Assembly (NCBI RefSeq): GCF_040807025.1
Contig: NC_090982.1
Span: 77,417,931 to 77,481,930, forward strand
Source of the DNA: Struthio camelus
Taxonomy: Eukaryota; Chordata; Aves; Struthioniformes; Struthionidae
Reading direction: 5' to 3'
Length of the DNA stretch: 64,000 bases
The notes under the pieces were generated by a model that saw only the letters and a program-made list of their open reading frames with translations, ran no database searches and was not told the origin of the DNA. Each line of letters starts with the position of its first letter. Positions within the stretch are counted from its first letter, which is position 1. Made by a program: the position numbers and the translations under genes. Below, one piece after another: positions 1 through 64,000 of the stretch.

Positions 1-166
1 GGTCAGTGACCACACGATTTGGGGACAGTCCAGACTGCCCTGTCCAGCTGCAGAAGATACAGGAGCTGTGCACATCGCTCTCATTTCTTCTGGTTTCCAC
101 AGTCACTAGCAGAGAACTGTCAAGAGAGCTGGAAGTCCTGGCCAGAGGTGGGTTGTGGTCATGCCT

Positions 167-241
167 CTACTTGAAGTTTCCATAGGTTTCAAATGAATTC
201 AAGTAACTGAGGGCTAGTTCATAGCACAGCCGATATTGCTC
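167..241 (-). CDS. Receptor PTP exon 30: C-terminus and stop
   Basis: 75 bp. [16 protein letters not shown] is the conserved last helix of D2 (EQYRFCYDVALEYLES in R2B members), then a short tail and TAG at 167-169. No poly(A) signal is seen in positions 1-166. Confidence 0.9.
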   Translation of the reverse strand, partial: EQYRLCYELALSYLNSFETYGNFK

Positions 242-3200
242 CTGTGGACAGGACATACATGAGTACACAGTGCATGAACCCTTGTCATGAAAGGCCAGCC
301 TGGCTGCTGACAGCTTTCTGAGTGATAGGCATAGGCGCCTATGGTATAGGAGCAGCCTGATCTCCTCCTCCCACTCACAGCCCACCTTCCCCCACTGAGA
401 AATCACATATGTGTACTCCAAGAAGCTGAGGGGCTGCAGCTAGCTGGTCTCAGGAGGAAAGCCAGCAACCACATCGCAAAATGTTTGCTGCTCACATCCA
501 TCCAGAGTGTTTTCCCCATCATGGCTTCCAGCATCTAGCTGGGAGGTGGGTGCAACGTAGGCACCTGAGCACCCACTGGTTCAGCCCTCAGCTGAGCAGG
601 GCCTGTGGACCAACAAGGGGCAGCTCAGCCTGTGGGATGCTCCAGCACCCACCTGGTTCTGCAGAGACTGCAGCTGAGTGGGCTGGGTATGCCACAGCAA
701 CAGAAAAGTAAGGTTTCCAGAGGTCTCGCCTTACCCAGAAGGATCTGAACATACAGGTTCTGGGGTAGCTGCCAGAACTGTTCAGGCTACGGCCTCTGCT
801 GTGGCGTTGCCATCCCCAGCTGGGTTTAGAGTCAGTACCTACCACATCCTTAACCAGCTGTCTCCGTCGCCTCTTCAACATCCTCACAGCCTGGGACACA
901 TCTACCTGTCCCTCACTTTGGATCTGCTCACAGAGAAAACTGGAAGCACAGAAGATCCCACTCCGGCTGGCACCATCCCTGCAGAGAAGAGCAAGGGGAG
1001 AGTCACTTGGCCTAGGATCACCTGGTAGTACTGAGCCGTGGGGGTGTCCTGCTAGCCACACAGGCCTGGGGCTCTCAGTATGGTCTCATACACAGATCCT
1101 ACATGAAGCCAGCCTCCATGGGGAAGCTTTCCTCCCATGAACACAGCTGAACCCATGTCCACAAGTCCATCCTTGGAACTGTGACCCAAGTTAGATGATG
1201 TATCCTGGACTGTGCCATAGCTGCCCCTGCTAGAGACCTTGCTCACCAGCAAGTGACGAGGACATGTGAACCTTGGCTCTGATGCTGGTGTGTCTCCACC
1301 TTTCCCAGCAGGCTGATGATGGTGGCAGGGCACGGGGGAAGGCACTGCTGCATGGGCCAGTCCTCCAGCTGACAGAACTGGACTTTCAGTGCAGATTTCT
1401 TGGGCTAGCAGAGAAGAAAGACAGTGAGCTGAGCCTAGAAGAACTACATGGAGGGAAGGGAGGGACAGTGTGTGCCAGTCCTAGCTCAGTCTTGCACAAT
1501 AGAACAAGGGAACAGCTCCACAGTGGGATGGCCTAGTCCGAGAGAGTGACTCTCCCCTTTTCCTTTGAGTGCTCTGAGACTGATAGATGGGCAGAGCGTA
1601 AGCTAAGAGCTGACTACCAGGTGCAGCTCAGATTGATGTCAGTCCGGGGCCTGACTACCTGTAATAGCTGTCCCCATCCAAGAGCCACCATGAGAATGCA
1701 CAGACTCTCTCCATGGCCACTGTCCTCAGAGTTCGAAAAGGCAACACAAACATACCAGTGCTCTGCCTTATATCTCTACCTGCAGCATGAGCCTCTCTGG
1801 ACTAACCTCTCCCCCAAGGGGAAAGGCCCTACACCATTCAGGGCCCTCCAAGGACCTCGTCAGGTCTCCCTGACCCTTGTGGCCTATGCCTTTGCAAGCT
1901 GTGACTCCAACCCCAGAGCAAAGCTTGCTGATGCTGGAGCCCTGCCAATACTCTCAGGTCTCACAAGGGCTGGTCTCATTTCACCATCTGTGCAAAGAGC
2001 CCACCTGCTGCTTGTTGGTCAAAGCGAGTGTCCAGACTGTGAAGCCAGCTCCGGGCTCCTCTGAGATCAGCTGGACATGGAAACAGCCGTAAATCGTTTC
2101 TCCCTGGGTGGGCCAGAACTCCACGTATGTCTAGGGGGTGACACACACATTATCACACACTGCCTCAATCTGCATGCATGGCAGAGCTCAGCAGTACTCA
2201 TATCGGTACGCTCAGCCCAGCCCTTCACCCACAAATCACGATGTGCACATGGGTGCTCTGCCTGCCGTGCACTTGGGACCAATAAACCCACAGTGTTGCA
2301 ATCAGAAAAATAACACCCCCACTGACAGGACACCTGGGCAGGCATAAGCAAAACCTGAAGGATGCTCCTTCCTCCCTTGCTATAGCCCACACCACGACAG
2401 TGGGGAGACACCATTACTGTAGTGCCTTATGAGAAGAGCTGCAGGGGGCTTAGGAAAAATAGTACACTGCCTGGCCCCATCGGGAGCCAGGGAGGGGAGG
2501 ACAGTGTGTAGGCTGCTGACCTGGTCCAGCTCCTGCAGTTGGTTTAACACAACCACCGATGTGCAGGTGTAATCCCAGACCAGAGCCCAGAAATCCACCA
2601 GTGTGGCCAGAAATGGCAGCTGGGTGATAATGAATCTGTCTTCCTCAGTGTATGTCTGCAAAACACAGCATGGAGGAGGTCACATAATCAACCCCCTTAG
2701 AGCCCTTCTAATCACAGGAAAAGGTCCTTGCCTCCTCCCAGCCAGGCTGCTGTTGCCAGCCCTGCAAGAGGATGGCCTGACTGCAAAGGGGCTACCTGTA
2801 GAAGTGGTTCCCAGCCACTGTGCATGTCAGTAGGGGTAACCCACACATCCCCAGCAGTGCAAGGGGCAGGAGCTGCTGGGAAGTTTCCACATGTACCCCC
2901 ACCAGCTGATGCTGAGCCCTGGAGAAGGCAGATGCTGGATCCCTGGGAGGTAAGCCTGAAGGTGGGTGACGTGACAATAGGAGATGGGGGGGACAGCAGC
3001 CTGCCTCCTTCTGTGGGTCCTCACAGAGCTGAGGGAAACAGTCGGTCCCCATGGATCCATCCCATTGGGACCTGGGGTTATTGCCAATATCCCCAGTCCC
3101 TGTAGTAACCACTTTGGCCAGGTACCTGAGCAACCTCCATGAGGCCAAATGCCAAACTAGGCAGCTCTGCAATCCCAGGAATAGAGCCCAGGAAGATGCA

Positions 3201-6200
3201 GGCCACCACAGCCCTGCTCAGAGCAGGTTTGCATCCCTCTGACCCCTCAGCTCATCACACTTGGTCCCTCCTCACAGCAAGCAAAGGCCACAGGCTGTAC
3301 AGCAGCCTGCTGAGCTGTATGCCAGGAGGGAGCCAGCGCAGGCAGGGTTTAAACTGATCACTGAGGCCATCTCCTGGAGGCAGAGCCCCACCACTGGGAA
3401 GCAATCACTGAGAGGAAGCCCCCGAGCTGAGACACATCAAATCCAGGACCCACAGTCTAGCCTTGCCTCAAGAGGTGGTGTTTGTGGGGCCCTGCAAGCC
3501 TTTGCTGCTCCCAGCAGCTCCAAACCCCTGTTGTGGCTGGAGCCTTACATCAGCGAACACTGCGTTGATATAACGTGGTGAGCCATCTGCATTCAGTGAG
3601 GACATGAGGACAGGCCGGCAGGAATCCGCTGTGGAGGTAAGGGCCAGAGACAGAAAGGGTGAGCCAACTTCTCCTTGCACAGAGACCCCAGGGCTTTCCT
3701 TGCAAGTGGTGGGGGTCAGCATGAGCAGACACCACCAGGCCCAGTGCCAGGAGCAGTCAGGGCTGTCTGACACAGGATGTCCCGAGCCCGCATGGGTGGA
3801 GGCACTAAGGAACAGCAACATTGCCCTCCTGATTGGTCCCTGATGCCCAGTTCTGGGACAGAATTGACCCAGGGACGTTTTTTATCTCAGGGCAGCCCAT
3901 GAATCCACTGGTCTGGCAAGTACAGAAGGAAGCAGGGAGGGATGGATGGATGGCGCCTTGCTCACACGGACAGATTGGTCTAGTCTACACTGAGTATTGT
4001 CAACCAGAAAGTGGCACTTGGCTGCCCTGGACTGAGCCTAGCAGTGGCATGGTGCCAAGAAGAAAGGCAGTAGTGCTGAGGACAGCAAGTCCACCCCATA
4101 CTACTCTCAAGTGCTGGATCACAGGGCAAAGGGCAGCCCAACCCTGCCAGCAGTACCTGGCAGGATCCCTGGCTTGCGATTCTTGGGCTGGTTGCTGGGT
4201 TTCTCCGCTTCTTTGCATGGCAGGAGCTGGAACAACTCGGAAAACTTCTGCAGGGCCTGATGGGATGATTCAGCTGAGCCATTCTGACTTATTAGTGACC
4301 CTCTCCCTCCTTCAGCCTCCCCCCAGAAATGCTCCCCCCATCTCCCTCCCTTTGCTGAGGGGGAGCAGCAAGGTGGAGGTACCAGGGAACAGCCCTGTCA
4401 GCACCAGATCCTTTGCAATAAAGAAAGCGAGAACATAGGGAGCTGCATGCTCAGCCACCCTTGACACAGCCTCAAAGACATGAGCCTGGCAGCTCGCGAA
4501 CCCCAGCTCCAGAGACTAAGACACACAGAGGGAGAGGCTTTGCCCAGCAGTCAGAGAGCCCAGAGGTGTGATTCCCCCTAATGAAGCTCAGCTTTGCCTT
4601 ACAGCCAACCAAATTAACATCTGTGATCCCATACAGCTTGCCCCAGAATGAGATCCCATGGTACCTTGAACTCTTTCTCAAGGATGTTGTTCTGCCTCTG
4701 GATCTCAGCTTCTCGTAGGGAGCTGATGTGGCTGATGACATTCTCCACTGGGACCCCGGTGCTGCCGCAGAGCAGGCCTTCAAGCAACACCTCATACAAG
4801 AAGGTGTACTGCTCCTGCATGAGGACATGGGTCAGCTGCACAGCCCAGACCAACTCCACCTGTTTGCACCCAGGGCCACAACACAGAGATTCCTGGGAAT
4901 CTAGGCCACCAGCCACTGGACTACATCTTTCTGATGGTGTCCTGTGCCAGGAATGAGCTAGCTCCAGCTTCACCCCCCCCTTGCTGTGAGTCCCTGAGGC
5001 CAAAAACCTCCCAGGTGTTGCTGATGGCCAGCCAGCAGATGAAATGACCCAGACAAGGCCATCTTCCTGTGGTTTAATGATCCTTCTCACTCCAGACCCC
5101 GGTTTGAGGAAGGAAACTCAGAAAAACAGTGAAAAGCTCCTCTTCAAGGGACCAAGGAACACGACCCATCCTATAGATCCCCTCCATGGGGCCTTAGCAC
5201 TGAGCAGACCATGGGAAGAGGGTCCCTCAGCTAGGACACTGCTGCCCAGAGGGTACCACGAGGGCAGATTTCCTGCAAGCCTAAAGGACATGTGCACTCT
5301 CACGCATCCGCCTTGCCTACAAGACAACCCTTCCATACCAGGATGACTGGTGCATTCAAAGGCTGCTGCCACTTCAGAGGGTCTCAGGAGAGCATGGAGG
5401 CTGCCTAGGTTTGGACACCACTTTGAAAACAAGAGCCTGCAGCCTCAGTCACCTGGCAGCCCCAGTCGCTGTGGCTAGACCATGCGCTGCACAGCCTGTG
5501 AGGCTTTGCACACCCACGTCCCTGGGAAGAGTGGGAACCAGAACGTGCAATCTGCAGCCTGCAGCATGCAGGGAGCAAGTAACTCTCCACACCTTGGTCT
5601 GCACCATGCTGACCCGCTGCTCCCGCAGCCTCTGCACACACCGAAACACATCCACCTTGCCCTCAGCCTTCGCCATCTTCAGGAGGAAGTCCAGGGCAAT
5701 GAAGGTACCTGTCCGCCCAATCCCCGCACTGAGAACACAGAAAAGGGAAATCAGCACTGCTCTGGCCACACTTGCTCCAGCACCTGAGTGCTCCCAGCCT
5801 AGTACCTGCAGTGTACCAGCACGGGGCCGGCAGGGTCTTCTGACACCCTCTTGTTCACCTTCTCCACTAAGCACAGGAGCTGAGCAGGGTTTCTGGGGAC
5901 CCCATGGTCTGGCCACAGCAGGTAGTGAAACTGCTCCACCAGTCTTGGGAGATCACAACCTGCCTGTAGAGAGGGAGAAAAGGGAGACAGGGCTGGGAAC
6001 AGGGAACAGGAACCATCCCAGAAAGCTGTGCAAGTAATTGCAGGCCAACATTTAGGGAGTAGTAGAGAAAACCATGGCAGGGATGCACCAGCACCCAGCA
6101 GTTCCCAGTCAGCACCCCTGCCATGCTGACTGATCCACCATAGCTCAGACAGCAATGGGCACAACAAGGATGAGGACTCTAAGCAAATTCATCAAGCACA

Positions 6201-9200
6201 CAGCCACACAATTCACTTTATTCTCTACTTCCCCACACTGAGAACAGCTAAACTTGAAGCAGTTGCTGACCTGTCTTCCTGGAGACCTGGCAAGGCTGAT
6301 CACAGGGTCTCTCGGCCAAAGGCACCTATCAGCTGCTGAACCCCCAGAAACACCCGGCATCCCCAACAGCTACATGCCAGTCTTACCTTCTGCAGGTGGA
6401 ATATGCGTGTGACAAGGCCTGAGGTAGTCCTTGTGTTGCTGAGTGTCACTGTGAAGTCCCCATAGACTTGCTCTTGCTCTGGCCAGTACTGCTCACACTT
6501 AGTCTGTCAAGAGAATCGAGACCCCTAAGCACTAGCAAACTCATTAGGGGAATGTTGCAAGCCAGCAGCTGTACACTGCATGCCCTGTATCACTGTTGTG
6601 CTTGGGCAGGCAACAGACAGTGCAAGGACTGATTCATGGCTCAGGTGGGATACAAGGTCTTGATCAGGGCTAACATGTTCCCCCGCACTGGAGACTTTCC
6701 TGATGCTTCACACACCCAGGGTACTGGTATGTGCTTTCTGGAGCAGCAATCTGCTCCCTGGGGACATGTGCTTTGATGGCACGTTGCTTTTCTTCTCTTG
6801 TGCTCCCCAAGGTCAGTCTCCTATACCAGACCAAGGGTGATGAGCTCCCGCTGGGAATGGGTGGCTCTGAAGCGGGGAAGGGGTCTGATGGGGAGCTGCT
6901 TTCTCTGCTCTTATTGATGGCTGCATCAAAACAAAGTAAAGCAGGCAAGGAAGCCTGGACCCCGGTGAGGCTCAGGGTGAGCAAAGACTGAGATGGTTTT
7001 TCTACCTTGTTCTGCTCCACTAAGCTTGTCAGCATCACAATGACTGAAGTCTTCTCCTGCCAGACCATCTGCCAGAAATCCACCACCGTTCCAGGCAAGG
7101 GGCCTTGGGGAGGAAGAGGAGAGCCCCATGTCATGATCCAGGACACGGAGGTGTAGCTGCTCCCAGCCACTGCACAGACTCCTAGGGCAGAGTGAACGTT
7201 CTCACGCTACAGAGCAGCTTTGGCTTTCCCTCTGCCCAGGGACAAACACTGCACAGCCTGAGGATGGCAGTGCCTAGTAGGGGGTGCTAGCTACCTTGGC
7301 TTCAGCAACCATGTTAGAGAGCGGGACAGGGAAAAGGGAAGGCAGGTGAAGGAATGCTGGGGACTCACTACTGCTGCAGGGACTTCTCAGTGGCCTATTG
7401 GGGTCCGGCAGCCAGAAGGCTGTGCAGTCTTGTGGCAGTGCAACAAGTAGCTTCCCTCAGTCAGATCCTTAGGTGACTGTGAGCTGCTCCCACATTTAGG
7501 GTCTTATTTCCTGAAAAGCATCTCCGCAGCTTGCATGGAGCCTTTGAGACCCCTCACTGCATGATGCCCAGAGAAGATTAATGTGTCCTGGTTCCATGCC
7601 ATCAGAGGCACCAGTTCTCTGAGTGCACTGACAATGCAGGAGTGTCAGGCATTTGCAGGTTTGACCCATGTGAAGACCAGACTGTCACATCAGTCTCAGT
7701 AGGAGATAGGGCAGGTTTGCAGGTGGGAGAAACCACGACATGCTCCAACCAGGTCTTTAGCTTAGTCAGACCAGAGATCAGAGCACAGCCTTCTTCTGTG
7801 GTCTGATCACTGCTGAAGTGCCACTGAGGCCTTTCATGCTCTGCAGCAGCAGTGGCCACCATCTGAGCCAGACACTCTGGAGATATGGGCCCTTGGACTG
7901 AGCCATTAGCAGTTCCTCTGCTGCTGTCCCAATTCTACACACTCCAAAAGGCTCAGAGCTGGGCCTGCCTTCTCCTGAGCATGCACAGGACCCTGAGCCA
8001 GCTTTGGGCAGTTCCCAGGGCTGCAAGCACCCACCTTGAGCTGCAATGAAGAAGCGTGGACTCTGGTAGCTCTGTGGGAGGGAAATTTAAAGAGCTCTAA
8101 TCACATGCATTAAACATTGAACAAGGAATGAAATAAACAATCCTTTCCCACAGGCTCCAGAGCCAAGAGTGCTTGGCAGAGAGTGTCCAGCAGCACTATT
8201 CTCAGTTAGCACAGACAGCTAGCATCCAAGGATGACATCTCCATTCCTGTCCCCCACTGTGAGTGTGGTCCTTTTTTGTTAAGGATGAGAATTGCACACA
8301 AATCCAGAGTACTCCAGGTAGCTCAGAGAGGATGCAAGGAAAATGACAGCCCAGGATCTGCCAACTCCTGAGGGCAGTAATGGTGGTGGACAGGACACCA
8401 TCCAGGACCCAGGACAAGTGCCAATCCTTGGGTCACCAATGTGAGAAGGACTGTCCCCACCCTGTACTGTAAGATAGCTGGTATCTCTCCTGCCCCTCAC
8501 AGGGCAGTAATTCCTCCCAATCTACCTCCACATAGCTGGCATTGATGTAGCCATTGCCTGTGTCAGAGGGCTGCAGCACCACACGGCAGTGATCATCTGA
8601 AAGAGAAGGGAGACATGAGGTCGTGGACTGCCTCTTTGGGGCAGAAGTGACTGTTTAAGGAAGGATATGTGATTTAGGAAACCCCAGGACTGCTGCTCCT
8701 CAGCAGCACTCCAGGTCTCAAGATACATTTGAAAGTAAAGCATAGTTAATGAAATGAAAGGTGACAGAGCACAGGAGGAAATGCAATGCATGGAGGAGAC
8801 TTAATGCAATGGCCAATATTCACACCAAGCAGGGCCCAGAACAACAGGATTCTCCATCTGGATGTAGAATTGTAGGGCCAACACCATGATTTGGATATAG
8901 AATTGGAGGGCCAACACAAACACCCCCCATGTAGGGCCAAACACCCATCACTTAAACTTGTGGGTTTAAGTGACCACAAGGTCACTGAAATGAGACGAGG
9001 AGCTCAGCGCTGTTGAATAGCTTACACCCACCCAGTGTCCTGTACTGCCTACTGCCCCTCCATATCCCTGTGGCAGCCCCTAGGAGGCTCTGCTTACATG
9101 GGATGATGCTCTTGTAGCGGTTCTTGCCCTCATTACATAGTTCCTTCCCGGCATCACAGGGATGCAACAAAGTGGAGACCAGTTTCTGCAGAGGAAGAAG

Positions 9201-12200
9201 ATGAGCCCACTCTGGATTAGCACATGTTCTGGGGCTGGCCAACAGCAACTGTATCACGCACCCAAGGTGGGGTTGGGTCTGGATGGACAGTGCAGCCAAA
9301 AGTGCAAGCAAAGCTAAATCAGACCTGATACTCTCCCAGACGCCCAGCACCTTCTCTGTTGATGACTGATTCATCCTCTGTCTGCTCTGCCTCTACTTCT
9401 TCCCTCTTGAACCTTTTCAGAGCCTCCAGCAGTTCCTCCACTGGGATCCGTGTATTCATCTTGTTCGCACCTATGGGGACCATGAGGCCAGCAATTTAGC
9501 ATGTATCTGATGCCTGGCATTGGGAGTGGGACCTTCGAAGTTGAGACTGGACTGGTATTGAGATGGGCAGGACCCCACCAAAGCCACACACAAGTCCCTC
9601 TCTCTCAGGAGGTGCCCTTCCCCATGCCAGCCAGCTCTGACCCTCTTGCTCCTGTAAGGACCTCAGAACCCCCCTGCCTGTGCTTTTAACATAGCGCCTG
9701 TCCAGACAGGGCTGTCGGGGTCTCTGTTCATACCACACCTCTTCGACATCTTCTCAGGGGAATAGTGCTGTTGCTTTCATAGGTTTGTGAACTGTTGCGC
9801 TTCCTCCTGCAAAACAGTAAGTCAGACCCATAGACCAGCAGAAGTGAGGGATATAGAGGAGAGCGTGTTGCCCATGTAACAGCCCTGCCTCCCACCTTGC
9901 TTTGTCTCATGGTCCACTCTGTACATTGCCTGGCAGCGCAGGGAGCTGGATGTCCCATGGCAGCACAGAGAGCAGGAGAGGTGAGGCACATACTGACCTG
10001 AAGAGCAGAAAGAGCAGCAAAATTCCTAGTGCCAGGAGTGCCACGACCAGCGCTACTGCCATAATCACCACTCTGCTGTCTAGCTGAGGAACCGGCTCCT
10101 GCCCTGCAACCAGCACAGCCCAGACTCAGGTTGCTGCACAGCCTGAACCAGGCAGTGGGACATCCTACTGGGGTAGTGCGGAGAAAAGTAGTTTTTCTCA
10201 CCTCCCACCACAGGCTTTGTGCTGGAGAACAGCTAAGCTAGAGCAGGAAGAACTTGCCTGGCTTGATACCCTTCAGCATGAGCACTGTCTCTCTGACTGT
10301 CCCCAGGCATGGCCAGAGCCTGGTGAGGTGCTTGCATTAGTGGGGCTGCATATGTACCAAGGGAGCATTAAGACTTATATTCAACATGAGATGATGGCAT
10401 GGATGCACAATACCCATGGCTGCCAGCCGTGCTACTCCTTGCAGGCCACCCTGCATTGCCAGACCAATGATGTGTGTCATCTGCTTCTCCTATCCCTCTC
10501 CAGGAACCCTTCCCAGGGAAGGCATGCTGCCTTCAGCATCCAGAAGAGCTATCAGAGATGGGCTGTGCACACTTCTGGCCAGCCAAAAGCCTCCCAGGCT
10601 TCTCCCACCTGTCCCAGCAGTGTCCCTGTGTGGTGCTGGGGCAGCTGAGGGTGACAAAGAGTCAGTGGCCCTGGCAGGCAAGCGGGAGGAGGATTTTTTT
10701 CCTAGCAACACACCCCATACTGCAGTGTCAGCCACAGCACAGATCTCAGTAATACAAGACCAGGTCGGGAGTGTCCAGCCATCCCTTGAGATCATTCAAC
10801 TCTGACATCATGATGGAAATGAGCAGTAAATACACAGGGACAGAGGCTTGAAGGGAGGCCAGTGAATACCTGTGCAAGTGGCCAAGGATAGCCACCTGCT
10901 ATCCATCCATCCATTAGAGTCTCAAGATGGCATATGCAAGATGATGGAAGTGAGATGTTGTTATGGGAGACCCACGTGTATGAGAAAGAAAAGGTTTCCT
11001 CTCCCCAGCACTCCAGGACCCTCCTGCCCTTTGACTCAGCTTTGGCTTTCCCTCTCCAAGGGAAGCGGCCAGGTGGGGAAAAGGTAGGATGCGGGATGGT
11101 GCCTCTGGCACAGGGTGCGGGGCCGAGCCCGGCCCTGAGGAGAGGAGCCCACTTACCAACAGAGAAGCTGTAGCAAACGCAGGTGAACTTCTCTGCCTGT
11201 TGGAGGAGACAGGAGGGAGAGCTCAGGCCACTGCTGCCCAGCTGCCCGCTCCCGGGAGCAAAGGCCTCCGCCCCACGGCCACAAAATGCCCCAGCTGCGG
11301 CCAAAGCTCCCCAGCGGGACTGTGCTGCCAAAATGCTCCAGCTTTCAGCGTGTGGGGCAGGAGCAGCCCCCCTCGCCGCGCTGCTGGGGACGGGGCCTGG
11401 GGAAGGAGCAGCCTGTGCCCTGCTCCGAGCCCCGCAAGAGGCTACCTGCTGCCGGCGGCGAACGAGGCGGAGAAGGGCCGTGTAGTTCCAGTCCGGCTGG
11501 AGGGGAGCGTTGTAGTAACCGTGCCGGCGGGTCCCGTCACCCAGCACAAAGTCGGTGGGGGCCGTGAGGTTGAGCACGGCGGCCACATAGGCACGGTGCT
11601 GCAGGCTGGCGTTGAAGGGCGGCAGCTGCTCTGAGCAGGCGCCTGCCACCGCAGCGGCGTCCTGGCTGGCAGCAACGATGAGCTGGTGCTCCCTGCAAGG
11701 CAGGGCTGTCACAGGGGCCGGGGGGCACGGGCAGCGAGAGAGCAGAGCAGAGGCAGCCACGGGGAAGTGCTGCCAGAGGGGAAACGCTTCACGGGACGGA
11801 GAGGAGCCGAGCTCCGCGGGGGCTGCGCTCACCTCACTGCCTCGTGGGGCTGGGTGATGGGGCGGAGGGGAAGCACGGCCGTGCCTTGGGACCGGGAGAT
11901 GTCACGAGCACCGCGGGAGCTGACGTTGAGAGGGGCGGTGGTCTCTGAAGAGGAACCAGAGGGCCAAGGCTCAGCAGGCGGCCGGGCAGGGAGGGGCCCT
12001 GCGGGGTGCAGGCAGCAGCCCGCAGGCAGTGAGGCTGCAGAGCTGCCCCGGCTGGTGCAGCTGAGCCCGCGCAGGCCTTTTGCAGGACGGGGGCGGTGAT
12101 GGGGCTTGACTGGCCCTGCATCTGCCCTGGCAGAGGCCCGGGGCTTGGCCAGGGGGCAGGGCCCCGCCGCCCCACTGCACCGCTGCCTGCCACGCTCCAC

Positions 12201-15200
12201 CTTACCCAAGCCGCTGCTCAGAAATTCCTGGCGTGACACATCCCCGCCACCGGCAGCCGTGAGGCCCTGCACCGTCACCACGTACGTGCGCCCGGGTCGG
12301 TAGTCTGGCAGCCTGTACTCGGTGACAGAGCTGTTCAGTCTCAGCCGCTCAATCTCCAGGAAGCTGCCCTCACGCGTGCTCCTGGCTGTGATGCCCAGCT
12401 GGAGGACGACAGAGAGCTGGAGGGGAGCAGCACTGAGCTCTCGCCTCGAGGCACGACAGCCTGGCAGCACCATGCTCAAGGGGGACCTGGCCCTGGTGCA
12501 CCAGGACGCTGCAACCCCTGCAAGGGCAGGAAAAGCTCGGGGGTGCAGAGATGCTGAGAAGGGCCGGGCGGGGTTGTCTGGGCCCCCCGTAGGAAGCGCC
12601 AGGCTTGTGGGATCAGCGCAACGTGAAGGTCATTCATTCGGCTAGATGACTGTGCCTCTGATGAGCCCCAGGCCAGGTGATGGGTGCGCGACTGCAGCAC
12701 TGCAGGTAATGTGGTGACATGCCCCACAAGCAGAGCCCTGGGGCAGGGAGCACCCAACATTTTCCCCAGACAGCACCGGAGCGGGAGGAACATAGGCAGT
12801 GAGTCAGAAAATGCTCGTGCTTGTTACAGCCTGAAATTCAGTTCCACAAGACCGGAGGCGAAACTGCGGGTCATGACAGCTTTACTTTCCCTGCTCTCCC
12901 CACCGGCATGCCCACAGCAGCCCAGGCAGGGACGTGCCTGCCAAGCGGAGGGGATACCCCAGCGAGTCTGGGGTGACCTGGTACCTGGTATCCAAGGATC
13001 TCCCCTTTGCAGGAGGGCAGCGCGTTCCACCTGAGTGACCCGGTGCTGGGATCCAGTGACAAATTCTCTGGTTTGTCCGGCACTGGAAGCACAGGAGGAT
13101 GGAGTTATGCGCTTGACGAGGGAGGGGTCTGAGCCCAGAGCAGGGTGCAGGCAGCTGCTGGCCCAGGGGACAGGCTGCAAACTGACCCCCTTCTCCCCCC
13201 TCCCCCCCAAGCAGGCTTTGCACCCAAGCAGGGCAAAGCTTGCACTGCTGCAGCTTGTGCGTCGCGGAGGGTGAGGAGGGCATGTGCTCTGCTCTAGGGC
13301 CCTGCACAGCCCCTGCCCCAAATCCCCGCAGGCCTGACTCTCAGGACCATCACCACAGCAAGCAGATGCCTGCCTTGAGCTGCAGATGGAAAGGTGCATT
13401 TCCCAACCTCCCCCGCTTGTGGTGCAGCTCAGCGCTGTGCTGACCTTGATGCACTCGCCCATGGACACATACCCATTTCCTCTGTCTGGAATTGCCATGT
13501 GAACAGGACTGTGCTGGGGGGCAAGGAGATGGTGATGCTGTAGACTGTGAAGGGCTGCAGAGGGGCGCAGGTAAACGTTCCCTTCTGGCCCCGTAGCAAC
13601 TTCTCTCCCCTGACATCCTCAGCCTCACAGGTAGGGAAGGCAGGCCCGACAAGCTGGCACGTGGCCCGCATGTGCTGACAGGCGTCAGGGAACCTGCAGG
13701 TCCAGTTCAGTTTGATGCTGGTGGCGGAAACCTCCCAGGACCCAGGGACAACTTGGAGAAGTTCTGTGAAGGAAACATTGCAAGAGGGTTACAGAATGGT
13801 TTAGCTTGGAAGGGACCTCTGGAGACCACCTAGTCCAACCTCCCTGCTCCAGCAGGGGCCTCTAGAGCATATTGCCCAGGATCACATCCAGACGGGTTTT
13901 GAATATCTCCGGTCCGGTACCAGTTGGAGTCTTCGATCCCACTGGGGATGTTGGCACACTTCTGGCAGAGGCAAAGGGTGGTGCATGTTAGTCAGGGTTG
14001 TGGGGTGACCAGGTGGGGCACGGGGGATGATGGGGGTGTAGGAATCAGCTCTGATGGAGTCTAGTCCTCTAAAGGGAGAGGGGAAGGTGACACGTCCCTT
14101 GGTCATGACAGGACACCTCAGCCAGGCCTGGTGGGAGGTAGCTCTCCTTGTGCACATGAAGCAGGACTGACCACTCCTCCATGAACTTCTCTGCTGTGCC
14201 CTTGTGCCCATGGACACCCTTAGCCCTCCACCACACCCCGCAACAAAGATTCCTGAGAGAATCACCCCTGCAAGAGCAGGCCTCCCCTCCTTCCACTCCT
14301 TTTCACCTGCCGCCCTCCCAGCATAGGCTGCTGACCGCACACCAGCCCCCAGGTCAGCCTGTCCTCCCACCCCCGATGCATGGCCACTGCTGCTGGGCTG
14401 CAGCTCTCTCCAGCCACGGCTCTTCCTCCCTCCCAAAGGCATGGCAGATGCCCCCCTGCCCCGATGCCTTGTCACTCGCTGCCAGAGAGATAACACAGCT
14501 CTTCTGGGATCACAGTGTGCCAAGAAGCTGGGCATGACTTTCTGGGCTGATTCCTGCTGTTTGAGGGGACTGTCCCCTTTCAGTCAAACTTCAGGTTCAA
14601 AGCCACTGCTTTGATCTGACAGGACATGGCCGTGAGGAGGTACAGCTGCTGATGTAACCAAGGGGCCCACCTCTGCCCAGCCTTCACCACAACCTGCCAG
14701 GTTATGGCTCCAACCTCATCTCTCTCAACTCTCTTCCTGCATCATTCTCTATCTCCAGTTACAACACTAACAACGCATGTGTCACTTGCCTGCCCTGGCT
14801 GGCCCAGCAGAGCGTGCCACAGGGTGGAGGGGGTGATCCCCTTCCCTGGCACGGCATGACGAGGGAGGGAGGGAGCTCTGGGACACAGCACCGAGGAGGA
14901 GCCCTCGCGCACCACATCCCCAGGCAGGAGCTGAGCTGAAGAAGAGCTCCACACTGCTCCCCCCAGGCCTCCCAGGAAAGGCCAGAGGGAGCTGGCAGCT
15001 CCTGGGACTCTGCGCAGCAGGCAGGGAACCGTGCAATGCACAAAGCTTGTCCAGAGAAGCTCAGAGAGGGATGAAGGGGGCAGGATTTGAGCACAGGGCT
15101 CCAGAGGAGCACCTCCTGCTCACCCACTTACCAATACACTCCACGTCCCTCTGAATGTACATCCAGTTGCCTGTACTGGATTTCTCTCTCCAAACACCTT

Positions 15201-16958
15201 TGGGCAGATGTCTCCCATTCTTCATAATCTGAAGGACCCTTTTGCATGTGGCCTGGGGGAGGGATGGCTGATATCCCTCAGGGCAGCTCAGTTTCACTTC
15301 TTCATTCACCCTGTAGGCTTGCTGCTCTGGTGTCAACTGAAGCCGAGAGTCCCACTGGGGCTTTGGGCATTTTACTGTCAAAGAAAAAAGCGTGCGTGTT
15401 AGTGGGGGCTGGGAGGGTCCTGGGATGTCTTTAGCATCAACACAGCGAGGAAATGCAAGGGATTCTGCTGAGCACTGGACAGGAGCTTGTGCCTGGACAC
15501 GGAGGCGATGTAGGACCCTTAAAGGGATGAACAGAGCAGGATTAGACCACTGGGCTCCAGGCTGCTGCCCTCACTTTCTCCAAGGTCCTCACGGCCACTG
15601 CACATTGTGGCCATATCATGACAATGCACAAGTCTAGGTATCACTGATGAAAGGACAAAGCAGCCCCGACTGGACACACGGCCACCCTGCAGGCGGGAAC
15701 CCACAACAGGAAGAAGCCCTGGTGTGTGCTGCTCTGCTGACCTCACCTTACCATGGGTGATGCGGGACCTTCCCCCTCCCCCCCGCCTCCAAAATTGCAC
15801 TCCCTCACCATCGCTGCCTCGTGGCCTCTCAAGCATCTCTCTGCACAGACCGTGTGGGAAACTGTCCCCTGGGCTTGGATCCCTCCTGCCACCACCTGCA
15901 CTCAGACACACCCTCACTGAGCTGGAAGAAGGGGCACAACCGCTAGTTTCTGTGCCCTCCCTCACCTGCACGGCATGCACTGCAGAGCGTCAGGGCTGAG
16001 AAGCTGATCCCACACCCCAGTAAAACTGTACCCAGGAGCCTCAGGTCCACTGACAGATTTCAGCCCCCCAAGGCAGAGGCAATGGCGACACACCCATCGG
16101 CCGGGGCCTGACACCCCCAGCAGACCAAGAGGGAAGAGGCTTTTCTTGCAGCAAGGCACCACGACCAATCACTTATCCATGAACTTCCCTGCTCTGCTCT
16201 CATCTCCATTGACACTTGGAGCTCTCCACCACTTCATGCCGCAAGGAGTTTTCCCAGGGCAATCGCACCCTGCATGAGGAGACTCCTCTTTTGACTCCTT
16301 TGGTAGTGCCGCCTTCCCCACCCCTTACTACCTTGCTAGGAAAAAGACCCTGAAGCACCGGCTCAACACACCCCACGCTCTAGCACATCTCCTCCACAGC
16401 CTTGTCCAGCTGAAGAGCCCTGTTGCCTGTCACACTCCTTGCGCAGAGGCTGATCTGGTGCATCCTCCTGCCGTTGCCCTGCCTGCCCTGAGATGCAGAG
16501 AGCGAGCCCAGGGAACCGAAGGCTCACGCAGCATGCAGGGTGGCTCCCTGTCCCTGTCCCACCTCCCCTGCACTCTGGGCTGCCACATGCAGCCAACCCT
16601 GCACTCGGCCAAGCTCTGTGCCTGCCGGGGCAGCTCCACACCCAGCAGCCCCTGAGGGAGGGCATCGCTCTTCCCCACGGGTGTCACTCCACTGCCGCCA
16701 TCCCAGATGCTGAGGGCCATCCGAGCACTGGCCACTCAGGGCTCACTTTGGTCCCCTCAAGCCCGGCTGCAGGGGCCACAGCAGATGTCTCCCATCCCTC
16801 AACTGCATGGGCAGGCAGGTGACAGGAATGGGACAGACCTCCACCTTCTGGGGTGGCACCTCAGCAGGCACCTTGGTGAGAACCTCCAATCCTGCCCCAG
16901 GCCCTGGCACCACATCCGCAGGGCCCCACACTTGGCCTCCTCAGGAAGGACCGCAGGA

Positions 16959-16990
<32 letters not shown>

Positions 16991-19900
16991 CGGGAAGTCG
17001 TCTCCTGTGCCTTGACTGGCCTCTTCCACCAGCACGCACAGGACACACAGCAGCAAGGGGGAACTGTGGCATGCCTGGCACTCAGCTGGGCAGCATCACG
17101 AATGGCCACCGTGGGTCAAGGCTGAGAGGGGACTCAGGAGAGCTGCTACTTCATCGCTTACCGATACACACCATGCTGCTCCCAGTACGAATCCAGCCAC
17201 CTGTGCTGTTCCTCCCCCACCAGGCATTGTCATATACTGGCTTTCCAGAGCTCAGTTGCAGAAATTCCCTTGCACATCTGACGTGGGTGAAGGATGGCTC
17301 CAGATCTCCAGGGCAGGTGAGCGTCAGTTCCTCATTCAGTTCGTAATGGCTTTTCTTTGGTGAAAACCGGAGGTGATGGTCCCCCTGGGGTTTTGGGCAC
17401 TTTCCTGCTAGAGAGAAAGCGTCAGCTCCTGTGTTGGGTCGAGGAGATGCTCATGCAGGGGGGCTGCAGCTGTGCCACAACTGGCAGTTGGTGTTGGCAG
17501 TCAACACCACCAGGACACGTCCCGAGCACAGGATAGGAGCGTGTGCCTGGACACAGCAGTGATGGAGGACACTCAGAGAGAGAAGAATGGGGTAGGGTTT
17601 GGCCACTGGGCTCCCTGCTACCACCTTCATTTTCCCCCAAGCTCTCCATGGCCTCTGCCCAGTTTGCACTAACTTCTGTCCAGTCCACCTTGTGCATCGC
17701 CGCAGCAGGGCCAATTAAAGGACGCAGGGCGTTAGACTGGACACACGACCACCTTGCATGCAGGAGCCCACAGTGGGAACCAGCCCTGGCGTCTGCTCTT
17801 CTCCTCACATGACCATTCATGATGGGAAGCACCTCCCCACAGCCTCCGATTTCCCAGTCCCTCCATCACTCTCTCCTTCTCCAGCTCTTGCGGTGATCTC
17901 CTGTGACTCAGGAAAGAGCAGGGAGGAGATGCAGAGACAGTCAGAAAAGCTGTCCCACACAGAAGGCTTCTGTCCCTCCCCAACCCCCCATGCATCCAAC
18001 CAGCTTGGAGACTGCTCCCAGCTGTGACCCATCTCCAAGCTGAGGTCCACACATCCCACAGTCGTGGTAGGCTGCCCAGGGTCCCTGCTTGGGAGAACAG
18101 CATGCAGCAGGGGAAAGCTGCTGCTCTTCCACTTACCCACGCAGGTCAGGTTCTCTGCTATGTGATGCCAGGCTCCCAACATGGTTCTCACTTCCCAGGT
18201 ATCCCTCAGATCTGGAGATCTCTCTTTTGCACATCTGATCACAGCAAGGGGAGGAGCATCCGCGGCAAGGCAGCTAAGTGTCAGCTCTTCATTAAGCCTG
18301 TAAAATCTCTGCTCTGGGGCAAAGTGGAGCCTTGGGTCCCACTGGGGCTGCTGGCATCTCGCTGCACAGAGAAGAAGAGGTGGGTGTCAGCCGGCTGGGA
18401 AGGGGCTCGCTGTGGGTCTGCAGCTCCAAGGTCATCACCCAGGCAGAGCAGCAGACCCGGTGGTATACAGAGCTGGCCTGAGCATTTCAAGTGCTCCTAG
18501 GAAACAGGAGACCGGTGACGGGCTGGTTGGAGCCTCTGGGTCAGGACCAGGGAGAGGCCAGTAAGGGGGACATCGTGGTGGGAGTGTGCCCCCACCACCT
18601 CCTCAGGTGAACAGATGGGCACAGTCCGGTTTAAGCAACTTGAGGAAGTCTCCAGGTTACAGACGTGGGGAGCCTCAAGGTCCCCAAGATCTGCTGGGAG
18701 AGCAACACCGTGGGGTGCAACAATCCCAGAGCTTTCTGGAGGGCCTTGGGGATAACCTCTCAGCACAGCCACTGGATGGGCCAGCCAGGTGTGAAGCCCT
18801 CTGGGACATGCCATTTGTGATCCAGGAAGAGCTGGCTGGGGTTGTGATAATCAATGGCAGCCTTGGCTGTAGTGCCTGGGAGAGAGTGGCGGCTGACTCC
18901 ACTGGTGGAGGCAGTGAGCACGTAGCAGAGCACAGAGCCCAGCCCTCAGGAGGGCAGACATCTTCTTGCTCTGGCCTGGTCAGGCGGTTCCCATAGGGGG
19001 CAAAGGAGCTCCGGAAAGCTGGCAGGTCTGTAAGGACAGCCACCTCCAAGCACAAGACCGGTCCATCCCCATACTCAGGAAAACGGGCAGACATAACAGG
19101 GGACCGGCTTGGCTGAGCAGGGGACTGAGCTGCAGCGCAAGAAGGCAGTAGATGGGAGGCAGAAGGCATTTTCTAGGACAGCCAGGATGGAGGGGCTGGT
19201 GCCAGCCCAGGACCCTGGGATCCAGGTGACGTGAGGCTGTGCTTATCCTCACAGGTGGCAGTCTCGTTCCACAAGCTCTGGCTGCGGTTGGAAATGCATC
19301 TGACCACGGGGACTGATGGCTGGTAGCCCCCCACACAACTCAGCTGCACCAGGTCATTCAAGGTGTAGCTGGTCTTGTCAGGGGTAAACCGCAGCTTGGG
19401 GACCCAGCTGGAGGGGGCTTTGCATCTTCCTGTGTGCGACAGAAATGAGGGAGAGCCCTGGGCATCCCCTGGCTCTGGCAGCATTCTCGGGGCAATGGGA
19501 CCTCATCCTTTCAGAGGGGTTGCAGGGATGAGCCCCTCCCAGGATCAGGGATTGCCCCTAAACCTAGACCCCAGTGCATTTACCCCGGTCACGCCAGGGA
19601 TGAGGAAGGGTTCCCGCAGGCGCGCCTGCCCCACCCTGCGCTGTCCCACGCTTCTGCGAGGGATCCCAGCTGCCAGATCCAGCAGCCTGGTGGATCTGCC
19701 CCAAAGACAGGGGCAGTGGGAAGGCATCAACTCCAGCAAGTCTCTGCTACCACCACACACCCACATTCATGTCACGCTGCTGTGCAGCTTCTAACAATAC
19801 CTGCCCATACCCATGAGCACTCTTATTTCCAGAAAAAAAAAAAAAAATCAAGATGCTCATTTGTTTTTGCTCTGCAGGTCATGTTGGATATTTTCTCCTC

Positions 19901-22900
19901 TCCATCCTTTGCCCAAATCGCCTGTGGGCTCCCAGGCCTGGGTACCACCTGCCCCATCCCCATGCTGTGTCCTTCCTGGAAAGGGGAACAGCCCCACACC
20001 TGATTTGCCTGAAAGGACCCCGTGGGGCACAAGGACTGCACTGGCGAGCAGTCCCACAGGCAAGCCCTCTTGTTTCTCCTTGGACTCATCCTCTGCAACT
20101 TGCCCTTCCCTTACAGAGTCCTCTGAGCCACGTGGGTGGGCATTAGTCTCATTTTTCCTCCATACCAGCCCCACTGCACACATCGGCCTGCCGGATGCGG
20201 CGCTGCCGTGCTTGCATGTGGGGCAGGCACTGGCCAACACAGCGGCTGGACCCAGGCTGGGCAGAGACCTCACGGGGCAGAGCCAAGCGCTGGAGGTCTT
20301 GGGGCTGGGCACAGAGAGATTGGAAAAGGCTGGCAGAGCCCATAGCTAATTCCAGTCCTTGGAGGAGCCAGAGCCTGAAGAGTGCTGCTGTGGAGGAACA
20401 CACCAGCCTTGGAAACTAGCCTGGGAATTAATGCTATCTGGCAGAGGGACAGATATAAAAAACAATTCGCCTGCCTTGGAAAGGGACAGCGTATACAAGC
20501 GAGATAGCCTGGCAGGCTGCCAATGCCTGCTTACCTCCCATATGCAGAGCACCCTGCTAGGAGCGTCTGTGCCTGCAGAGCACCCCCAGGGCTTGCCTCG
20601 CACAGGACCCTGGTGCTGCTGAGCAGCTGATACAGCACCGATACTGTCTGCATTATGGGATCTGCAGCCGCTCAGAGCCCTTTCCACTGTGTATTCTGAA
20701 GACCATGTGAGGGCACAGCCTGGAAGTCTCTGCTTCCCCATGGAAGGCGGAAGAGAAGACACTCTCAATGTGTGCCTGCTTTTGCCTCGAGAATATCTCC
20801 AAATATAGCCCGGCTCAACCTCCCTTCTCTAGTAAGCCCAGGCCAAGGAATGTAATTACTACTTGAGACTCGCTGGGCTGAGCCAATCCGTGACTGCTGG
20901 AGGCGGTGGGACCCTACTGTAATTGTCCTCTTGCACTCCTTCCCCAGCCACTTGGTAATACTTGCTGGGGGCAATAAAATCCTTGGAGCAGAGGAACCGG
21001 TTTGTGTGGTGGCTATTTGTGTGTTTTTGCAGTGCCGTCGGCCATGGGAAGTTGCATGGGGGTAAGTGAGTCAGAGCGTATTCAGATCCGCCCCAGTTTC
21101 ACCAGTTGTGCAAAGCGGATAGACACATGTGCCCTCGCTTGGGGGACAGGGCACTGCTGTGGTAGGGATGGTGCTCAGAGAGGAAGGGGAAAGAAGCACT
21201 CATCAGGGCTTCTAGCGTTGTAGGGCCTAACACCATCCCAGGGACCAAAGAAACAGTCACCCAAGGCTTTTTTTTTTTTAAACACCTGCACTGTAGTACA
21301 CAAACATCCACCCACAGGCCCTTCCACCCCCAACCAGAGGAAAGAGGACGAGACAAGTGAAATTTCAGCATGGAAAATATGGTGTAGATGTGACAAAACA
21401 CACACCTCTCGTAACATGTAATATGTGCTCGTTGCAAAATGGAAAATGCTAGACTCCTAGGCAGAAGTGGTGATAAAAGGCTAATGCATTTGCCTCATAT
21501 AGTCAAAGATAACCATTACATTTTTTTTTCATTAGCTATTATTAAATGAATATCCTCCTTATTATTATTGTTCAACACCCACGAATACACTAAGCATTTT
21601 ATAGAAAACATCCAGAATGGCTGTCCTTGCTGCAAAGGAGTTAGTGAGTCTGGCAGACAAAGCCAAGCCCTAACATGTCCTACAGCGGGATGTCAGAAAG
21701 GATCAGGAGAAAGAAGAAATAGCTATTCTGGTTATTCAGGTCAGATTCCTGGGGTCGGTCCATTGCTTGCCAGGAGAAGATGCATATTCTTACATAGTAT
21801 TATCCAGTACATGGAGAATAAATGACACTGTGAACTTCAAGGAGCAGCAGGTGAAGTTAAATGCTGTTTCTATGGCAGTCCGAACATTCACCGCTAATGC
21901 ACGTGAAAGCAAAGTGTATTGCTGGCACTGGAGTCTACCCTGTGTTTGGTACCACATGTTTACTGACACAAGCTAAGAAAAGCCACCGCTGTTTTCACTA
22001 GTGGAAGCAGTATTGTAAGCGACTGAGAACACATGCATTGGTGCTTAAAGCATCGCTGTGTTCGCTGCTGGCAGCCAAAGCTGCTGCGTGAGTCTTTAAG
22101 AGCCATAAGCAGCGTGATAGACCGTGGGACTGCTCTATGTGTAAGAGACGCCAGAGGAAGAGGTGATGAAGCAGGTTATCGAACTAGGCATTGCAGAAGA
22201 GCAGGGGAAGCAGCAGCGCTTTAGCCTCTGCTGCGCTGCCATGCAAAAGGACTTTCGACAGAGTCTTAAAAATAGGTGGTGAAATAATTGTGTCTGTATT
22301 CTGGTAACAGATAGCAAAAGCATGGGGGAACACACAGTTCGCAGCCAGGATGTAACACAAAATCTTCTGTTGCGAGCATGGCCTTATTTTAACTAACACC
22401 CACTGATCCGTCAGGCGTTACATCCATGATCTTAGTTAGAACTCCTTGCTAGCTGCTCATAAATCGCTGTGAAATGTCAAGCAAGGCTGATGAGAAAAGG
22501 GCTAGAGCAGCCTGGATAACAGACCTAGCCTCAGCAGAGAAAATTCCCTCTCCCAGAAGCTTTTCCACTTCCCTCTGAGGCTCACTGATCTATAAAGGGA
22601 TGAGGCTTTTGTACAAGTGGGATAACCCAGGGGAGAAACACCCTGCAAAAACAACACAGCGAGACAATAGGGGATGATAGGACAATGCTCCTTGTTCAAG
22701 GCACCCTTCGTGGCACAGCTGCTGAGGTGACAGTGCAAACAGGGAGGTGCAGCCCCGGCTTGCACTGTGCACCGCATGCCAACCACATCCTCTGCTGCAG
22801 CTGCTCATCTCTTTCCTGCCCTGCTCCTCGCAGCGCTCATGCCGCGTACGCCGCGCGAACCTCCTGCCCTGCCCCTGGCACACTGCTGTGTGACTCAGCC

Positions 22901-25366
22901 TCACTTCCTTGGCAAGTCCAGGGCCCCTGCAGCCTGCGGTACTGCCCCAAACCCCTGGTCCCCCCCCCCTCCATCCTCATCTCCGAAACTATGGTGATGC
23001 CTGTGGCTTTTCAGGAACTGGCGCTGCCGATGCTCAGAGCAGGGGGACGGGGTGATGTGAGGGGCTGCGTGCACTCGGCATGCGGGAGCCCTGCTGTGGG
23101 GCAGTGTCATGCAGAGGGAGCAGCTCATCCATACATGGCTTGTCCCCACTCCCCAAGCATCTCTTTGATCTGCCAGGGTCGTGGGGGATTCTCAGGGACA
23201 TCCAGGAAAGGGGGTCTTGGGCCGTGTCCTGCTCCCATGCTCCCCCCATCTCCCTTGTCCAACCCTGCTCCGCTGCCCTGTGGAGGCCTCTTACCTTCCA
23301 GGGAGGTGGGAGGTTTCTGGGACCTTGTGCCCCTCCTGGCTATCCCTGATGTCTTGGCATCAGTGAAATGAGGCCCTCGAGCCCGGTCCCCGGGATGGGA
23401 TGAGCCCATGTGCTGAGGATGCAGGCAGGGCTGCCTGCACCACTGGGTGCGGCTGCTGCGTGTTTTCATCTGTTTCTCGTTTTGCAGATGCTGGGGTGCA
23501 AACTCAGCAATGCCTTCTCCGCCGCAGGCAGCCCCAGGCTTCCCCTGGGACAGCCAGGCAACAGCATCGCGCAGAGCACGCAGAGGGTCTGCCAGCCGCT
23601 GACTCCTCGCTAAGTCTCTGCACGTGTGGTGCAGCCAGGTCCTGGCCTTGGCGTGCCCACGTGTGCCGTGCTAGTTGACTGCAGAGCCGTGCCATGCATG
23701 AACTGCACATGCTGGTCCTGCAGGGGATCCAGGTGAGGGCAAGCCACCGCAGGCAGGAGGATATCCTCCGTTGCGGGCTAGCCCTCGGTTTTCGAGTGAC
23801 AGAGTGCTGTGCTCACAGTCCCTGCAACCACAGGGACACCTCCCCTCTGGGAATGGGCTTGAGGCTCTGACAGTCCGTGTCACACAGCACAGCACTGCTG
23901 TCGCTTCACTGGGCCTGAATTCACATCAGTAAGCAAAGATCCCCGTCCGGTTTCCAGATCTCTGTAATAGCCAGGATCTTGAATCAGCTCCTTCTTTTAA
24001 CCCGCATCAGCCCAGAGATATCCCCACAGCAGGTCAGGACAGTGTGAGCAGCTGCTAACTTAGTGATTTTGTCACCTAGCCCGAGCAAGGTTAGCTTAGA
24101 GAAACACTCAGCTTCAAACAGATGCAGAGCAACACAGGGTCACAGCCCCCGGCACTGAACCCAGCGCTCACACCGTGCCTAGCTGGACTGATTCACTGGC
24201 TTTCTGGGAGGTCGTACAACATTTGACCCTACAGGGACACATGAAAGGACTCTGCTTAGATGTGAATGTCAGCCTCCTTTCTCATTTTTGCTGACAGGTG
24301 CTAGAAATAGTGAAACAACCATGATCTGCTCTTAGAAAGTAAGCTGTGCTGCAATGCACCTCTGCCCGAGCTGGGAGGGGGCACGTGCTCCACGTTCACT
24401 GTGTGTATCTGTCCCTACCCCAGATCTCTGTCCACTCTGAGCTGTTCAGGGGAAGCTGAGGGCTACCCATTGCTGGGAGGACAGCATCCTGCCAGTCACC
24501 AGCGATGGGTAACGTGATTCATGTGCTCATGGTCATGGCAGTCACTGCTCACTGGTTTCCCTGTGGAGACAATGACTCATCCCTCCAGCACACCAGCCCC
24601 TGGTGTGGGGGGAGAGGGGTGCACCACAAATACTGGCAGCCTCGGGGCACAGCACAGAGGACAGCATGCAGCCTTCATAGGAAGAGCCAACAGAGCCCTG
24701 GGAAGTGCCCCTGGTCCTCCTGGCTCTGCAGAAGCCCTCTGAAGAGCAATCCCACCAAACCACCACTCCTATCTCCAAGGGTCTCTGGGGAGAGTAGGCA
24801 TCCCTGCTGACACAGGGACTCAGCTCACAGCTTCCAAGGTCTTTGCTGAGGACTAGCACCCATCATCCCTGCAATGGGGACGTTGCTCCGATGGCCCTGG
24901 GAAAGCCACGCACTCCTGCTCCTCAGGACACCGCCCACTCCTTGGAGGAACATTACAGCCCCCACGCTCTCAGAAGCTTTCCCAGCGCCCTGAGGCTTGC
25001 TGCCCTCCACCCCAAACACAGCTTCACCCCACTGCTACCTGACTGATGCCTGACTGTCTTGGGACTGATGTAGTCATCAAGTCCATCTTCTTCAGCACAG
25101 CTGCTCTGAGCCAAATGGGGTAAAGACTCATTGCAAACTAACGGAAAGAGGAGCAGCAAAACCTCTTCTTGCAGACACAAAAGCAACAAAATAAGTCAAG
25201 TCCTACCAGTTTCGCTGGCTTCTTCTAGGACTTCAGGATGAGGATCTTTCTGTTCCCATGAAGCCAGCAGAGGTGCATCTTCTAGGACTTCAGGATGAGG
25301 ATCTTTCTGTTCCCATGAAGCCAGCAGAGGTGCAAGAACCAGGAGAAAGGCCCATCTCAGAGTCAT
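167..25366 (-). CDS. Sushi/FN3 receptor-type protein tyrosine phosphatase (whole gene, 30 coding exons)
   Basis: A single-pass surface phosphatase predicted to dephosphorylate phosphotyrosine on cytoplasmic proteins. Joining 30 exons with matching phases gives 4,047 nt (1,348 residues plus stop) without a frame break. Order: signal peptide (about 1-20), short acidic linker (to 86), four sushi domains (87-384), FN3-like domains (385-711), membrane span (723-746), basic juxtamembrane stretch, D1 (about 810-1050) and D2 (about 1080-1340). D1 keeps KNRY, WPD (Asp950) and [10 protein letters not shown] (Cys983, Arg989), so it should be active. D2 keeps C(X)5R (Cys1278, Arg1284) but has WPM where WPD belongs. 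D2 ([25 protein letters not shown]) and the membrane-proximal ectodomain ([18 protein letters not shown]) resemble R2B phosphatases; the D1 start ([12 protein letters not shown]) recalls CD45. No orthologue name is assigned. Ligand and tissue are unknown. The 3' UTR continues beyond position 1. Confidence 0.85.
843..978 (-). CDS. Receptor PTP exon 29: D2 P-loop
   Basis: 136 bp, phase 2 to 0. Completes [20 protein letters not shown], a C(X)5R loop most like the D2 loops of CD45 (CRDG) and R2B members; then [20 protein letters not shown]. Confidence 0.88.
1247..1404 (-). CDS. Receptor PTP exon 28: D2 WPD-equivalent and cysteine
   Basis: 158 bp, phase 0 to 2. [15 protein letters not shown] has Met1244 where catalysis needs Asp. 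The exon ends HVLVTC plus two bases, so the P-loop His is Thr but Cys1278 remains. Confidence 0.85.
2005..2130 (-). CDS. Receptor PTP exon 27: D2
   Basis: 126 bp, phase 0 to 0. [20 protein letters not shown] is the YWP...YG block of D2. Ends NKQQ at donor CAG|GTGGGC. Confidence 0.85.
2521..2655 (-). CDS. Receptor PTP exon 26: D2 core
   Basis: 135 bp, phase 0 to 0. [20 protein letters not shown] then [17 protein letters not shown] is close to the R2B D2 core (FIVTQYPL...DFWRLVYDYGCTSIVMLN). Confidence 0.9.
3549..3628 (-). CDS. Receptor PTP exon 25: D2
   Basis: 80 bp, phase 1 to 0. [20 protein letters not shown] then AVFAD matches the DRCLPFL...SNYINAALMD block of R2B second domains. Confidence 0.85.
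4157..4256 (-). CDS. Receptor PTP exon 24: start of D2
   Basis: 100 bp, phase 0 to 1. [20 protein letters not shown] then [10 protein letters not shown] replaces the KNRY motif of D1. A second AG nine bases into the exon (CTGCAG|AAG) could be used without a frame change. Confidence 0.8.
4665..4814 (-). CDS. Receptor PTP exon 23: end of D1 and inter-domain linker
   Basis: 150 bp, phase 0 to 0. [19 protein letters not shown] closes D1 in the manner of R2B phosphatases (LEACLCGET); the rest is a charged linker helix. Confidence 0.88.
5593..5728 (-). CDS. Receptor PTP exon 22: D1 P-loop
   Basis: 136 bp, phase 2 to 0. Begins [17 protein letters not shown], completing [10 protein letters not shown] with Arg989, and ends [11 protein letters not shown] with the conserved Gln. 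All catalytic residues of D1 are present. Confidence 0.92.
5806..5963 (-). CDS. Receptor PTP exon 21: D1 WPD loop and catalytic cysteine
   Basis: 158 bp, phase 0 to 2. Contains LLWPDHGVP (general acid Asp950) and ends in GPVLVHC plus two bases, so the catalytic Cys983 is the last full codon. Confidence 0.92.
6387..6503 (-). CDS. Receptor PTP exon 20: D1 core
   Basis: 117 bp, phase 0 to 0. [20 protein letters not shown] is the KCxxYWP...YGD block. The exon ends in RIFHLQK, donor AAG|GTAAGA. Confidence 0.9.
7006..7103 (-). CDS. Receptor PTP exon 19: D1 core
   Basis: 98 bp, phase 1 to 0. [20 protein letters not shown] then [13 protein letters not shown] matches the TVxDFWxMVWE...IVMLT core of PTP domains. 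Confidence 0.9.
8035..8071 (-). CDS. Receptor PTP exon 18: D1 FIAAQGP segment
   Basis: 37 bp micro-exon, phase 0 to 1, encoding [12 protein letters not shown] before the GP of exon 19. This small exon is typical of receptor PTP genes. Confidence 0.85.
8526..8596 (-). CDS. Receptor PTP exon 17: D1 substrate-recognition loop
   Basis: 71 bp, phase 1 to 0. Encodes [20 protein letters not shown] then SYVE, matching the PYDxxRVxL...DYINA(S/N)Y block, including the phosphotyrosine-loop Tyr carried by the YDH motif. Confidence 0.88.
8860..8950. repeat. Short 33-bp tandem repeat
   Basis: Two clear 33-bp units (opening GGATGTAGAATTGTAGGGCC and GGATATAGAATTGGAGGGCC) and a third degenerate unit, in the intron between exons 16 and 17. 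Confidence 0.7.
9098..9185 (-). CDS. Receptor PTP exon 16: D1 KNRY motif
   Basis: 88 bp, phase 0 to 1. Contains [11 protein letters not shown], the invariant KNRY motif at the start of a PTP domain. Donor CAT|GTAAGC. Confidence 0.85.
9397..9470 (-). CDS. Receptor PTP exon 15: start of the phosphatase region
   Basis: 74 bp, phase 1 to 0. Encodes [20 protein letters not shown], like the helix before D1 in CD45 and other receptor PTPs. The donor GAA|GTAGAG is weak but gives the phase required by exon 16; reading on to GAAG|GTGCTG would not. Confidence 0.7.
9739..9806 (-). CDS. Receptor PTP exon 14: basic juxtamembrane
   Basis: 68 bp, phase 2 to 1. Encodes [20 protein letters not shown] and a few more basic residues. 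The donor is weak (AGAG|GTGTGG) but is the only one that keeps exon 15 open; a GTATGA donor seven bases further on would lead into a stop. Confidence 0.65.
9998..10103 (-). CDS. Receptor PTP exon 13: transmembrane segment
   Basis: 106 bp, phase 1 to 2. After PVPQLDSR come about 24 hydrophobic residues ([20 protein letters not shown] then FLLF), followed by arginines from exon 14, the expected stop-transfer signal for a type I protein. Confidence 0.88.
11157..11196 (-). CDS. Receptor PTP exon 12: extracellular stalk
   Basis: 40 bp, phase 0 to 1, acceptor CCAACAG, donor G|GTAAGTGGG. Encodes [13 protein letters not shown], analogous to the TxCVRIA segment ahead of the membrane in R2B phosphatases. 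Confidence 0.75.
11446..11692 (-). CDS. Receptor PTP exon 11: membrane-proximal FN3 domain, second half
   Basis: 247 bp, phase 2 to 0. The [19 protein letters not shown] motif corresponds to the VGD-x-Y-x-G-x-WNPPL segment before the membrane span of R2B phosphatases, then [10 protein letters not shown] as the FN3 F/G strand. Three sequons. Confidence 0.8.
11833..11944 (-). CDS. Receptor PTP exon 10: membrane-proximal FN3 domain, first half
   Basis: 112 bp, phase 1 to 2. Starts [12 protein letters not shown] and ends in an FN3 C-strand-like stretch before exon 11 (EHQLIVAAS). One sequon. Donor AG|GTGAGC. Confidence 0.7.
12206..12398 (-). CDS. Receptor PTP exon 9: FN3 domain, second half
   Basis: 193 bp, phase 0 to 1. 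The acceptor CGTCCTCCAG|CTG was chosen because it continues GYQ into [19 protein letters not shown] in frame; upstream alternatives bring a stop or odd residues. [20 protein letters not shown] is the FN3 F strand. Donor G|GTAAGG. Confidence 0.8.
12985..13082 (-). CDS. Receptor PTP exon 8: FN3 domain, first half
   Basis: 98 bp, phase 1 to 0. [20 protein letters not shown] and KGEILGYQ are the A-B and C strands of a typical FN3 domain. Donor CAG|GTACCAGG. Confidence 0.8.
13473..13763 (-). CDS. Receptor PTP exon 7: FN3-like domain with extra cysteines
   Basis: 291 bp, phase 1 to 1. Reads [15 protein letters not shown], then several cysteines (FPDAC, ATCQL, PTCEAE, FTCAP), then [14 protein letters not shown], the YxxxI strand typical of FN3 domains. 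The whole domain is in one exon. One sequon (NWT). The cysteine-rich character recalls the membrane-distal CD45 region, but similarity is too weak to name it. Confidence 0.75.
13791..13910 (-). mobile_element. CR1 LINE 3' fragment
   Basis: Read on the minus strand it has the avian CR1 3' hallmark (GTTGGACTAGGTGGTCTCC, then CCCTTCCAAGCTAAACCATTCTGT), preceded by the usual CTGGATGTGATCCTGGGCA block. It is 5'-truncated, as CR1 copies usually are, and sits inside a former sushi exon. Confidence 0.9.
13911..13961 (-). pseudogene. Relic sushi exon truncated by a CR1 insertion
   Basis: After a normal acceptor (CTCTGCCAG) the minus strand reads [16 protein letters not shown], the same opening as exons 4-6. 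At about 13910 it then runs straight into CR1 sequence and reaches an in-frame TGA at 13882-13884. The second half of the domain and the donor are gone. Inclusion would truncate the receptor in its ectodomain; skipping it preserves phase. Confidence 0.8.
15132..15374 (-). CDS. Receptor PTP exon 6: sushi domain 4
   Basis: 243 bp, phase 1 to 1, acceptor TTTGACAG, donor G|GTAAGTGG. Four cysteines ([17 protein letters not shown]) and Trp (GNWMYIQ). This is the last intact sushi domain before the FN3 region. The next sushi exon downstream is a relic, so exon 6 must join exon 7; both sides are phase 1. Confidence 0.82.
16960..16991. repeat. (TGCC)n microsatellite
   Basis: About seven perfect or near-perfect TGCC units in the intron between sushi exons 5 and 6. 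Confidence 0.9.
17162..17404 (-). CDS. Receptor PTP exon 5: sushi domain 3
   Basis: 243 bp, phase 1 to 1, donor G|GTAAGC. Four cysteines (KCPKPQ, LTC, VRC, MVC) and Trp (GGWIRTG). The acceptor is a TAGCAG tandem, so a one-residue splice variant is possible. It is closely similar to exon 6 in length and C-terminal layout (ST-G-W). Confidence 0.8.
18137..18361 (-). CDS. Receptor PTP exon 4: sushi domain 2
   Basis: 225 bp, phase 1 to 1, donor G|GTAAGTGG. Complete sushi pattern: RCQQPQWD start, LSC, IRC, a Trp and ENLTC; one sequon. The opening CxxPQWDxRLxF motif is shared with exons 5 and 6 and the relic at 13911-13961. Confidence 0.8.
19247..19429 (-). CDS. Receptor PTP exon 3: sushi domain 1, damaged donor
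   Basis: One complete sushi domain (residues about 87-147) with four cysteines (RCK, LSC, VRC, TATC) and the conserved Trp (SLWNET); two sequons. Acceptor CACACAG is good. By comparison with the other sushi exons the donor should follow TGT GAG G, but the next bases are ATAAGC, not GTAAGC. A GT donor six bases upstream (CCT|GTGAGG, exon end 19253) keeps the frame but removes the fourth cysteine. The given end is the expected ancestral one. Confidence 0.65.
19430..25038 (-). other. Large intron 2 of the receptor PTP
   Basis: 5.6 kb between the linker exon and sushi exon 3. I found no further sushi-like exon in it. It holds a 14-base A run near 19835, T runs near 21272 and 21522, and AT-richer DNA around 21400-22400. 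Nothing else is recognised. Confidence 0.5.
25039..25137 (-). CDS. Receptor PTP exon 2: acidic N-terminal linker
   Basis: 99 bp, phase 1 to 1, between acceptor CCGTTAG and donor CAG|GTAGCA. It encodes a Cys-containing acidic stretch ([19 protein letters not shown]...) with one N-glycosylation sequon (NES). No known domain is recognised. It is included because phases and splice sites fit exons 1 and 3. Confidence 0.6.
25207..25366 (-). CDS. Receptor PTP exon 1: start codon, signal peptide, duplicated segment
   Basis: The start is chosen because [17 protein letters not shown] is a good signal peptide and the exon ends at a clean donor (CTG|GTAGGA) in phase 1, matching exon 2. Residues 12-30 and 31-49 are near-identical 19-residue copies ([18 protein letters not shown] plus D or E), made by a 57-bp tandem duplication with one difference. 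Cleavage near residue 17 would leave the second, still partly hydrophobic, copy at the mature N-terminus. A further 5' non-coding exon cannot be excluded. Confidence 0.75.
25220..25333 (-). repeat. 57-bp tandem duplication in the signal-peptide exon
   Basis: Copies at 25277-25333 and 25220-25276 differ only at the final coding base. The duplication is in frame and adds 19 residues straight after the hydrophobic core of the signal peptide. Confidence 0.92.
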
Positions 25367-25374
25367 GTTAGCAT
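25363..25374 (-). other. Minimal upstream ORF overlapping the receptor PTP start
   Basis: The minus strand reads ATG CTA ACA TGA, whose stop overlaps the main ATG in the arrangement ATGA. Such start-stop overlaps can lower or couple initiation; whether this leader is transcribed is not shown. Confidence 0.3.
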
Positions 25375-25380
25375 AAAGTC

Positions 25381-28300
25381 CCAGGGCACGACTGAGGTCT
25401 CAGGCTCACTCGCTGCCTCTCAGTTCACCGGACTGATAGCAGGAGATGCGTGCACGGAAAGGAAGCAGCCACGCAGAGAAATTGCATGTGGTGCAAGAGG
25501 CTTCCTCATTGGAGAGGGAACCTCCGCCAGTGTCAGTGCTGCTTTCATTCTTCTCTTTTGTGCGCTGGGGCAACAGGCAACTTCACACCCCTTTTGCAGT
25601 CTCACAGCTCTTTGAGCTCTCATCTTCTGAGAACGGCCTTTTCAGCTTTTCTGACAGGAGCAGCCACTAGCCACAACACCTGGCATGCTTGCTCTCTGAA
25701 CAGATCTCAGAGGTCCCAGAAGGACATGTGAGCATTGCTGGTTCATAGTCCTCCAGACCTGGGGTTTTGCAGGAACACACAGAAACTGCATCAGGCTGTC
25801 AGGACAACCCTCCTCTTGTTATTGTCTGAGAACTTAGGAGGGATTGTGAAGAAAGGGTCCTTAAGGTGCACAGGAGGTCTTAATTACCCAAAAGTGCAGG
25901 CCTTAGGCCAAGGTTTTGGCAGAAATGGCTGGGTGCACCAGATTACGCTGAGGGCAGATGCTCAGGAACAAGCTGCCCGGGAGAGGGGGAGCACAAGTGC
26001 TCCGGCTGGTTGTGCCACAGGGATACCCTGGGAGGGGGAATGGGTGAGAAGAGCTTTTAAGGCAGCAGCAGGCACAGCCAGGAGATGCACTGGCAGTGAG
26101 GTGTGAAGAGGCTGCCAGTGACTGGCTACTGGTAGAACTGGCCATAGCAGCAAACCTGACCATCAGAGATGGCCTAGGGCAGCAGTCAATGAATTTGTGC
26201 TCCAGCCTGCCCAGCAGCTCTTGCCGGAGGTGCTTGGTCCATGCCCCAGCTGTAGCGCACAGCTGGGGAGAAATCATGTCCTGAAATCTTGTCCACACCT
26301 TCCCAGACGGGCCACCAGCTCCTTGTGATAGATTCCTCTTTTCTGTGCTCTCCAGGAGGGTCTGGGACTCTGAAGCTATCTATCTGCTTTATGCTGATGC
26401 ACATCCTTCACTTGATCCGCAAGCAATAGTCGTTTCCTGCCTTACTGGCCTCAGCACAGGCAGGGTGTGGTACGGTGGAGGGGGGGGGGGGCTCCCTCCA
26501 AAAATACTCTCTCCCCAGCAGTCCCAAAAATTTGGCCCATTATAGAAGTCTAGTTTTGGCATTTCCCCAGTGATGCTGCTTGGGGCAGGTGCTCCAACAG
26601 CCAAGCACCTCTCAAGGACGGAGCTAGCGTCTGCCTGGACGCCTCTCTCCTTCCCTCATGCACTCAGAAACACAACCTCAGCCTCCTTTCCCCTATCAAT
26701 ATTTAATCTCTTCCTGCAGTAGAGCTGCTCCCCAAGGCAGAGACTTGCCTTTCCATTTCCTTTGCTCAGACACAGAGCTAACCCACACAGAATTTCCCTT
26801 ACCTGACCACGTATTTGCCCTGGCAGAAGTGCCTGGGGCTCCCACGCAGCGGGCATGGTGCAGCCCACGGGTACCCAGGCGTGACCTAGCCAAGTGCGGT
26901 CGCTGGCTCTCCCTGCAGCACAGCACCCCACTGCCACGCTCTGCCTCAGGTGGGAGGTTTCAGTGGGGAAAGCATCTGCTCCTCTGCCTCCCACACCCAT
27001 GGGAACTCAGACACTGCCTCTCCCTGCCTCACGGTGCTTAACTCTACATCTGGGATTTTTCAGTGTGGGAGGCCAAGAAGGGGCTATGAAAGCAAACCAC
27101 CTCAGTAGGAAGAGATTCCCCTTTTGGGGGTCTTTGGAAAATGGCTAGGAGAATTCCATAAATCAAATAAAGCTGAAAAAATACAGCCTCAGTGGCTCTG
27201 TGCGCTGCTCCCAGTGCAATGGCTGTCAGACTAGACCCGTGATAACAGTATGACACCCCCAAAAGCCCTTTATTACCCCATCTGAAACCACAAATTCCAT
27301 AGCAGAAGTGTGGCTCAAGCAGCTGTCAGGAAGCCCTGTGCTCTCACTCACTCTTTCTCTTCACACTTCCCCTTGCACTGCATCAGAAAAATCCACTGCT
27401 GACCATAACCCAGGCTCTGCATAACGACAGGAGGTGTTGCAATACGGTGCCAGAGCTCCAAGCATGCCCTGAAATGACTTCGGGGCACACTGCAGTGCAA
27501 CGACCTGAAGAGAGGAGCAGCCAGAGCTTCCCGGGGAAGAGGGAGAGCAGCAACCCCCTAACACCCCAAAAAGCAGCTATGCAATGCAGGGCCCTGGGTG
27601 GGACAGCAGGGACTGGACAGAGCTGGTTAGGGCTCTAGTCAGCAGCTTTTCCAGAAAAAAAAAACCGGCAAGCTGCTCCAGGAGCTCAGCAAGCTTGAGA
27701 GAGACTCTCAGAGTCTCCCCTGGCAGAGGCCACCCTCCTCTCTCCCCCTTAGGAGCCATGTCTTGCGGTCCCGGAGAGATCACCTAGGGCCTGCTCCAAT
27801 ATTTGCACTGGGAGCATGTGGAGCTTGGCCAATGGTTAGGTCAATGGGCAGCAACCAGCACCTCTGTGCATCATGTGTCACAGTGCTCCGGCGGTGCCAG
27901 GGTCCAGGCACGCTGCTGTGCACGTGCCCCATTTTGCTGTGAGCCTCGCAGCATGGCCTAGTTCCCTGCAGCCTGCGGCTGCCACTGCAGCACAGCTGGC
28001 TCACTGCCTCCCTAGCCAGTGCATCGGTATTGGAGCTACGTTTCGCAGAGCTGTTACCACCCCATGGGATGTCGCTCCTGCACTGTGGGGATTGGCACTG
28101 CATGAGCACTGCAGGTTCATGGGGTTTAAGGCTGGTGTGTACCACCATGACCCCTCCAGAGTATGGCACTGGAAGCAGCGCATGTGGGCAGGTCTATCAG
28201 CTTGGGGTGCCTGCAGGCCACCAAGGCCTGGCACTCACCCCCTGGGGCTGCCCGCCCTGCCCCGTGTGCATCCCCACCCTGCTTCTCCCAGCCTGTTCCC

Positions 28301-28469
28301 AAGGCAGCTTGGCCATTGTTGGTGCTCAGGAGGCTCCTCCCTTCCTGGCCCCTGGTTCCTCAGCACTTGTCCTGCCTGCCTGGCTCCAACAGCAGTCTCT
28401 GAGCGACTGTCAACATTGCTTTGCTTCTGACTAGGGCCCTGCTCCTAGCCAGTGAGGGCTCTGCAAACC
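25381..28469. other. Intergenic region between divergent receptor PTP and CIMIP2B
   Basis: About 3.1 kb with no exon I can support. It contains a G run of 12 near 26480 and a GC-rich part from 27700 onward. It presumably carries both promoters, but I cannot place either transcription start. Confidence 0.5.
25501..25512 (-). promoter_or_regulatory. Candidate CCAAT plus ETS-like motif of the receptor PTP promoter
   Basis: About 140 bp upstream of the receptor start the minus strand has CCAATGAGGAAG: a CCAAT box abutting a GGAA core. I see no clear TATA box. The position would suit a proximal promoter, and ETS sites are common in leukocyte genes, but motifs this short occur by chance. Confidence 0.25.
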
Positions 28470-28537
28470 ATGGCTGCAGCCTTTGCCCCGAAGAGGAGCC
28501 AGGTCCTGATGACTCCCGAGCCCCACTACATCCCTGG
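28470..28537 (+). CDS. CIMIP2B: CIMIP2B exon 1 with start codon
   Basis: Starts MAAAFAPKRSQVLMTPEPHY and ends in the IPG of the first repeat, donor GG|GTAAGC, phase 2. An internal ATG codes Met14. The first ATG is chosen because its context (ACCATGG) is strong. Confidence 0.85.
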
Positions 28538-31500
28538 GTAAGCACAGGGGCTGGTGCTGGATTGCCTGGCCTTAGAGGAACAGGGCTCTGGGAGCAGCTG
28601 TGTCCCTGTGCAGAGACCCCTGTGCCGGGGGTCCTCCTCACCGAGGCCCACAGAGCACGACTGCTCTGTGCAGCCCCACGGGGTGCTGCTTCTGCTTCCC
28701 AGCCCAGCCCTGCCCTCCCCCGCAGCCCTGCCAGCTCCTCCTGCCAGCACCAAGCTCCCTGTCCCTGCCAGCCTCTCTGGCATCCAGGGTATTTTTTTTT
28801 CCCCAAGGGAGGGAAGGGAGGGAGATGCCATCAGGACGATTCCCTGGGGCCCCACAAGCCACCAGCTCGCAATGACACTGTGTACAGGGGCCTCCATAGC
28901 AACCTTCCACCCTGGCCCCGGCCAGCCGGGAGCAGCAGCAAGGAGCGAGGTGGCATGGCAGAGGGGAGCAGCATTCTCCTGCTGGCAGTGCCTGCCCCAG
29001 CGACCTCAGCCCCCTGGTGTCCCAGGGTGCTGCTCGCCTCCCCCCAGGCCACCGGGAGCTCTGAGACTCGCTCTGGGATCGGGGAGCAAGTTTCCATGTG
29101 AAATAGGTTGCTCCTGGGTGCAGGCACCCAGGAGCGTCCAGGGCAGGTCCTTGTCGCCAGGATGGAGGGGAAATGGGTTTAGAGGTGCAGGTAGTCTCTG
29201 GTGGGGTGGGTTGGTGTGTGGGATAGCTGGTCTGTGCTGTTCACCTGCTGTGTGTTTCCCACAGCCCTTTAACTCCAGGTGTGAGAGATCAGGTGTGCAG
29301 GGCTGCACCCTGTGGCCTCCAGCATCTCCCAAAATGCGGTTGGTCCACAGGAATAAGGTGTGGTTACCTTCCTGCTCTTGGGAGGGTCCTGCCCCCATGT
29401 GCATCCCCATCCCAACTCTCCCTGCCTGCCCTGCCCCACGTGCACCCTCCTCCCTGCTCTCACTGCCTGTGCAAGGGTAAGCACTTGCAGCTGCTGGGCA
29501 CACACATAGAGTGGCAGCACGGCAGCACACGCAAAGAGGCAGGGTGAGCATGGCAGCGCTACAGTGCTAGGACTCAGCGTTGCCCTGTGTAACTCTCCCA
29601 ACGTTGCGGCTGCCCTCGCTTTGCCGTGGCAGCTACACTGGTTACTGCCCTCACTACAAGTTCAGCATGGGGAAGACTTACGGGCAGCAGACGTCCCAGC
29701 TCCTGACCAGCCCAGAGGTCCTGCGCTCCTGCCAGCTGGTGCTGCAGCCGACTCGCTGGTCCTGCCGAGGCACTGAGCCCCAAAACCTGCCAGGGAAGCC
29801 AGGAGCCTGCTGTGGGGCAGGCACTCAGTCGCTGAGCTCCATCATCATCCCTGGATATACAGGTAGGAGGAGGCTGCCCTGGCATGCAGTGGTGACCTGC
29901 AGAACCCACCTACCTGTACTAGCACCCAGCCCTGCTGCCCTGTCCCAACTGTTTACCCTTGTGAAGCACCACGGTACTGTGGGAGCTGCAAGATAGTTTC
30001 CCAGGACAGACCAGAGGGTGTATAGAGAAGGACTCCTGTCACTTGGCACTGGCAGGTCTTCTCCTCCAAGCTGGCACACATCCCTCAGGCTGGCGCATGC
30101 CTCTGTGCTCCCATTCACCCTCAGCCCCCCACAAGCCATATTCTCACCCCATGTCTTTACCTACCCCACTGCTGGGTCCTGCAGCCCTCCCCATCACACC
30201 AGAGCAGGCCCTGTACCGTGGAGGGGGGCTCCTCTTTGCTTCAAACGCGTCGGGCATTCTGCTCCAGGATTCATCCCCAGAGCCCAGTGCTTCTTTGCCA
30301 AGACCTACTCCGAGATCTGCAAGGAGGCCAGGAGCGACTTTGCCAAGCAGAGGCTGAGAGCTGCCGGCAAGGAGCAAGCCTGGCTGAAGACACGGACGCT
30401 GCTGCAGGACCCCACGCAGGAGAGCAATGTGAGACGGGCTGGGGTGAGTGGGCATCTCACCATTGGTCCAGGGCTGTTCCCCTGTCTACAGCCTTGCTCT
30501 GTGCCCAGGGCACACAGCACATCGCAGCCACAACGAGGGGAGGGCACACGAGCTGGGGTCAGCAGCCAACACCCATCCCTCCCTCCATCGCCACCTGTGT
30601 CCCACAGCATCTGCCTTTCTGCCACTGGGTCCCAGCTGAGGGGTGCTGAGGGATGCAGAGCTCCTTGTAACAGCACCTGGTTGAGCCATCCTTCCCAGAT
30701 CAGGGCCTGCTCCAGGGCATGGCAGCACCAGGGAATCCTTGCCCAGCCGAGCCTGCTGCTAGTGGTACTCACAGCTCCATGTCCCCTTCAGGATCTCACA
30801 GCTGACCCCCTAGGGCCAGGCTGCCACCAGGGCCACCCAGCCGCAGCAGCAGCATTGGCAGCCTCTGCCCCATATGCATTGCTGCACACCTTCCAGCCAC
30901 AGTGCTCCCCCTACTCCATGGAGGATGATGACCCCCAAAAATATTTCATTTCAGGTAAGATTGCAAGGAGCAGGGCAGGGCTGGGCTCCCAGGGGGATGG
31001 TAAGGGGATACTGCCCTGATAGGGTATTTCCTCAAAGGGGATGCAGAGAGCCTAAGAGTGCCAATTTGGAAGGGGGTGGTGGGCATGGGAGAAGTCCAGC
31101 AGGGACTCCCAGGTGCCCCCCTGGGTGATTTGGGGGCACTAGGCCTTCTGAGGGCTGCTCACAGCCAGTGCTGGTCTTGTTACAGGGTATCTCTTGTGAC
31201 CTATGCAGGCTTCACGGGCTTTGTGCCTCGTGCCCGGTTCCTGATTGGGACAGGCTACCCGATAACCACCAACCGGGCCCTGGTTGAGTTTAGTCAGATG
31301 GCCCTGAAGAAAGGAGACAGGAGTGAGACCAAGGAAGGCAGCACTATCCTCCCACCTCTGGGAAAGACTTACCCAAGGGAGACAGGCCTGCCACCTCACT
31401 ACACGGGCTACGTCCCAGGTAAGCGTCCAGCAGCAAGCAGCCACGGCCACACACCTTCCCTCTGGAGAAATCAGCTTTCACCCCCAGTGTGCTCCTCTAC

Positions 31501-32372
31501 ATCTAGCAAGAGTGTCTTGGCACGGAAGGACGCAAGGGCCGGAAACCCATAGCTGCGACCCCAAATCCAGCCTCTCATGTCCTCATCGTTCGGCTACGGC
31601 CAGCCTCATCCAGGGCAGCCTCGCAGCAAGCATCCCCTCGTTGTAAGCATGGGCAAAGCTGGCATGAGAGCCTCTTGGTGTCTGTGCCAAGAGCACACAG
31701 GGTGCTGGAAATCCCCTCTCCTGCTGCAAGTCTGACTCAACACTCCTGTTTGGGCGCACAGAGTTCCCTTCCCCGTTTCGGCCAGCTTGCACAAATGGGA
31801 AGAGCAGTCTGGCCCGGTGCCATTTGTAAGCGGGTCTGTCTACAGCACCATGTGCAAGCTGTGGCCATGTTGTGACTCCCTAGGTTGGGATAAGGGGCCG
31901 TGTTGCTTCATTTCTGGACTTTGAACCTGTTTGGCTCACTTCACCACTGCAAACTGTAGCCTCACACTCCAACGTGATACCCTCATAAAAAAAGCTGGAG
32001 CCTCAACCAGAGCTTTTATCTTCTCCCTGGAGCTACCTGGGTGTAAGAGAAAGGGATGGATGGGCTCGCAGAGGTCGTTGCTGCAGAACCTGGGAATCCT
32101 GTGCTGTGGCTGGTCTAAGTTTAAATGCCCCAGATCCCTTCTGTGTGAGGTGACCCATAGCCAGCAAGTCTCACAGCCCGGTTGTCCCAGGCTCTGGCTC
32201 TTAGCCCCATGACCTGTGCTCAGCCCATTATTCTCATTTCCTCCTTCCCACACTACTCAGGACTTTCTCCTTGTTGTCCACAGGTTACAAGTTCCAGTTT
32301 GGCCACACTTATGGCCACCTTACTAACAACGCCCTGAGCGTGAGCACCGTCAAGAAGCAGATGCCAGACTAA
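28470..32372 (+). CDS. CIMIP2B: Ciliary microtubule inner protein 2B (whole gene, six exons)
   Basis: Formerly FAM166B. Members of this family sit inside the doublet microtubules of motile cilia and sperm flagella as structural proteins; they are not enzymes. Six exons join to 936 nt (311 residues). The diagnostic feature is a repeated PGYTGxxP-type motif: HYIPGYTGYCPHYKF (about 19-33), IIPGYTGFIPRAQCFF, SGFTGFVPRARFLIG and HYTGYVPGYKFQFGHTYG near the C-terminus. MEDDDPQKYFISG before the third repeat also fits the family. It lies tail-to-tail with RUSC2, as the two genes do in human 9p13.3, which supports the name. Uncertainties are the exon 3 donor and the exon 5 acceptor. Confidence 0.88.
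28890..28903 (+). promoter_or_regulatory. Candidate RFX X-box in CIMIP2B intron 1
   Basis: GCCTCCATAGCAAC matches the X-box consensus GTHNCCATRGCAAC at all but the second base. RFX factors drive many motile-cilium genes. It lies 350 bp past the end of exon 1, so it would act as an intronic element or serve an internal start. Confidence 0.45.
29633..29862 (+). CDS. CIMIP2B: CIMIP2B exon 2
   Basis: Phase 2 to 1. YTGYCPHYKFSMGKTYGQQT continues the first repeat; the exon ends SSIIIPGYT at donor ACAG|GTAGGA, the start of the second repeat. The region around residues 50-90 is not conserved in any way I recognise. Confidence 0.85.
30268..30443 (+). CDS. CIMIP2B: CIMIP2B exon 3
   Basis: Starts GFIPRAQCFFAKTYSEICKE. 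Two donors keep the frame: GGG|GTGAGT (used here) and the weaker AAT|GTGAGA at 30428, which would drop five residues. Confidence 0.8.
30792..30954 (+). CDS. CIMIP2B: CIMIP2B exon 4
   Basis: Phase 0 to 1. An Ala-rich linker, then SPYSMEDDDPQKYFISG at a strong donor (CAG|GTAAGA). Confidence 0.85.
31209..31418 (+). CDS. CIMIP2B: CIMIP2B exon 5
   Basis: Phase 1 to 1. The acceptor CTATGCAG is used because the upstream TTACAG|GGTATC would run into a stop. Encodes FTGFVPRARFLIGTGYPITT and, at its end, LPPHYTGYVPG. Confidence 0.85.
32284..32372 (+). CDS. CIMIP2B: CIMIP2B exon 6 and stop
   Basis: Encodes YKFQFGHTYGHLTNNALSVS and the last residues to TAA at 32370-32372. Confidence 0.9.
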
Positions 32373-32442
32373 GAATACTGGTCAGGCATGGTGTGAACTC
32401 CTCTCTGAAACCTACTTGGGCTCCCCCCAAGCATGCATAAGG

Positions 32443-32448
32443 AATAAA
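32443..32448 (+). terminator. CIMIP2B poly(A) signal
   Basis: AATAAA 71 bases after the stop codon. A cluster of further plus-strand AATAAA motifs at 33249-33266 could serve longer transcripts. Confidence 0.75.
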
Positions 32449-33214
32449 GACAAGCAACCCCAAACGATGCTGCCTGCCAGTGTGATGCAAGGTGGAAGGG
32501 GATTTGCAGCTCTTCTTGCTTACCTAGGGCTGCATCCTGGTGTAGTTATGCCCCATCTTGCCACAGGAACCTCCCTTGAGGGGATACTGCATCCTCCAGG
32601 GTGGGTCACCCCAGCCCTGCTGAGCTGCCTAGCTGAGACGTACCACCATCAGATGATGTGACATAGCCCAGCAAGTCAAAGCAATTCATTTTCAGGACGA
32701 ACAAGAGATCCCAGACGGTGACAGGTCTATGGCAAGACCAGGAGCAGTACCCCTTATGGTTAGTTTCTTCCTCCCAGGCCTGAAAGCTGACAGGGTCTCC
32801 AAATCTGTACAGCACTGCTGGCCTAGCACTGCCAGAGCCGGAAGCAGGCAAAAAACACACAGGCTTACCCAGGGGAGCATAGAAAAGAAAGACCCAGGCA
32901 CGGGCAGCCACATCCAGCCAGGGTCTGTGAATACATCGTACGGGTGAGGAAAGGACTTCTGGTCCTGCACTTCAACTGGATGATATGGGGACTGGATCTG
33001 CTACTCTGGGCCAAACGGGGACTAACCTCTCTCTTCTCGAATGGTCTGTGATAAGCCAAGGGTAGCTGAGGGCAATCTGTCTCTCTCTGAAGGTCTGGTG
33101 TTGGCTGTGGTTGGAGGAAGGATGAAGCCTGCAATGCGGTGACCCAGCACAGGTACCCCTTGGGCCCTCCCCAGGGACAGGCTGAAGTCACAAGGCCGCA
33201 TACCAGCAGGGAGC
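32449..33214. other. Intergenic gap between convergent CIMIP2B and RUSC2
   Basis: About 0.8 kb separates the two 3' ends. I see no gene or repeat in it. Confidence 0.5.
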
Positions 33215-33229
33215 TCAATCAGCACCTTT

Positions 33230-33235
33230 TTTATT
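33230..33235 (-). terminator. RUSC2 poly(A) signal candidate
   Basis: AATAAA on the minus strand about 1.46 kb after the RUSC2 stop. Just upstream on the same strand are several ATTTA motifs (33240-33265), which may act as AU-rich elements in the 3' UTR. Confidence 0.5.
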
Positions 33236-34691
33236 AATATGCATCATAAATAAAGAAATAAATAAAGGCAAGACACCTCGTTCTAACTGGGGAATACAAA
33301 TTAAATATGGTGCAATGTCCGCTAAGCGATGTACAAGCAGGAGGTAACCTTGCAAAACCAGGGCCCCTTGCCATGGGGAAGCCAGCCCAGGTATGACACC
33401 GTGAGCAGCATCAACCTGGCCAAGGCACCAAATACTGGCACGGTCTTTCATTAACACTGTTCCCCACCGGTGGGCGGCATGAACATGAAAGGAAGGGGTT
33501 GACTGGCATTGGCTCTGCCAAGGACCCCAGGACCCCCAGCAGCCCCTTGTGCTTGTGCACAATTATGGGCCCACTCGCTCCCCCCACCACAGCACTGCTC
33601 AGCAAGACCAGAAACATCATCCCTCCCACCCTGTCTCCCCTGCTCCCTCTGGGAGCACCCTCCCGCTCTACCTACTGGGAGCACTGCCCCCTTCTCCAAA
33701 GAGCATCCCTATCCCACTCGGGGACCTTGTCCTCACTCCCTCCCGTCCTAGCCTCCCTCTCTCCACCGAGCGTCACAGGGCAACCTAGGCACTGGCTCCC
33801 TCATCCGTATGGAGGGAATGAGGGACATCCATCTCTGCCCAGGTACCACTATCCATTCTGGATCTACGCAATACGGAACATTCACACGCCTTCCTCACAA
33901 CCCCCCACACCCCCTTGTCCTGCACACACACATACCGTTTCCCCTCTCCCCTGGCCATGGCCAGGCACAGCACAAGGCCCTGCAGTGTGGCAGTGCCAGG
34001 CCATGGGCTGGACTGCCCTCTCAGGGAGGCACTTGGCCATGCCCGACCTGTGTGACACAAGCTCTTGGTGCGGTACAATACACAACGCACCATTATTATA
34101 GGTTAGGACAGGGCTGTTCTAGATGGGGGAGCCTACCTTCTGGTCCCCCTCAAGCCACAACACAACCTGTCAGCATGGGAGAGCCTTGCAGAGATTTTGC
34201 TAATGCACAGTGCTCCCACCCCTGTAGCTGATGACTCCAGCAATACTGAAGGCTGCAGGCTGCGCTGCCATTCCTGGGAAGGGGACAGCCAACGTCCTGC
34301 ACCCTTCAGCATGGCATTGAGCTGGGCAGAGGGGCAGCGCCTGCTCTGGCAGGGACTGCTTGAATTCCTGCTATGTACGAGTTCACGGCCTACAGGTGCT
34401 GGAGATGGCGTGAGGTGTAGGGGGCTCAGGCAGTTCCTGGCGCGGCTGCATGCACGGCGATGCCTGGCAACACAAGGTGCAGCTGGCAGGAGGCCCCTTC
34501 GGCTGAGTCGGCCTTTGGCAGCTGCACGAGGAGGAGCGAGAAGGAGCAGAACCTATGGTTACTGTATCCTGTAATGGCAAAAAAGGTAAGAAACTAGCAA
34601 GAAGCTGTGTCTGTTCCTCTGGAAGGGTGGGTGGGCTTCCTCCAGAGGAGCCTCAGCAGCTCACGGTACTGTGCTCAGCCTCCCAGCCGTG
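33236..34691 (-). other. Probable RUSC2 3' UTR
   Basis: Non-coding stretch between the RUSC2 stop codon and the candidate poly(A) signal. No other gene is recognised in it on either strand. Confidence 0.45.
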
Positions 34692-34872
34692 TCAATAGTC
34701 CTCGTCCTCTGGGTGGGTGACGTACATGATGGGCACCAGTCCCCTCTCGGAGCCGAAGCTGCACTGCAGCCAGTCACCGTCCACCTTGGAAATGACCTGC
34801 AGGATGTCCCCTTTGTTGAAGCTCAGCTGTCCTGCCTCAGTGGCAATGTGATGGCAAAGAGCTTTCACTTGG
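34692..34872 (-). CDS. RUSC2: RUSC2 coding exon 11: SH3 domain and stop
   Basis: 181 bp. [20 protein letters not shown], then [20 protein letters not shown], shows the SH3 features (LSFxKGD, the WLxC motif and GLVPxxYV). It ends HPEDEDY and TGA. Confidence 0.93.
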
Positions 34873-37800
34873 CTGCAGGCAGAGGGAGGGAAGAAAGGGT
34901 TAGCCTGCCACAGGACACTCACCCCACTGCAGCCTAGGGACCACTGTAGTCACAGAGGAGCAAGTAGAGCAATTTCGCCTCCCCAGTCAGACTCCCCATG
35001 GCTGCTTTGTGACAGGGCCCTACGAATGCCTTCCCCAGCTCCCCCTCATCTGCAGATTGCCGAGTTGGGGTGGACAGAGCGCAAACTGCTTTACTGCCCT
35101 AAACTGCCACTGGCCCACGAGTGCAAAAGGGACCAGACAAACCTTAACAGGCAAAGCAGCATCAACCCCACCAGCCCACCACATCCCTGGCACCTGCAGG
35201 ATGGCCACATGGCACGGCTCACCAGGGAGGGTTGGGAGACAGCCCCCGAGCCAGCCGCTGCTCAGGTGACACTTCAGGCGGCTCCATCCGTGGGGGCTCT
35301 GGCTCAGGGGCTGCTTCTCGCCACATGCTTGCCCCAACCGTCTGGGCCACCAGCTGGAACACAGACTTGTCCAAGCTCAGCCAGCCAGAGGGCAACCTGT
35401 GAGAGGGAGACAGAAGCAGGCAGTGGCAGGGAACTGTACCTGGAGGCAAGGAGCAGCTGCTCCATGGCAAGTTCATGCCCTGTAAGTCCGACTGTGTTCA
35501 CAACATGCACCGCAGTCCCCAAGACGTATCCTGCGGGGCGAGCTCAGCTACCTCCAGACACAACATGGCCTGCTCTGAGAACATTTCTAGTGGCCACAGA
35601 AGCAAGCAGGGTGCAGATGGAGAAACAAAGCTAGGAGGATCCAGCTACACCGGGCAACTTCATGCCTCCTCCTCACCCGTTGTGAGCAACGGGGATGCCT
35701 TCATGTTCTTCTCTCACCTAGTGTGTGCTTTTGAGAGGGATGAGGGGAATGGAGCAGCAGGGGCCACACTAAAGGCCTCTCCCCATCTTCCCCCAGAGAG
35801 GGGCTTAGGAATCTAGGCAGTAGCCCAGCTCAGGCAGAAGAGGAGAGTCAGCAAGAGGGATAGATGAAGGGTGAGAGCAGCGGGGAACAGTGGTATGCGT
35901 GGAATTAAGGCAGGCAGGCTGGCAGGGCTGATGTACCATTGTAGTGTAGCACAGGACTAGGCTGTTGGCCTGACTCCCACCTGCACTGCAGCAATCCCAG
36001 GTTAACTAGCCCTCCCCAACCCTAAGCCTTCCATGTCCCTACCTGTTGGGCTGTCTGGGCTCCTTTTGCACCTTCCTGGACCCAAACAAGTGTCCCCACT
36101 TAATGGGCTGGCTGCCCTCTGGTGCACTGGTGCTGCTCTCCTCTTGGGGGGCTGCTGCTGCTCCCAGTCTTTGCTGAGTCCCGGTCTCCTTCTCCTTGCT
36201 GCGCTTCAGCTCTGTAAGCACTGAATCTGGGGGGCTACCCATCCAGAAGGGCCAGTTTCGTTCCTTGGCCTCTTCGCTGGCTGGTGCTTGCTGCGGCTTT
36301 TCTGGGGGCTTTGCCACAGCCTCGGGGCTTGGCCTGCTGGCAGCCTTGGGCCTCTCCTCCAAGGTGCCCTCAGCAACTGGGCAGGACTCTGCACCCTCTA
36401 CCACCCCTTCACGGGGAGGCGGTGCCTTGTGGGTCTCAGCTGAACTGGGCACAGCACTCAAAGCCTTCTTCTTCTTTTCATAGCGGATGAACTTCGAGCC
36501 TTCGGCTGAGCCCTCAATGTAAATCTGGGAGCTCTGCATAAGTTGGTACCACCAGCCTGCCTGCTTGTCTTTCTTCCCCTCCCATGTGCTGTCTCGCACC
36601 TTCCTCCTCTCTTCCTCCCTGTCGACGTCTCCACAGGAAGCCCCCACCCCCTTGACTCTCTCGCTTGCAATTTGGTCGGGGCTGTGGCCTGGTGACACGT
36701 CACCATCTCTGGCACTTGCTTTACATGACTCAGGGGCAGTGCTGCAGCCATCAGGATCCTCACTGCTGCCTCGTGTCCGCATCAGCTGCAGGGTGGAATG
36801 TGCAGAAAGCAGCAGGTCTTGTTTCACACGCAGCAGCTCCTTTTGCTGTTGCTGCTCTTTGCCCATCTGCATCAGGTGGTGTTCAAAAAGGAGGTCTAGG
36901 TTGAAGGGCAGCAGGGAGAGAGGCTGGAGCAGTAGCAGAAGCTCCTCAAAAAGGGGCTGGCACACACTGTGAGACAGGCACAGGAAGCCCACCGGCTGGT
37001 AGTGTGCCAGGATGATATCTACAGGGCAGGAGACAGCGATTAGATCAGAGGCCCTTGCCACCTTTGCCCACTGCCAGGCCACCAAGAAGCTACTGAAGCT
37101 ATGGAGAAAGGAGTCTGAACACTAGTTTCTGGTAACAACCGCGGCTGCAGCATGAGGTTCAGCACTGTGCCAGTAGTCAGGGAGCACCAGACATTCTGTG
37201 AGCAAACTGGCCCAGATGCTGCTTCTAGTCCTGCTTGCAGCCTGAACTTTGTTCTGTCAGATTATCCACCAGGAGAACCTCTATCACAAATGCCATGGGC
37301 ATAGGGTGTGAATAAAGAGCATCAAAGATGGCTGACACATGTTAACATTCTCTTCTTCCACCTCCCAGATACAAACAGGGAGCTGCAGAACTGAGCCAAT
37401 ACCAGTCCCCCACACAGAGAGTGTGTCAGGAACAGCTGAATAAATTCTTTCCAAGGATCTGGCTGGGAATTGTTGAATTGTGGATCCTAACAGAAAATCG
37501 ACTAGCTCTTTCCATCTGCAGCATTCACCTATTTGACCGCACCTGCGGCACCACCCACCACCTCTCCACCAGAGAGCTGGGCATAGGGTTTGTGGCCATT
37601 TGACCCCAGTGAGGTAACAAACTTGTACCACAGACAGGACTTGCATCCTGTCTCCTACCCCTCTGCCCAGCCTTCAGTCTCCAGAGACCCCTAGATATTG
37701 CTCACCCTTTCAGCTCTTAATGATGGCTTGGAAAAGACTGGAGGATTTGTAAGGGGGTCTCTCTGCTCCAGAAAAACAGGGTGGTGTCTCTTGCCCCACT

Positions 37801-40800
37801 TCTGGGTACAAAGGCACGTCTGCTCTCCTGGCTGTTCCAGAGAGAAGTGCATACACGCACAGCTGGCAATGTCATCTTCTGTCGGCCACTAAGCCTGCCA
37901 GAAGACACTACGCTGGGCTCTTTTAGCAGTGCATGCGGCCCTGGGCTGAGCGCACGTTGAGCCTGCAGCACTTAACAGGGCATCCAGCATGTTAAGGGTG
38001 TCTCTGTCTCACAACGCACTTAACACCTAGAAGCAGCATGACGAAGTGCTAGGCAGCTTGGTCAGAGCTGCTGGGTGTCTACACAGTCCAGATACAACCC
38101 TGGTTGAAAAAACAGACACAGCCAGTAAAATCTGTTCTTTGTTCATCAGGAGGTTTTCCTTTCCATCTCCCATACTCAAAGTGTTTCAGTAAAGTGTTTA
38201 CACCCCCTGCAATCTCAGATTCCTAGGTGCTGGGCAGAAATTTGCAAAAAAACAAATAAATTTGTGGAGGGTTACATCTGCACACAGGCACCAGATCCCA
38301 TGAGGGAAGACTGAGGGATCTGCATTGGAGGTGGCAGCCTTGGGTACTGGCTGCAACTGGGAAGGACATGGTTAGCCAGACTCTCCACAGCTTAGGTGGA
38401 GGGAGCTGTATGAGGCTGCAATTTCCACCTCCGTCTCTGTAGCTGAACAGCCCTGCAACAACCTGTACACTGGACACAGTCTAATCCTTCAGCTCAGAGC
38501 AGAGGGGAGCAATATAGACTGAGACACTACCAGGGAACAAAAGGGCCCCAGAACTTGGATCTGTGCTCATATCATGCAGAATTTGGTCTCCACTCCAGCT
38601 CACAGCACCCAGGCTCTTACCTTCATGATTGTAGAGGTGGTTGAACCAGAACTCCAAAGACCGGATACTGGAGGAAGGAAAAACAAGCAGGGAAGAAGCA
38701 GTGAAAAATCCCCTCACTCCCTTCATCCTAGCTGTTTTACAAGAAGTGTGGCTGGAAAAGGGCGTTTACATAGCACAGCCCTGTGAACCTCAAAACTCGG
38801 TGAAAAGACAGTGACTTACTCCAATCAGCATGCTTTGACCACAGCCACCCAGTCTGTTAAGGAACCATCCTTCCCTATTTGCTTTAAAATGAGGTATTGT
38901 GCCACTGTGGCCCCTAAGAGCCACATTTCCAGCAAGTTTCCTCACCATTTAGCACTTACGTTCTCAGCAGAGCTTAGCTTTGCTGAGCAGGGCTCCTATG
39001 GAAGAGGCAAATCATCTACAAACATAAGACCATTGCTTCAGCTTTGGCTGCCAAAATGCTGGCACTCTGTGCCTGAGGAAAAGAGCTGGGCTACCCTTGG
39101 CACGGTGGGCACGGCATAACTGGCTTTGGGGGTCTCCCAACATTTGGAAATCTTGGGGACTCCACTGCCAGCGTCAAGAGCTCCTGCTGACCACTGGAGT
39201 GGGGCAGGGAAACAGCATCCTAACAGCACTCATCCCATCAAAGGGAAAGAGACAGAACATCACTGTCATTTTGCTGTTTAATATTGAGCGTGCCCACTCC
39301 TTATCCAGCCTGAAAAGGTCAGCCTAGAGTCCTGGACCAGGAAAATCTCTCTTTCAGAGCCTCACGTATTGGAATTCACTGCAACCCTAGGAAGCAGCAA
39401 TACAGGGTTATCCAGGAGTAATTTAAATTGCTTATGTTATCTCCAGTCCTGTGTGAACGCAGACAGACAGATTCCTCCCAACTAACGTTCTGGGGCTAAA
39501 ACAAGTTGATTGTGTTTTTCAGTGGGCTGCAGCCAGCCCCTCTCAGTCCTGGCCTGCTGAGGGGTAGGTTTTGATCCCTCTGGAGTTCCCTAAGGCTCAT
39601 GGCTTCTTTGTTCCTCCACTCACAGCTGGGGAGCTGCTCCCAAGTTTCTTAAATATTTCTACTGGCAATTGCACTTGCGTGGGGGTCAGGTGCAAAGCCT
39701 GTTGCCAGCCCTGGAGAGCGACATGCAGTCAGCCCGAGAAGCCTGCTTACTTGAGAAGGCCAAAGATGAACGCATTGAACCTCATGGTGTGGTTGGTCAA
39801 CTCCGTGTACTGGCTGATCTTGCTGTAGAGGCTGTGCAGCAGCTTGGTGGAGGGGCCTATGGAGACAAGCAAAACGCTGGGATTAGTTGTGGTCAGTAAA
39901 GCCAAAATGGCACCATCAGGAAGGAGCATTCAGGGAAAGGCAAAAAGGGCCTGGGTGCCCCTGTTTGCTTGTGCATTTCCCCTCCGCTGATGAGCGGAAT
40001 GAATTCACTCCATCCCAACAGTTGGACTCCGCAAGGGAGATGTGACATAGTCTCTCCTAGACTGTCACTCCAAAACGTTGGGAGAGTGTCAGTGGAGGAA
40101 AGTACCCCACAGACATGTCCCTGTCACTTCAGAGAGGACCACAACCTGTGGCTCAGAATCACCAAGTAAACAGAATTGTGCTATGGGTGGTTATAATTTG
40201 GGGTGTCTGCAATCACAGCAACAACACCGGAGCTGGAGATTTGCCGCAGACAGGCTAGGAGGCTTCCCAGGCCTGGACCTAAGCTCTTCATGAAGCAGAG
40301 AACAGTGTGGGCCTGCCATCTGTAACCTCTGGATGTTAGCCACTGCCACCGCAATCTAAGGTGCGAAGTACTAATAGCAGAGGATGTAGGTGACGTGGAT
40401 ATGCTTGAGGCCAGTGAGTTGTATGCACAAATTTGTTTACGGACCAAGCTAAAGCACACCTCTGCCTCACACAGCAGCTGTGCAGGGCTAAAGATGAAGT
40501 CTAGAAGAACCCTGGAATGGTACAGAGGAGAAAAAGGACGTTCTTTTGGGAGGGAGAAAAAGGATACTTTGCGGGGGAGGGGTTCCCCTCTCTTTTTTAT
40601 TTTCCATTGTGAGGGCCTAGTACGGGAAAATCTGGCAATTTGAGGGAGAATGGCCACTTCGTACCCCCACCCCTACAGTCAACTTTCCCCAGCACCTCCT
40701 CAGCCACAGCAGAGCAGTGCTGAGGAGGGACAGGCATCATCACAGGCTCCATACCCAGTTGGGTGGATGCCTCCACCACACTCCAGGGGATGTTTCTCCT

Positions 40801-43800
40801 CTGGCCAATGATCATATCCAGGACATAAGCCTTAAGCCCGTCACTCAGGATGTCCCGGACAGCAGGGCACAGATATTTCAGGATGAGATGCCCCACATTG
40901 GGGCTCACGGAGCTGTTCCCAAGCTTCGCCTAAGGGAAAAGATGCAACAGGGAGAGAGTTAGTAACTGTTCTGTGGAGTACTGACATATGCAAACAGTCT
41001 AGCCCCATTTGCCCACCAAAGACATCCAGCAGGGCAATATCCAGGCCAAGATGAAACTGAGCAGCTCCTTGTACAGGCTAGCTCTTCCCCTTCACCCCTG
41101 CTGCCTCACACACCACTTCTGGGCTGCTCCCTGCAGCGTCTACACCATGCTGAGATGAAGCAACAGCTTGGCAAGAGGATATCCTAGTTAGAAAGGATGT
41201 CTGAAGTTCTCCCTACAGCATATATAGCAAGGAGATATAGCAAGGCTGTCCTGCAGGAGGAAGAAAAGAGTAGGGACTTTTTGTACTGCTGCAAAAGATT
41301 TTCTTGCTGCTATTTTAGAAGCAGGAAGCAGCAACTGACCTAGGAACTTCCAGCACTGAGGGGTTAAGGAACTTCCAGCACTGAGGGGTTAAGGAACACT
41401 TAACTCAGTGACATGCCAAGCTATAATTCCTAGGGATTACTATAAATAAACAGGGTGGAGGCAAAATGGCTGGACAAGGCCTAGGTTGAGGTGAGGAAGC
41501 ATTTAAGAGCCCAGCATCAGCAGAGCAGGGATACACTCTGCTGCATGCAGTCCTTGAGCTGCCGAGGGGTCAATCCAAAGGGTCAGCCCTGGATGCACAT
41601 CATTCTGGTGGTCCTGGGCAGTTGGGCTTAGAGCACAGGTTTTACCAGCTGAGCTGGAATTACACTGGCTGGCTGGCACAGGTCCACAAAGGCCCTGAAC
41701 TGAGTCTGAACTTCTGGGTCAGGAATAATCCTGCCAGATCCATTGAGCGTAGGAGCATCAGGGACAGGGGCTGCCTTTTAACAGGTGAATGCTCAGCCCT
41801 TGGCATACTGAGGCATAATGGAACCCCATATTAAAACCATGACGAGGCTGTAAGTACAGCGCTGTCTGCCAAGTAAAGCAGTGTGAAAACGTTCAAATTA
41901 TTCCCTAGACCAAAGCTGCAAGCATAGGAAATCCACAGTGAAGTCTGCAAGAAGCTGTGGAAATACAAAGTTAGGACATCCAAACAGCTCCAATTTTGCT
42001 GCACAGCAATCTCCACATCAGCAACAACTGTAATTAGGGGCAGACTACCCTGGGCTCTGAGATAAGATTGAACGGGTTTGGAATCTGTCACAGTCAGGTT
42101 TCTCCTTGGGGACAGCACCCCAGGGCAGCTGTCACGTCCAAACACTGTAACATTGCTGCTTCAGGGCCCCTGCGATCGAAGCAGAATGTTCACCTTTGAG
42201 AGGAGGCACCACAGCCATGCTGTCACAGGATTGAAAAACAATGGTTGGGGCAGGCAGAAGCGAGCTTGTTCTGCCTGCGTTATTCCAGAAATGAGAGACA
42301 AAGGGAGCACAAGCCAGAGGCAGCCAGCCCCACGGGCAGCCTAAATGCACTCTGAAGCTAGTGATTTTGTGGCAAGGGCCACAGGGGACATTTGCCTGCC
42401 CCAGATGTCTCATCTGCTCTTCAATCTGAGCTCTGACTTTAACAAGCAAGTGGCTGTGAACAGCACAGACTGCCGCTCCGTTTATCCCCAGCCTCACAAC
42501 AAAACAAATGCTGATGCAAGGGTAGAGCAAAGACTGTGGCAGAGCCAACTCCTGTGGCACCCAGCTACAGAAGGCAACGCGACTTCTCAAGGGCTCTGTC
42601 ACAGAAGCAACGCAGGTCCCCCCAGGAAGGGTGTCAGAGAAGGACACCAATGGGCAATGACAGATGTACTTTTTATCGTTGTGGAGACCTGTGATATATC
42701 AAGGGACTGGGGACACTGCACTGTGCCCTGGTATTAGTGCCTGATCAGGATCACAGGAAGGGCCGAGGAGGGAAATATAACTCTCCACTATATGAGATAA
42801 AAGAGCAGCTGTACTGCCTCAGACCAGAGGTCCAGCTGGCCTGGTATTCTCTCGTTAAGGGTCAAATGTAAGTCCATAAGAAAGAGTCAAACCAGAGCAA
42901 CGCACATAATACTTCCCCTTATACTGTCCCAGCCTACAACTACTTTCAGCTCAGGGACTGCCTAAGCTGGACATGATTCCTATGTGTTTAGTAGACCCAA
43001 TGAATTTCCCTTCCCTGTATTGGGCCACTGTTCCCTTAAATCCATGTAACCTTTTAGCACCTCCAGCACCATGCAGCAAGAATTACCACAAATTTACTAA
43101 CTGCTGCATGAAGTACCACCACCTTTGTTTGTTCTGTTCTTACTACTGCTAGCTTCATTTGATGCCCCATAGTTTTTGGGCTAGAAGGGAACAGAAAGTC
43201 AGCCCCTACCCAACCCTCTGTGTTACTCATGACATTGAGAAGCGATACAGAAAGCAATATCTACCTTCACCCCTGGATCCCTGCTGGTTCCAAAGTGAGC
43301 CACAATCAGGTCAACGGCAGTGTTGATTGCCTTCACCAGACCTAGAGGACAAAGACACGGTCAAAGAGCTGCCTGAGGGGCCTCTACGAGAGGCCCAAGC
43401 CAAACACTTCATGAAGAAGTCGAGCAGGGGCATTTCCAAGAAGATGAGCTCATGTCTCCTCTCTAACCTCTCCTAACCAAATCTGTCCCTGCTGGTTCCC
43501 GGACTCAAATATCACCTCGATAATAGGAACAATCTTTAGAAGCGGCTGAAGCATAAGACACCCTGTCAAGATTCCCAGGGGACATGGGACACCTTCTCCA
43601 TACACTGTCCCTTGTGGGAGCAGAGATGGATCCAAGGCACAGAGTCCCTCAATGCTCTGATCCTGCTTGGAGACAAAGCAGGAGCCATGCATTTGGCAAG
43701 CTATGTAATAACTTTCAGTAACAAGCCAGCAGTGGGTCACGTGACACCTGCATCAACATGATGCAAGAACAGAAGCAGAATAGGGGGGAAGGCTGCCACC

Positions 43801-46800
43801 TGGTAATCGCCAGCGCAGAGTTGGCAAAGGCACGGGAACCTTTCTGCACATCCCTTCTCTCTGACATGATACAGAGGTAGCTACCAACAACCCTGTACCC
43901 AAGCCCACCTCTAGCTCAGGCCCTATCACAGCCATGCCCTGTTCTAGATTCTCTCCCCCACCCATTTATACAAACGCTTCACCATATAGCTTAGAACCCA
44001 ACAGAGCTTTCAACTAATTTACAAAATCTCAAGCATCTGCAGCATCACGTGAATCCACAGATTAACCCCTGTATAGTGAAACAGGGTGGCAGCATGCCTT
44101 GCTTTAGGGTCATACTCCTGTGCCTGCCTATTCTCTCCACCTTTTCTTGTGGACTTAAGATCCCTTTTCATCATTCTTCCTGGGACAAGCACCTCAAACG
44201 TATTCCATGGCAGGCAGCATGGCGCAGAGAACACGCAAACCTGCCACAGAAACAGCTGTCACTACAAGAGGACATCTAGTATGACACCAACAGCAGAGAA
44301 AGGCAGGGAAAGAAACCATTATGCCTATTCAGAGATGAGACAAGACAGATGAGCACTGTCTGCCCTTATGCTCTGCCACGCCACACTCCCACACAAGAGG
44401 TATGGACTCACCCTTCTTCTGCAGCAAGTCAATGGAGATAGACTCTGTGCTGCCATCTGGGGAGAGGCAGAACTCAGCAGGGGGTTTCTCTGCTAGCGAG
44501 AAGTAGTCAGGGAAGAAGTCAGTGTAGGTAAGCTGGAGTTGCCTCATAGACTGTCCTGCTGGGCCAAGAGAAGAGGGAGAAGGATCAGCCCCAAGCCCTT
44601 ATACCAAAGCCTCTCCTACACTGTGGCTTTTCCTAGTGGCAACCTGCACCAGCAGGAGCCTTCACACTACCCTGTCCCAGCCTGAGGCAGAGCTGCAAGG
44701 CTACAGGCTTGTAACTCCCCCAGCAACGGTTTTTAACATGAGCTTCTACAGTTCAAACCCACAGGCCACCCAACGTCTAGCTCCAGTTTGGCAGGGGACC
44801 GTGGGCACTGGAAGATGCTGTGGGAGATTCATTCTCAATGACTGGTGCTAAAGAAAACCTCACTACACCAGACTCTCAGGAACATTGTACAGATAGCCCC
44901 AACAGGGATGGAACTGGGTCAAAAGCAGAGCACACTGAGAATCCCTACTTGTCACACACACAGGCAGCCACAGGCAGCAAGCAATGTGCTGCCTTCTGCC
45001 CATCCTTTGGGATGGTCTCTCCCTCTGCAAGGGTAGACTTCTCCAGGAGTTCTTTCATATGCTAGATTTCCATCTGGTTGATTCCCAGTGAAGGAGGGGT
45101 GGAGAAACTGGTGGGGTTGGCAGTGTGAGATGTAGAGTTTCGGGGAATTCACTCCGTGATGTGGGGCTGGCCTCAAGAACACTCTCCCTCCGAAAGACAG
45201 ACCCCACAGCTCTTCCTGGAGGACTCACAAAGGTTCAGCCAAAAGCAGTTGCCCCTCACAGGGCCTCCTGCACAGTTTTTAGAGGATGGGGAACACCTTA
45301 ATGGCAGAGCAGAGAAGTATTGCCAGCCCCCCCATGAGAGCTGTAACCCAGCACTCAGCATGCTACCAGGGCTGGGGCAGATGGGCCAAGACCCTGGGAC
45401 ACTTGGACATTAGATCTCCAACAGCTGAGAAATGGGCTACAAGCTGGACACGGTCCACGACCACTTGCTGAGGTCTGAGCTTGCTCTTGGGCCATTCACT
45501 TTCCCCATGACCTTCAACCTGGTCCAGAGCCAGACCCGACTACTTTCAACTTATGGAGAAGGGAGGCCCCACACAGCTTGCACCCATCAGCGAGCCAGTC
45601 TTCACTTTCTTCTGGTACACCTCAGCCCCAGTGTGACCAGATGCCATATCCCTCCTGCTTGAAGCAGGCAGAGCAAAAATGAGGCCTGGTAGGGCTGGGA
45701 TGTTGACCCTAAGCCCCAAGGTGATCCCCAGATACCCCCAGCAAAGAGGTGGTGCGCACCGTTCAGCCTGCAGTGGAACTGGCTGGTGTTGAGAGTGCCA
45801 GGGAACTCAAAGATGGGGTTCCCCCGGTTCAGTCGGGGCTCCTGCTGCCTCCTGTCTAGGCTGCCTGCTAAGCCAGGCAGCCCTGAAACACGGTCCAGGC
45901 CCAGGGGGTTCCTCCGCCTGTACTCCCGCCACTTCAGTGCTTGAGGGGATAGGTGATTCGCTAGAACACCACAGGCAGCGTGCACCGTATGGGAAGACAT
46001 GAGCAGTTGGAGGGGAAATGGGGAGAGAGGATGAGAGGAGAAAGGACAGAGAAAGAGACAGCAAGTTAGTTACAGTCCAGCAGCATTTCAGGACGTTAGC
46101 GTGTATACATGACAGACAAGCGGAGGCCACAGCTTGGCACAGCAACACAGGAGCCTGAGTGGCCTCATGGCTGTAGGCACAGGAGGAGTGAGTTTTGGGG
46201 TGCAAGCACCTGGCACGGGGAGCTGTGGGATCAGCAGCCCCATGCTGCCTTCTCCAGAGGTGCAGTATAGGGACCAGAATTGGAGGGATGTGCTTTCAGC
46301 ATACAACTTCCTTTCGCAGGCAGACTGATGATAGGGCTGTAGGGCACTGTAGCACCCAGAGGAAACTTCACCCTGGGCTGTGGCTATAAGGGAGGGTGGT
46401 ACTACAGAAAAGAGCCACAGACTAGACTTTTGTCTAGTCTCCTAGACTAGCATGGCCTGGGGGATGGGTACCTACCGTTGAGGGGCCGTATGCCCATGTT
46501 GCTCAGGGAACTAGAGTTGCTGGTCTCACTGCCACTCCTCCAGTGGGGCTCTGAGTGGCCTCCCACTCTGCTCATGGGCCTACCACCCACTGAGAGGGGT
46601 AGCAGGGACTCACTGTGGAGTCGGTACTCAGAGAGTGGCGGGCTTGGCTCCAGCGGTGCCTCCTTCTTGGGAACTGGCTTGGGGTTCTCCTTTTGCCTCA
46701 GGGCATCAGCTTTGGTGACGTGGACAGGTTGCCTGGCACTGACAGCTGGGGAAGACCTCGTGGGAAGCAGGCTGGCAGAGATGGGACAGGACCTGCTCCT

Positions 46801-49800
46801 GGGAGGCTGGCTCTCTCCAGCTCTCTCTGCAGTGGGTGAGGAAGAGGAGTCCACACTCTGGAAGAAAGGCACGTTGCATCGCACAGGAGAGTAACTCCCC
46901 AAGGGGGATGGCCGGGTTGTCTCAGGGGCAGGCTTCTTAATGCAGCCATCATTGAGGGAGGCAGCTCCATCTGCTGAGCGCTGGGTCAGGAGCGTGCTGT
47001 GAGCTTGGCTCCCTGCCACCATCGACTGCTCTGCTGAGGTGGCGGAGGCTGAGGACTGGGAATTGGAGGAGGTCTGCTGGCTGGCAAGTCGGTTGCTGGA
47101 CAAACTATAGAGTTGAGAAAGGCTAGAGGCAAAATGGCTGTGCAGGGCACGTGCCTTGGGTGGCTTGCTGAAATGGTGCTGGAAAACAAAGGGCTGGATG
47201 GGCAGAGTCGTGGGACGCTGGTCCTTGCTGTAGCGTACCACAGGTTTGCTGTCTGTGCCACCACCTTCAGGGAGAGAAAGGGGGATCGAGTGTGAGGATG
47301 GGCAGAGGAACAATCATCATGAGCCTGGCAGATCACAAGCAAAATGGAACGTACTCTCAGCTGTGGGAGAAAGAGGATGAGCCAGTGAAATAAGCAGAGT
47401 GGTTCAAGTCAGAACCGGCCACATACATCATGAGCTGGCAAGGTAAAGACAAGTAGCCCCAAATGTGGAATGCCCAGCCACCTGGAAGAGCAGGGGGCTG
47501 CACTGGAGATTCTCTCCTTACAGAGTCACCAGCTTCACACGCTCCACTCCCCCTTCTCATCTCTACCCCATCCCCTAGGACAGCACAGACAACAAAATCT
47601 CAGTGCAGCTCTAGGTGTCCAGAAACCACAGTCCCAAGCACCTGTCCTTGGCCCGCCTCCATACAGGCCCAACACACCATGGTACAGTACTTACGACAGC
47701 GGGATTTAATATCCCAAAGGACTGTCCCCTCCCATACGTGCTGAGGACTCACCCAACCTAGCACAAGCATCCCAAGTAACAGCACTGCAGCTCTGCATCC
47801 CATATCACACTCAGTGCTGTTGGAAAGGCCCATTGCTCCCCTGCCAGATCTTTCCCTTCTGCCTTCCTCCTCTTTCCTTTATAACAGTTCCCTCTCTGAG
47901 CTTCCCTCCTCCCCCTGCCCGTACCAGAACCCAAGCAGGATGTTCCATGTATCAGTGGTGGCAAGAAAGTAATTCCCCAGGAGCAAGTCAGACCCACAGC
48001 AGAAATAGAAGAGTTTCCAACCCTGGAAAAGCCAGGCCTGCTTTAGCAAATGACAGACACAGACGTCCTAGGGCCACTATATCCACAGTGACACAGCTGA
48101 AGTGTGAAGCGCTGTACACACAGTGCAAAACACACACACACAGCACTGGATACACACAGAGGACTGGCTAGGCTCCTTGACTGACAGCCACACAGCATCC
48201 CAGCATGGCATAGCAGGCTCTGGCATGCCTCTCCTGCCCCTCCTCCAGAACTGCCTTTGGGCAGGCACCTGCCTTAAGAAATGCCAGGCCTACGGCATAC
48301 TCAAGGATACAGAGCTGCTGAGGACCTTCAGGATCTATTCCAAGCAGAGCTCTAGTTATCACTTAGCAGGGCTTTCTTTCCCTCTAGTCCCTCCTCAGTC
48401 CCTCCAGGCTTCATGCTGCTCTCAGCTGGAGCAAAGCAGCTCTGCGTCTATCTCTGGCTGCAGGCAGGCGTTTTCTGCATAGCACTAATGACTGCCTTGC
48501 TATTACTGGTCATAGGAAGGGACAGTACAGAGGCCATGGCTGTGGGAACTGCTGTCTGCCCCCTTCTCCCACTCCCTACGCAGCTCTTGCTCCCTCCAAG
48601 CAATTCCTCTGCAAACCAAGAGCGCTGCTCCCATTGCTATCTTCTCCCAGAAGAGACCTGCTTTCCAAGCCATCCTGTGCACCAAGCACAGGTTCAAGGC
48701 TCAGTAAACAAAGAGATCAACACAAAAAGAACGCTTGCTCCAAAGGCTAAATTCTCTCCCACACTTGCAGTGCAAAACACGGCCCCAGCAGTGAATGAAT
48801 TGTTCTTCCCATCTCCCGCTAGAAATCTTCATGGCATTAAATGGAAACAATCAGGGCTCTGGCACATTAGGGGCTATCTACCACAGCAATCTGGTCATTG
48901 CTCCATTTTAGACAGGCTCCTACCTGTGAAGAAGGTACAAGAACTGCCTGGGGCAGGGACAGAGATCTCCTGGTATGCTAGAGGAATGGCTGTACTTCAG
49001 CCACTTATGGGTCACACAGCTCCCTCACCAGGACACGGAATGGCAATATCAGTGTGGAAAGCGATTCTTGTAAAGGGCTTTCCTGCAGAGGGAACCGGAA
49101 CAATTACCCTGGTGATGGCCACGTGCCTCTCTACAGGAATCCTTGCTGCAAACCCATGCACTGTGGAGGATACAGCGAGGATATTCCAGGCTAACGGGAT
49201 GGCTGAGCACAGACACCACTGCTCCTCTAACATCTACAGGGCTCATGCTATAAATTGTGGCAGACACTTTGTAAGCTCCCTGGGCCCTTCATCGAGAAGA
49301 GGCTGCTGGCTATGCCTTCTCCTCCCCTCCATATGGCTCCAAAGAAGAAGGGCTAAAAAATATCTAATTGTTCCCTTTCCTACCTCTGCTGGGAACCCAG
49401 CTGTGCTGAGCATCCTCAAATCCCTCTCTTGGGAACTAACGGCAGGAGATCCTTATGGGACTGGAGGAGTACAACTCCATGGAACGGAGTCAGAATAAGA
49501 CAATTCTCCAAGAAGTTGCATAGATCCTAAGTGCTAATGCCATGTCCTCCCTTACATGATATGGGAGGACTGCACACTACCTCAAAAGGCTCTAGAAACA
49601 GACGAGGGCAAGACAGTTGCACTGATGTGGGTCTGAAATAAGCACAGCAGGGCTTTACCCTAGAGAGCAGTAGGCCAGAGAACAAACTGCAGAGGCAACG
49701 GTCTCCCAGTGCCATGCAGGTTCTTCTGTTGCTCCCCTCACGTCCCAAAGGGCAGCCTTTCTTTTTACATCTCCATTCTGCCTATTTTGGCTCCTTACCG

Positions 49801-51770
49801 TCTGCTCGGATTCTAACATCTCTTTGTCCACGGCCACTGGCAGAGCTACCTGAGCAGCTGGCATCGGCCTCCGTGAGCAGGGAGAGAGAGGCTTGCTCAC
49901 CTGCCCCATGCCCACCAGGGATGGTCTCACTGGAGCCCGAGTCTTTGGTGGAACGCAAAGCCTGGCCATCCCTAAAGGTTTGATCCAAGCAGAAGCCCTC
50001 ACAGCTCCGGTTCAGGCCATGGATGAAGGGCATGGGTGGAAGACTCTGGCTGCGGCGAGCTCTTTCTTCAAGGAAGGCTGGGCAATCCCGCTGTGTCTCA
50101 GGAATAGGGGAGAACTCCAGGGAGGAATCACCACTGGATCGGAGAGGTGGGGAAGAGCCATTCTTTCTCCTGCCTTTAGCCAGCTCAGCAAAAGATGTCA
50201 CTCGCTTTGGGGGAGAACTCTGGATAGGTATTGCTGGACTTTCACTCAACTTAACGGGACAGCTCACCATACGCTCCAGAGAGCCCAGCCGGCTGCTAGG
50301 ACTCCTGTCCAGGTTCTGATCGTAGCTCCTGGAGCGCTGCCGGCCTGCGTTGAGGTTAGGTGGTGACACATTTACATAGACCTGACCCTCAATCATATTC
50401 TGGGTGGTTTCTCCCTTTGTCTCTTCTTCACTGCACTCCGCATTGCTTTCTTCTTGTTTCAAGTCAGGCCTTCTAAACAGGTAGTATTCATTTGGCTGGG
50501 CTGGGCTACCTTTGGTGTGGTCTTCTGAGCAGCTAGTTATGGAAGATCCTGCTGGGCTTGGGGATGACTGGGAAGACAAGTCACACGTGACTAACTTATA
50601 ATAATTCTGAGTGGCCACAACGAGCCGTGCTTGGCTCTGGAAGCAGGCAGTGAGATCTGAGCTCTCTGAAGTGCAAGGCTCACAGTGGAGGTGGTAAGAG
50701 TTGCAGTTAGCGTCAAGGACAGGTGAGGAGGAGTGTTGACATCCACATACCTTCCCTGAACTCTCTGGATGATGCGACTCACAAGACATCTTGGATTCTG
50801 TGGGTGATGAATGCAAATCCAGGTAAAAAGCCCCTGTGTCTGAGTGGCTGCAGAAGGAAGAGTCACAGGACAGGTTGGCTGAATTCAGGTTAGACTGAGA
50901 ATGGCCGTTCATTTTGTTGTAGAGAGCACTGAAGTTCACCAGCACTCCATCGGAGCTGTTGCAGGAAGAGTCACTGATGTAGCCCATCTGCTGGTCAATT
51001 GCTTCCGACTGACTCGATGAACTGTAGCACCGACAGTGCTGGAGCTCTGAGCTGGAACAGCTGCATGTCCGGCTGTGCAGAGTGTCCTGATTCCTCAGTG
51101 CTTCACCAGTGTTCTGGTTCCATTCTTGGTCGCCACCATCAAACAAGAAGCTGGAAGAGCTCCCACGATGGCAGCTGCAGTCATCGAGCTCCATGCGTTC
51201 CGAGGCCTGGCGGCACCGGTTGACGTTGTTCCTCTTCTGGACGTCATCACTGCTGATTTTGTCCTCTTGCCCATCCACCACACCGGAGCGAGTGGCCATG
51301 TTCCAGGACTTCACAATGTGGTTGGAGTCGTGGAGGTGGAAAGGGGGCAAGGACAGCTCATGTAGGTGAAAGGGAGGTTTGCCAGCCACAAGGGAGTTGT
51401 GAAGGTGGAAAGATTTTTGACCCAAGTCATCCCCAAAGATACCGAGGTCTTCACCCTCATTCAGCAGGAAAGGGTTGTGCCGCTTACTGACACTAGGGAC
51501 AATCAAGTCCCTCGCTTTGCCTTCTTTGTTGTCTGAGGCCTCTGCTGAGGTTTCCGAGGTTTGGAGAAAGCTGCTGTACACCAAGGAGTCAGTTTGTGAA
51601 AGGTCTCTGTCTGGAAGGGCAGAGGTCCGTGTGATGCCTAGCTCTGGCTGGCAGAAGGGGTTGGTCCTTTTACTCACGGAGCAGCACTGTCTGTCAGGGA
51701 CCTGGCAATGCACCAGGGGAATGTGATGGACAATCAGTGTCTCGCCAGTCAGCTTGGGTGGACTATCCAT
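34692..51770 (-). CDS. RUSC2: RUN and SH3 domain-containing protein 2 (iporin; whole gene, 11 coding exons)
   Basis: A cytoplasmic adaptor; mammalian RUSC2 binds Rab1 (and Rab35) and works in vesicle transport. The 11 coding exons join to 4,842 nt (1,613 residues), somewhat longer than the roughly 1,500 of the human protein. The N-terminus [20 protein letters not shown] is characteristic. Residues 1-657, in one exon, are Ser/Cys-rich and disordered, with two SKRxNPF motifs (33-39, 95-101) and three FHLH motifs (121-147). The RUN domain spans about 1036-1210 ([18 protein letters not shown] through [14 protein letters not shown]). A long charged linker follows, then a C-terminal SH3 domain (1555-1613). 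Phases agree at every junction. It converges on CIMIP2B, as in human 9p13.3. Confidence 0.93.
35223..35396 (-). CDS. RUSC2: RUSC2 coding exon 10
   Basis: 174 bp, phase 2 to 2. [20 protein letters not shown] followed by a Pro/Glu-rich tail before the SH3 domain. Donor TG|GTGAGC. Confidence 0.88.
36043..37018 (-). CDS. RUSC2: RUSC2 coding exon 9: end of RUN and charged linker
   Basis: 976 bp, phase 1 to 2. [18 protein letters not shown] and [20 protein letters not shown] finish the RUN domain. A Gln/Lys-rich helix, [20 protein letters not shown] and a Glu/Pro/Lys-rich linker follow, ending [16 protein letters not shown] near the donor. Confidence 0.93.
38621..38667 (-). CDS. RUSC2: RUSC2 coding exon 8: RUN domain
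   Basis: 47-bp exon, phase 2 to 1, encoding [15 protein letters not shown]; confirmed by exact phase fit to both neighbours. Confidence 0.9.
39751..39856 (-). CDS. RUSC2: RUSC2 coding exon 7: RUN domain
   Basis: 106 bp, phase 1 to 2. [20 protein letters not shown] then [10 protein letters not shown], the RUN FxxFIxGLL core. Confidence 0.92.
40755..40929 (-). CDS. RUSC2: RUSC2 coding exon 6: RUN domain
   Basis: 175 bp, phase 0 to 1. Contains [20 protein letters not shown] and [13 protein letters not shown], conserved RUN blocks. Confidence 0.92.
41343..41392. repeat. 25-bp tandem duplication
   Basis: Two identical 25-bp units (opening GGAACTTCCAGCACTGAGGG) followed by the first bases of a third, in an RUSC2 intron. 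Confidence 0.9.
42790..43085. mobile_element. Old CR1-like repeat fragment
   Basis: Has the layout of a diverged interspersed repeat widespread in sauropsids: GTACTGCCTCAGACCAGAGG TCCAG..., then CTCAGGGACTGCCTAAGC, then a TCCATGTAACCTTTTAGCACC-like part. Family and strand are judged from memory of the pattern only. Confidence 0.4.
43265..43341 (-). CDS. RUSC2: RUSC2 coding exon 5: start of the RUN domain
   Basis: 77 bp, phase 1 to 0. [20 protein letters not shown] is the first helix of the RUN domain. Donor AAG|GTAGAT. Confidence 0.9.
44412..44555 (-). CDS. RUSC2: RUSC2 coding exon 4
   Basis: 144 bp, phase 1 to 1. [20 protein letters not shown] then [20 protein letters not shown], leading into the RUN domain. 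Confidence 0.9.
45760..45960 (-). CDS. RUSC2: RUSC2 coding exon 3
   Basis: 201 bp, phase 1 to 1. [20 protein letters not shown] then [10 protein letters not shown], ending in HCRLN. Acceptor TTCTAG. Confidence 0.9.
46476..47264 (-). CDS. RUSC2: RUSC2 coding exon 2
   Basis: 789 bp, phase 1 to 1. Starts [20 protein letters not shown], a conserved RUSC2 block, followed by Ser/Pro-rich sequence and ending NMGIRPLN at donor G|GTAGGT. Confidence 0.93.
47265..49798 (-). other. RUSC2 intron between coding exons 1 and 2
   Basis: 2.5 kb. No RUSC2 exon is needed here since phases match across it. The opposite strand carries an unexpectedly long open frame (48413-49498), listed separately. Confidence 0.5.
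48413..49498 (+). other. Unexplained 361-codon open frame antisense in an RUSC2 intron
   Basis: Opens with a hydrophobic stretch ([14 protein letters not shown] near residues 22-35) and then shows mixed, unremarkable composition. I recognise no domain, paralogue or splice structure. Length is the only argument for it, and it may be chance. Confidence 0.12.
49799..51770 (-). CDS. RUSC2: RUSC2 coding exon 1
   Basis: 1,972 bp, ending RIRAD plus one base at donor G|GTAAGG. Low-complexity Ser/Cys-rich region with NPF and FHLH motifs near the N-terminus; later an [20 protein letters not shown] stretch. The start context is strong (CACCATGG). Confidence 0.95.
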
Positions 51771-51861
51771 GGTGAGGAATGCTCTTCAGGACATCAGTTA
51801 AGCTGGCATGACCCATGGACAGGTTGTGGTGTACATGAGAGGCTGGAAGAACACTTCTCAT
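51763..51861 (-). other. Upstream ORF overlapping the RUSC2 start codon
   Basis: An ATG at 51861 opens 32 codons in another frame and stops (TAG) just inside the RUSC2 coding sequence. Translating it would compete with the main start. Coding potential for a stable peptide is not evident. Confidence 0.45.
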
Positions 51862-51877
51862 GGAGGAATTCAGATAC
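51771..51877 (-). other. RUSC2: RUSC2 5' UTR part of the first coding exon
   Basis: Upstream of the start codon the exon reaches an acceptor (TCTCCCTAG) at 51878. An upstream exon must therefore lie further up, inside or beyond the window. Confidence 0.6.
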
Positions 51878-54800
51878 CTAGGGAGAGATCAAAATAAACC
51901 AGAGAAAGTCACCTCTCAGGAAAGGCAGAAACAGTTTAAAGCATCCTTGGCTTGACTGAAGACTGCATGCCCTGAACAGACTGGGTTCTTCTCAGCACAA
52001 TTACTAAAGTCCTCAGCTCTCCTTCTTCAGGGAAAGCACTACAACGCAAGGTAAACGTGTCCCCTCCCTCCAGACTGTTGGGACAACGCTTTTGCTTCCA
52101 ACTGATCCCTCTCAAACCTATCTGAAGTCAGAAAAATGATTTTACTCAAGTGACCAAAGGGTTGCACAGGTCCTGCTCAGGACATTGCCCTGCAACGGTC
52201 GTGGCACTGTAAACTCACAGGAAAACAAGCAGACAGCACACAAATGCCCTCTGATGAGGGCAGTCTATCTTCTTGCACTGGATTCAGTATCTTTGCCTGC
52301 CTCTTGGTTTCTTGAACTTTCCCTTAAGAACAAAACCCTTAACTGTACTGGCAGATCTCACAGCATTAGAGATACAGAAGTCCAGGTCAGCCCTGGAACA
52401 GGAAAGCAGGAACACCCATTCTTCTCTGAAGTCAAGGAGCTCCCACGAGGCCCTGAACTCTGTTAATGGTGCCAGGGGAACAAATTAAAGCGGGCAACTA
52501 CTGAGGCACACAAGCGCCTCCCGTGTTATGGGGAGTGGATGACCTCAGTGAGGCCATGGGGAGCTACTGCTGAAGGTTAAATAGATCTCGTACAGCACCT
52601 TGCATTCTACTAACCTTTTGCTGATGACAGTCATAAGGTGGCTGGCTCATGGTTTCCTGCCACTTTGCCACATTATCTGTAGCACTTATCTACTGCACTT
52701 CACAGGGGTATCACTCTAACGGTCTGCAGTCCCAGGAGCCATACAGGCAGGGTATTTAGAGCCCAGCTCCTTCAGCGGTCAGTAAATAGCAGGCTGTCAT
52801 AAGGCTAGAGAAAGATGTTTACCAGCATTTGACATTGGAGAGCAGGAAACACGTTCACTCCTTCCCCAGCTGCTCCAGAGGGCCAAACAGTAAGTGCTCC
52901 CAGGAAAACCTGGTGGGTGTTTTCCCTCTTGAATTCCCTTATATACTTCAGAGAACCCAGAGCAGAGAAATTCATGGCAGGCAACTAAGGCAGAAAGGAG
53001 AGGGAGAAAGCAGGTTGAACCGGGTTCAACCAATGTTGAACCAGGACAGTCTTGAGGGATTTGAGAACGAACTAGGGCTCTCGAGCATCAAGCTCTCCTC
53101 CTCCCAACTCTGGCCCAAACACTGCTGGTCAGCAATCCACATCTCATGTCTCATCTCAGCATCCTCAGTGCTCACAGCATCCTGATGCCCTATGCTGTGA
53201 TCCTGCTCTGGACACCAGGACCCCTGGGTCTGCTGCCATCACTCCAGATCTCATGAAGTAACATCCACAATATCTCGGCCTTCATCTACCTTACCTCAGC
53301 AGTTGTGACTATAGGATGATAATATATTTGGAGGAGAGCTACAAGGGCACATGGGAGCCCAGAAGGGAAATTGAAAAATGAAGGATAAAAAGTCAGAACA
53401 GTGTAGGCAATGAGATGGCTCTACAAAAGGAAGATAAGGAGCTTCAGTTGTTCCAGAGTCACAGCATAAGAACAGCTATTAAAAGATGCTAAAATAAAGC
53501 TGATCAAAAGTACTTTCCTCCCACGCATAACAGTGCATCTCAGAGACATAGGATGTGTTGGCAGGAAAAAATCAGAAAGATGGAAACAGACCTGGTGTTT
53601 ACAGTAAACACCTATTAATGTAAGAGTTAATGCTAACACCAGTGTTAACAAGCAGACAAGCTTGTGGATCAGACTAGACTCTATCAGAGATCAGCATGAG
53701 ACTCGCATGGAGGCCCACACCCTCGCACCTGCTTCTGCTGGGATGTTTCACCCAGGATTAGGCTCTGAGGGAGAGAGGACACTTGGACCACATCCAGCTA
53801 GACTATCGCGTGATCCTAAGCTCCCACCAACTATAGATTCCTTAATACTCATATAACCCTTCACTCCCCCTTCGGTGACTTCTCTGTCTGACAAGTCTCT
53901 GGCTGCTTTCCCGCATCTTCTGCTGCAATAGCTGAAAGGGATGAGTCAGTTCTCAGCCCTGATTCCCAGGAGACCTTTCACATCAGGGATTCTCAAGCTC
54001 ACATTATTCAAGAACCACCATTAGTAACAGCAGCTACTGGCTCTGTGCCTAGCACACACATATACTGAAGGTGATGTTCTGCAGCTGGGGCAGTGATCGT
54101 GCCCCATTCTGAAGAAGCTTGCATACCAATGCTGGTGCACATAGCAGCAGGAGCCCTGATTTACCCTATCCTCCCCCAGCAGCAAAGAAAAAAGGATGGG
54201 CATGGGCCCCCCGTGCCCATCTGTTCATTCAGACCTCCGCTGCCTTTGCAAATACCTTTGTGGCTGGTTGTAAGGTTTAGACCATGTCTCTCTGTAAGTG
54301 GTTGCTGGGAACAGATTTCCAGCACCAGCACTGATTTGCTGACAAGCCTTGCTGAGCAACACAGGCCTCACTTTGGTGCAGATGTTGCTGTGGGAGGATA
54401 AGGTTTGCACAGGCACACTTTGACATTTGACAGCAAAATGTCAGAGAGCTGACACACAGCCATTTCCCAGTTGTCTCTCTGGAGCTCTGACCGCATCATG
54501 CAACTCTGCCCAGCTATTCAGTTTCAGTGGCAGCAAAGGCTCCCTGGGTGGACTGTGATTCACTGTCACAGATGCTGCAGCAGACGGATGCCTATTCCAC
54601 CTGCATTCCCAGCCTGCTCCCAGTACAAGGCTCTGAGGGCCAATATTGCAGGAGGCATGAAGTCAGTTGCTGCCGGGAGTCATCCTAACAGCTTCCCTAG
54701 GGATATGCATGACTTCTTTCACGTGCTAGATACCCGTCTCCTCCTTAGAACACCTCTCCTGGCTTCTTCCTGTCTTGGGGATTGCAGGGAAGTCAGGCAG

Positions 54801-57800
54801 TAGCATTAATACCACAGGGACCATTCAGTTCCCAACACCAGACCAACCTTCCTTCCATATATCTCTGGCCATACCCCTCCCTTGGTTCTCCCTCACCAAT
54901 TTTGGAAGACTGTAGAAGGATTCTCCCTCTTATATTCAAGGTTTGGAAGGCTGGGATTGACACTTGGCCTTAAAATGCATCAGGCAGAGCAGTGTGTCAG
55001 ATTCTGTAGGATTTGATCAGTTCTCTGCAAAGCCCTTACAACCTTTTGCAAGCAATGATTCTCAGAAGTGGGGATAGGTAGCATGTACCCAGACACTTTT
55101 GCCAAATCACTTCACTCTTCTCATTTACCACTTGTAATACCATAAGCCCACAATGCGCTGAATCCTCCTCAGTACTACACACACAACAGCAAACATAGCA
55201 TCCAGCAACGATCCCTGCTCAGAAAAGCGTGTCATGGCAGTACAAGGCAGGAGATAACAGATAGGTGCAGGCACAAAGGGAGCACCGTGACTCTAAACAC
55301 AGCAGTTTGACAGTCATTGTGATTGCAAATGTCAAAATTCTTTACCTCTTGCCGCTATAGCTTTGCAGAGAAGCTGCTGAAGACCTCAGAGCTGGCTCCA
55401 AACCAGCCTGCGTGGCTCTGCTTCAATTAGGAGGGAGCTTGTGCAAATACCAGCTATGCCTACAAGTGCTGATGCGTTAGGTGTGGCAGTCACACACCTC
55501 CAGATATACCCCGCTACCTATTACTGCCCTAGTGACACTTTTGGAGCTCCATCACTGATTGTTTAATACTCTGCTCTGCTCAACACTGTCAGCTGCACAG
55601 ACGAGGTGACCAAGTTCAAGAGGCAGTAAAGCAAGTTTCTCGTAAGATATAATGCAATAGCAGAGGAAGGCACGCACAGATTTAAGAGACAAATATCATT
55701 TAAATACAAAAGGATAATATATATAGCATAGAGGATGCAGAGCCAGGAGCAAGATCATCAGAACTGCCAGCTGGAGGGGATACTGCCTTTTTGAAGGCTG
55801 GCTTTTCTAAATAGATTAGCGTTTCTACAAATCCCAGCCACTTCATCCATGAGATTGAATGCACAACATAAATATTTTACTGTGCCCGTTCTTGCTGCCT
55901 CTTTCTGTATGGCTATGGTTTCATTGTCATCATCTTCCTCAGACGAACCAAGACCAATTAAGTCACTTAAGAGTGAAAGATGGAAAAATAGGGTTAAGGG
56001 CTAGGAATCCAGTCTCACTGACAAACTGGCAAAATCCTTTTGTATTGAAGCTGCACACTCTTTTGAAGGCTGTTCCACAGAAACCCCTGATTCCTATGGG
56101 GCATTTGCACCAACATGCCCGAAGAAACCACACAGCCCTACAGAACAAGAATCAGCAGAAATGCTGCAAAAAACATGTATCTTTGCTCCGTGGGGAGAAA
56201 TATATCCAGTTTACCCATTATAAGTTTACCTCAGGGCCAGGTGGTTGGGAGAAGAATCCAAACTGAAAGTCAGATCTTGAGACTTTCCACTGGACAGCCA
56301 GCGTAGGGGATCTCAGGGCTCAAACAGCTGCTCGCTGACTCAGGCACCAGTTTCCAGGATTCAAGTAACACAGTCCCTGCCACAGCTTTGCTACTCCAAA
56401 GCCTGCCAGAAAGTACTGAATGGTTTAAAAAACTCAGCAGGACAATTCCAGCAAGCTGGGGGGCATTCAGAGAACAGCCTGAGTGAACAGCAAGAGACAT
56501 GGAATGAGTGGTTTGGGGACAGGACTGAACCATCTGATTAATAAAAAGAAGATAGGTGTGAGGATTTTGGAAGCCTCTAAGTTGTTGTAGGGTAGAATTA
56601 GCCAGTGGTATCTGCTTGGATAGTCATTCATTTCTAGCCAGCTAACACATCGCTGCCAAATTCACACCTTCATCAAATCATGTAATATATCATCCAGCAC
56701 ATTTAATGAAAGAAAAGGTTTAAAAGGAAATACTAGCTGTTTGATTCTTCCTAAGCTTCCAGCTCTCCTTCCCTGCCTCAGGGAACACAGAGCACAGTGA
56801 GGTTGGTCTGCCTGTTCCCACAGTGAATATTCCAGCGCTTAACGTTACAAGGGAGCTGCTGCAAGATAGGAAGATTAAATATTTCCTAAGCTTTTCCCTT
56901 AGCTCAGGCCTGTTCTTCTCGTGCTCCTGAAGAAGTCATGATTCCTGAAGAGATCACTTCCATTTTCTTTCCACAGCTACGTGCTGCCTGGGCCAGAGGA
57001 TTTTCCAGAGGTTTCCAGGACAGCTTGACCAAGAAGCCTAGCCAAAATGTATCACTACGTGCCAGAATTATATAGGATTACAATGTGTTCAAAATGGAAA
57101 CTGCAGCATGTGACAATTAATCCAGCCTTTGTGCACACGGAAGCAAGGAGCTTCTCAAGTCAGGGGTAAGGGGCTTGCTATAGTAATGATATGGTGAGCA
57201 AGTAAAGGTAGACTGTATATTCCTGATGATGACACAACTAGCACGAGGTAGGTACCTCCCCACTAGAAGTAAAGAAGTCCCAGCTGCTTTTAGTGTTTTG
57301 TCTTAGAGGAGACATTAGAAATAGCTCAAGGAGCAAAACTACGCCAGCTCTCATGCTGGCTGGACAGCGACCTGACAAGTTTCTCCTGTTTCTGTGCTCT
57401 CTTGCTCCATGACTCATCCTTTGGCACGTGGCACTCCGCAGTAGCCAGTTATAGGCCATGACTCACAGGCATTAGCCAAGGTGATCTGGGTTTGAGTCTG
57501 TTCCTTCTTTCCATCAATCCTCTGTCCCAGCCCCAATCATATATGCTCCCAATTACCATATGCAAATCTACAGAGAAGAAAAAGACTTTGATGTTTCTAG
57601 CTCTTAATACCACACTTAGATTACTGCTGAATTAAACTGCAAATGCAGTAAATCCTTTCTTATCACAGACACTCAAGTAGCAGCTGCAGCAGCTGCAAGA
57701 AGAACTACATTTCTATAGCATCTTTCTGTCTGATCATTCTGAAAGCATGTTAAAGATTTTACAAGAGCAGGAGTCACAATTCTTTTCTGAAACGTGGATC

Positions 57801-60800
57801 TGTCCAGGTGCTGGAGCCTGGCTGCTACGTGATTCCCAAAGAGCACTCAAGGATCCATGAAGATAAGAAAATTCCAATAAGATAATGAAACTGCTGGGCA
57901 GAACCTAGCTAAGCTGCCAAGCTTTACTCCTCTTTACCACAGGACTTCTTATAAACACAACATGGTGCATAGAAGCCAGCCAGGGGACAGAGCCCTGCCA
58001 CCTAACTCCCCTGCACCACTTTCAATGACATCTCATAACCCAGTCTTTCCACGCAGCCCAGGCTCATCTGCACTGAATGTGCATGGTATCTGCCAGAGAC
58101 TGTACAACTTCGGTCAGGGCTTAGCCACAAAGCAAGGCTGTGACTATCAGCTGGCTGCCTCATGAATGTGCTCCTTTTCCAGACATGGCTGAGGAACCAG
58201 AGGCTTTAGTCAAGTAGTGGAAAAAATACAGCCCAGGTAGTTCTGGGTGAATCAGAGTCAAGGAGAGTAGAAGTACAGCTTGAAGATCTTCCCACCAACT
58301 TCTACACGTGGGAGCTGGGAGTTAAAAAGTCTGCACCACAACCACCACACAGTAGGGCATGGAATAAACCACCTCCCTGAAAGAGTCACGCCTGAAGCTC
58401 AGTGTGGCTTCATGGACCAAAGCTGAACTGTGCCTGGAGACATACAAAATGCCAAGGCTGCTCCTGAAGTCTCTGTTATATGGCTACATGCAACTGTAAC
58501 TGAGCAGGTTGTTCAGGTGCGCTCTGCAGGGGCAAAGGCTCCCAGGATCATAGAAAGAGGAGGAGAGGGTATAGCTGCTTCACGTAAGTGAGAGTACTTT
58601 CAACAGCACTGGAGATTTCAGGGGTTGCTGAGGATATAAGCGCCCCTAAAATTGCCATGTTTTGGAAAGGTCTCTGAGAGGTCACAAATCATTCTTGCTG
58701 GGCCCTGTGGACTTTCCCCCCAAACATCTACTGGAATCTAGCTTCAGACAACTTGGCCTTGCCCAGCTCCTGCCAAAGGAGAGGTCTTGCTTATCCAAGG
58801 CTTAAGCGGGGGACAATTTCAGCATGAGGTTTCACCTGCACAAAGAAAAAACAAATGAGGAGCGCTTCAACTTGGATAGTTCTAAATCCCCTATCACCTT
58901 CATGACTTGGGGAAGACGGTGAGCTAACCCCTAAGAGGAACAAACAAGGTCTGTCTTCACCTTAAACAAGGTGTTACTGCAGTACAGGTTGGCACACCCA
59001 CAGAAACTTCAGCGACTCCTTAGCTGCCTATCTTTGCTCTTACTCACTTACTTTGCTCTTACTTACTATCCAGATTAAAACTGGCATGGCATTTCTCTCC
59101 AGATCACATCTTGCTGCAATCACAGCTGCAAAACAGTCTTGAAGCCTCACTGCAAGGGAAAAGTGCCAAAGACCACTGAAGAAAGCCTAAAAAAATAAGG
59201 AACTCAGTGTTAAGATAAATGAGATAAAGAGATTGTAAAATCATGCCCACTGTCCTTTCAGATCAAAGCTTCACATACATAAGAATTACTCATTATCAAG
59301 TGAAAAACAGCCAGTTCTGGGATGACAGATTATAGATATATGACCTCATGCAGCAACACAGCAAGAGTAGGACAGGCAGTAAAGGTGGATACTACTTTCA
59401 GCTGCGAATAAAGGAAAACCTCAGGGGGACCAAGCTTTTGAAATAATTAAGGTACTATCCCACCCCACAACCCACTGTAGCTAACTACACAGAACCTTGG
59501 GATGCATGAATACAGCAAAAGATTTCAAAAAACCCTAGTATGATCATTTTCAGACTTGTACAAAGCAGCAGCGTGATGGTTTCCCTATCAGGACTAGGCA
59601 GCCACGTCCCAGTGAATGGGAGAAGCAATGCAGATGAAACAACCTAGTAGCGATGAGTGTCAGCTCCGCCAGACAGACAGAATGCCTGCATCCGCAGAGC
59701 TTTATTATTTTTAAATGATGCAATCCTACATGAAATTTAATATACTGTGTGCAAGCAGCTCAGAAGCCCCAAAACCAAACACAAACGGAAAACATCCCAG
59801 CAGCAGGCTGGTTTTACTAGATGTTCCTCTTTATGCTGCTCATCTAAATGGCTTTTCAAATAGCAGCTACGTCCTCCTGCCAAAACTGCAGGAAACTTTA
59901 ACCCTTCCCAGCTCTAGGAAGCTCTACCAAGGCCAGAAGCAATAACTGGATGCACAGGAAGAAATTTTCTACCTCTGCAAAGCAGGAATTTGCAATAAAC
60001 AATTCAATCGCCTGGAAGCGGGCAGAACCCTGATTCAGAAATGATAAGATGTTATAAAGCAAGAGGGCTGAGTTAACAGTCCAATAAAAGTGGCATCTAC
60101 CAAGGCTAAGGCATCCAATCTATCCCATCCTGTACAGGATGTCAGGACTACATATATTTTTGCTACTGCCATCCAACTGCTCTTAGTTCATGGGCTGGAC
60201 TGAGCAATTCCCAACAGTTAGCTGAAGGAAGAGACCCTGTAGCTTTACACAGAGGTTTAAAGAGGGAAACTGTTCACCTGACTATTGTTAAGACCAGGCA
60301 TTTCTTGATCTTTTTTTGGGCCGAGTGCTTGAACAATCAGGCCCTGTGTAATTGATCGTGCCCAGACACTGTCTGAATCTCCTTTCAACAGAGTTCAGGG
60401 TGGGAAAAGAAAGGAAGAATGCTTCCCAAGATAATGAGATAAGAAGCTTCAGATTTGGGAACGAATTCTGGAACCAGTCTTAGGGTGAGAATGCCTAAGA
60501 ATAGAAATGGCTCTTTGCACTACATGGCAACTCTTGATGTGACTTCTCTGGCCAAAACAAGTCTATCAAGAAAGGTTTTTTTCCAAGAAAGAAAATCTAG
60601 GGCAACTGTCACTAGCTCAGAAGTAGGAGAAGAAGAAAGTCGTAATGGACAGATGAACATATTTAGCCTTCATGGATAAACAGCTACAGTAAAGTTTTGA
60701 TATCAGCAGAGGCACACAGAAGCCTGGACTGGATTATATACTCAGTGAAGCCCAGTCCTTCGTCTTTGCCAGCAGAGAGCTCAGATGCTCTACGTGAGTG

Positions 60801-61176
60801 ACTGGCTGCTCCATTCTCCCCCTCCCACAAGCAGCTTCCTTCCCAGGAGGACAGCTTACATCTAGAAGCAGGTTTTATAACCCTCCCATACTAAGCTAGG
60901 TGCCTAAATAATTATAATGTTATCTATTCTTGACATCCCTTATATTGTTCATTTTTTGCCTGAGTTCTCGCAGCTTTTGGGCCTTGTAACTTCCTGAGCC
61001 AGTGAGTTCCCAGCTAATTACATGCCAAAGGGGCAGGTTTCTGTCAGTCCTTTTGAACACAGCAGCTGTTAATGTCACCGTTTGTTCTTGCGTTAGGGCA
61101 GGAAGAATATTATCTTCAGCACTACATTTGCCTGGTCCTTGGTCCTGCCACCCATCTCTCTCTGATTGCCTTCTTA

Positions 61177-61209
61177 ATGTGTGTGCGTGCGCACACACGC
61201 GCACACACA
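61177..61209. repeat. Alternating purine-pyrimidine (GT/GC/AC) tract
   Basis: 33 bases of perfect purine-pyrimidine alternation with CG steps in the middle, partly palindromic; sequence of this kind readily adopts Z-DNA. Confidence 0.85.
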
Positions 61210-62289
61210 AGGATATGCATGGCGAGTGGAAGAGGTGGAGGCAGAACTCAGAGGACCTGGATAAATCTGCAACATTAATTTACATAACAGAATATTTTCC
61301 ATGTAAAAGAACTAATAAAAGGCAAGCCAGAACCTTAATAACATGCTTGTAAAGCAGAGCAGACACTACTAATGATAATATATACTTTTCTTCTGAGGGG
61401 AGAAACTTATCCCTCACAGGGGCTGGCAACCCAAACCAAACCCTTACTGTAAAAGCTTTAGTAGGGACAGCGATCAGCTGCCTCGAATGCGGCATTTCTT
61501 TTAGGATACACTCTAGAAGATGGCTCATGTGTTAACTGGGCTTGGAATGACTGGGCTCAACCGAGTATTAAGGGTCTAACTAACTAAATCTGATAACCCT
61601 GAATTAACCAAGGTGGTCTGCTGTGGAATGTCTTGCTGGGTTGCAGAGTAGGCATACACCTACTCTACAGGAGATAAGAGGAGGGTAAACTGGGATGATC
61701 CTTGGCTCTGTACTGGAGGAGCAGTTAAGAAGTCCCTGAGCACACACAGAGACTACCAGAGGGATGGCTGCTCTGCTTCTAATCTCTTCAGGGACGCTAG
61801 GGAGGGTTCAGGAAGACAACTCAAGAATGTAGGCTTCCAGTCCATCCCAGTGAGGACACACCCACACTGGGACACATTGTCACTTCAAGCCGTTGTGTCC
61901 TTTTTGTACAACATGTCTGAGAGAAAAGAACAAGTATAGTGTAGGAAGAGCTGTAGGAAGACTTTGCCTTTCCCAAGCCCTTACACTGAAATTGGCTTCA
62001 GCTCAACCATGAGATTTCAAAACTCCGAAATTTTTGTTCTGAATATGCACAATAAACACATCACGTAGCCTTGTTATTCACACACGCCCCAAACCATTTG
62101 GGAATATTGCTGGACTTTGAAGTTTAACAGCAGCATTCCTGGACTAATCAATCACAGTATGTGAGAATCATTCCTATTATCAATTTCAAATAATCCTCCT
62201 GAATTTCCTAGCAAATTTCCATGTTATAAATTGGGCAGCACATAAATCATTGTCCTCTTTCTCTTGAGCATTCATTATTTCATATCTTG

Positions 62290-62540
62290 ATTCCTAAGTT
62301 TCTCCTCTAGCAGATAATTCCAGTTTCTTCAGTCTTTCCTCTTACGAGAGTTTTCCAGGACCTCATGCAGTTTCCTGGGCTGTTTCTCAATTTTCTCCAA
62401 CTCTGTAGTCATCCTTCTGAGCTGGAGTACTAATTGCACACTCTTTCCCAACGAAAAGTGGGAGGTCCTCCGTTTTATGTACTGACATTAGAAGACACTG
62501 TACTATAATTTTCCATTCCATTTCTTATGTAGCCTAACAC
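62290..62540. mobile_element. Old CR1/L3-like repeat fragment
   Basis: Contains a CAGTTTCTTCAGTCTTTCCT block, then TTCTCCAACTCTGTAGTCATC and AATTGCACACTCT, the order seen in the body of ancient CR1/L3 LINE copies. Heavily diverged; assignment is tentative. Confidence 0.35.
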
Positions 62541-64000
62541 TCAAATGCAGGCATTCACCAAAAAAAGGTCCTCACAGAAATGGCAAGAATGGCATCCAGG
62601 CGCTCTTCTGAGCTTAATGGCAGCTTATTTGAAAGGTATCTTCTCTAACTCTGTTACTCGTGTTGTTTTCTTACAGTAAAAAATCAAGCTCCTAAACCTC
62701 GAGGTCTTTGCAAGAAGATTAGCCTAGAAGGAAACAGGCAATTTTTCTTACATATCTGTTCTCTGGGGAGAGGAGTTTCTTTTCACTGTTTGCGTAGTGT
62801 GGTTTATGGGGGTTTTGCCCTGTGAAGCTGCACAGATTCTTGCGGTAGGAGTGTGGGGAAAAGTCTTCCCTGCCCTCATGCAAAGTCTCTTTGTGGACCC
62901 CCCCCAAGAGATAAGGAGGTTCTCAATTACTAAGGTATGGGCTGAAAGATAGTTTGGCTGGTGAACTTACCTCATTAAATCAGCGAGGTCTGGCAACCTG
63001 GCTCCACAAAAGAAAGAAGCTTCCCCTTTCGTTTTGATAAGCAGGCCAAGTGGTTTTTGTGGGTTTTTTTCCTCAACCTCAACTTGCACCCAGGGGAAAG
63101 CAGAGAACGCAGTAGGAGACCAAAATTTTGGCTGCAGAACACCTTTGGTAAAGAGGGAAATCACTCCTCAGCATCTCCAGGAACAATACAAATGCATTGC
63201 TTCAGTTTGGAGTGTTTCTCCATCCTGTAATACCCAATTGTATCAGCAGCAGAAAGCCTGGGAGAGGTCAGCGTTATGGAGAAGGAGGTATTCTTTGATG
63301 TGGTTAAAGCTTGTGCAAGTCACCAGCAGAAGCACATGAGAGAAACTCCATTAGATCATTGACTACTAGTATCACTTACTCAACGAGGCACAGCAAGGCC
63401 TAAACTGAACGACATATGACTACCGTGGTGCCACTGTAGTGCTTTAACCACCCTAATGGCTGCTGCTTGTCAGTGCTGGGACACATCTTCCTCAGACAGT
63501 TCTTCCTCTCCATACCTCTTATTGTGCCGCAAAGTGTCTAGCCCTACTAGGAACAGTAGGGCTTCAAACAGCAGTTTTAAGGTCTAGAGACTCTTAGGAA
63601 CATCTAAAGTCCCTTTGTGCTCCACGCAGTCTCACCTTTCCTCTCTGCTAAGTCCTCCCCAAGAGGCAGCCAACCCAAGAGAAAACAGGGACAGAAAACA
63701 CACAGAAATAAGAGGCTGTCAGGCTTACTTTGATAAGATGCAGTCACCACCTTCAGAGTGCTTTATAAATATAAATAGCAAGCGTCTGCAGAAATGAAAG
63801 GGAGGCATAGGACATGAAGCTGAAGACAAAGAGGTGAGATCCGGATAAGGAAGATGCCATTCAAGCATCTGGCTTCAATCATCAATGGCTTCAGCAGCCA
63901 TTTCAAGCACTATGAACTGCAGCAAGAGGACGAGCCTTAGCAGTGGGTCAAGTTAGATGAAATTGCAGGGGAATGAGAGAGAACAGCTTGTTGGCAATAC

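Follow-up and report, generated by a model that had tools for sequence, protein, structure and literature searches.

The DNA analysed here is a window of 64,000 nucleotides from Struthio camelus, positions 77417931 to 77481930 of contig C41 (NC_090982.1), and the genome searched with it comprises 1.45 Gb in 262 contigs. On its minus strand, from 25366 to 167, the window carries a gene of 30 exons that we identify with high confidence, by setting it against the published description of chicken Mystran, as the Mystran of the avian and reptilian Trojan family. A sequence-only reading of the same DNA had reported 30 exons that join in frame; the exon chain, rebuilt independently from the sequence, has the same exon number and identical outer ends. 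Its product, a type I membrane protein, is laid out as a signal-like start, four sushi-like exons (S1 to S4), an FN3-like region, one membrane span, and two PTP domains (D1 and D2). The features, with the exons placed by the rebuilt chain and further evidence in parentheses, are as follows.

25207..25366, minus, exon 1, start codon and signal-like peptide (comparable Trojan and fragment first exons, by eye)
25039..25137, minus, exon 2, linker
19253..19429, minus, exon 3, sushi 1, S1 (Pfam, see below)
18137..18361, minus, exon 4, sushi 2, S2 (alignment to the other sushi exons)
17162..17404, minus, exon 5, sushi 3, S3 (alignment to the other sushi exons)
15132..15374, minus, exon 6, sushi 4, S4 (Pfam, see below)
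13910..13961, minus, stub of a fifth sushi exon, outside the joined protein (sequence; junction; complete exon in Trojan)
13473..13763, minus, exon 7 (F1), FN3-like in position and appearance (no Pfam match when scanned singly)
12985..13082, minus, exon 8, FN3, first part (Pfam fn3)
12206..12416, minus, exon 9, FN3, second part (Pfam)
11833..11944, minus, exon 10, membrane-proximal FN3 (PTPRM-like)
11446..11692, minus, exon 11 (F5), membrane-proximal FN3, PTPRM/PTPRU-like (Pfam, subthreshold)
11157..11196, minus, exon 12 (F6), FN3 end
9998..10103, minus, exon 13, membrane span (hydropathy)
9739..9806, minus, exon 14, juxtamembrane
9325..9470, minus, exon 15, juxtamembrane
9098..9185, minus, exon 16, D1, KNRY motif (motif scan)
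8526..8596, minus, exon 17, D1
8035..8071, minus, exon 18, D1
7006..7103, minus, exon 19, D1
6387..6503, minus, exon 20, D1
5806..5963, minus, exon 21, D1, WPD loop intact (motif scan)
5593..5728, minus, exon 22, D1, remainder of the 10-residue signature shared with exon 21 (motifs)
4665..4814, minus, exon 23, D1 end and linker
4157..4256, minus, exon 24, D2, KNRK replacing KNRY (motif scan)
3549..3628, minus, exon 25, D2
2521..2655, minus, exon 26, D2
2005..2130, minus, exon 27, D2
1247..1404, minus, exon 28, D2, WPM replacing WPD (motif scan)
843..978, minus, exon 29, D2, remainder of TCWDGASRSG, C-x5-R retained (motifs)
167..241, minus, exon 30, D2 end and stop codon
40597..40929, minus, ORF with the partial RUN domain of a flanking gene (match to Iporin, 2.7e-29)

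Pfam searches with the joined protein recovered Y_phosphatase in two stretches (6.2e-140), Sushi (3.5e-9), and a single fn3 stretch (1.2e-8). The claim that a receptor PTP carries sushi domains is thus borne out by the open frame and the Pfam domains, the sushi domains being divergent. Taken together, the four sushi exons alone match the Sushi model at 4.5e-12; scanned singly, two of the four rise above its cut-off of 20.7 bits (S1, 21.3; S4, 23.5), and S2 and S3 have no Pfam match, their assignment being based on 35% identity to S4 and on common Cys and Trp columns. An alignment of all four has 11 invariant columns, which include three cysteines and one tryptophan; the fourth cysteine of S1 as spliced is lost at the splice and replaced by Ser. 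The stub of the fifth sushi exon is broken at 13910, the site at which about 0.96 kb of Trojan sequence is missing from Mystran, and passes directly into a CR1-like tail with a putative CR1-like 20-mer at 13821-13840. In the FN3 region, residues 483-575 alone exceed the Pfam cut-off; the membrane-proximal FN3 (residues 545-712) resembles that of PTPRM (2e-5), and the Fn3_PTPRU model scores 18.1 bits on the protein, under its cut-off of 24.7. We count 12 N-glycosylation sequons in the ectodomain. When hydropathy was scanned in 19-residue windows, the threshold of 1.6 was passed only by the membrane span (windows starting at 720-736) and by one D2 window (1175). The N terminus stays below 1.6 and is not strongly hydrophobic; the putative signal start is supported because the first exons of Trojan and of a neighboring fragment look alike by eye.

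A lone exon elsewhere on the same contig, C41:16955623-16955832, scores 31.1 bits with Fn3_PTPRU and is, among the eight matches listed, the only one above the cut-off outside the four R2B loci. A large sushi array (17.43-17.49 Mb) is about 0.48 Mb away, and none of the best 150 of 319 sushi candidates falls beside the exon. The gene, possibly SUSD1, may have its membrane-proximal module in common with Mystran.

Within the cytoplasmic part, the motif scan found KNRY, WPD, HC-x5-R, and the Q loop all present in D1. D2 retains C-x5-R and has KNRK and WPM, the aspartate of WPD being absent; the D2 of the R2B gene on contig C2 likewise has WPM. Against single-domain PDB chains, D1 matched PTPRK (264.8 bits), PTPRT (260.3), and PTPRM (259.7) best, followed by PTPRE (234.1), PTPRU (232.3), and PTPRA (225.5), and NCBIfam returned for it only weak bacterial matches far under the cut-off. 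By raw identity, D1 is as close to an R4-type gene (54%) as to the R2B genes (53-56%). The D1/D2 tree that had been proposed as a check was built from eight receptor PTPs of this one genome, namely Mystran and the exons of seven others; it is unrooted, uses 131 (D1), 91 (D2), and 222 (both) sites with exon D2e omitted, and was bootstrapped 300 times. Four of the genes were counted as R2B because Fn3_PTPRU exons above the cut-off sit in the same parts of C2, C3, C18, and C23; the letters K, M, T, and U and the names of the remaining receptor PTPs are our assumption, based on chicken gene order. Mystran groups with these four in 246 (D1), 295 (D2), and 296 (both) of the 300 replicates.

An affinity to R4 or CD45 was suggested by the C terminus, by eye, and by a search of D2 against the PDB, in which PTPRA came first (1p15, 161.6 bits) and no R2B D2 chain appeared among the best 60 of 243 matches. 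The tree did not confirm it: for D1, D2, and both, respectively, Mystran paired with the R4-type gene in only 18, 0, and 1 of 300 bootstraps and with CD45 in only 12, 1, and 3. Pairing with R2A was also rare (1, 3, and 0).

An alternative to an old sister lineage is that Mystran is a young offshoot of a single R2B gene that acquired a sushi head. In favor of such an origin, D1 comes out nearest to R2B both in the PDB search and in the tree, and the membrane-proximal FN3 is PTPRM-like. Against this, the four R2B genes form a group without Mystran in 241 (D1), 267 (D2), and 284 (both) of 300 replicates of what is a small unrooted test, so that the PTP domains do not fall inside the K/M/T/U clade, and relatives of Mystran are reported from the coelacanth (PMC4372362). 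We consider a young offshoot unlikely. The phosphatase half of Mystran is best read as a predicted sister to all four R2B genes. The suggestion that the cytoplasmic half is R2B derived therefore holds as regards its affinity, with a place beside the four R2B genes and not inside them; that an R2B-type phosphatase gained a new head is possible.

The integrity of the gene was assessed from its coding sequence and from a second copy on contig C40, which is 99.77% identical over 29,933 aligned bases. The 4,131 coding nucleotides specify 1,376 aa with a single, terminal stop, all 29 introns are GT-AG, and the phases are consistent throughout. The least certain exon is exon 2, and the frame survives its being skipped. 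Positions 25221-25334 of exon 1 form a perfect 57-bp tandem duplication, which is in frame, lies within the signal-like peptide, and is present on both C40 and C41. This duplication, the missing fourth cysteine of S1, and the reduction of the fifth sushi exon to a stub might be expected of a decaying copy that yields no working protein. Such decay is nevertheless very improbable, given 1,376 codons free of stops and frameshifts, the intact splice sites, and the intact D1 motifs; moreover, the two copies differ at 4 of 4,131 coding bases, and all four differences, few as they are, are synonymous. Judged by its sequence, and because of this coding agreement with the C40 copy, the gene is real and intact.

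The neighborhood of Mystran is equally informative. On one side lies the RUN ORF, which scores 19.1 bits against Pfam RUN, under the cut-off of 22, and whose match, Iporin, we take to be RUSC2. Three large ORFs on the same strand as the RUN exon (36039-37121, 46447-47313, and 49782-51785 of the window) have no Pfam match of their own and are probably RUSC2 coding exons. On the opposite flank, where 50 kb was examined, Trojan copies lie on the strand opposite to Mystran, with two on C41 (FN3 exons at 77401293 and 77412208, about 10.9 kb apart) and one on C40 (57863974). The C41 copies are mutually 99.82% identical over 9,292 bp, and the unequal number on the two contigs is either a copy-number difference or an assembly artefact. 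Trojan copies combine a sushi exon with FN3 exons, and their span and short, basic tail were recognized by eye. The proximal copy (C41, about 77414519) lacks 217 bp corresponding to Mystran 11250-11466, that is, the end of F5 and its donor site, and F5 and F6 there run on in frame as a single exon. Farther out, at about 77388640-77392780 of C41, is a Thracian-like fragment in which FN3 is missing and only a signal-like exon and two sushi exons are present; it is followed by stretches resembling Mystran introns and the Trojan 3' end. Across the genome, 40 of 41 ectodomain matches fall in the C40/C41 cluster, the other being on C28 with an E value of 0.57, and neither a Thracian FN3 nor a complete Thracian is among these 41. 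For TESK1, an initial motif scan across the 50-kb flank returned nothing; a second, with TESK kinase motifs, recovered two kinase exons past the Thracian-like fragment (Pkinase, 38.8 bits; cut-off, 31.7), which, when joined and searched against the PDB, matched CDK1 best and LIMK1 third and which, by their motifs, resemble TESK1. Because Mystran sits between the RUSC2 RUN exon and the TESK1-like kinase exons, beside two Trojans, we regard this as the Trojan family locus.

Contigs C40 and C41 measure 70.4 and 89.9 Mb, and a putative PTPRD locus on C41 has no C40 counterpart among the matches listed. They may represent W and Z, sharing a large pseudoautosomal region such as has been reported for palaeognaths (PMC6735826), in a paper that also presents RNA-seq from emu spleen, brain, and gonad.

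Three tracts of the window closely resemble neighboring members of the family.

10970..13912, no strand assigned, conversion-like tract with exons 7-12 and their introns (99.69% identical to the distal Trojan over 2,943 bp)
15396..16815, no strand assigned, intron tract like the Thracian-like fragment (99.72% identity)
18096..19760, no strand assigned, tract with exons 3 and 4, like the Thracian-like fragment (99.58% over 1,665 bp)

With the proximal Trojan, whose orientation is likewise inverted, the first tract shares 99.88% identity over 2,446 bp and 100% over 280 bp; beyond it, the Mystran sushi exons are 38-52% identical to Trojan's. Over 2,250 columns, drawn from 50-column windows picked for a Mystran-Trojan identity of 90% or more, there are 3-7 differences between Mystran and Trojan, 4-6 between Trojan copies, and 2 between the Mystran copies. 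That FN3 exons and introns alike are 99.7-99.9% identical to those of the adjacent Trojans points to recent gene conversion, or very recent copying, as what explains the Mystran-Trojan tract. A wrong join of two neighbors, one a phosphatase gene and the other a Trojan-like gene with sushi and FN3 exons, could also present an FN3 part nearly identical to the adjacent Trojans but is scarcely credible, since the Trojan-like tract stops at 10970 without reaching a Trojan membrane exon, the span that comes next is Mystran's own (9998-10103), the phases hold throughout, and the published Mystran has the identical joined layout (PMC4372362).

The account of the family published in 2015 described Mystran as its phosphatase in chicken and ten other birds, and the eleven named there include no ratite (PMC4372362). 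Relatives are given from the anole, two turtles, and the coelacanth, and its authors state that they found no trace of the family in human and mouse (PMC4372362). On the chicken Z, Mystran (CCP, two FN3, and two PTP domains), Trojan, and Thracian are placed between RUSC2 and TESK1, with the CCP prediction slightly subthreshold (PMC4372362); save for a complete Thracian, the order and strands at the present locus agree. The same account records the highest Mystran RNA-seq read counts in macrophages, positive selection in the ectodomain with a conserved intracellular part, and gene conversion between Mystran and Trojan (PMC4372362). The layout had been put forward as new; with Mystran in print since 2015, a sushi-bearing receptor phosphatase is an already known kind of gene. 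The accompanying remark that human receptor PTPs lack sushi domains stands, in keeping with the published lack of any trace in the mammals searched (PMC4372362); as a general statement, the absence of sushi from receptor PTPs may be true of mammals and is false of birds and reptiles.

How such a locus might function can be sketched as follows. Mystran would be displayed on leukocytes, where its sushi and FN3 part would bind a fast-changing protein partner; D1, to go by its motifs, would dephosphorylate tyrosines, and D2 would be regulatory. The short-tailed Trojans, free of a phosphatase, might share this partner or compete for it, and gene conversion would keep their FN3 part almost identical to Mystran's. 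With FN3 parts so nearly identical, Mystran and the phosphatase-free Trojans may meet the same partner, a possibility raised by the authors of the family as well (PMC4372362). Tentatively, and with the balance leaning slightly against it, we read the locus as a paired-receptor system around a phosphatase, in which the ligand-binding part is still being copied between genes and decoys take part in a race with a changing partner. The basis for this reading is that Mystran and Trojan differ about as much as Trojan copies do from one another and that the number of Trojans differs between C40 and C41. If it is true, one ectodomain is retained by a phosphatase and by several decoys alike. What the locus adds is modest: a Mystran from Struthio camelus that has more sushi exons and whose shared tracts are very fresh, along with a Trojan number that differs between contigs. 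It should help to date conversion and to address whether Mystran and Trojan have one binding partner.

Among known systems, CD45 (PTPRC) is, in the comparison drawn by the family's authors, similarly a receptor PTP of leukocytes whose ectodomain changes fast and whose tail is conserved (PMC4372362); it differs in that Mystran lies outside its clade in the bootstraps given above. The R2B phosphatases (PTPRK, PTPRM, PTPRT, and PTPRU) have the closest D1 and D2 in the genome and a similar membrane-proximal FN3, whereas Mystran carries sushi domains and groups beside the four. Of the MAM and Ig domains that R2B has at the N terminus, MAM has no Pfam match in Mystran up to an E value of 1, and the Ig_2 and Ig_3 models match below their cut-offs only, covering the sushi exons. 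The nearest counterpart is chicken Mystran (LOC100858919), which likewise has CCP and FN3 outside and two PTP domains inside, adjoins RUSC2, and has Trojan on the opposite strand with a near-identical stretch common to both (PMC4372362). The two differ in sushi count, with four and the stub of a fifth here versus one CCP in chicken and three in the anole, and in size, with 1,376 aa versus 1,186 aa in chicken (PMC4372362).
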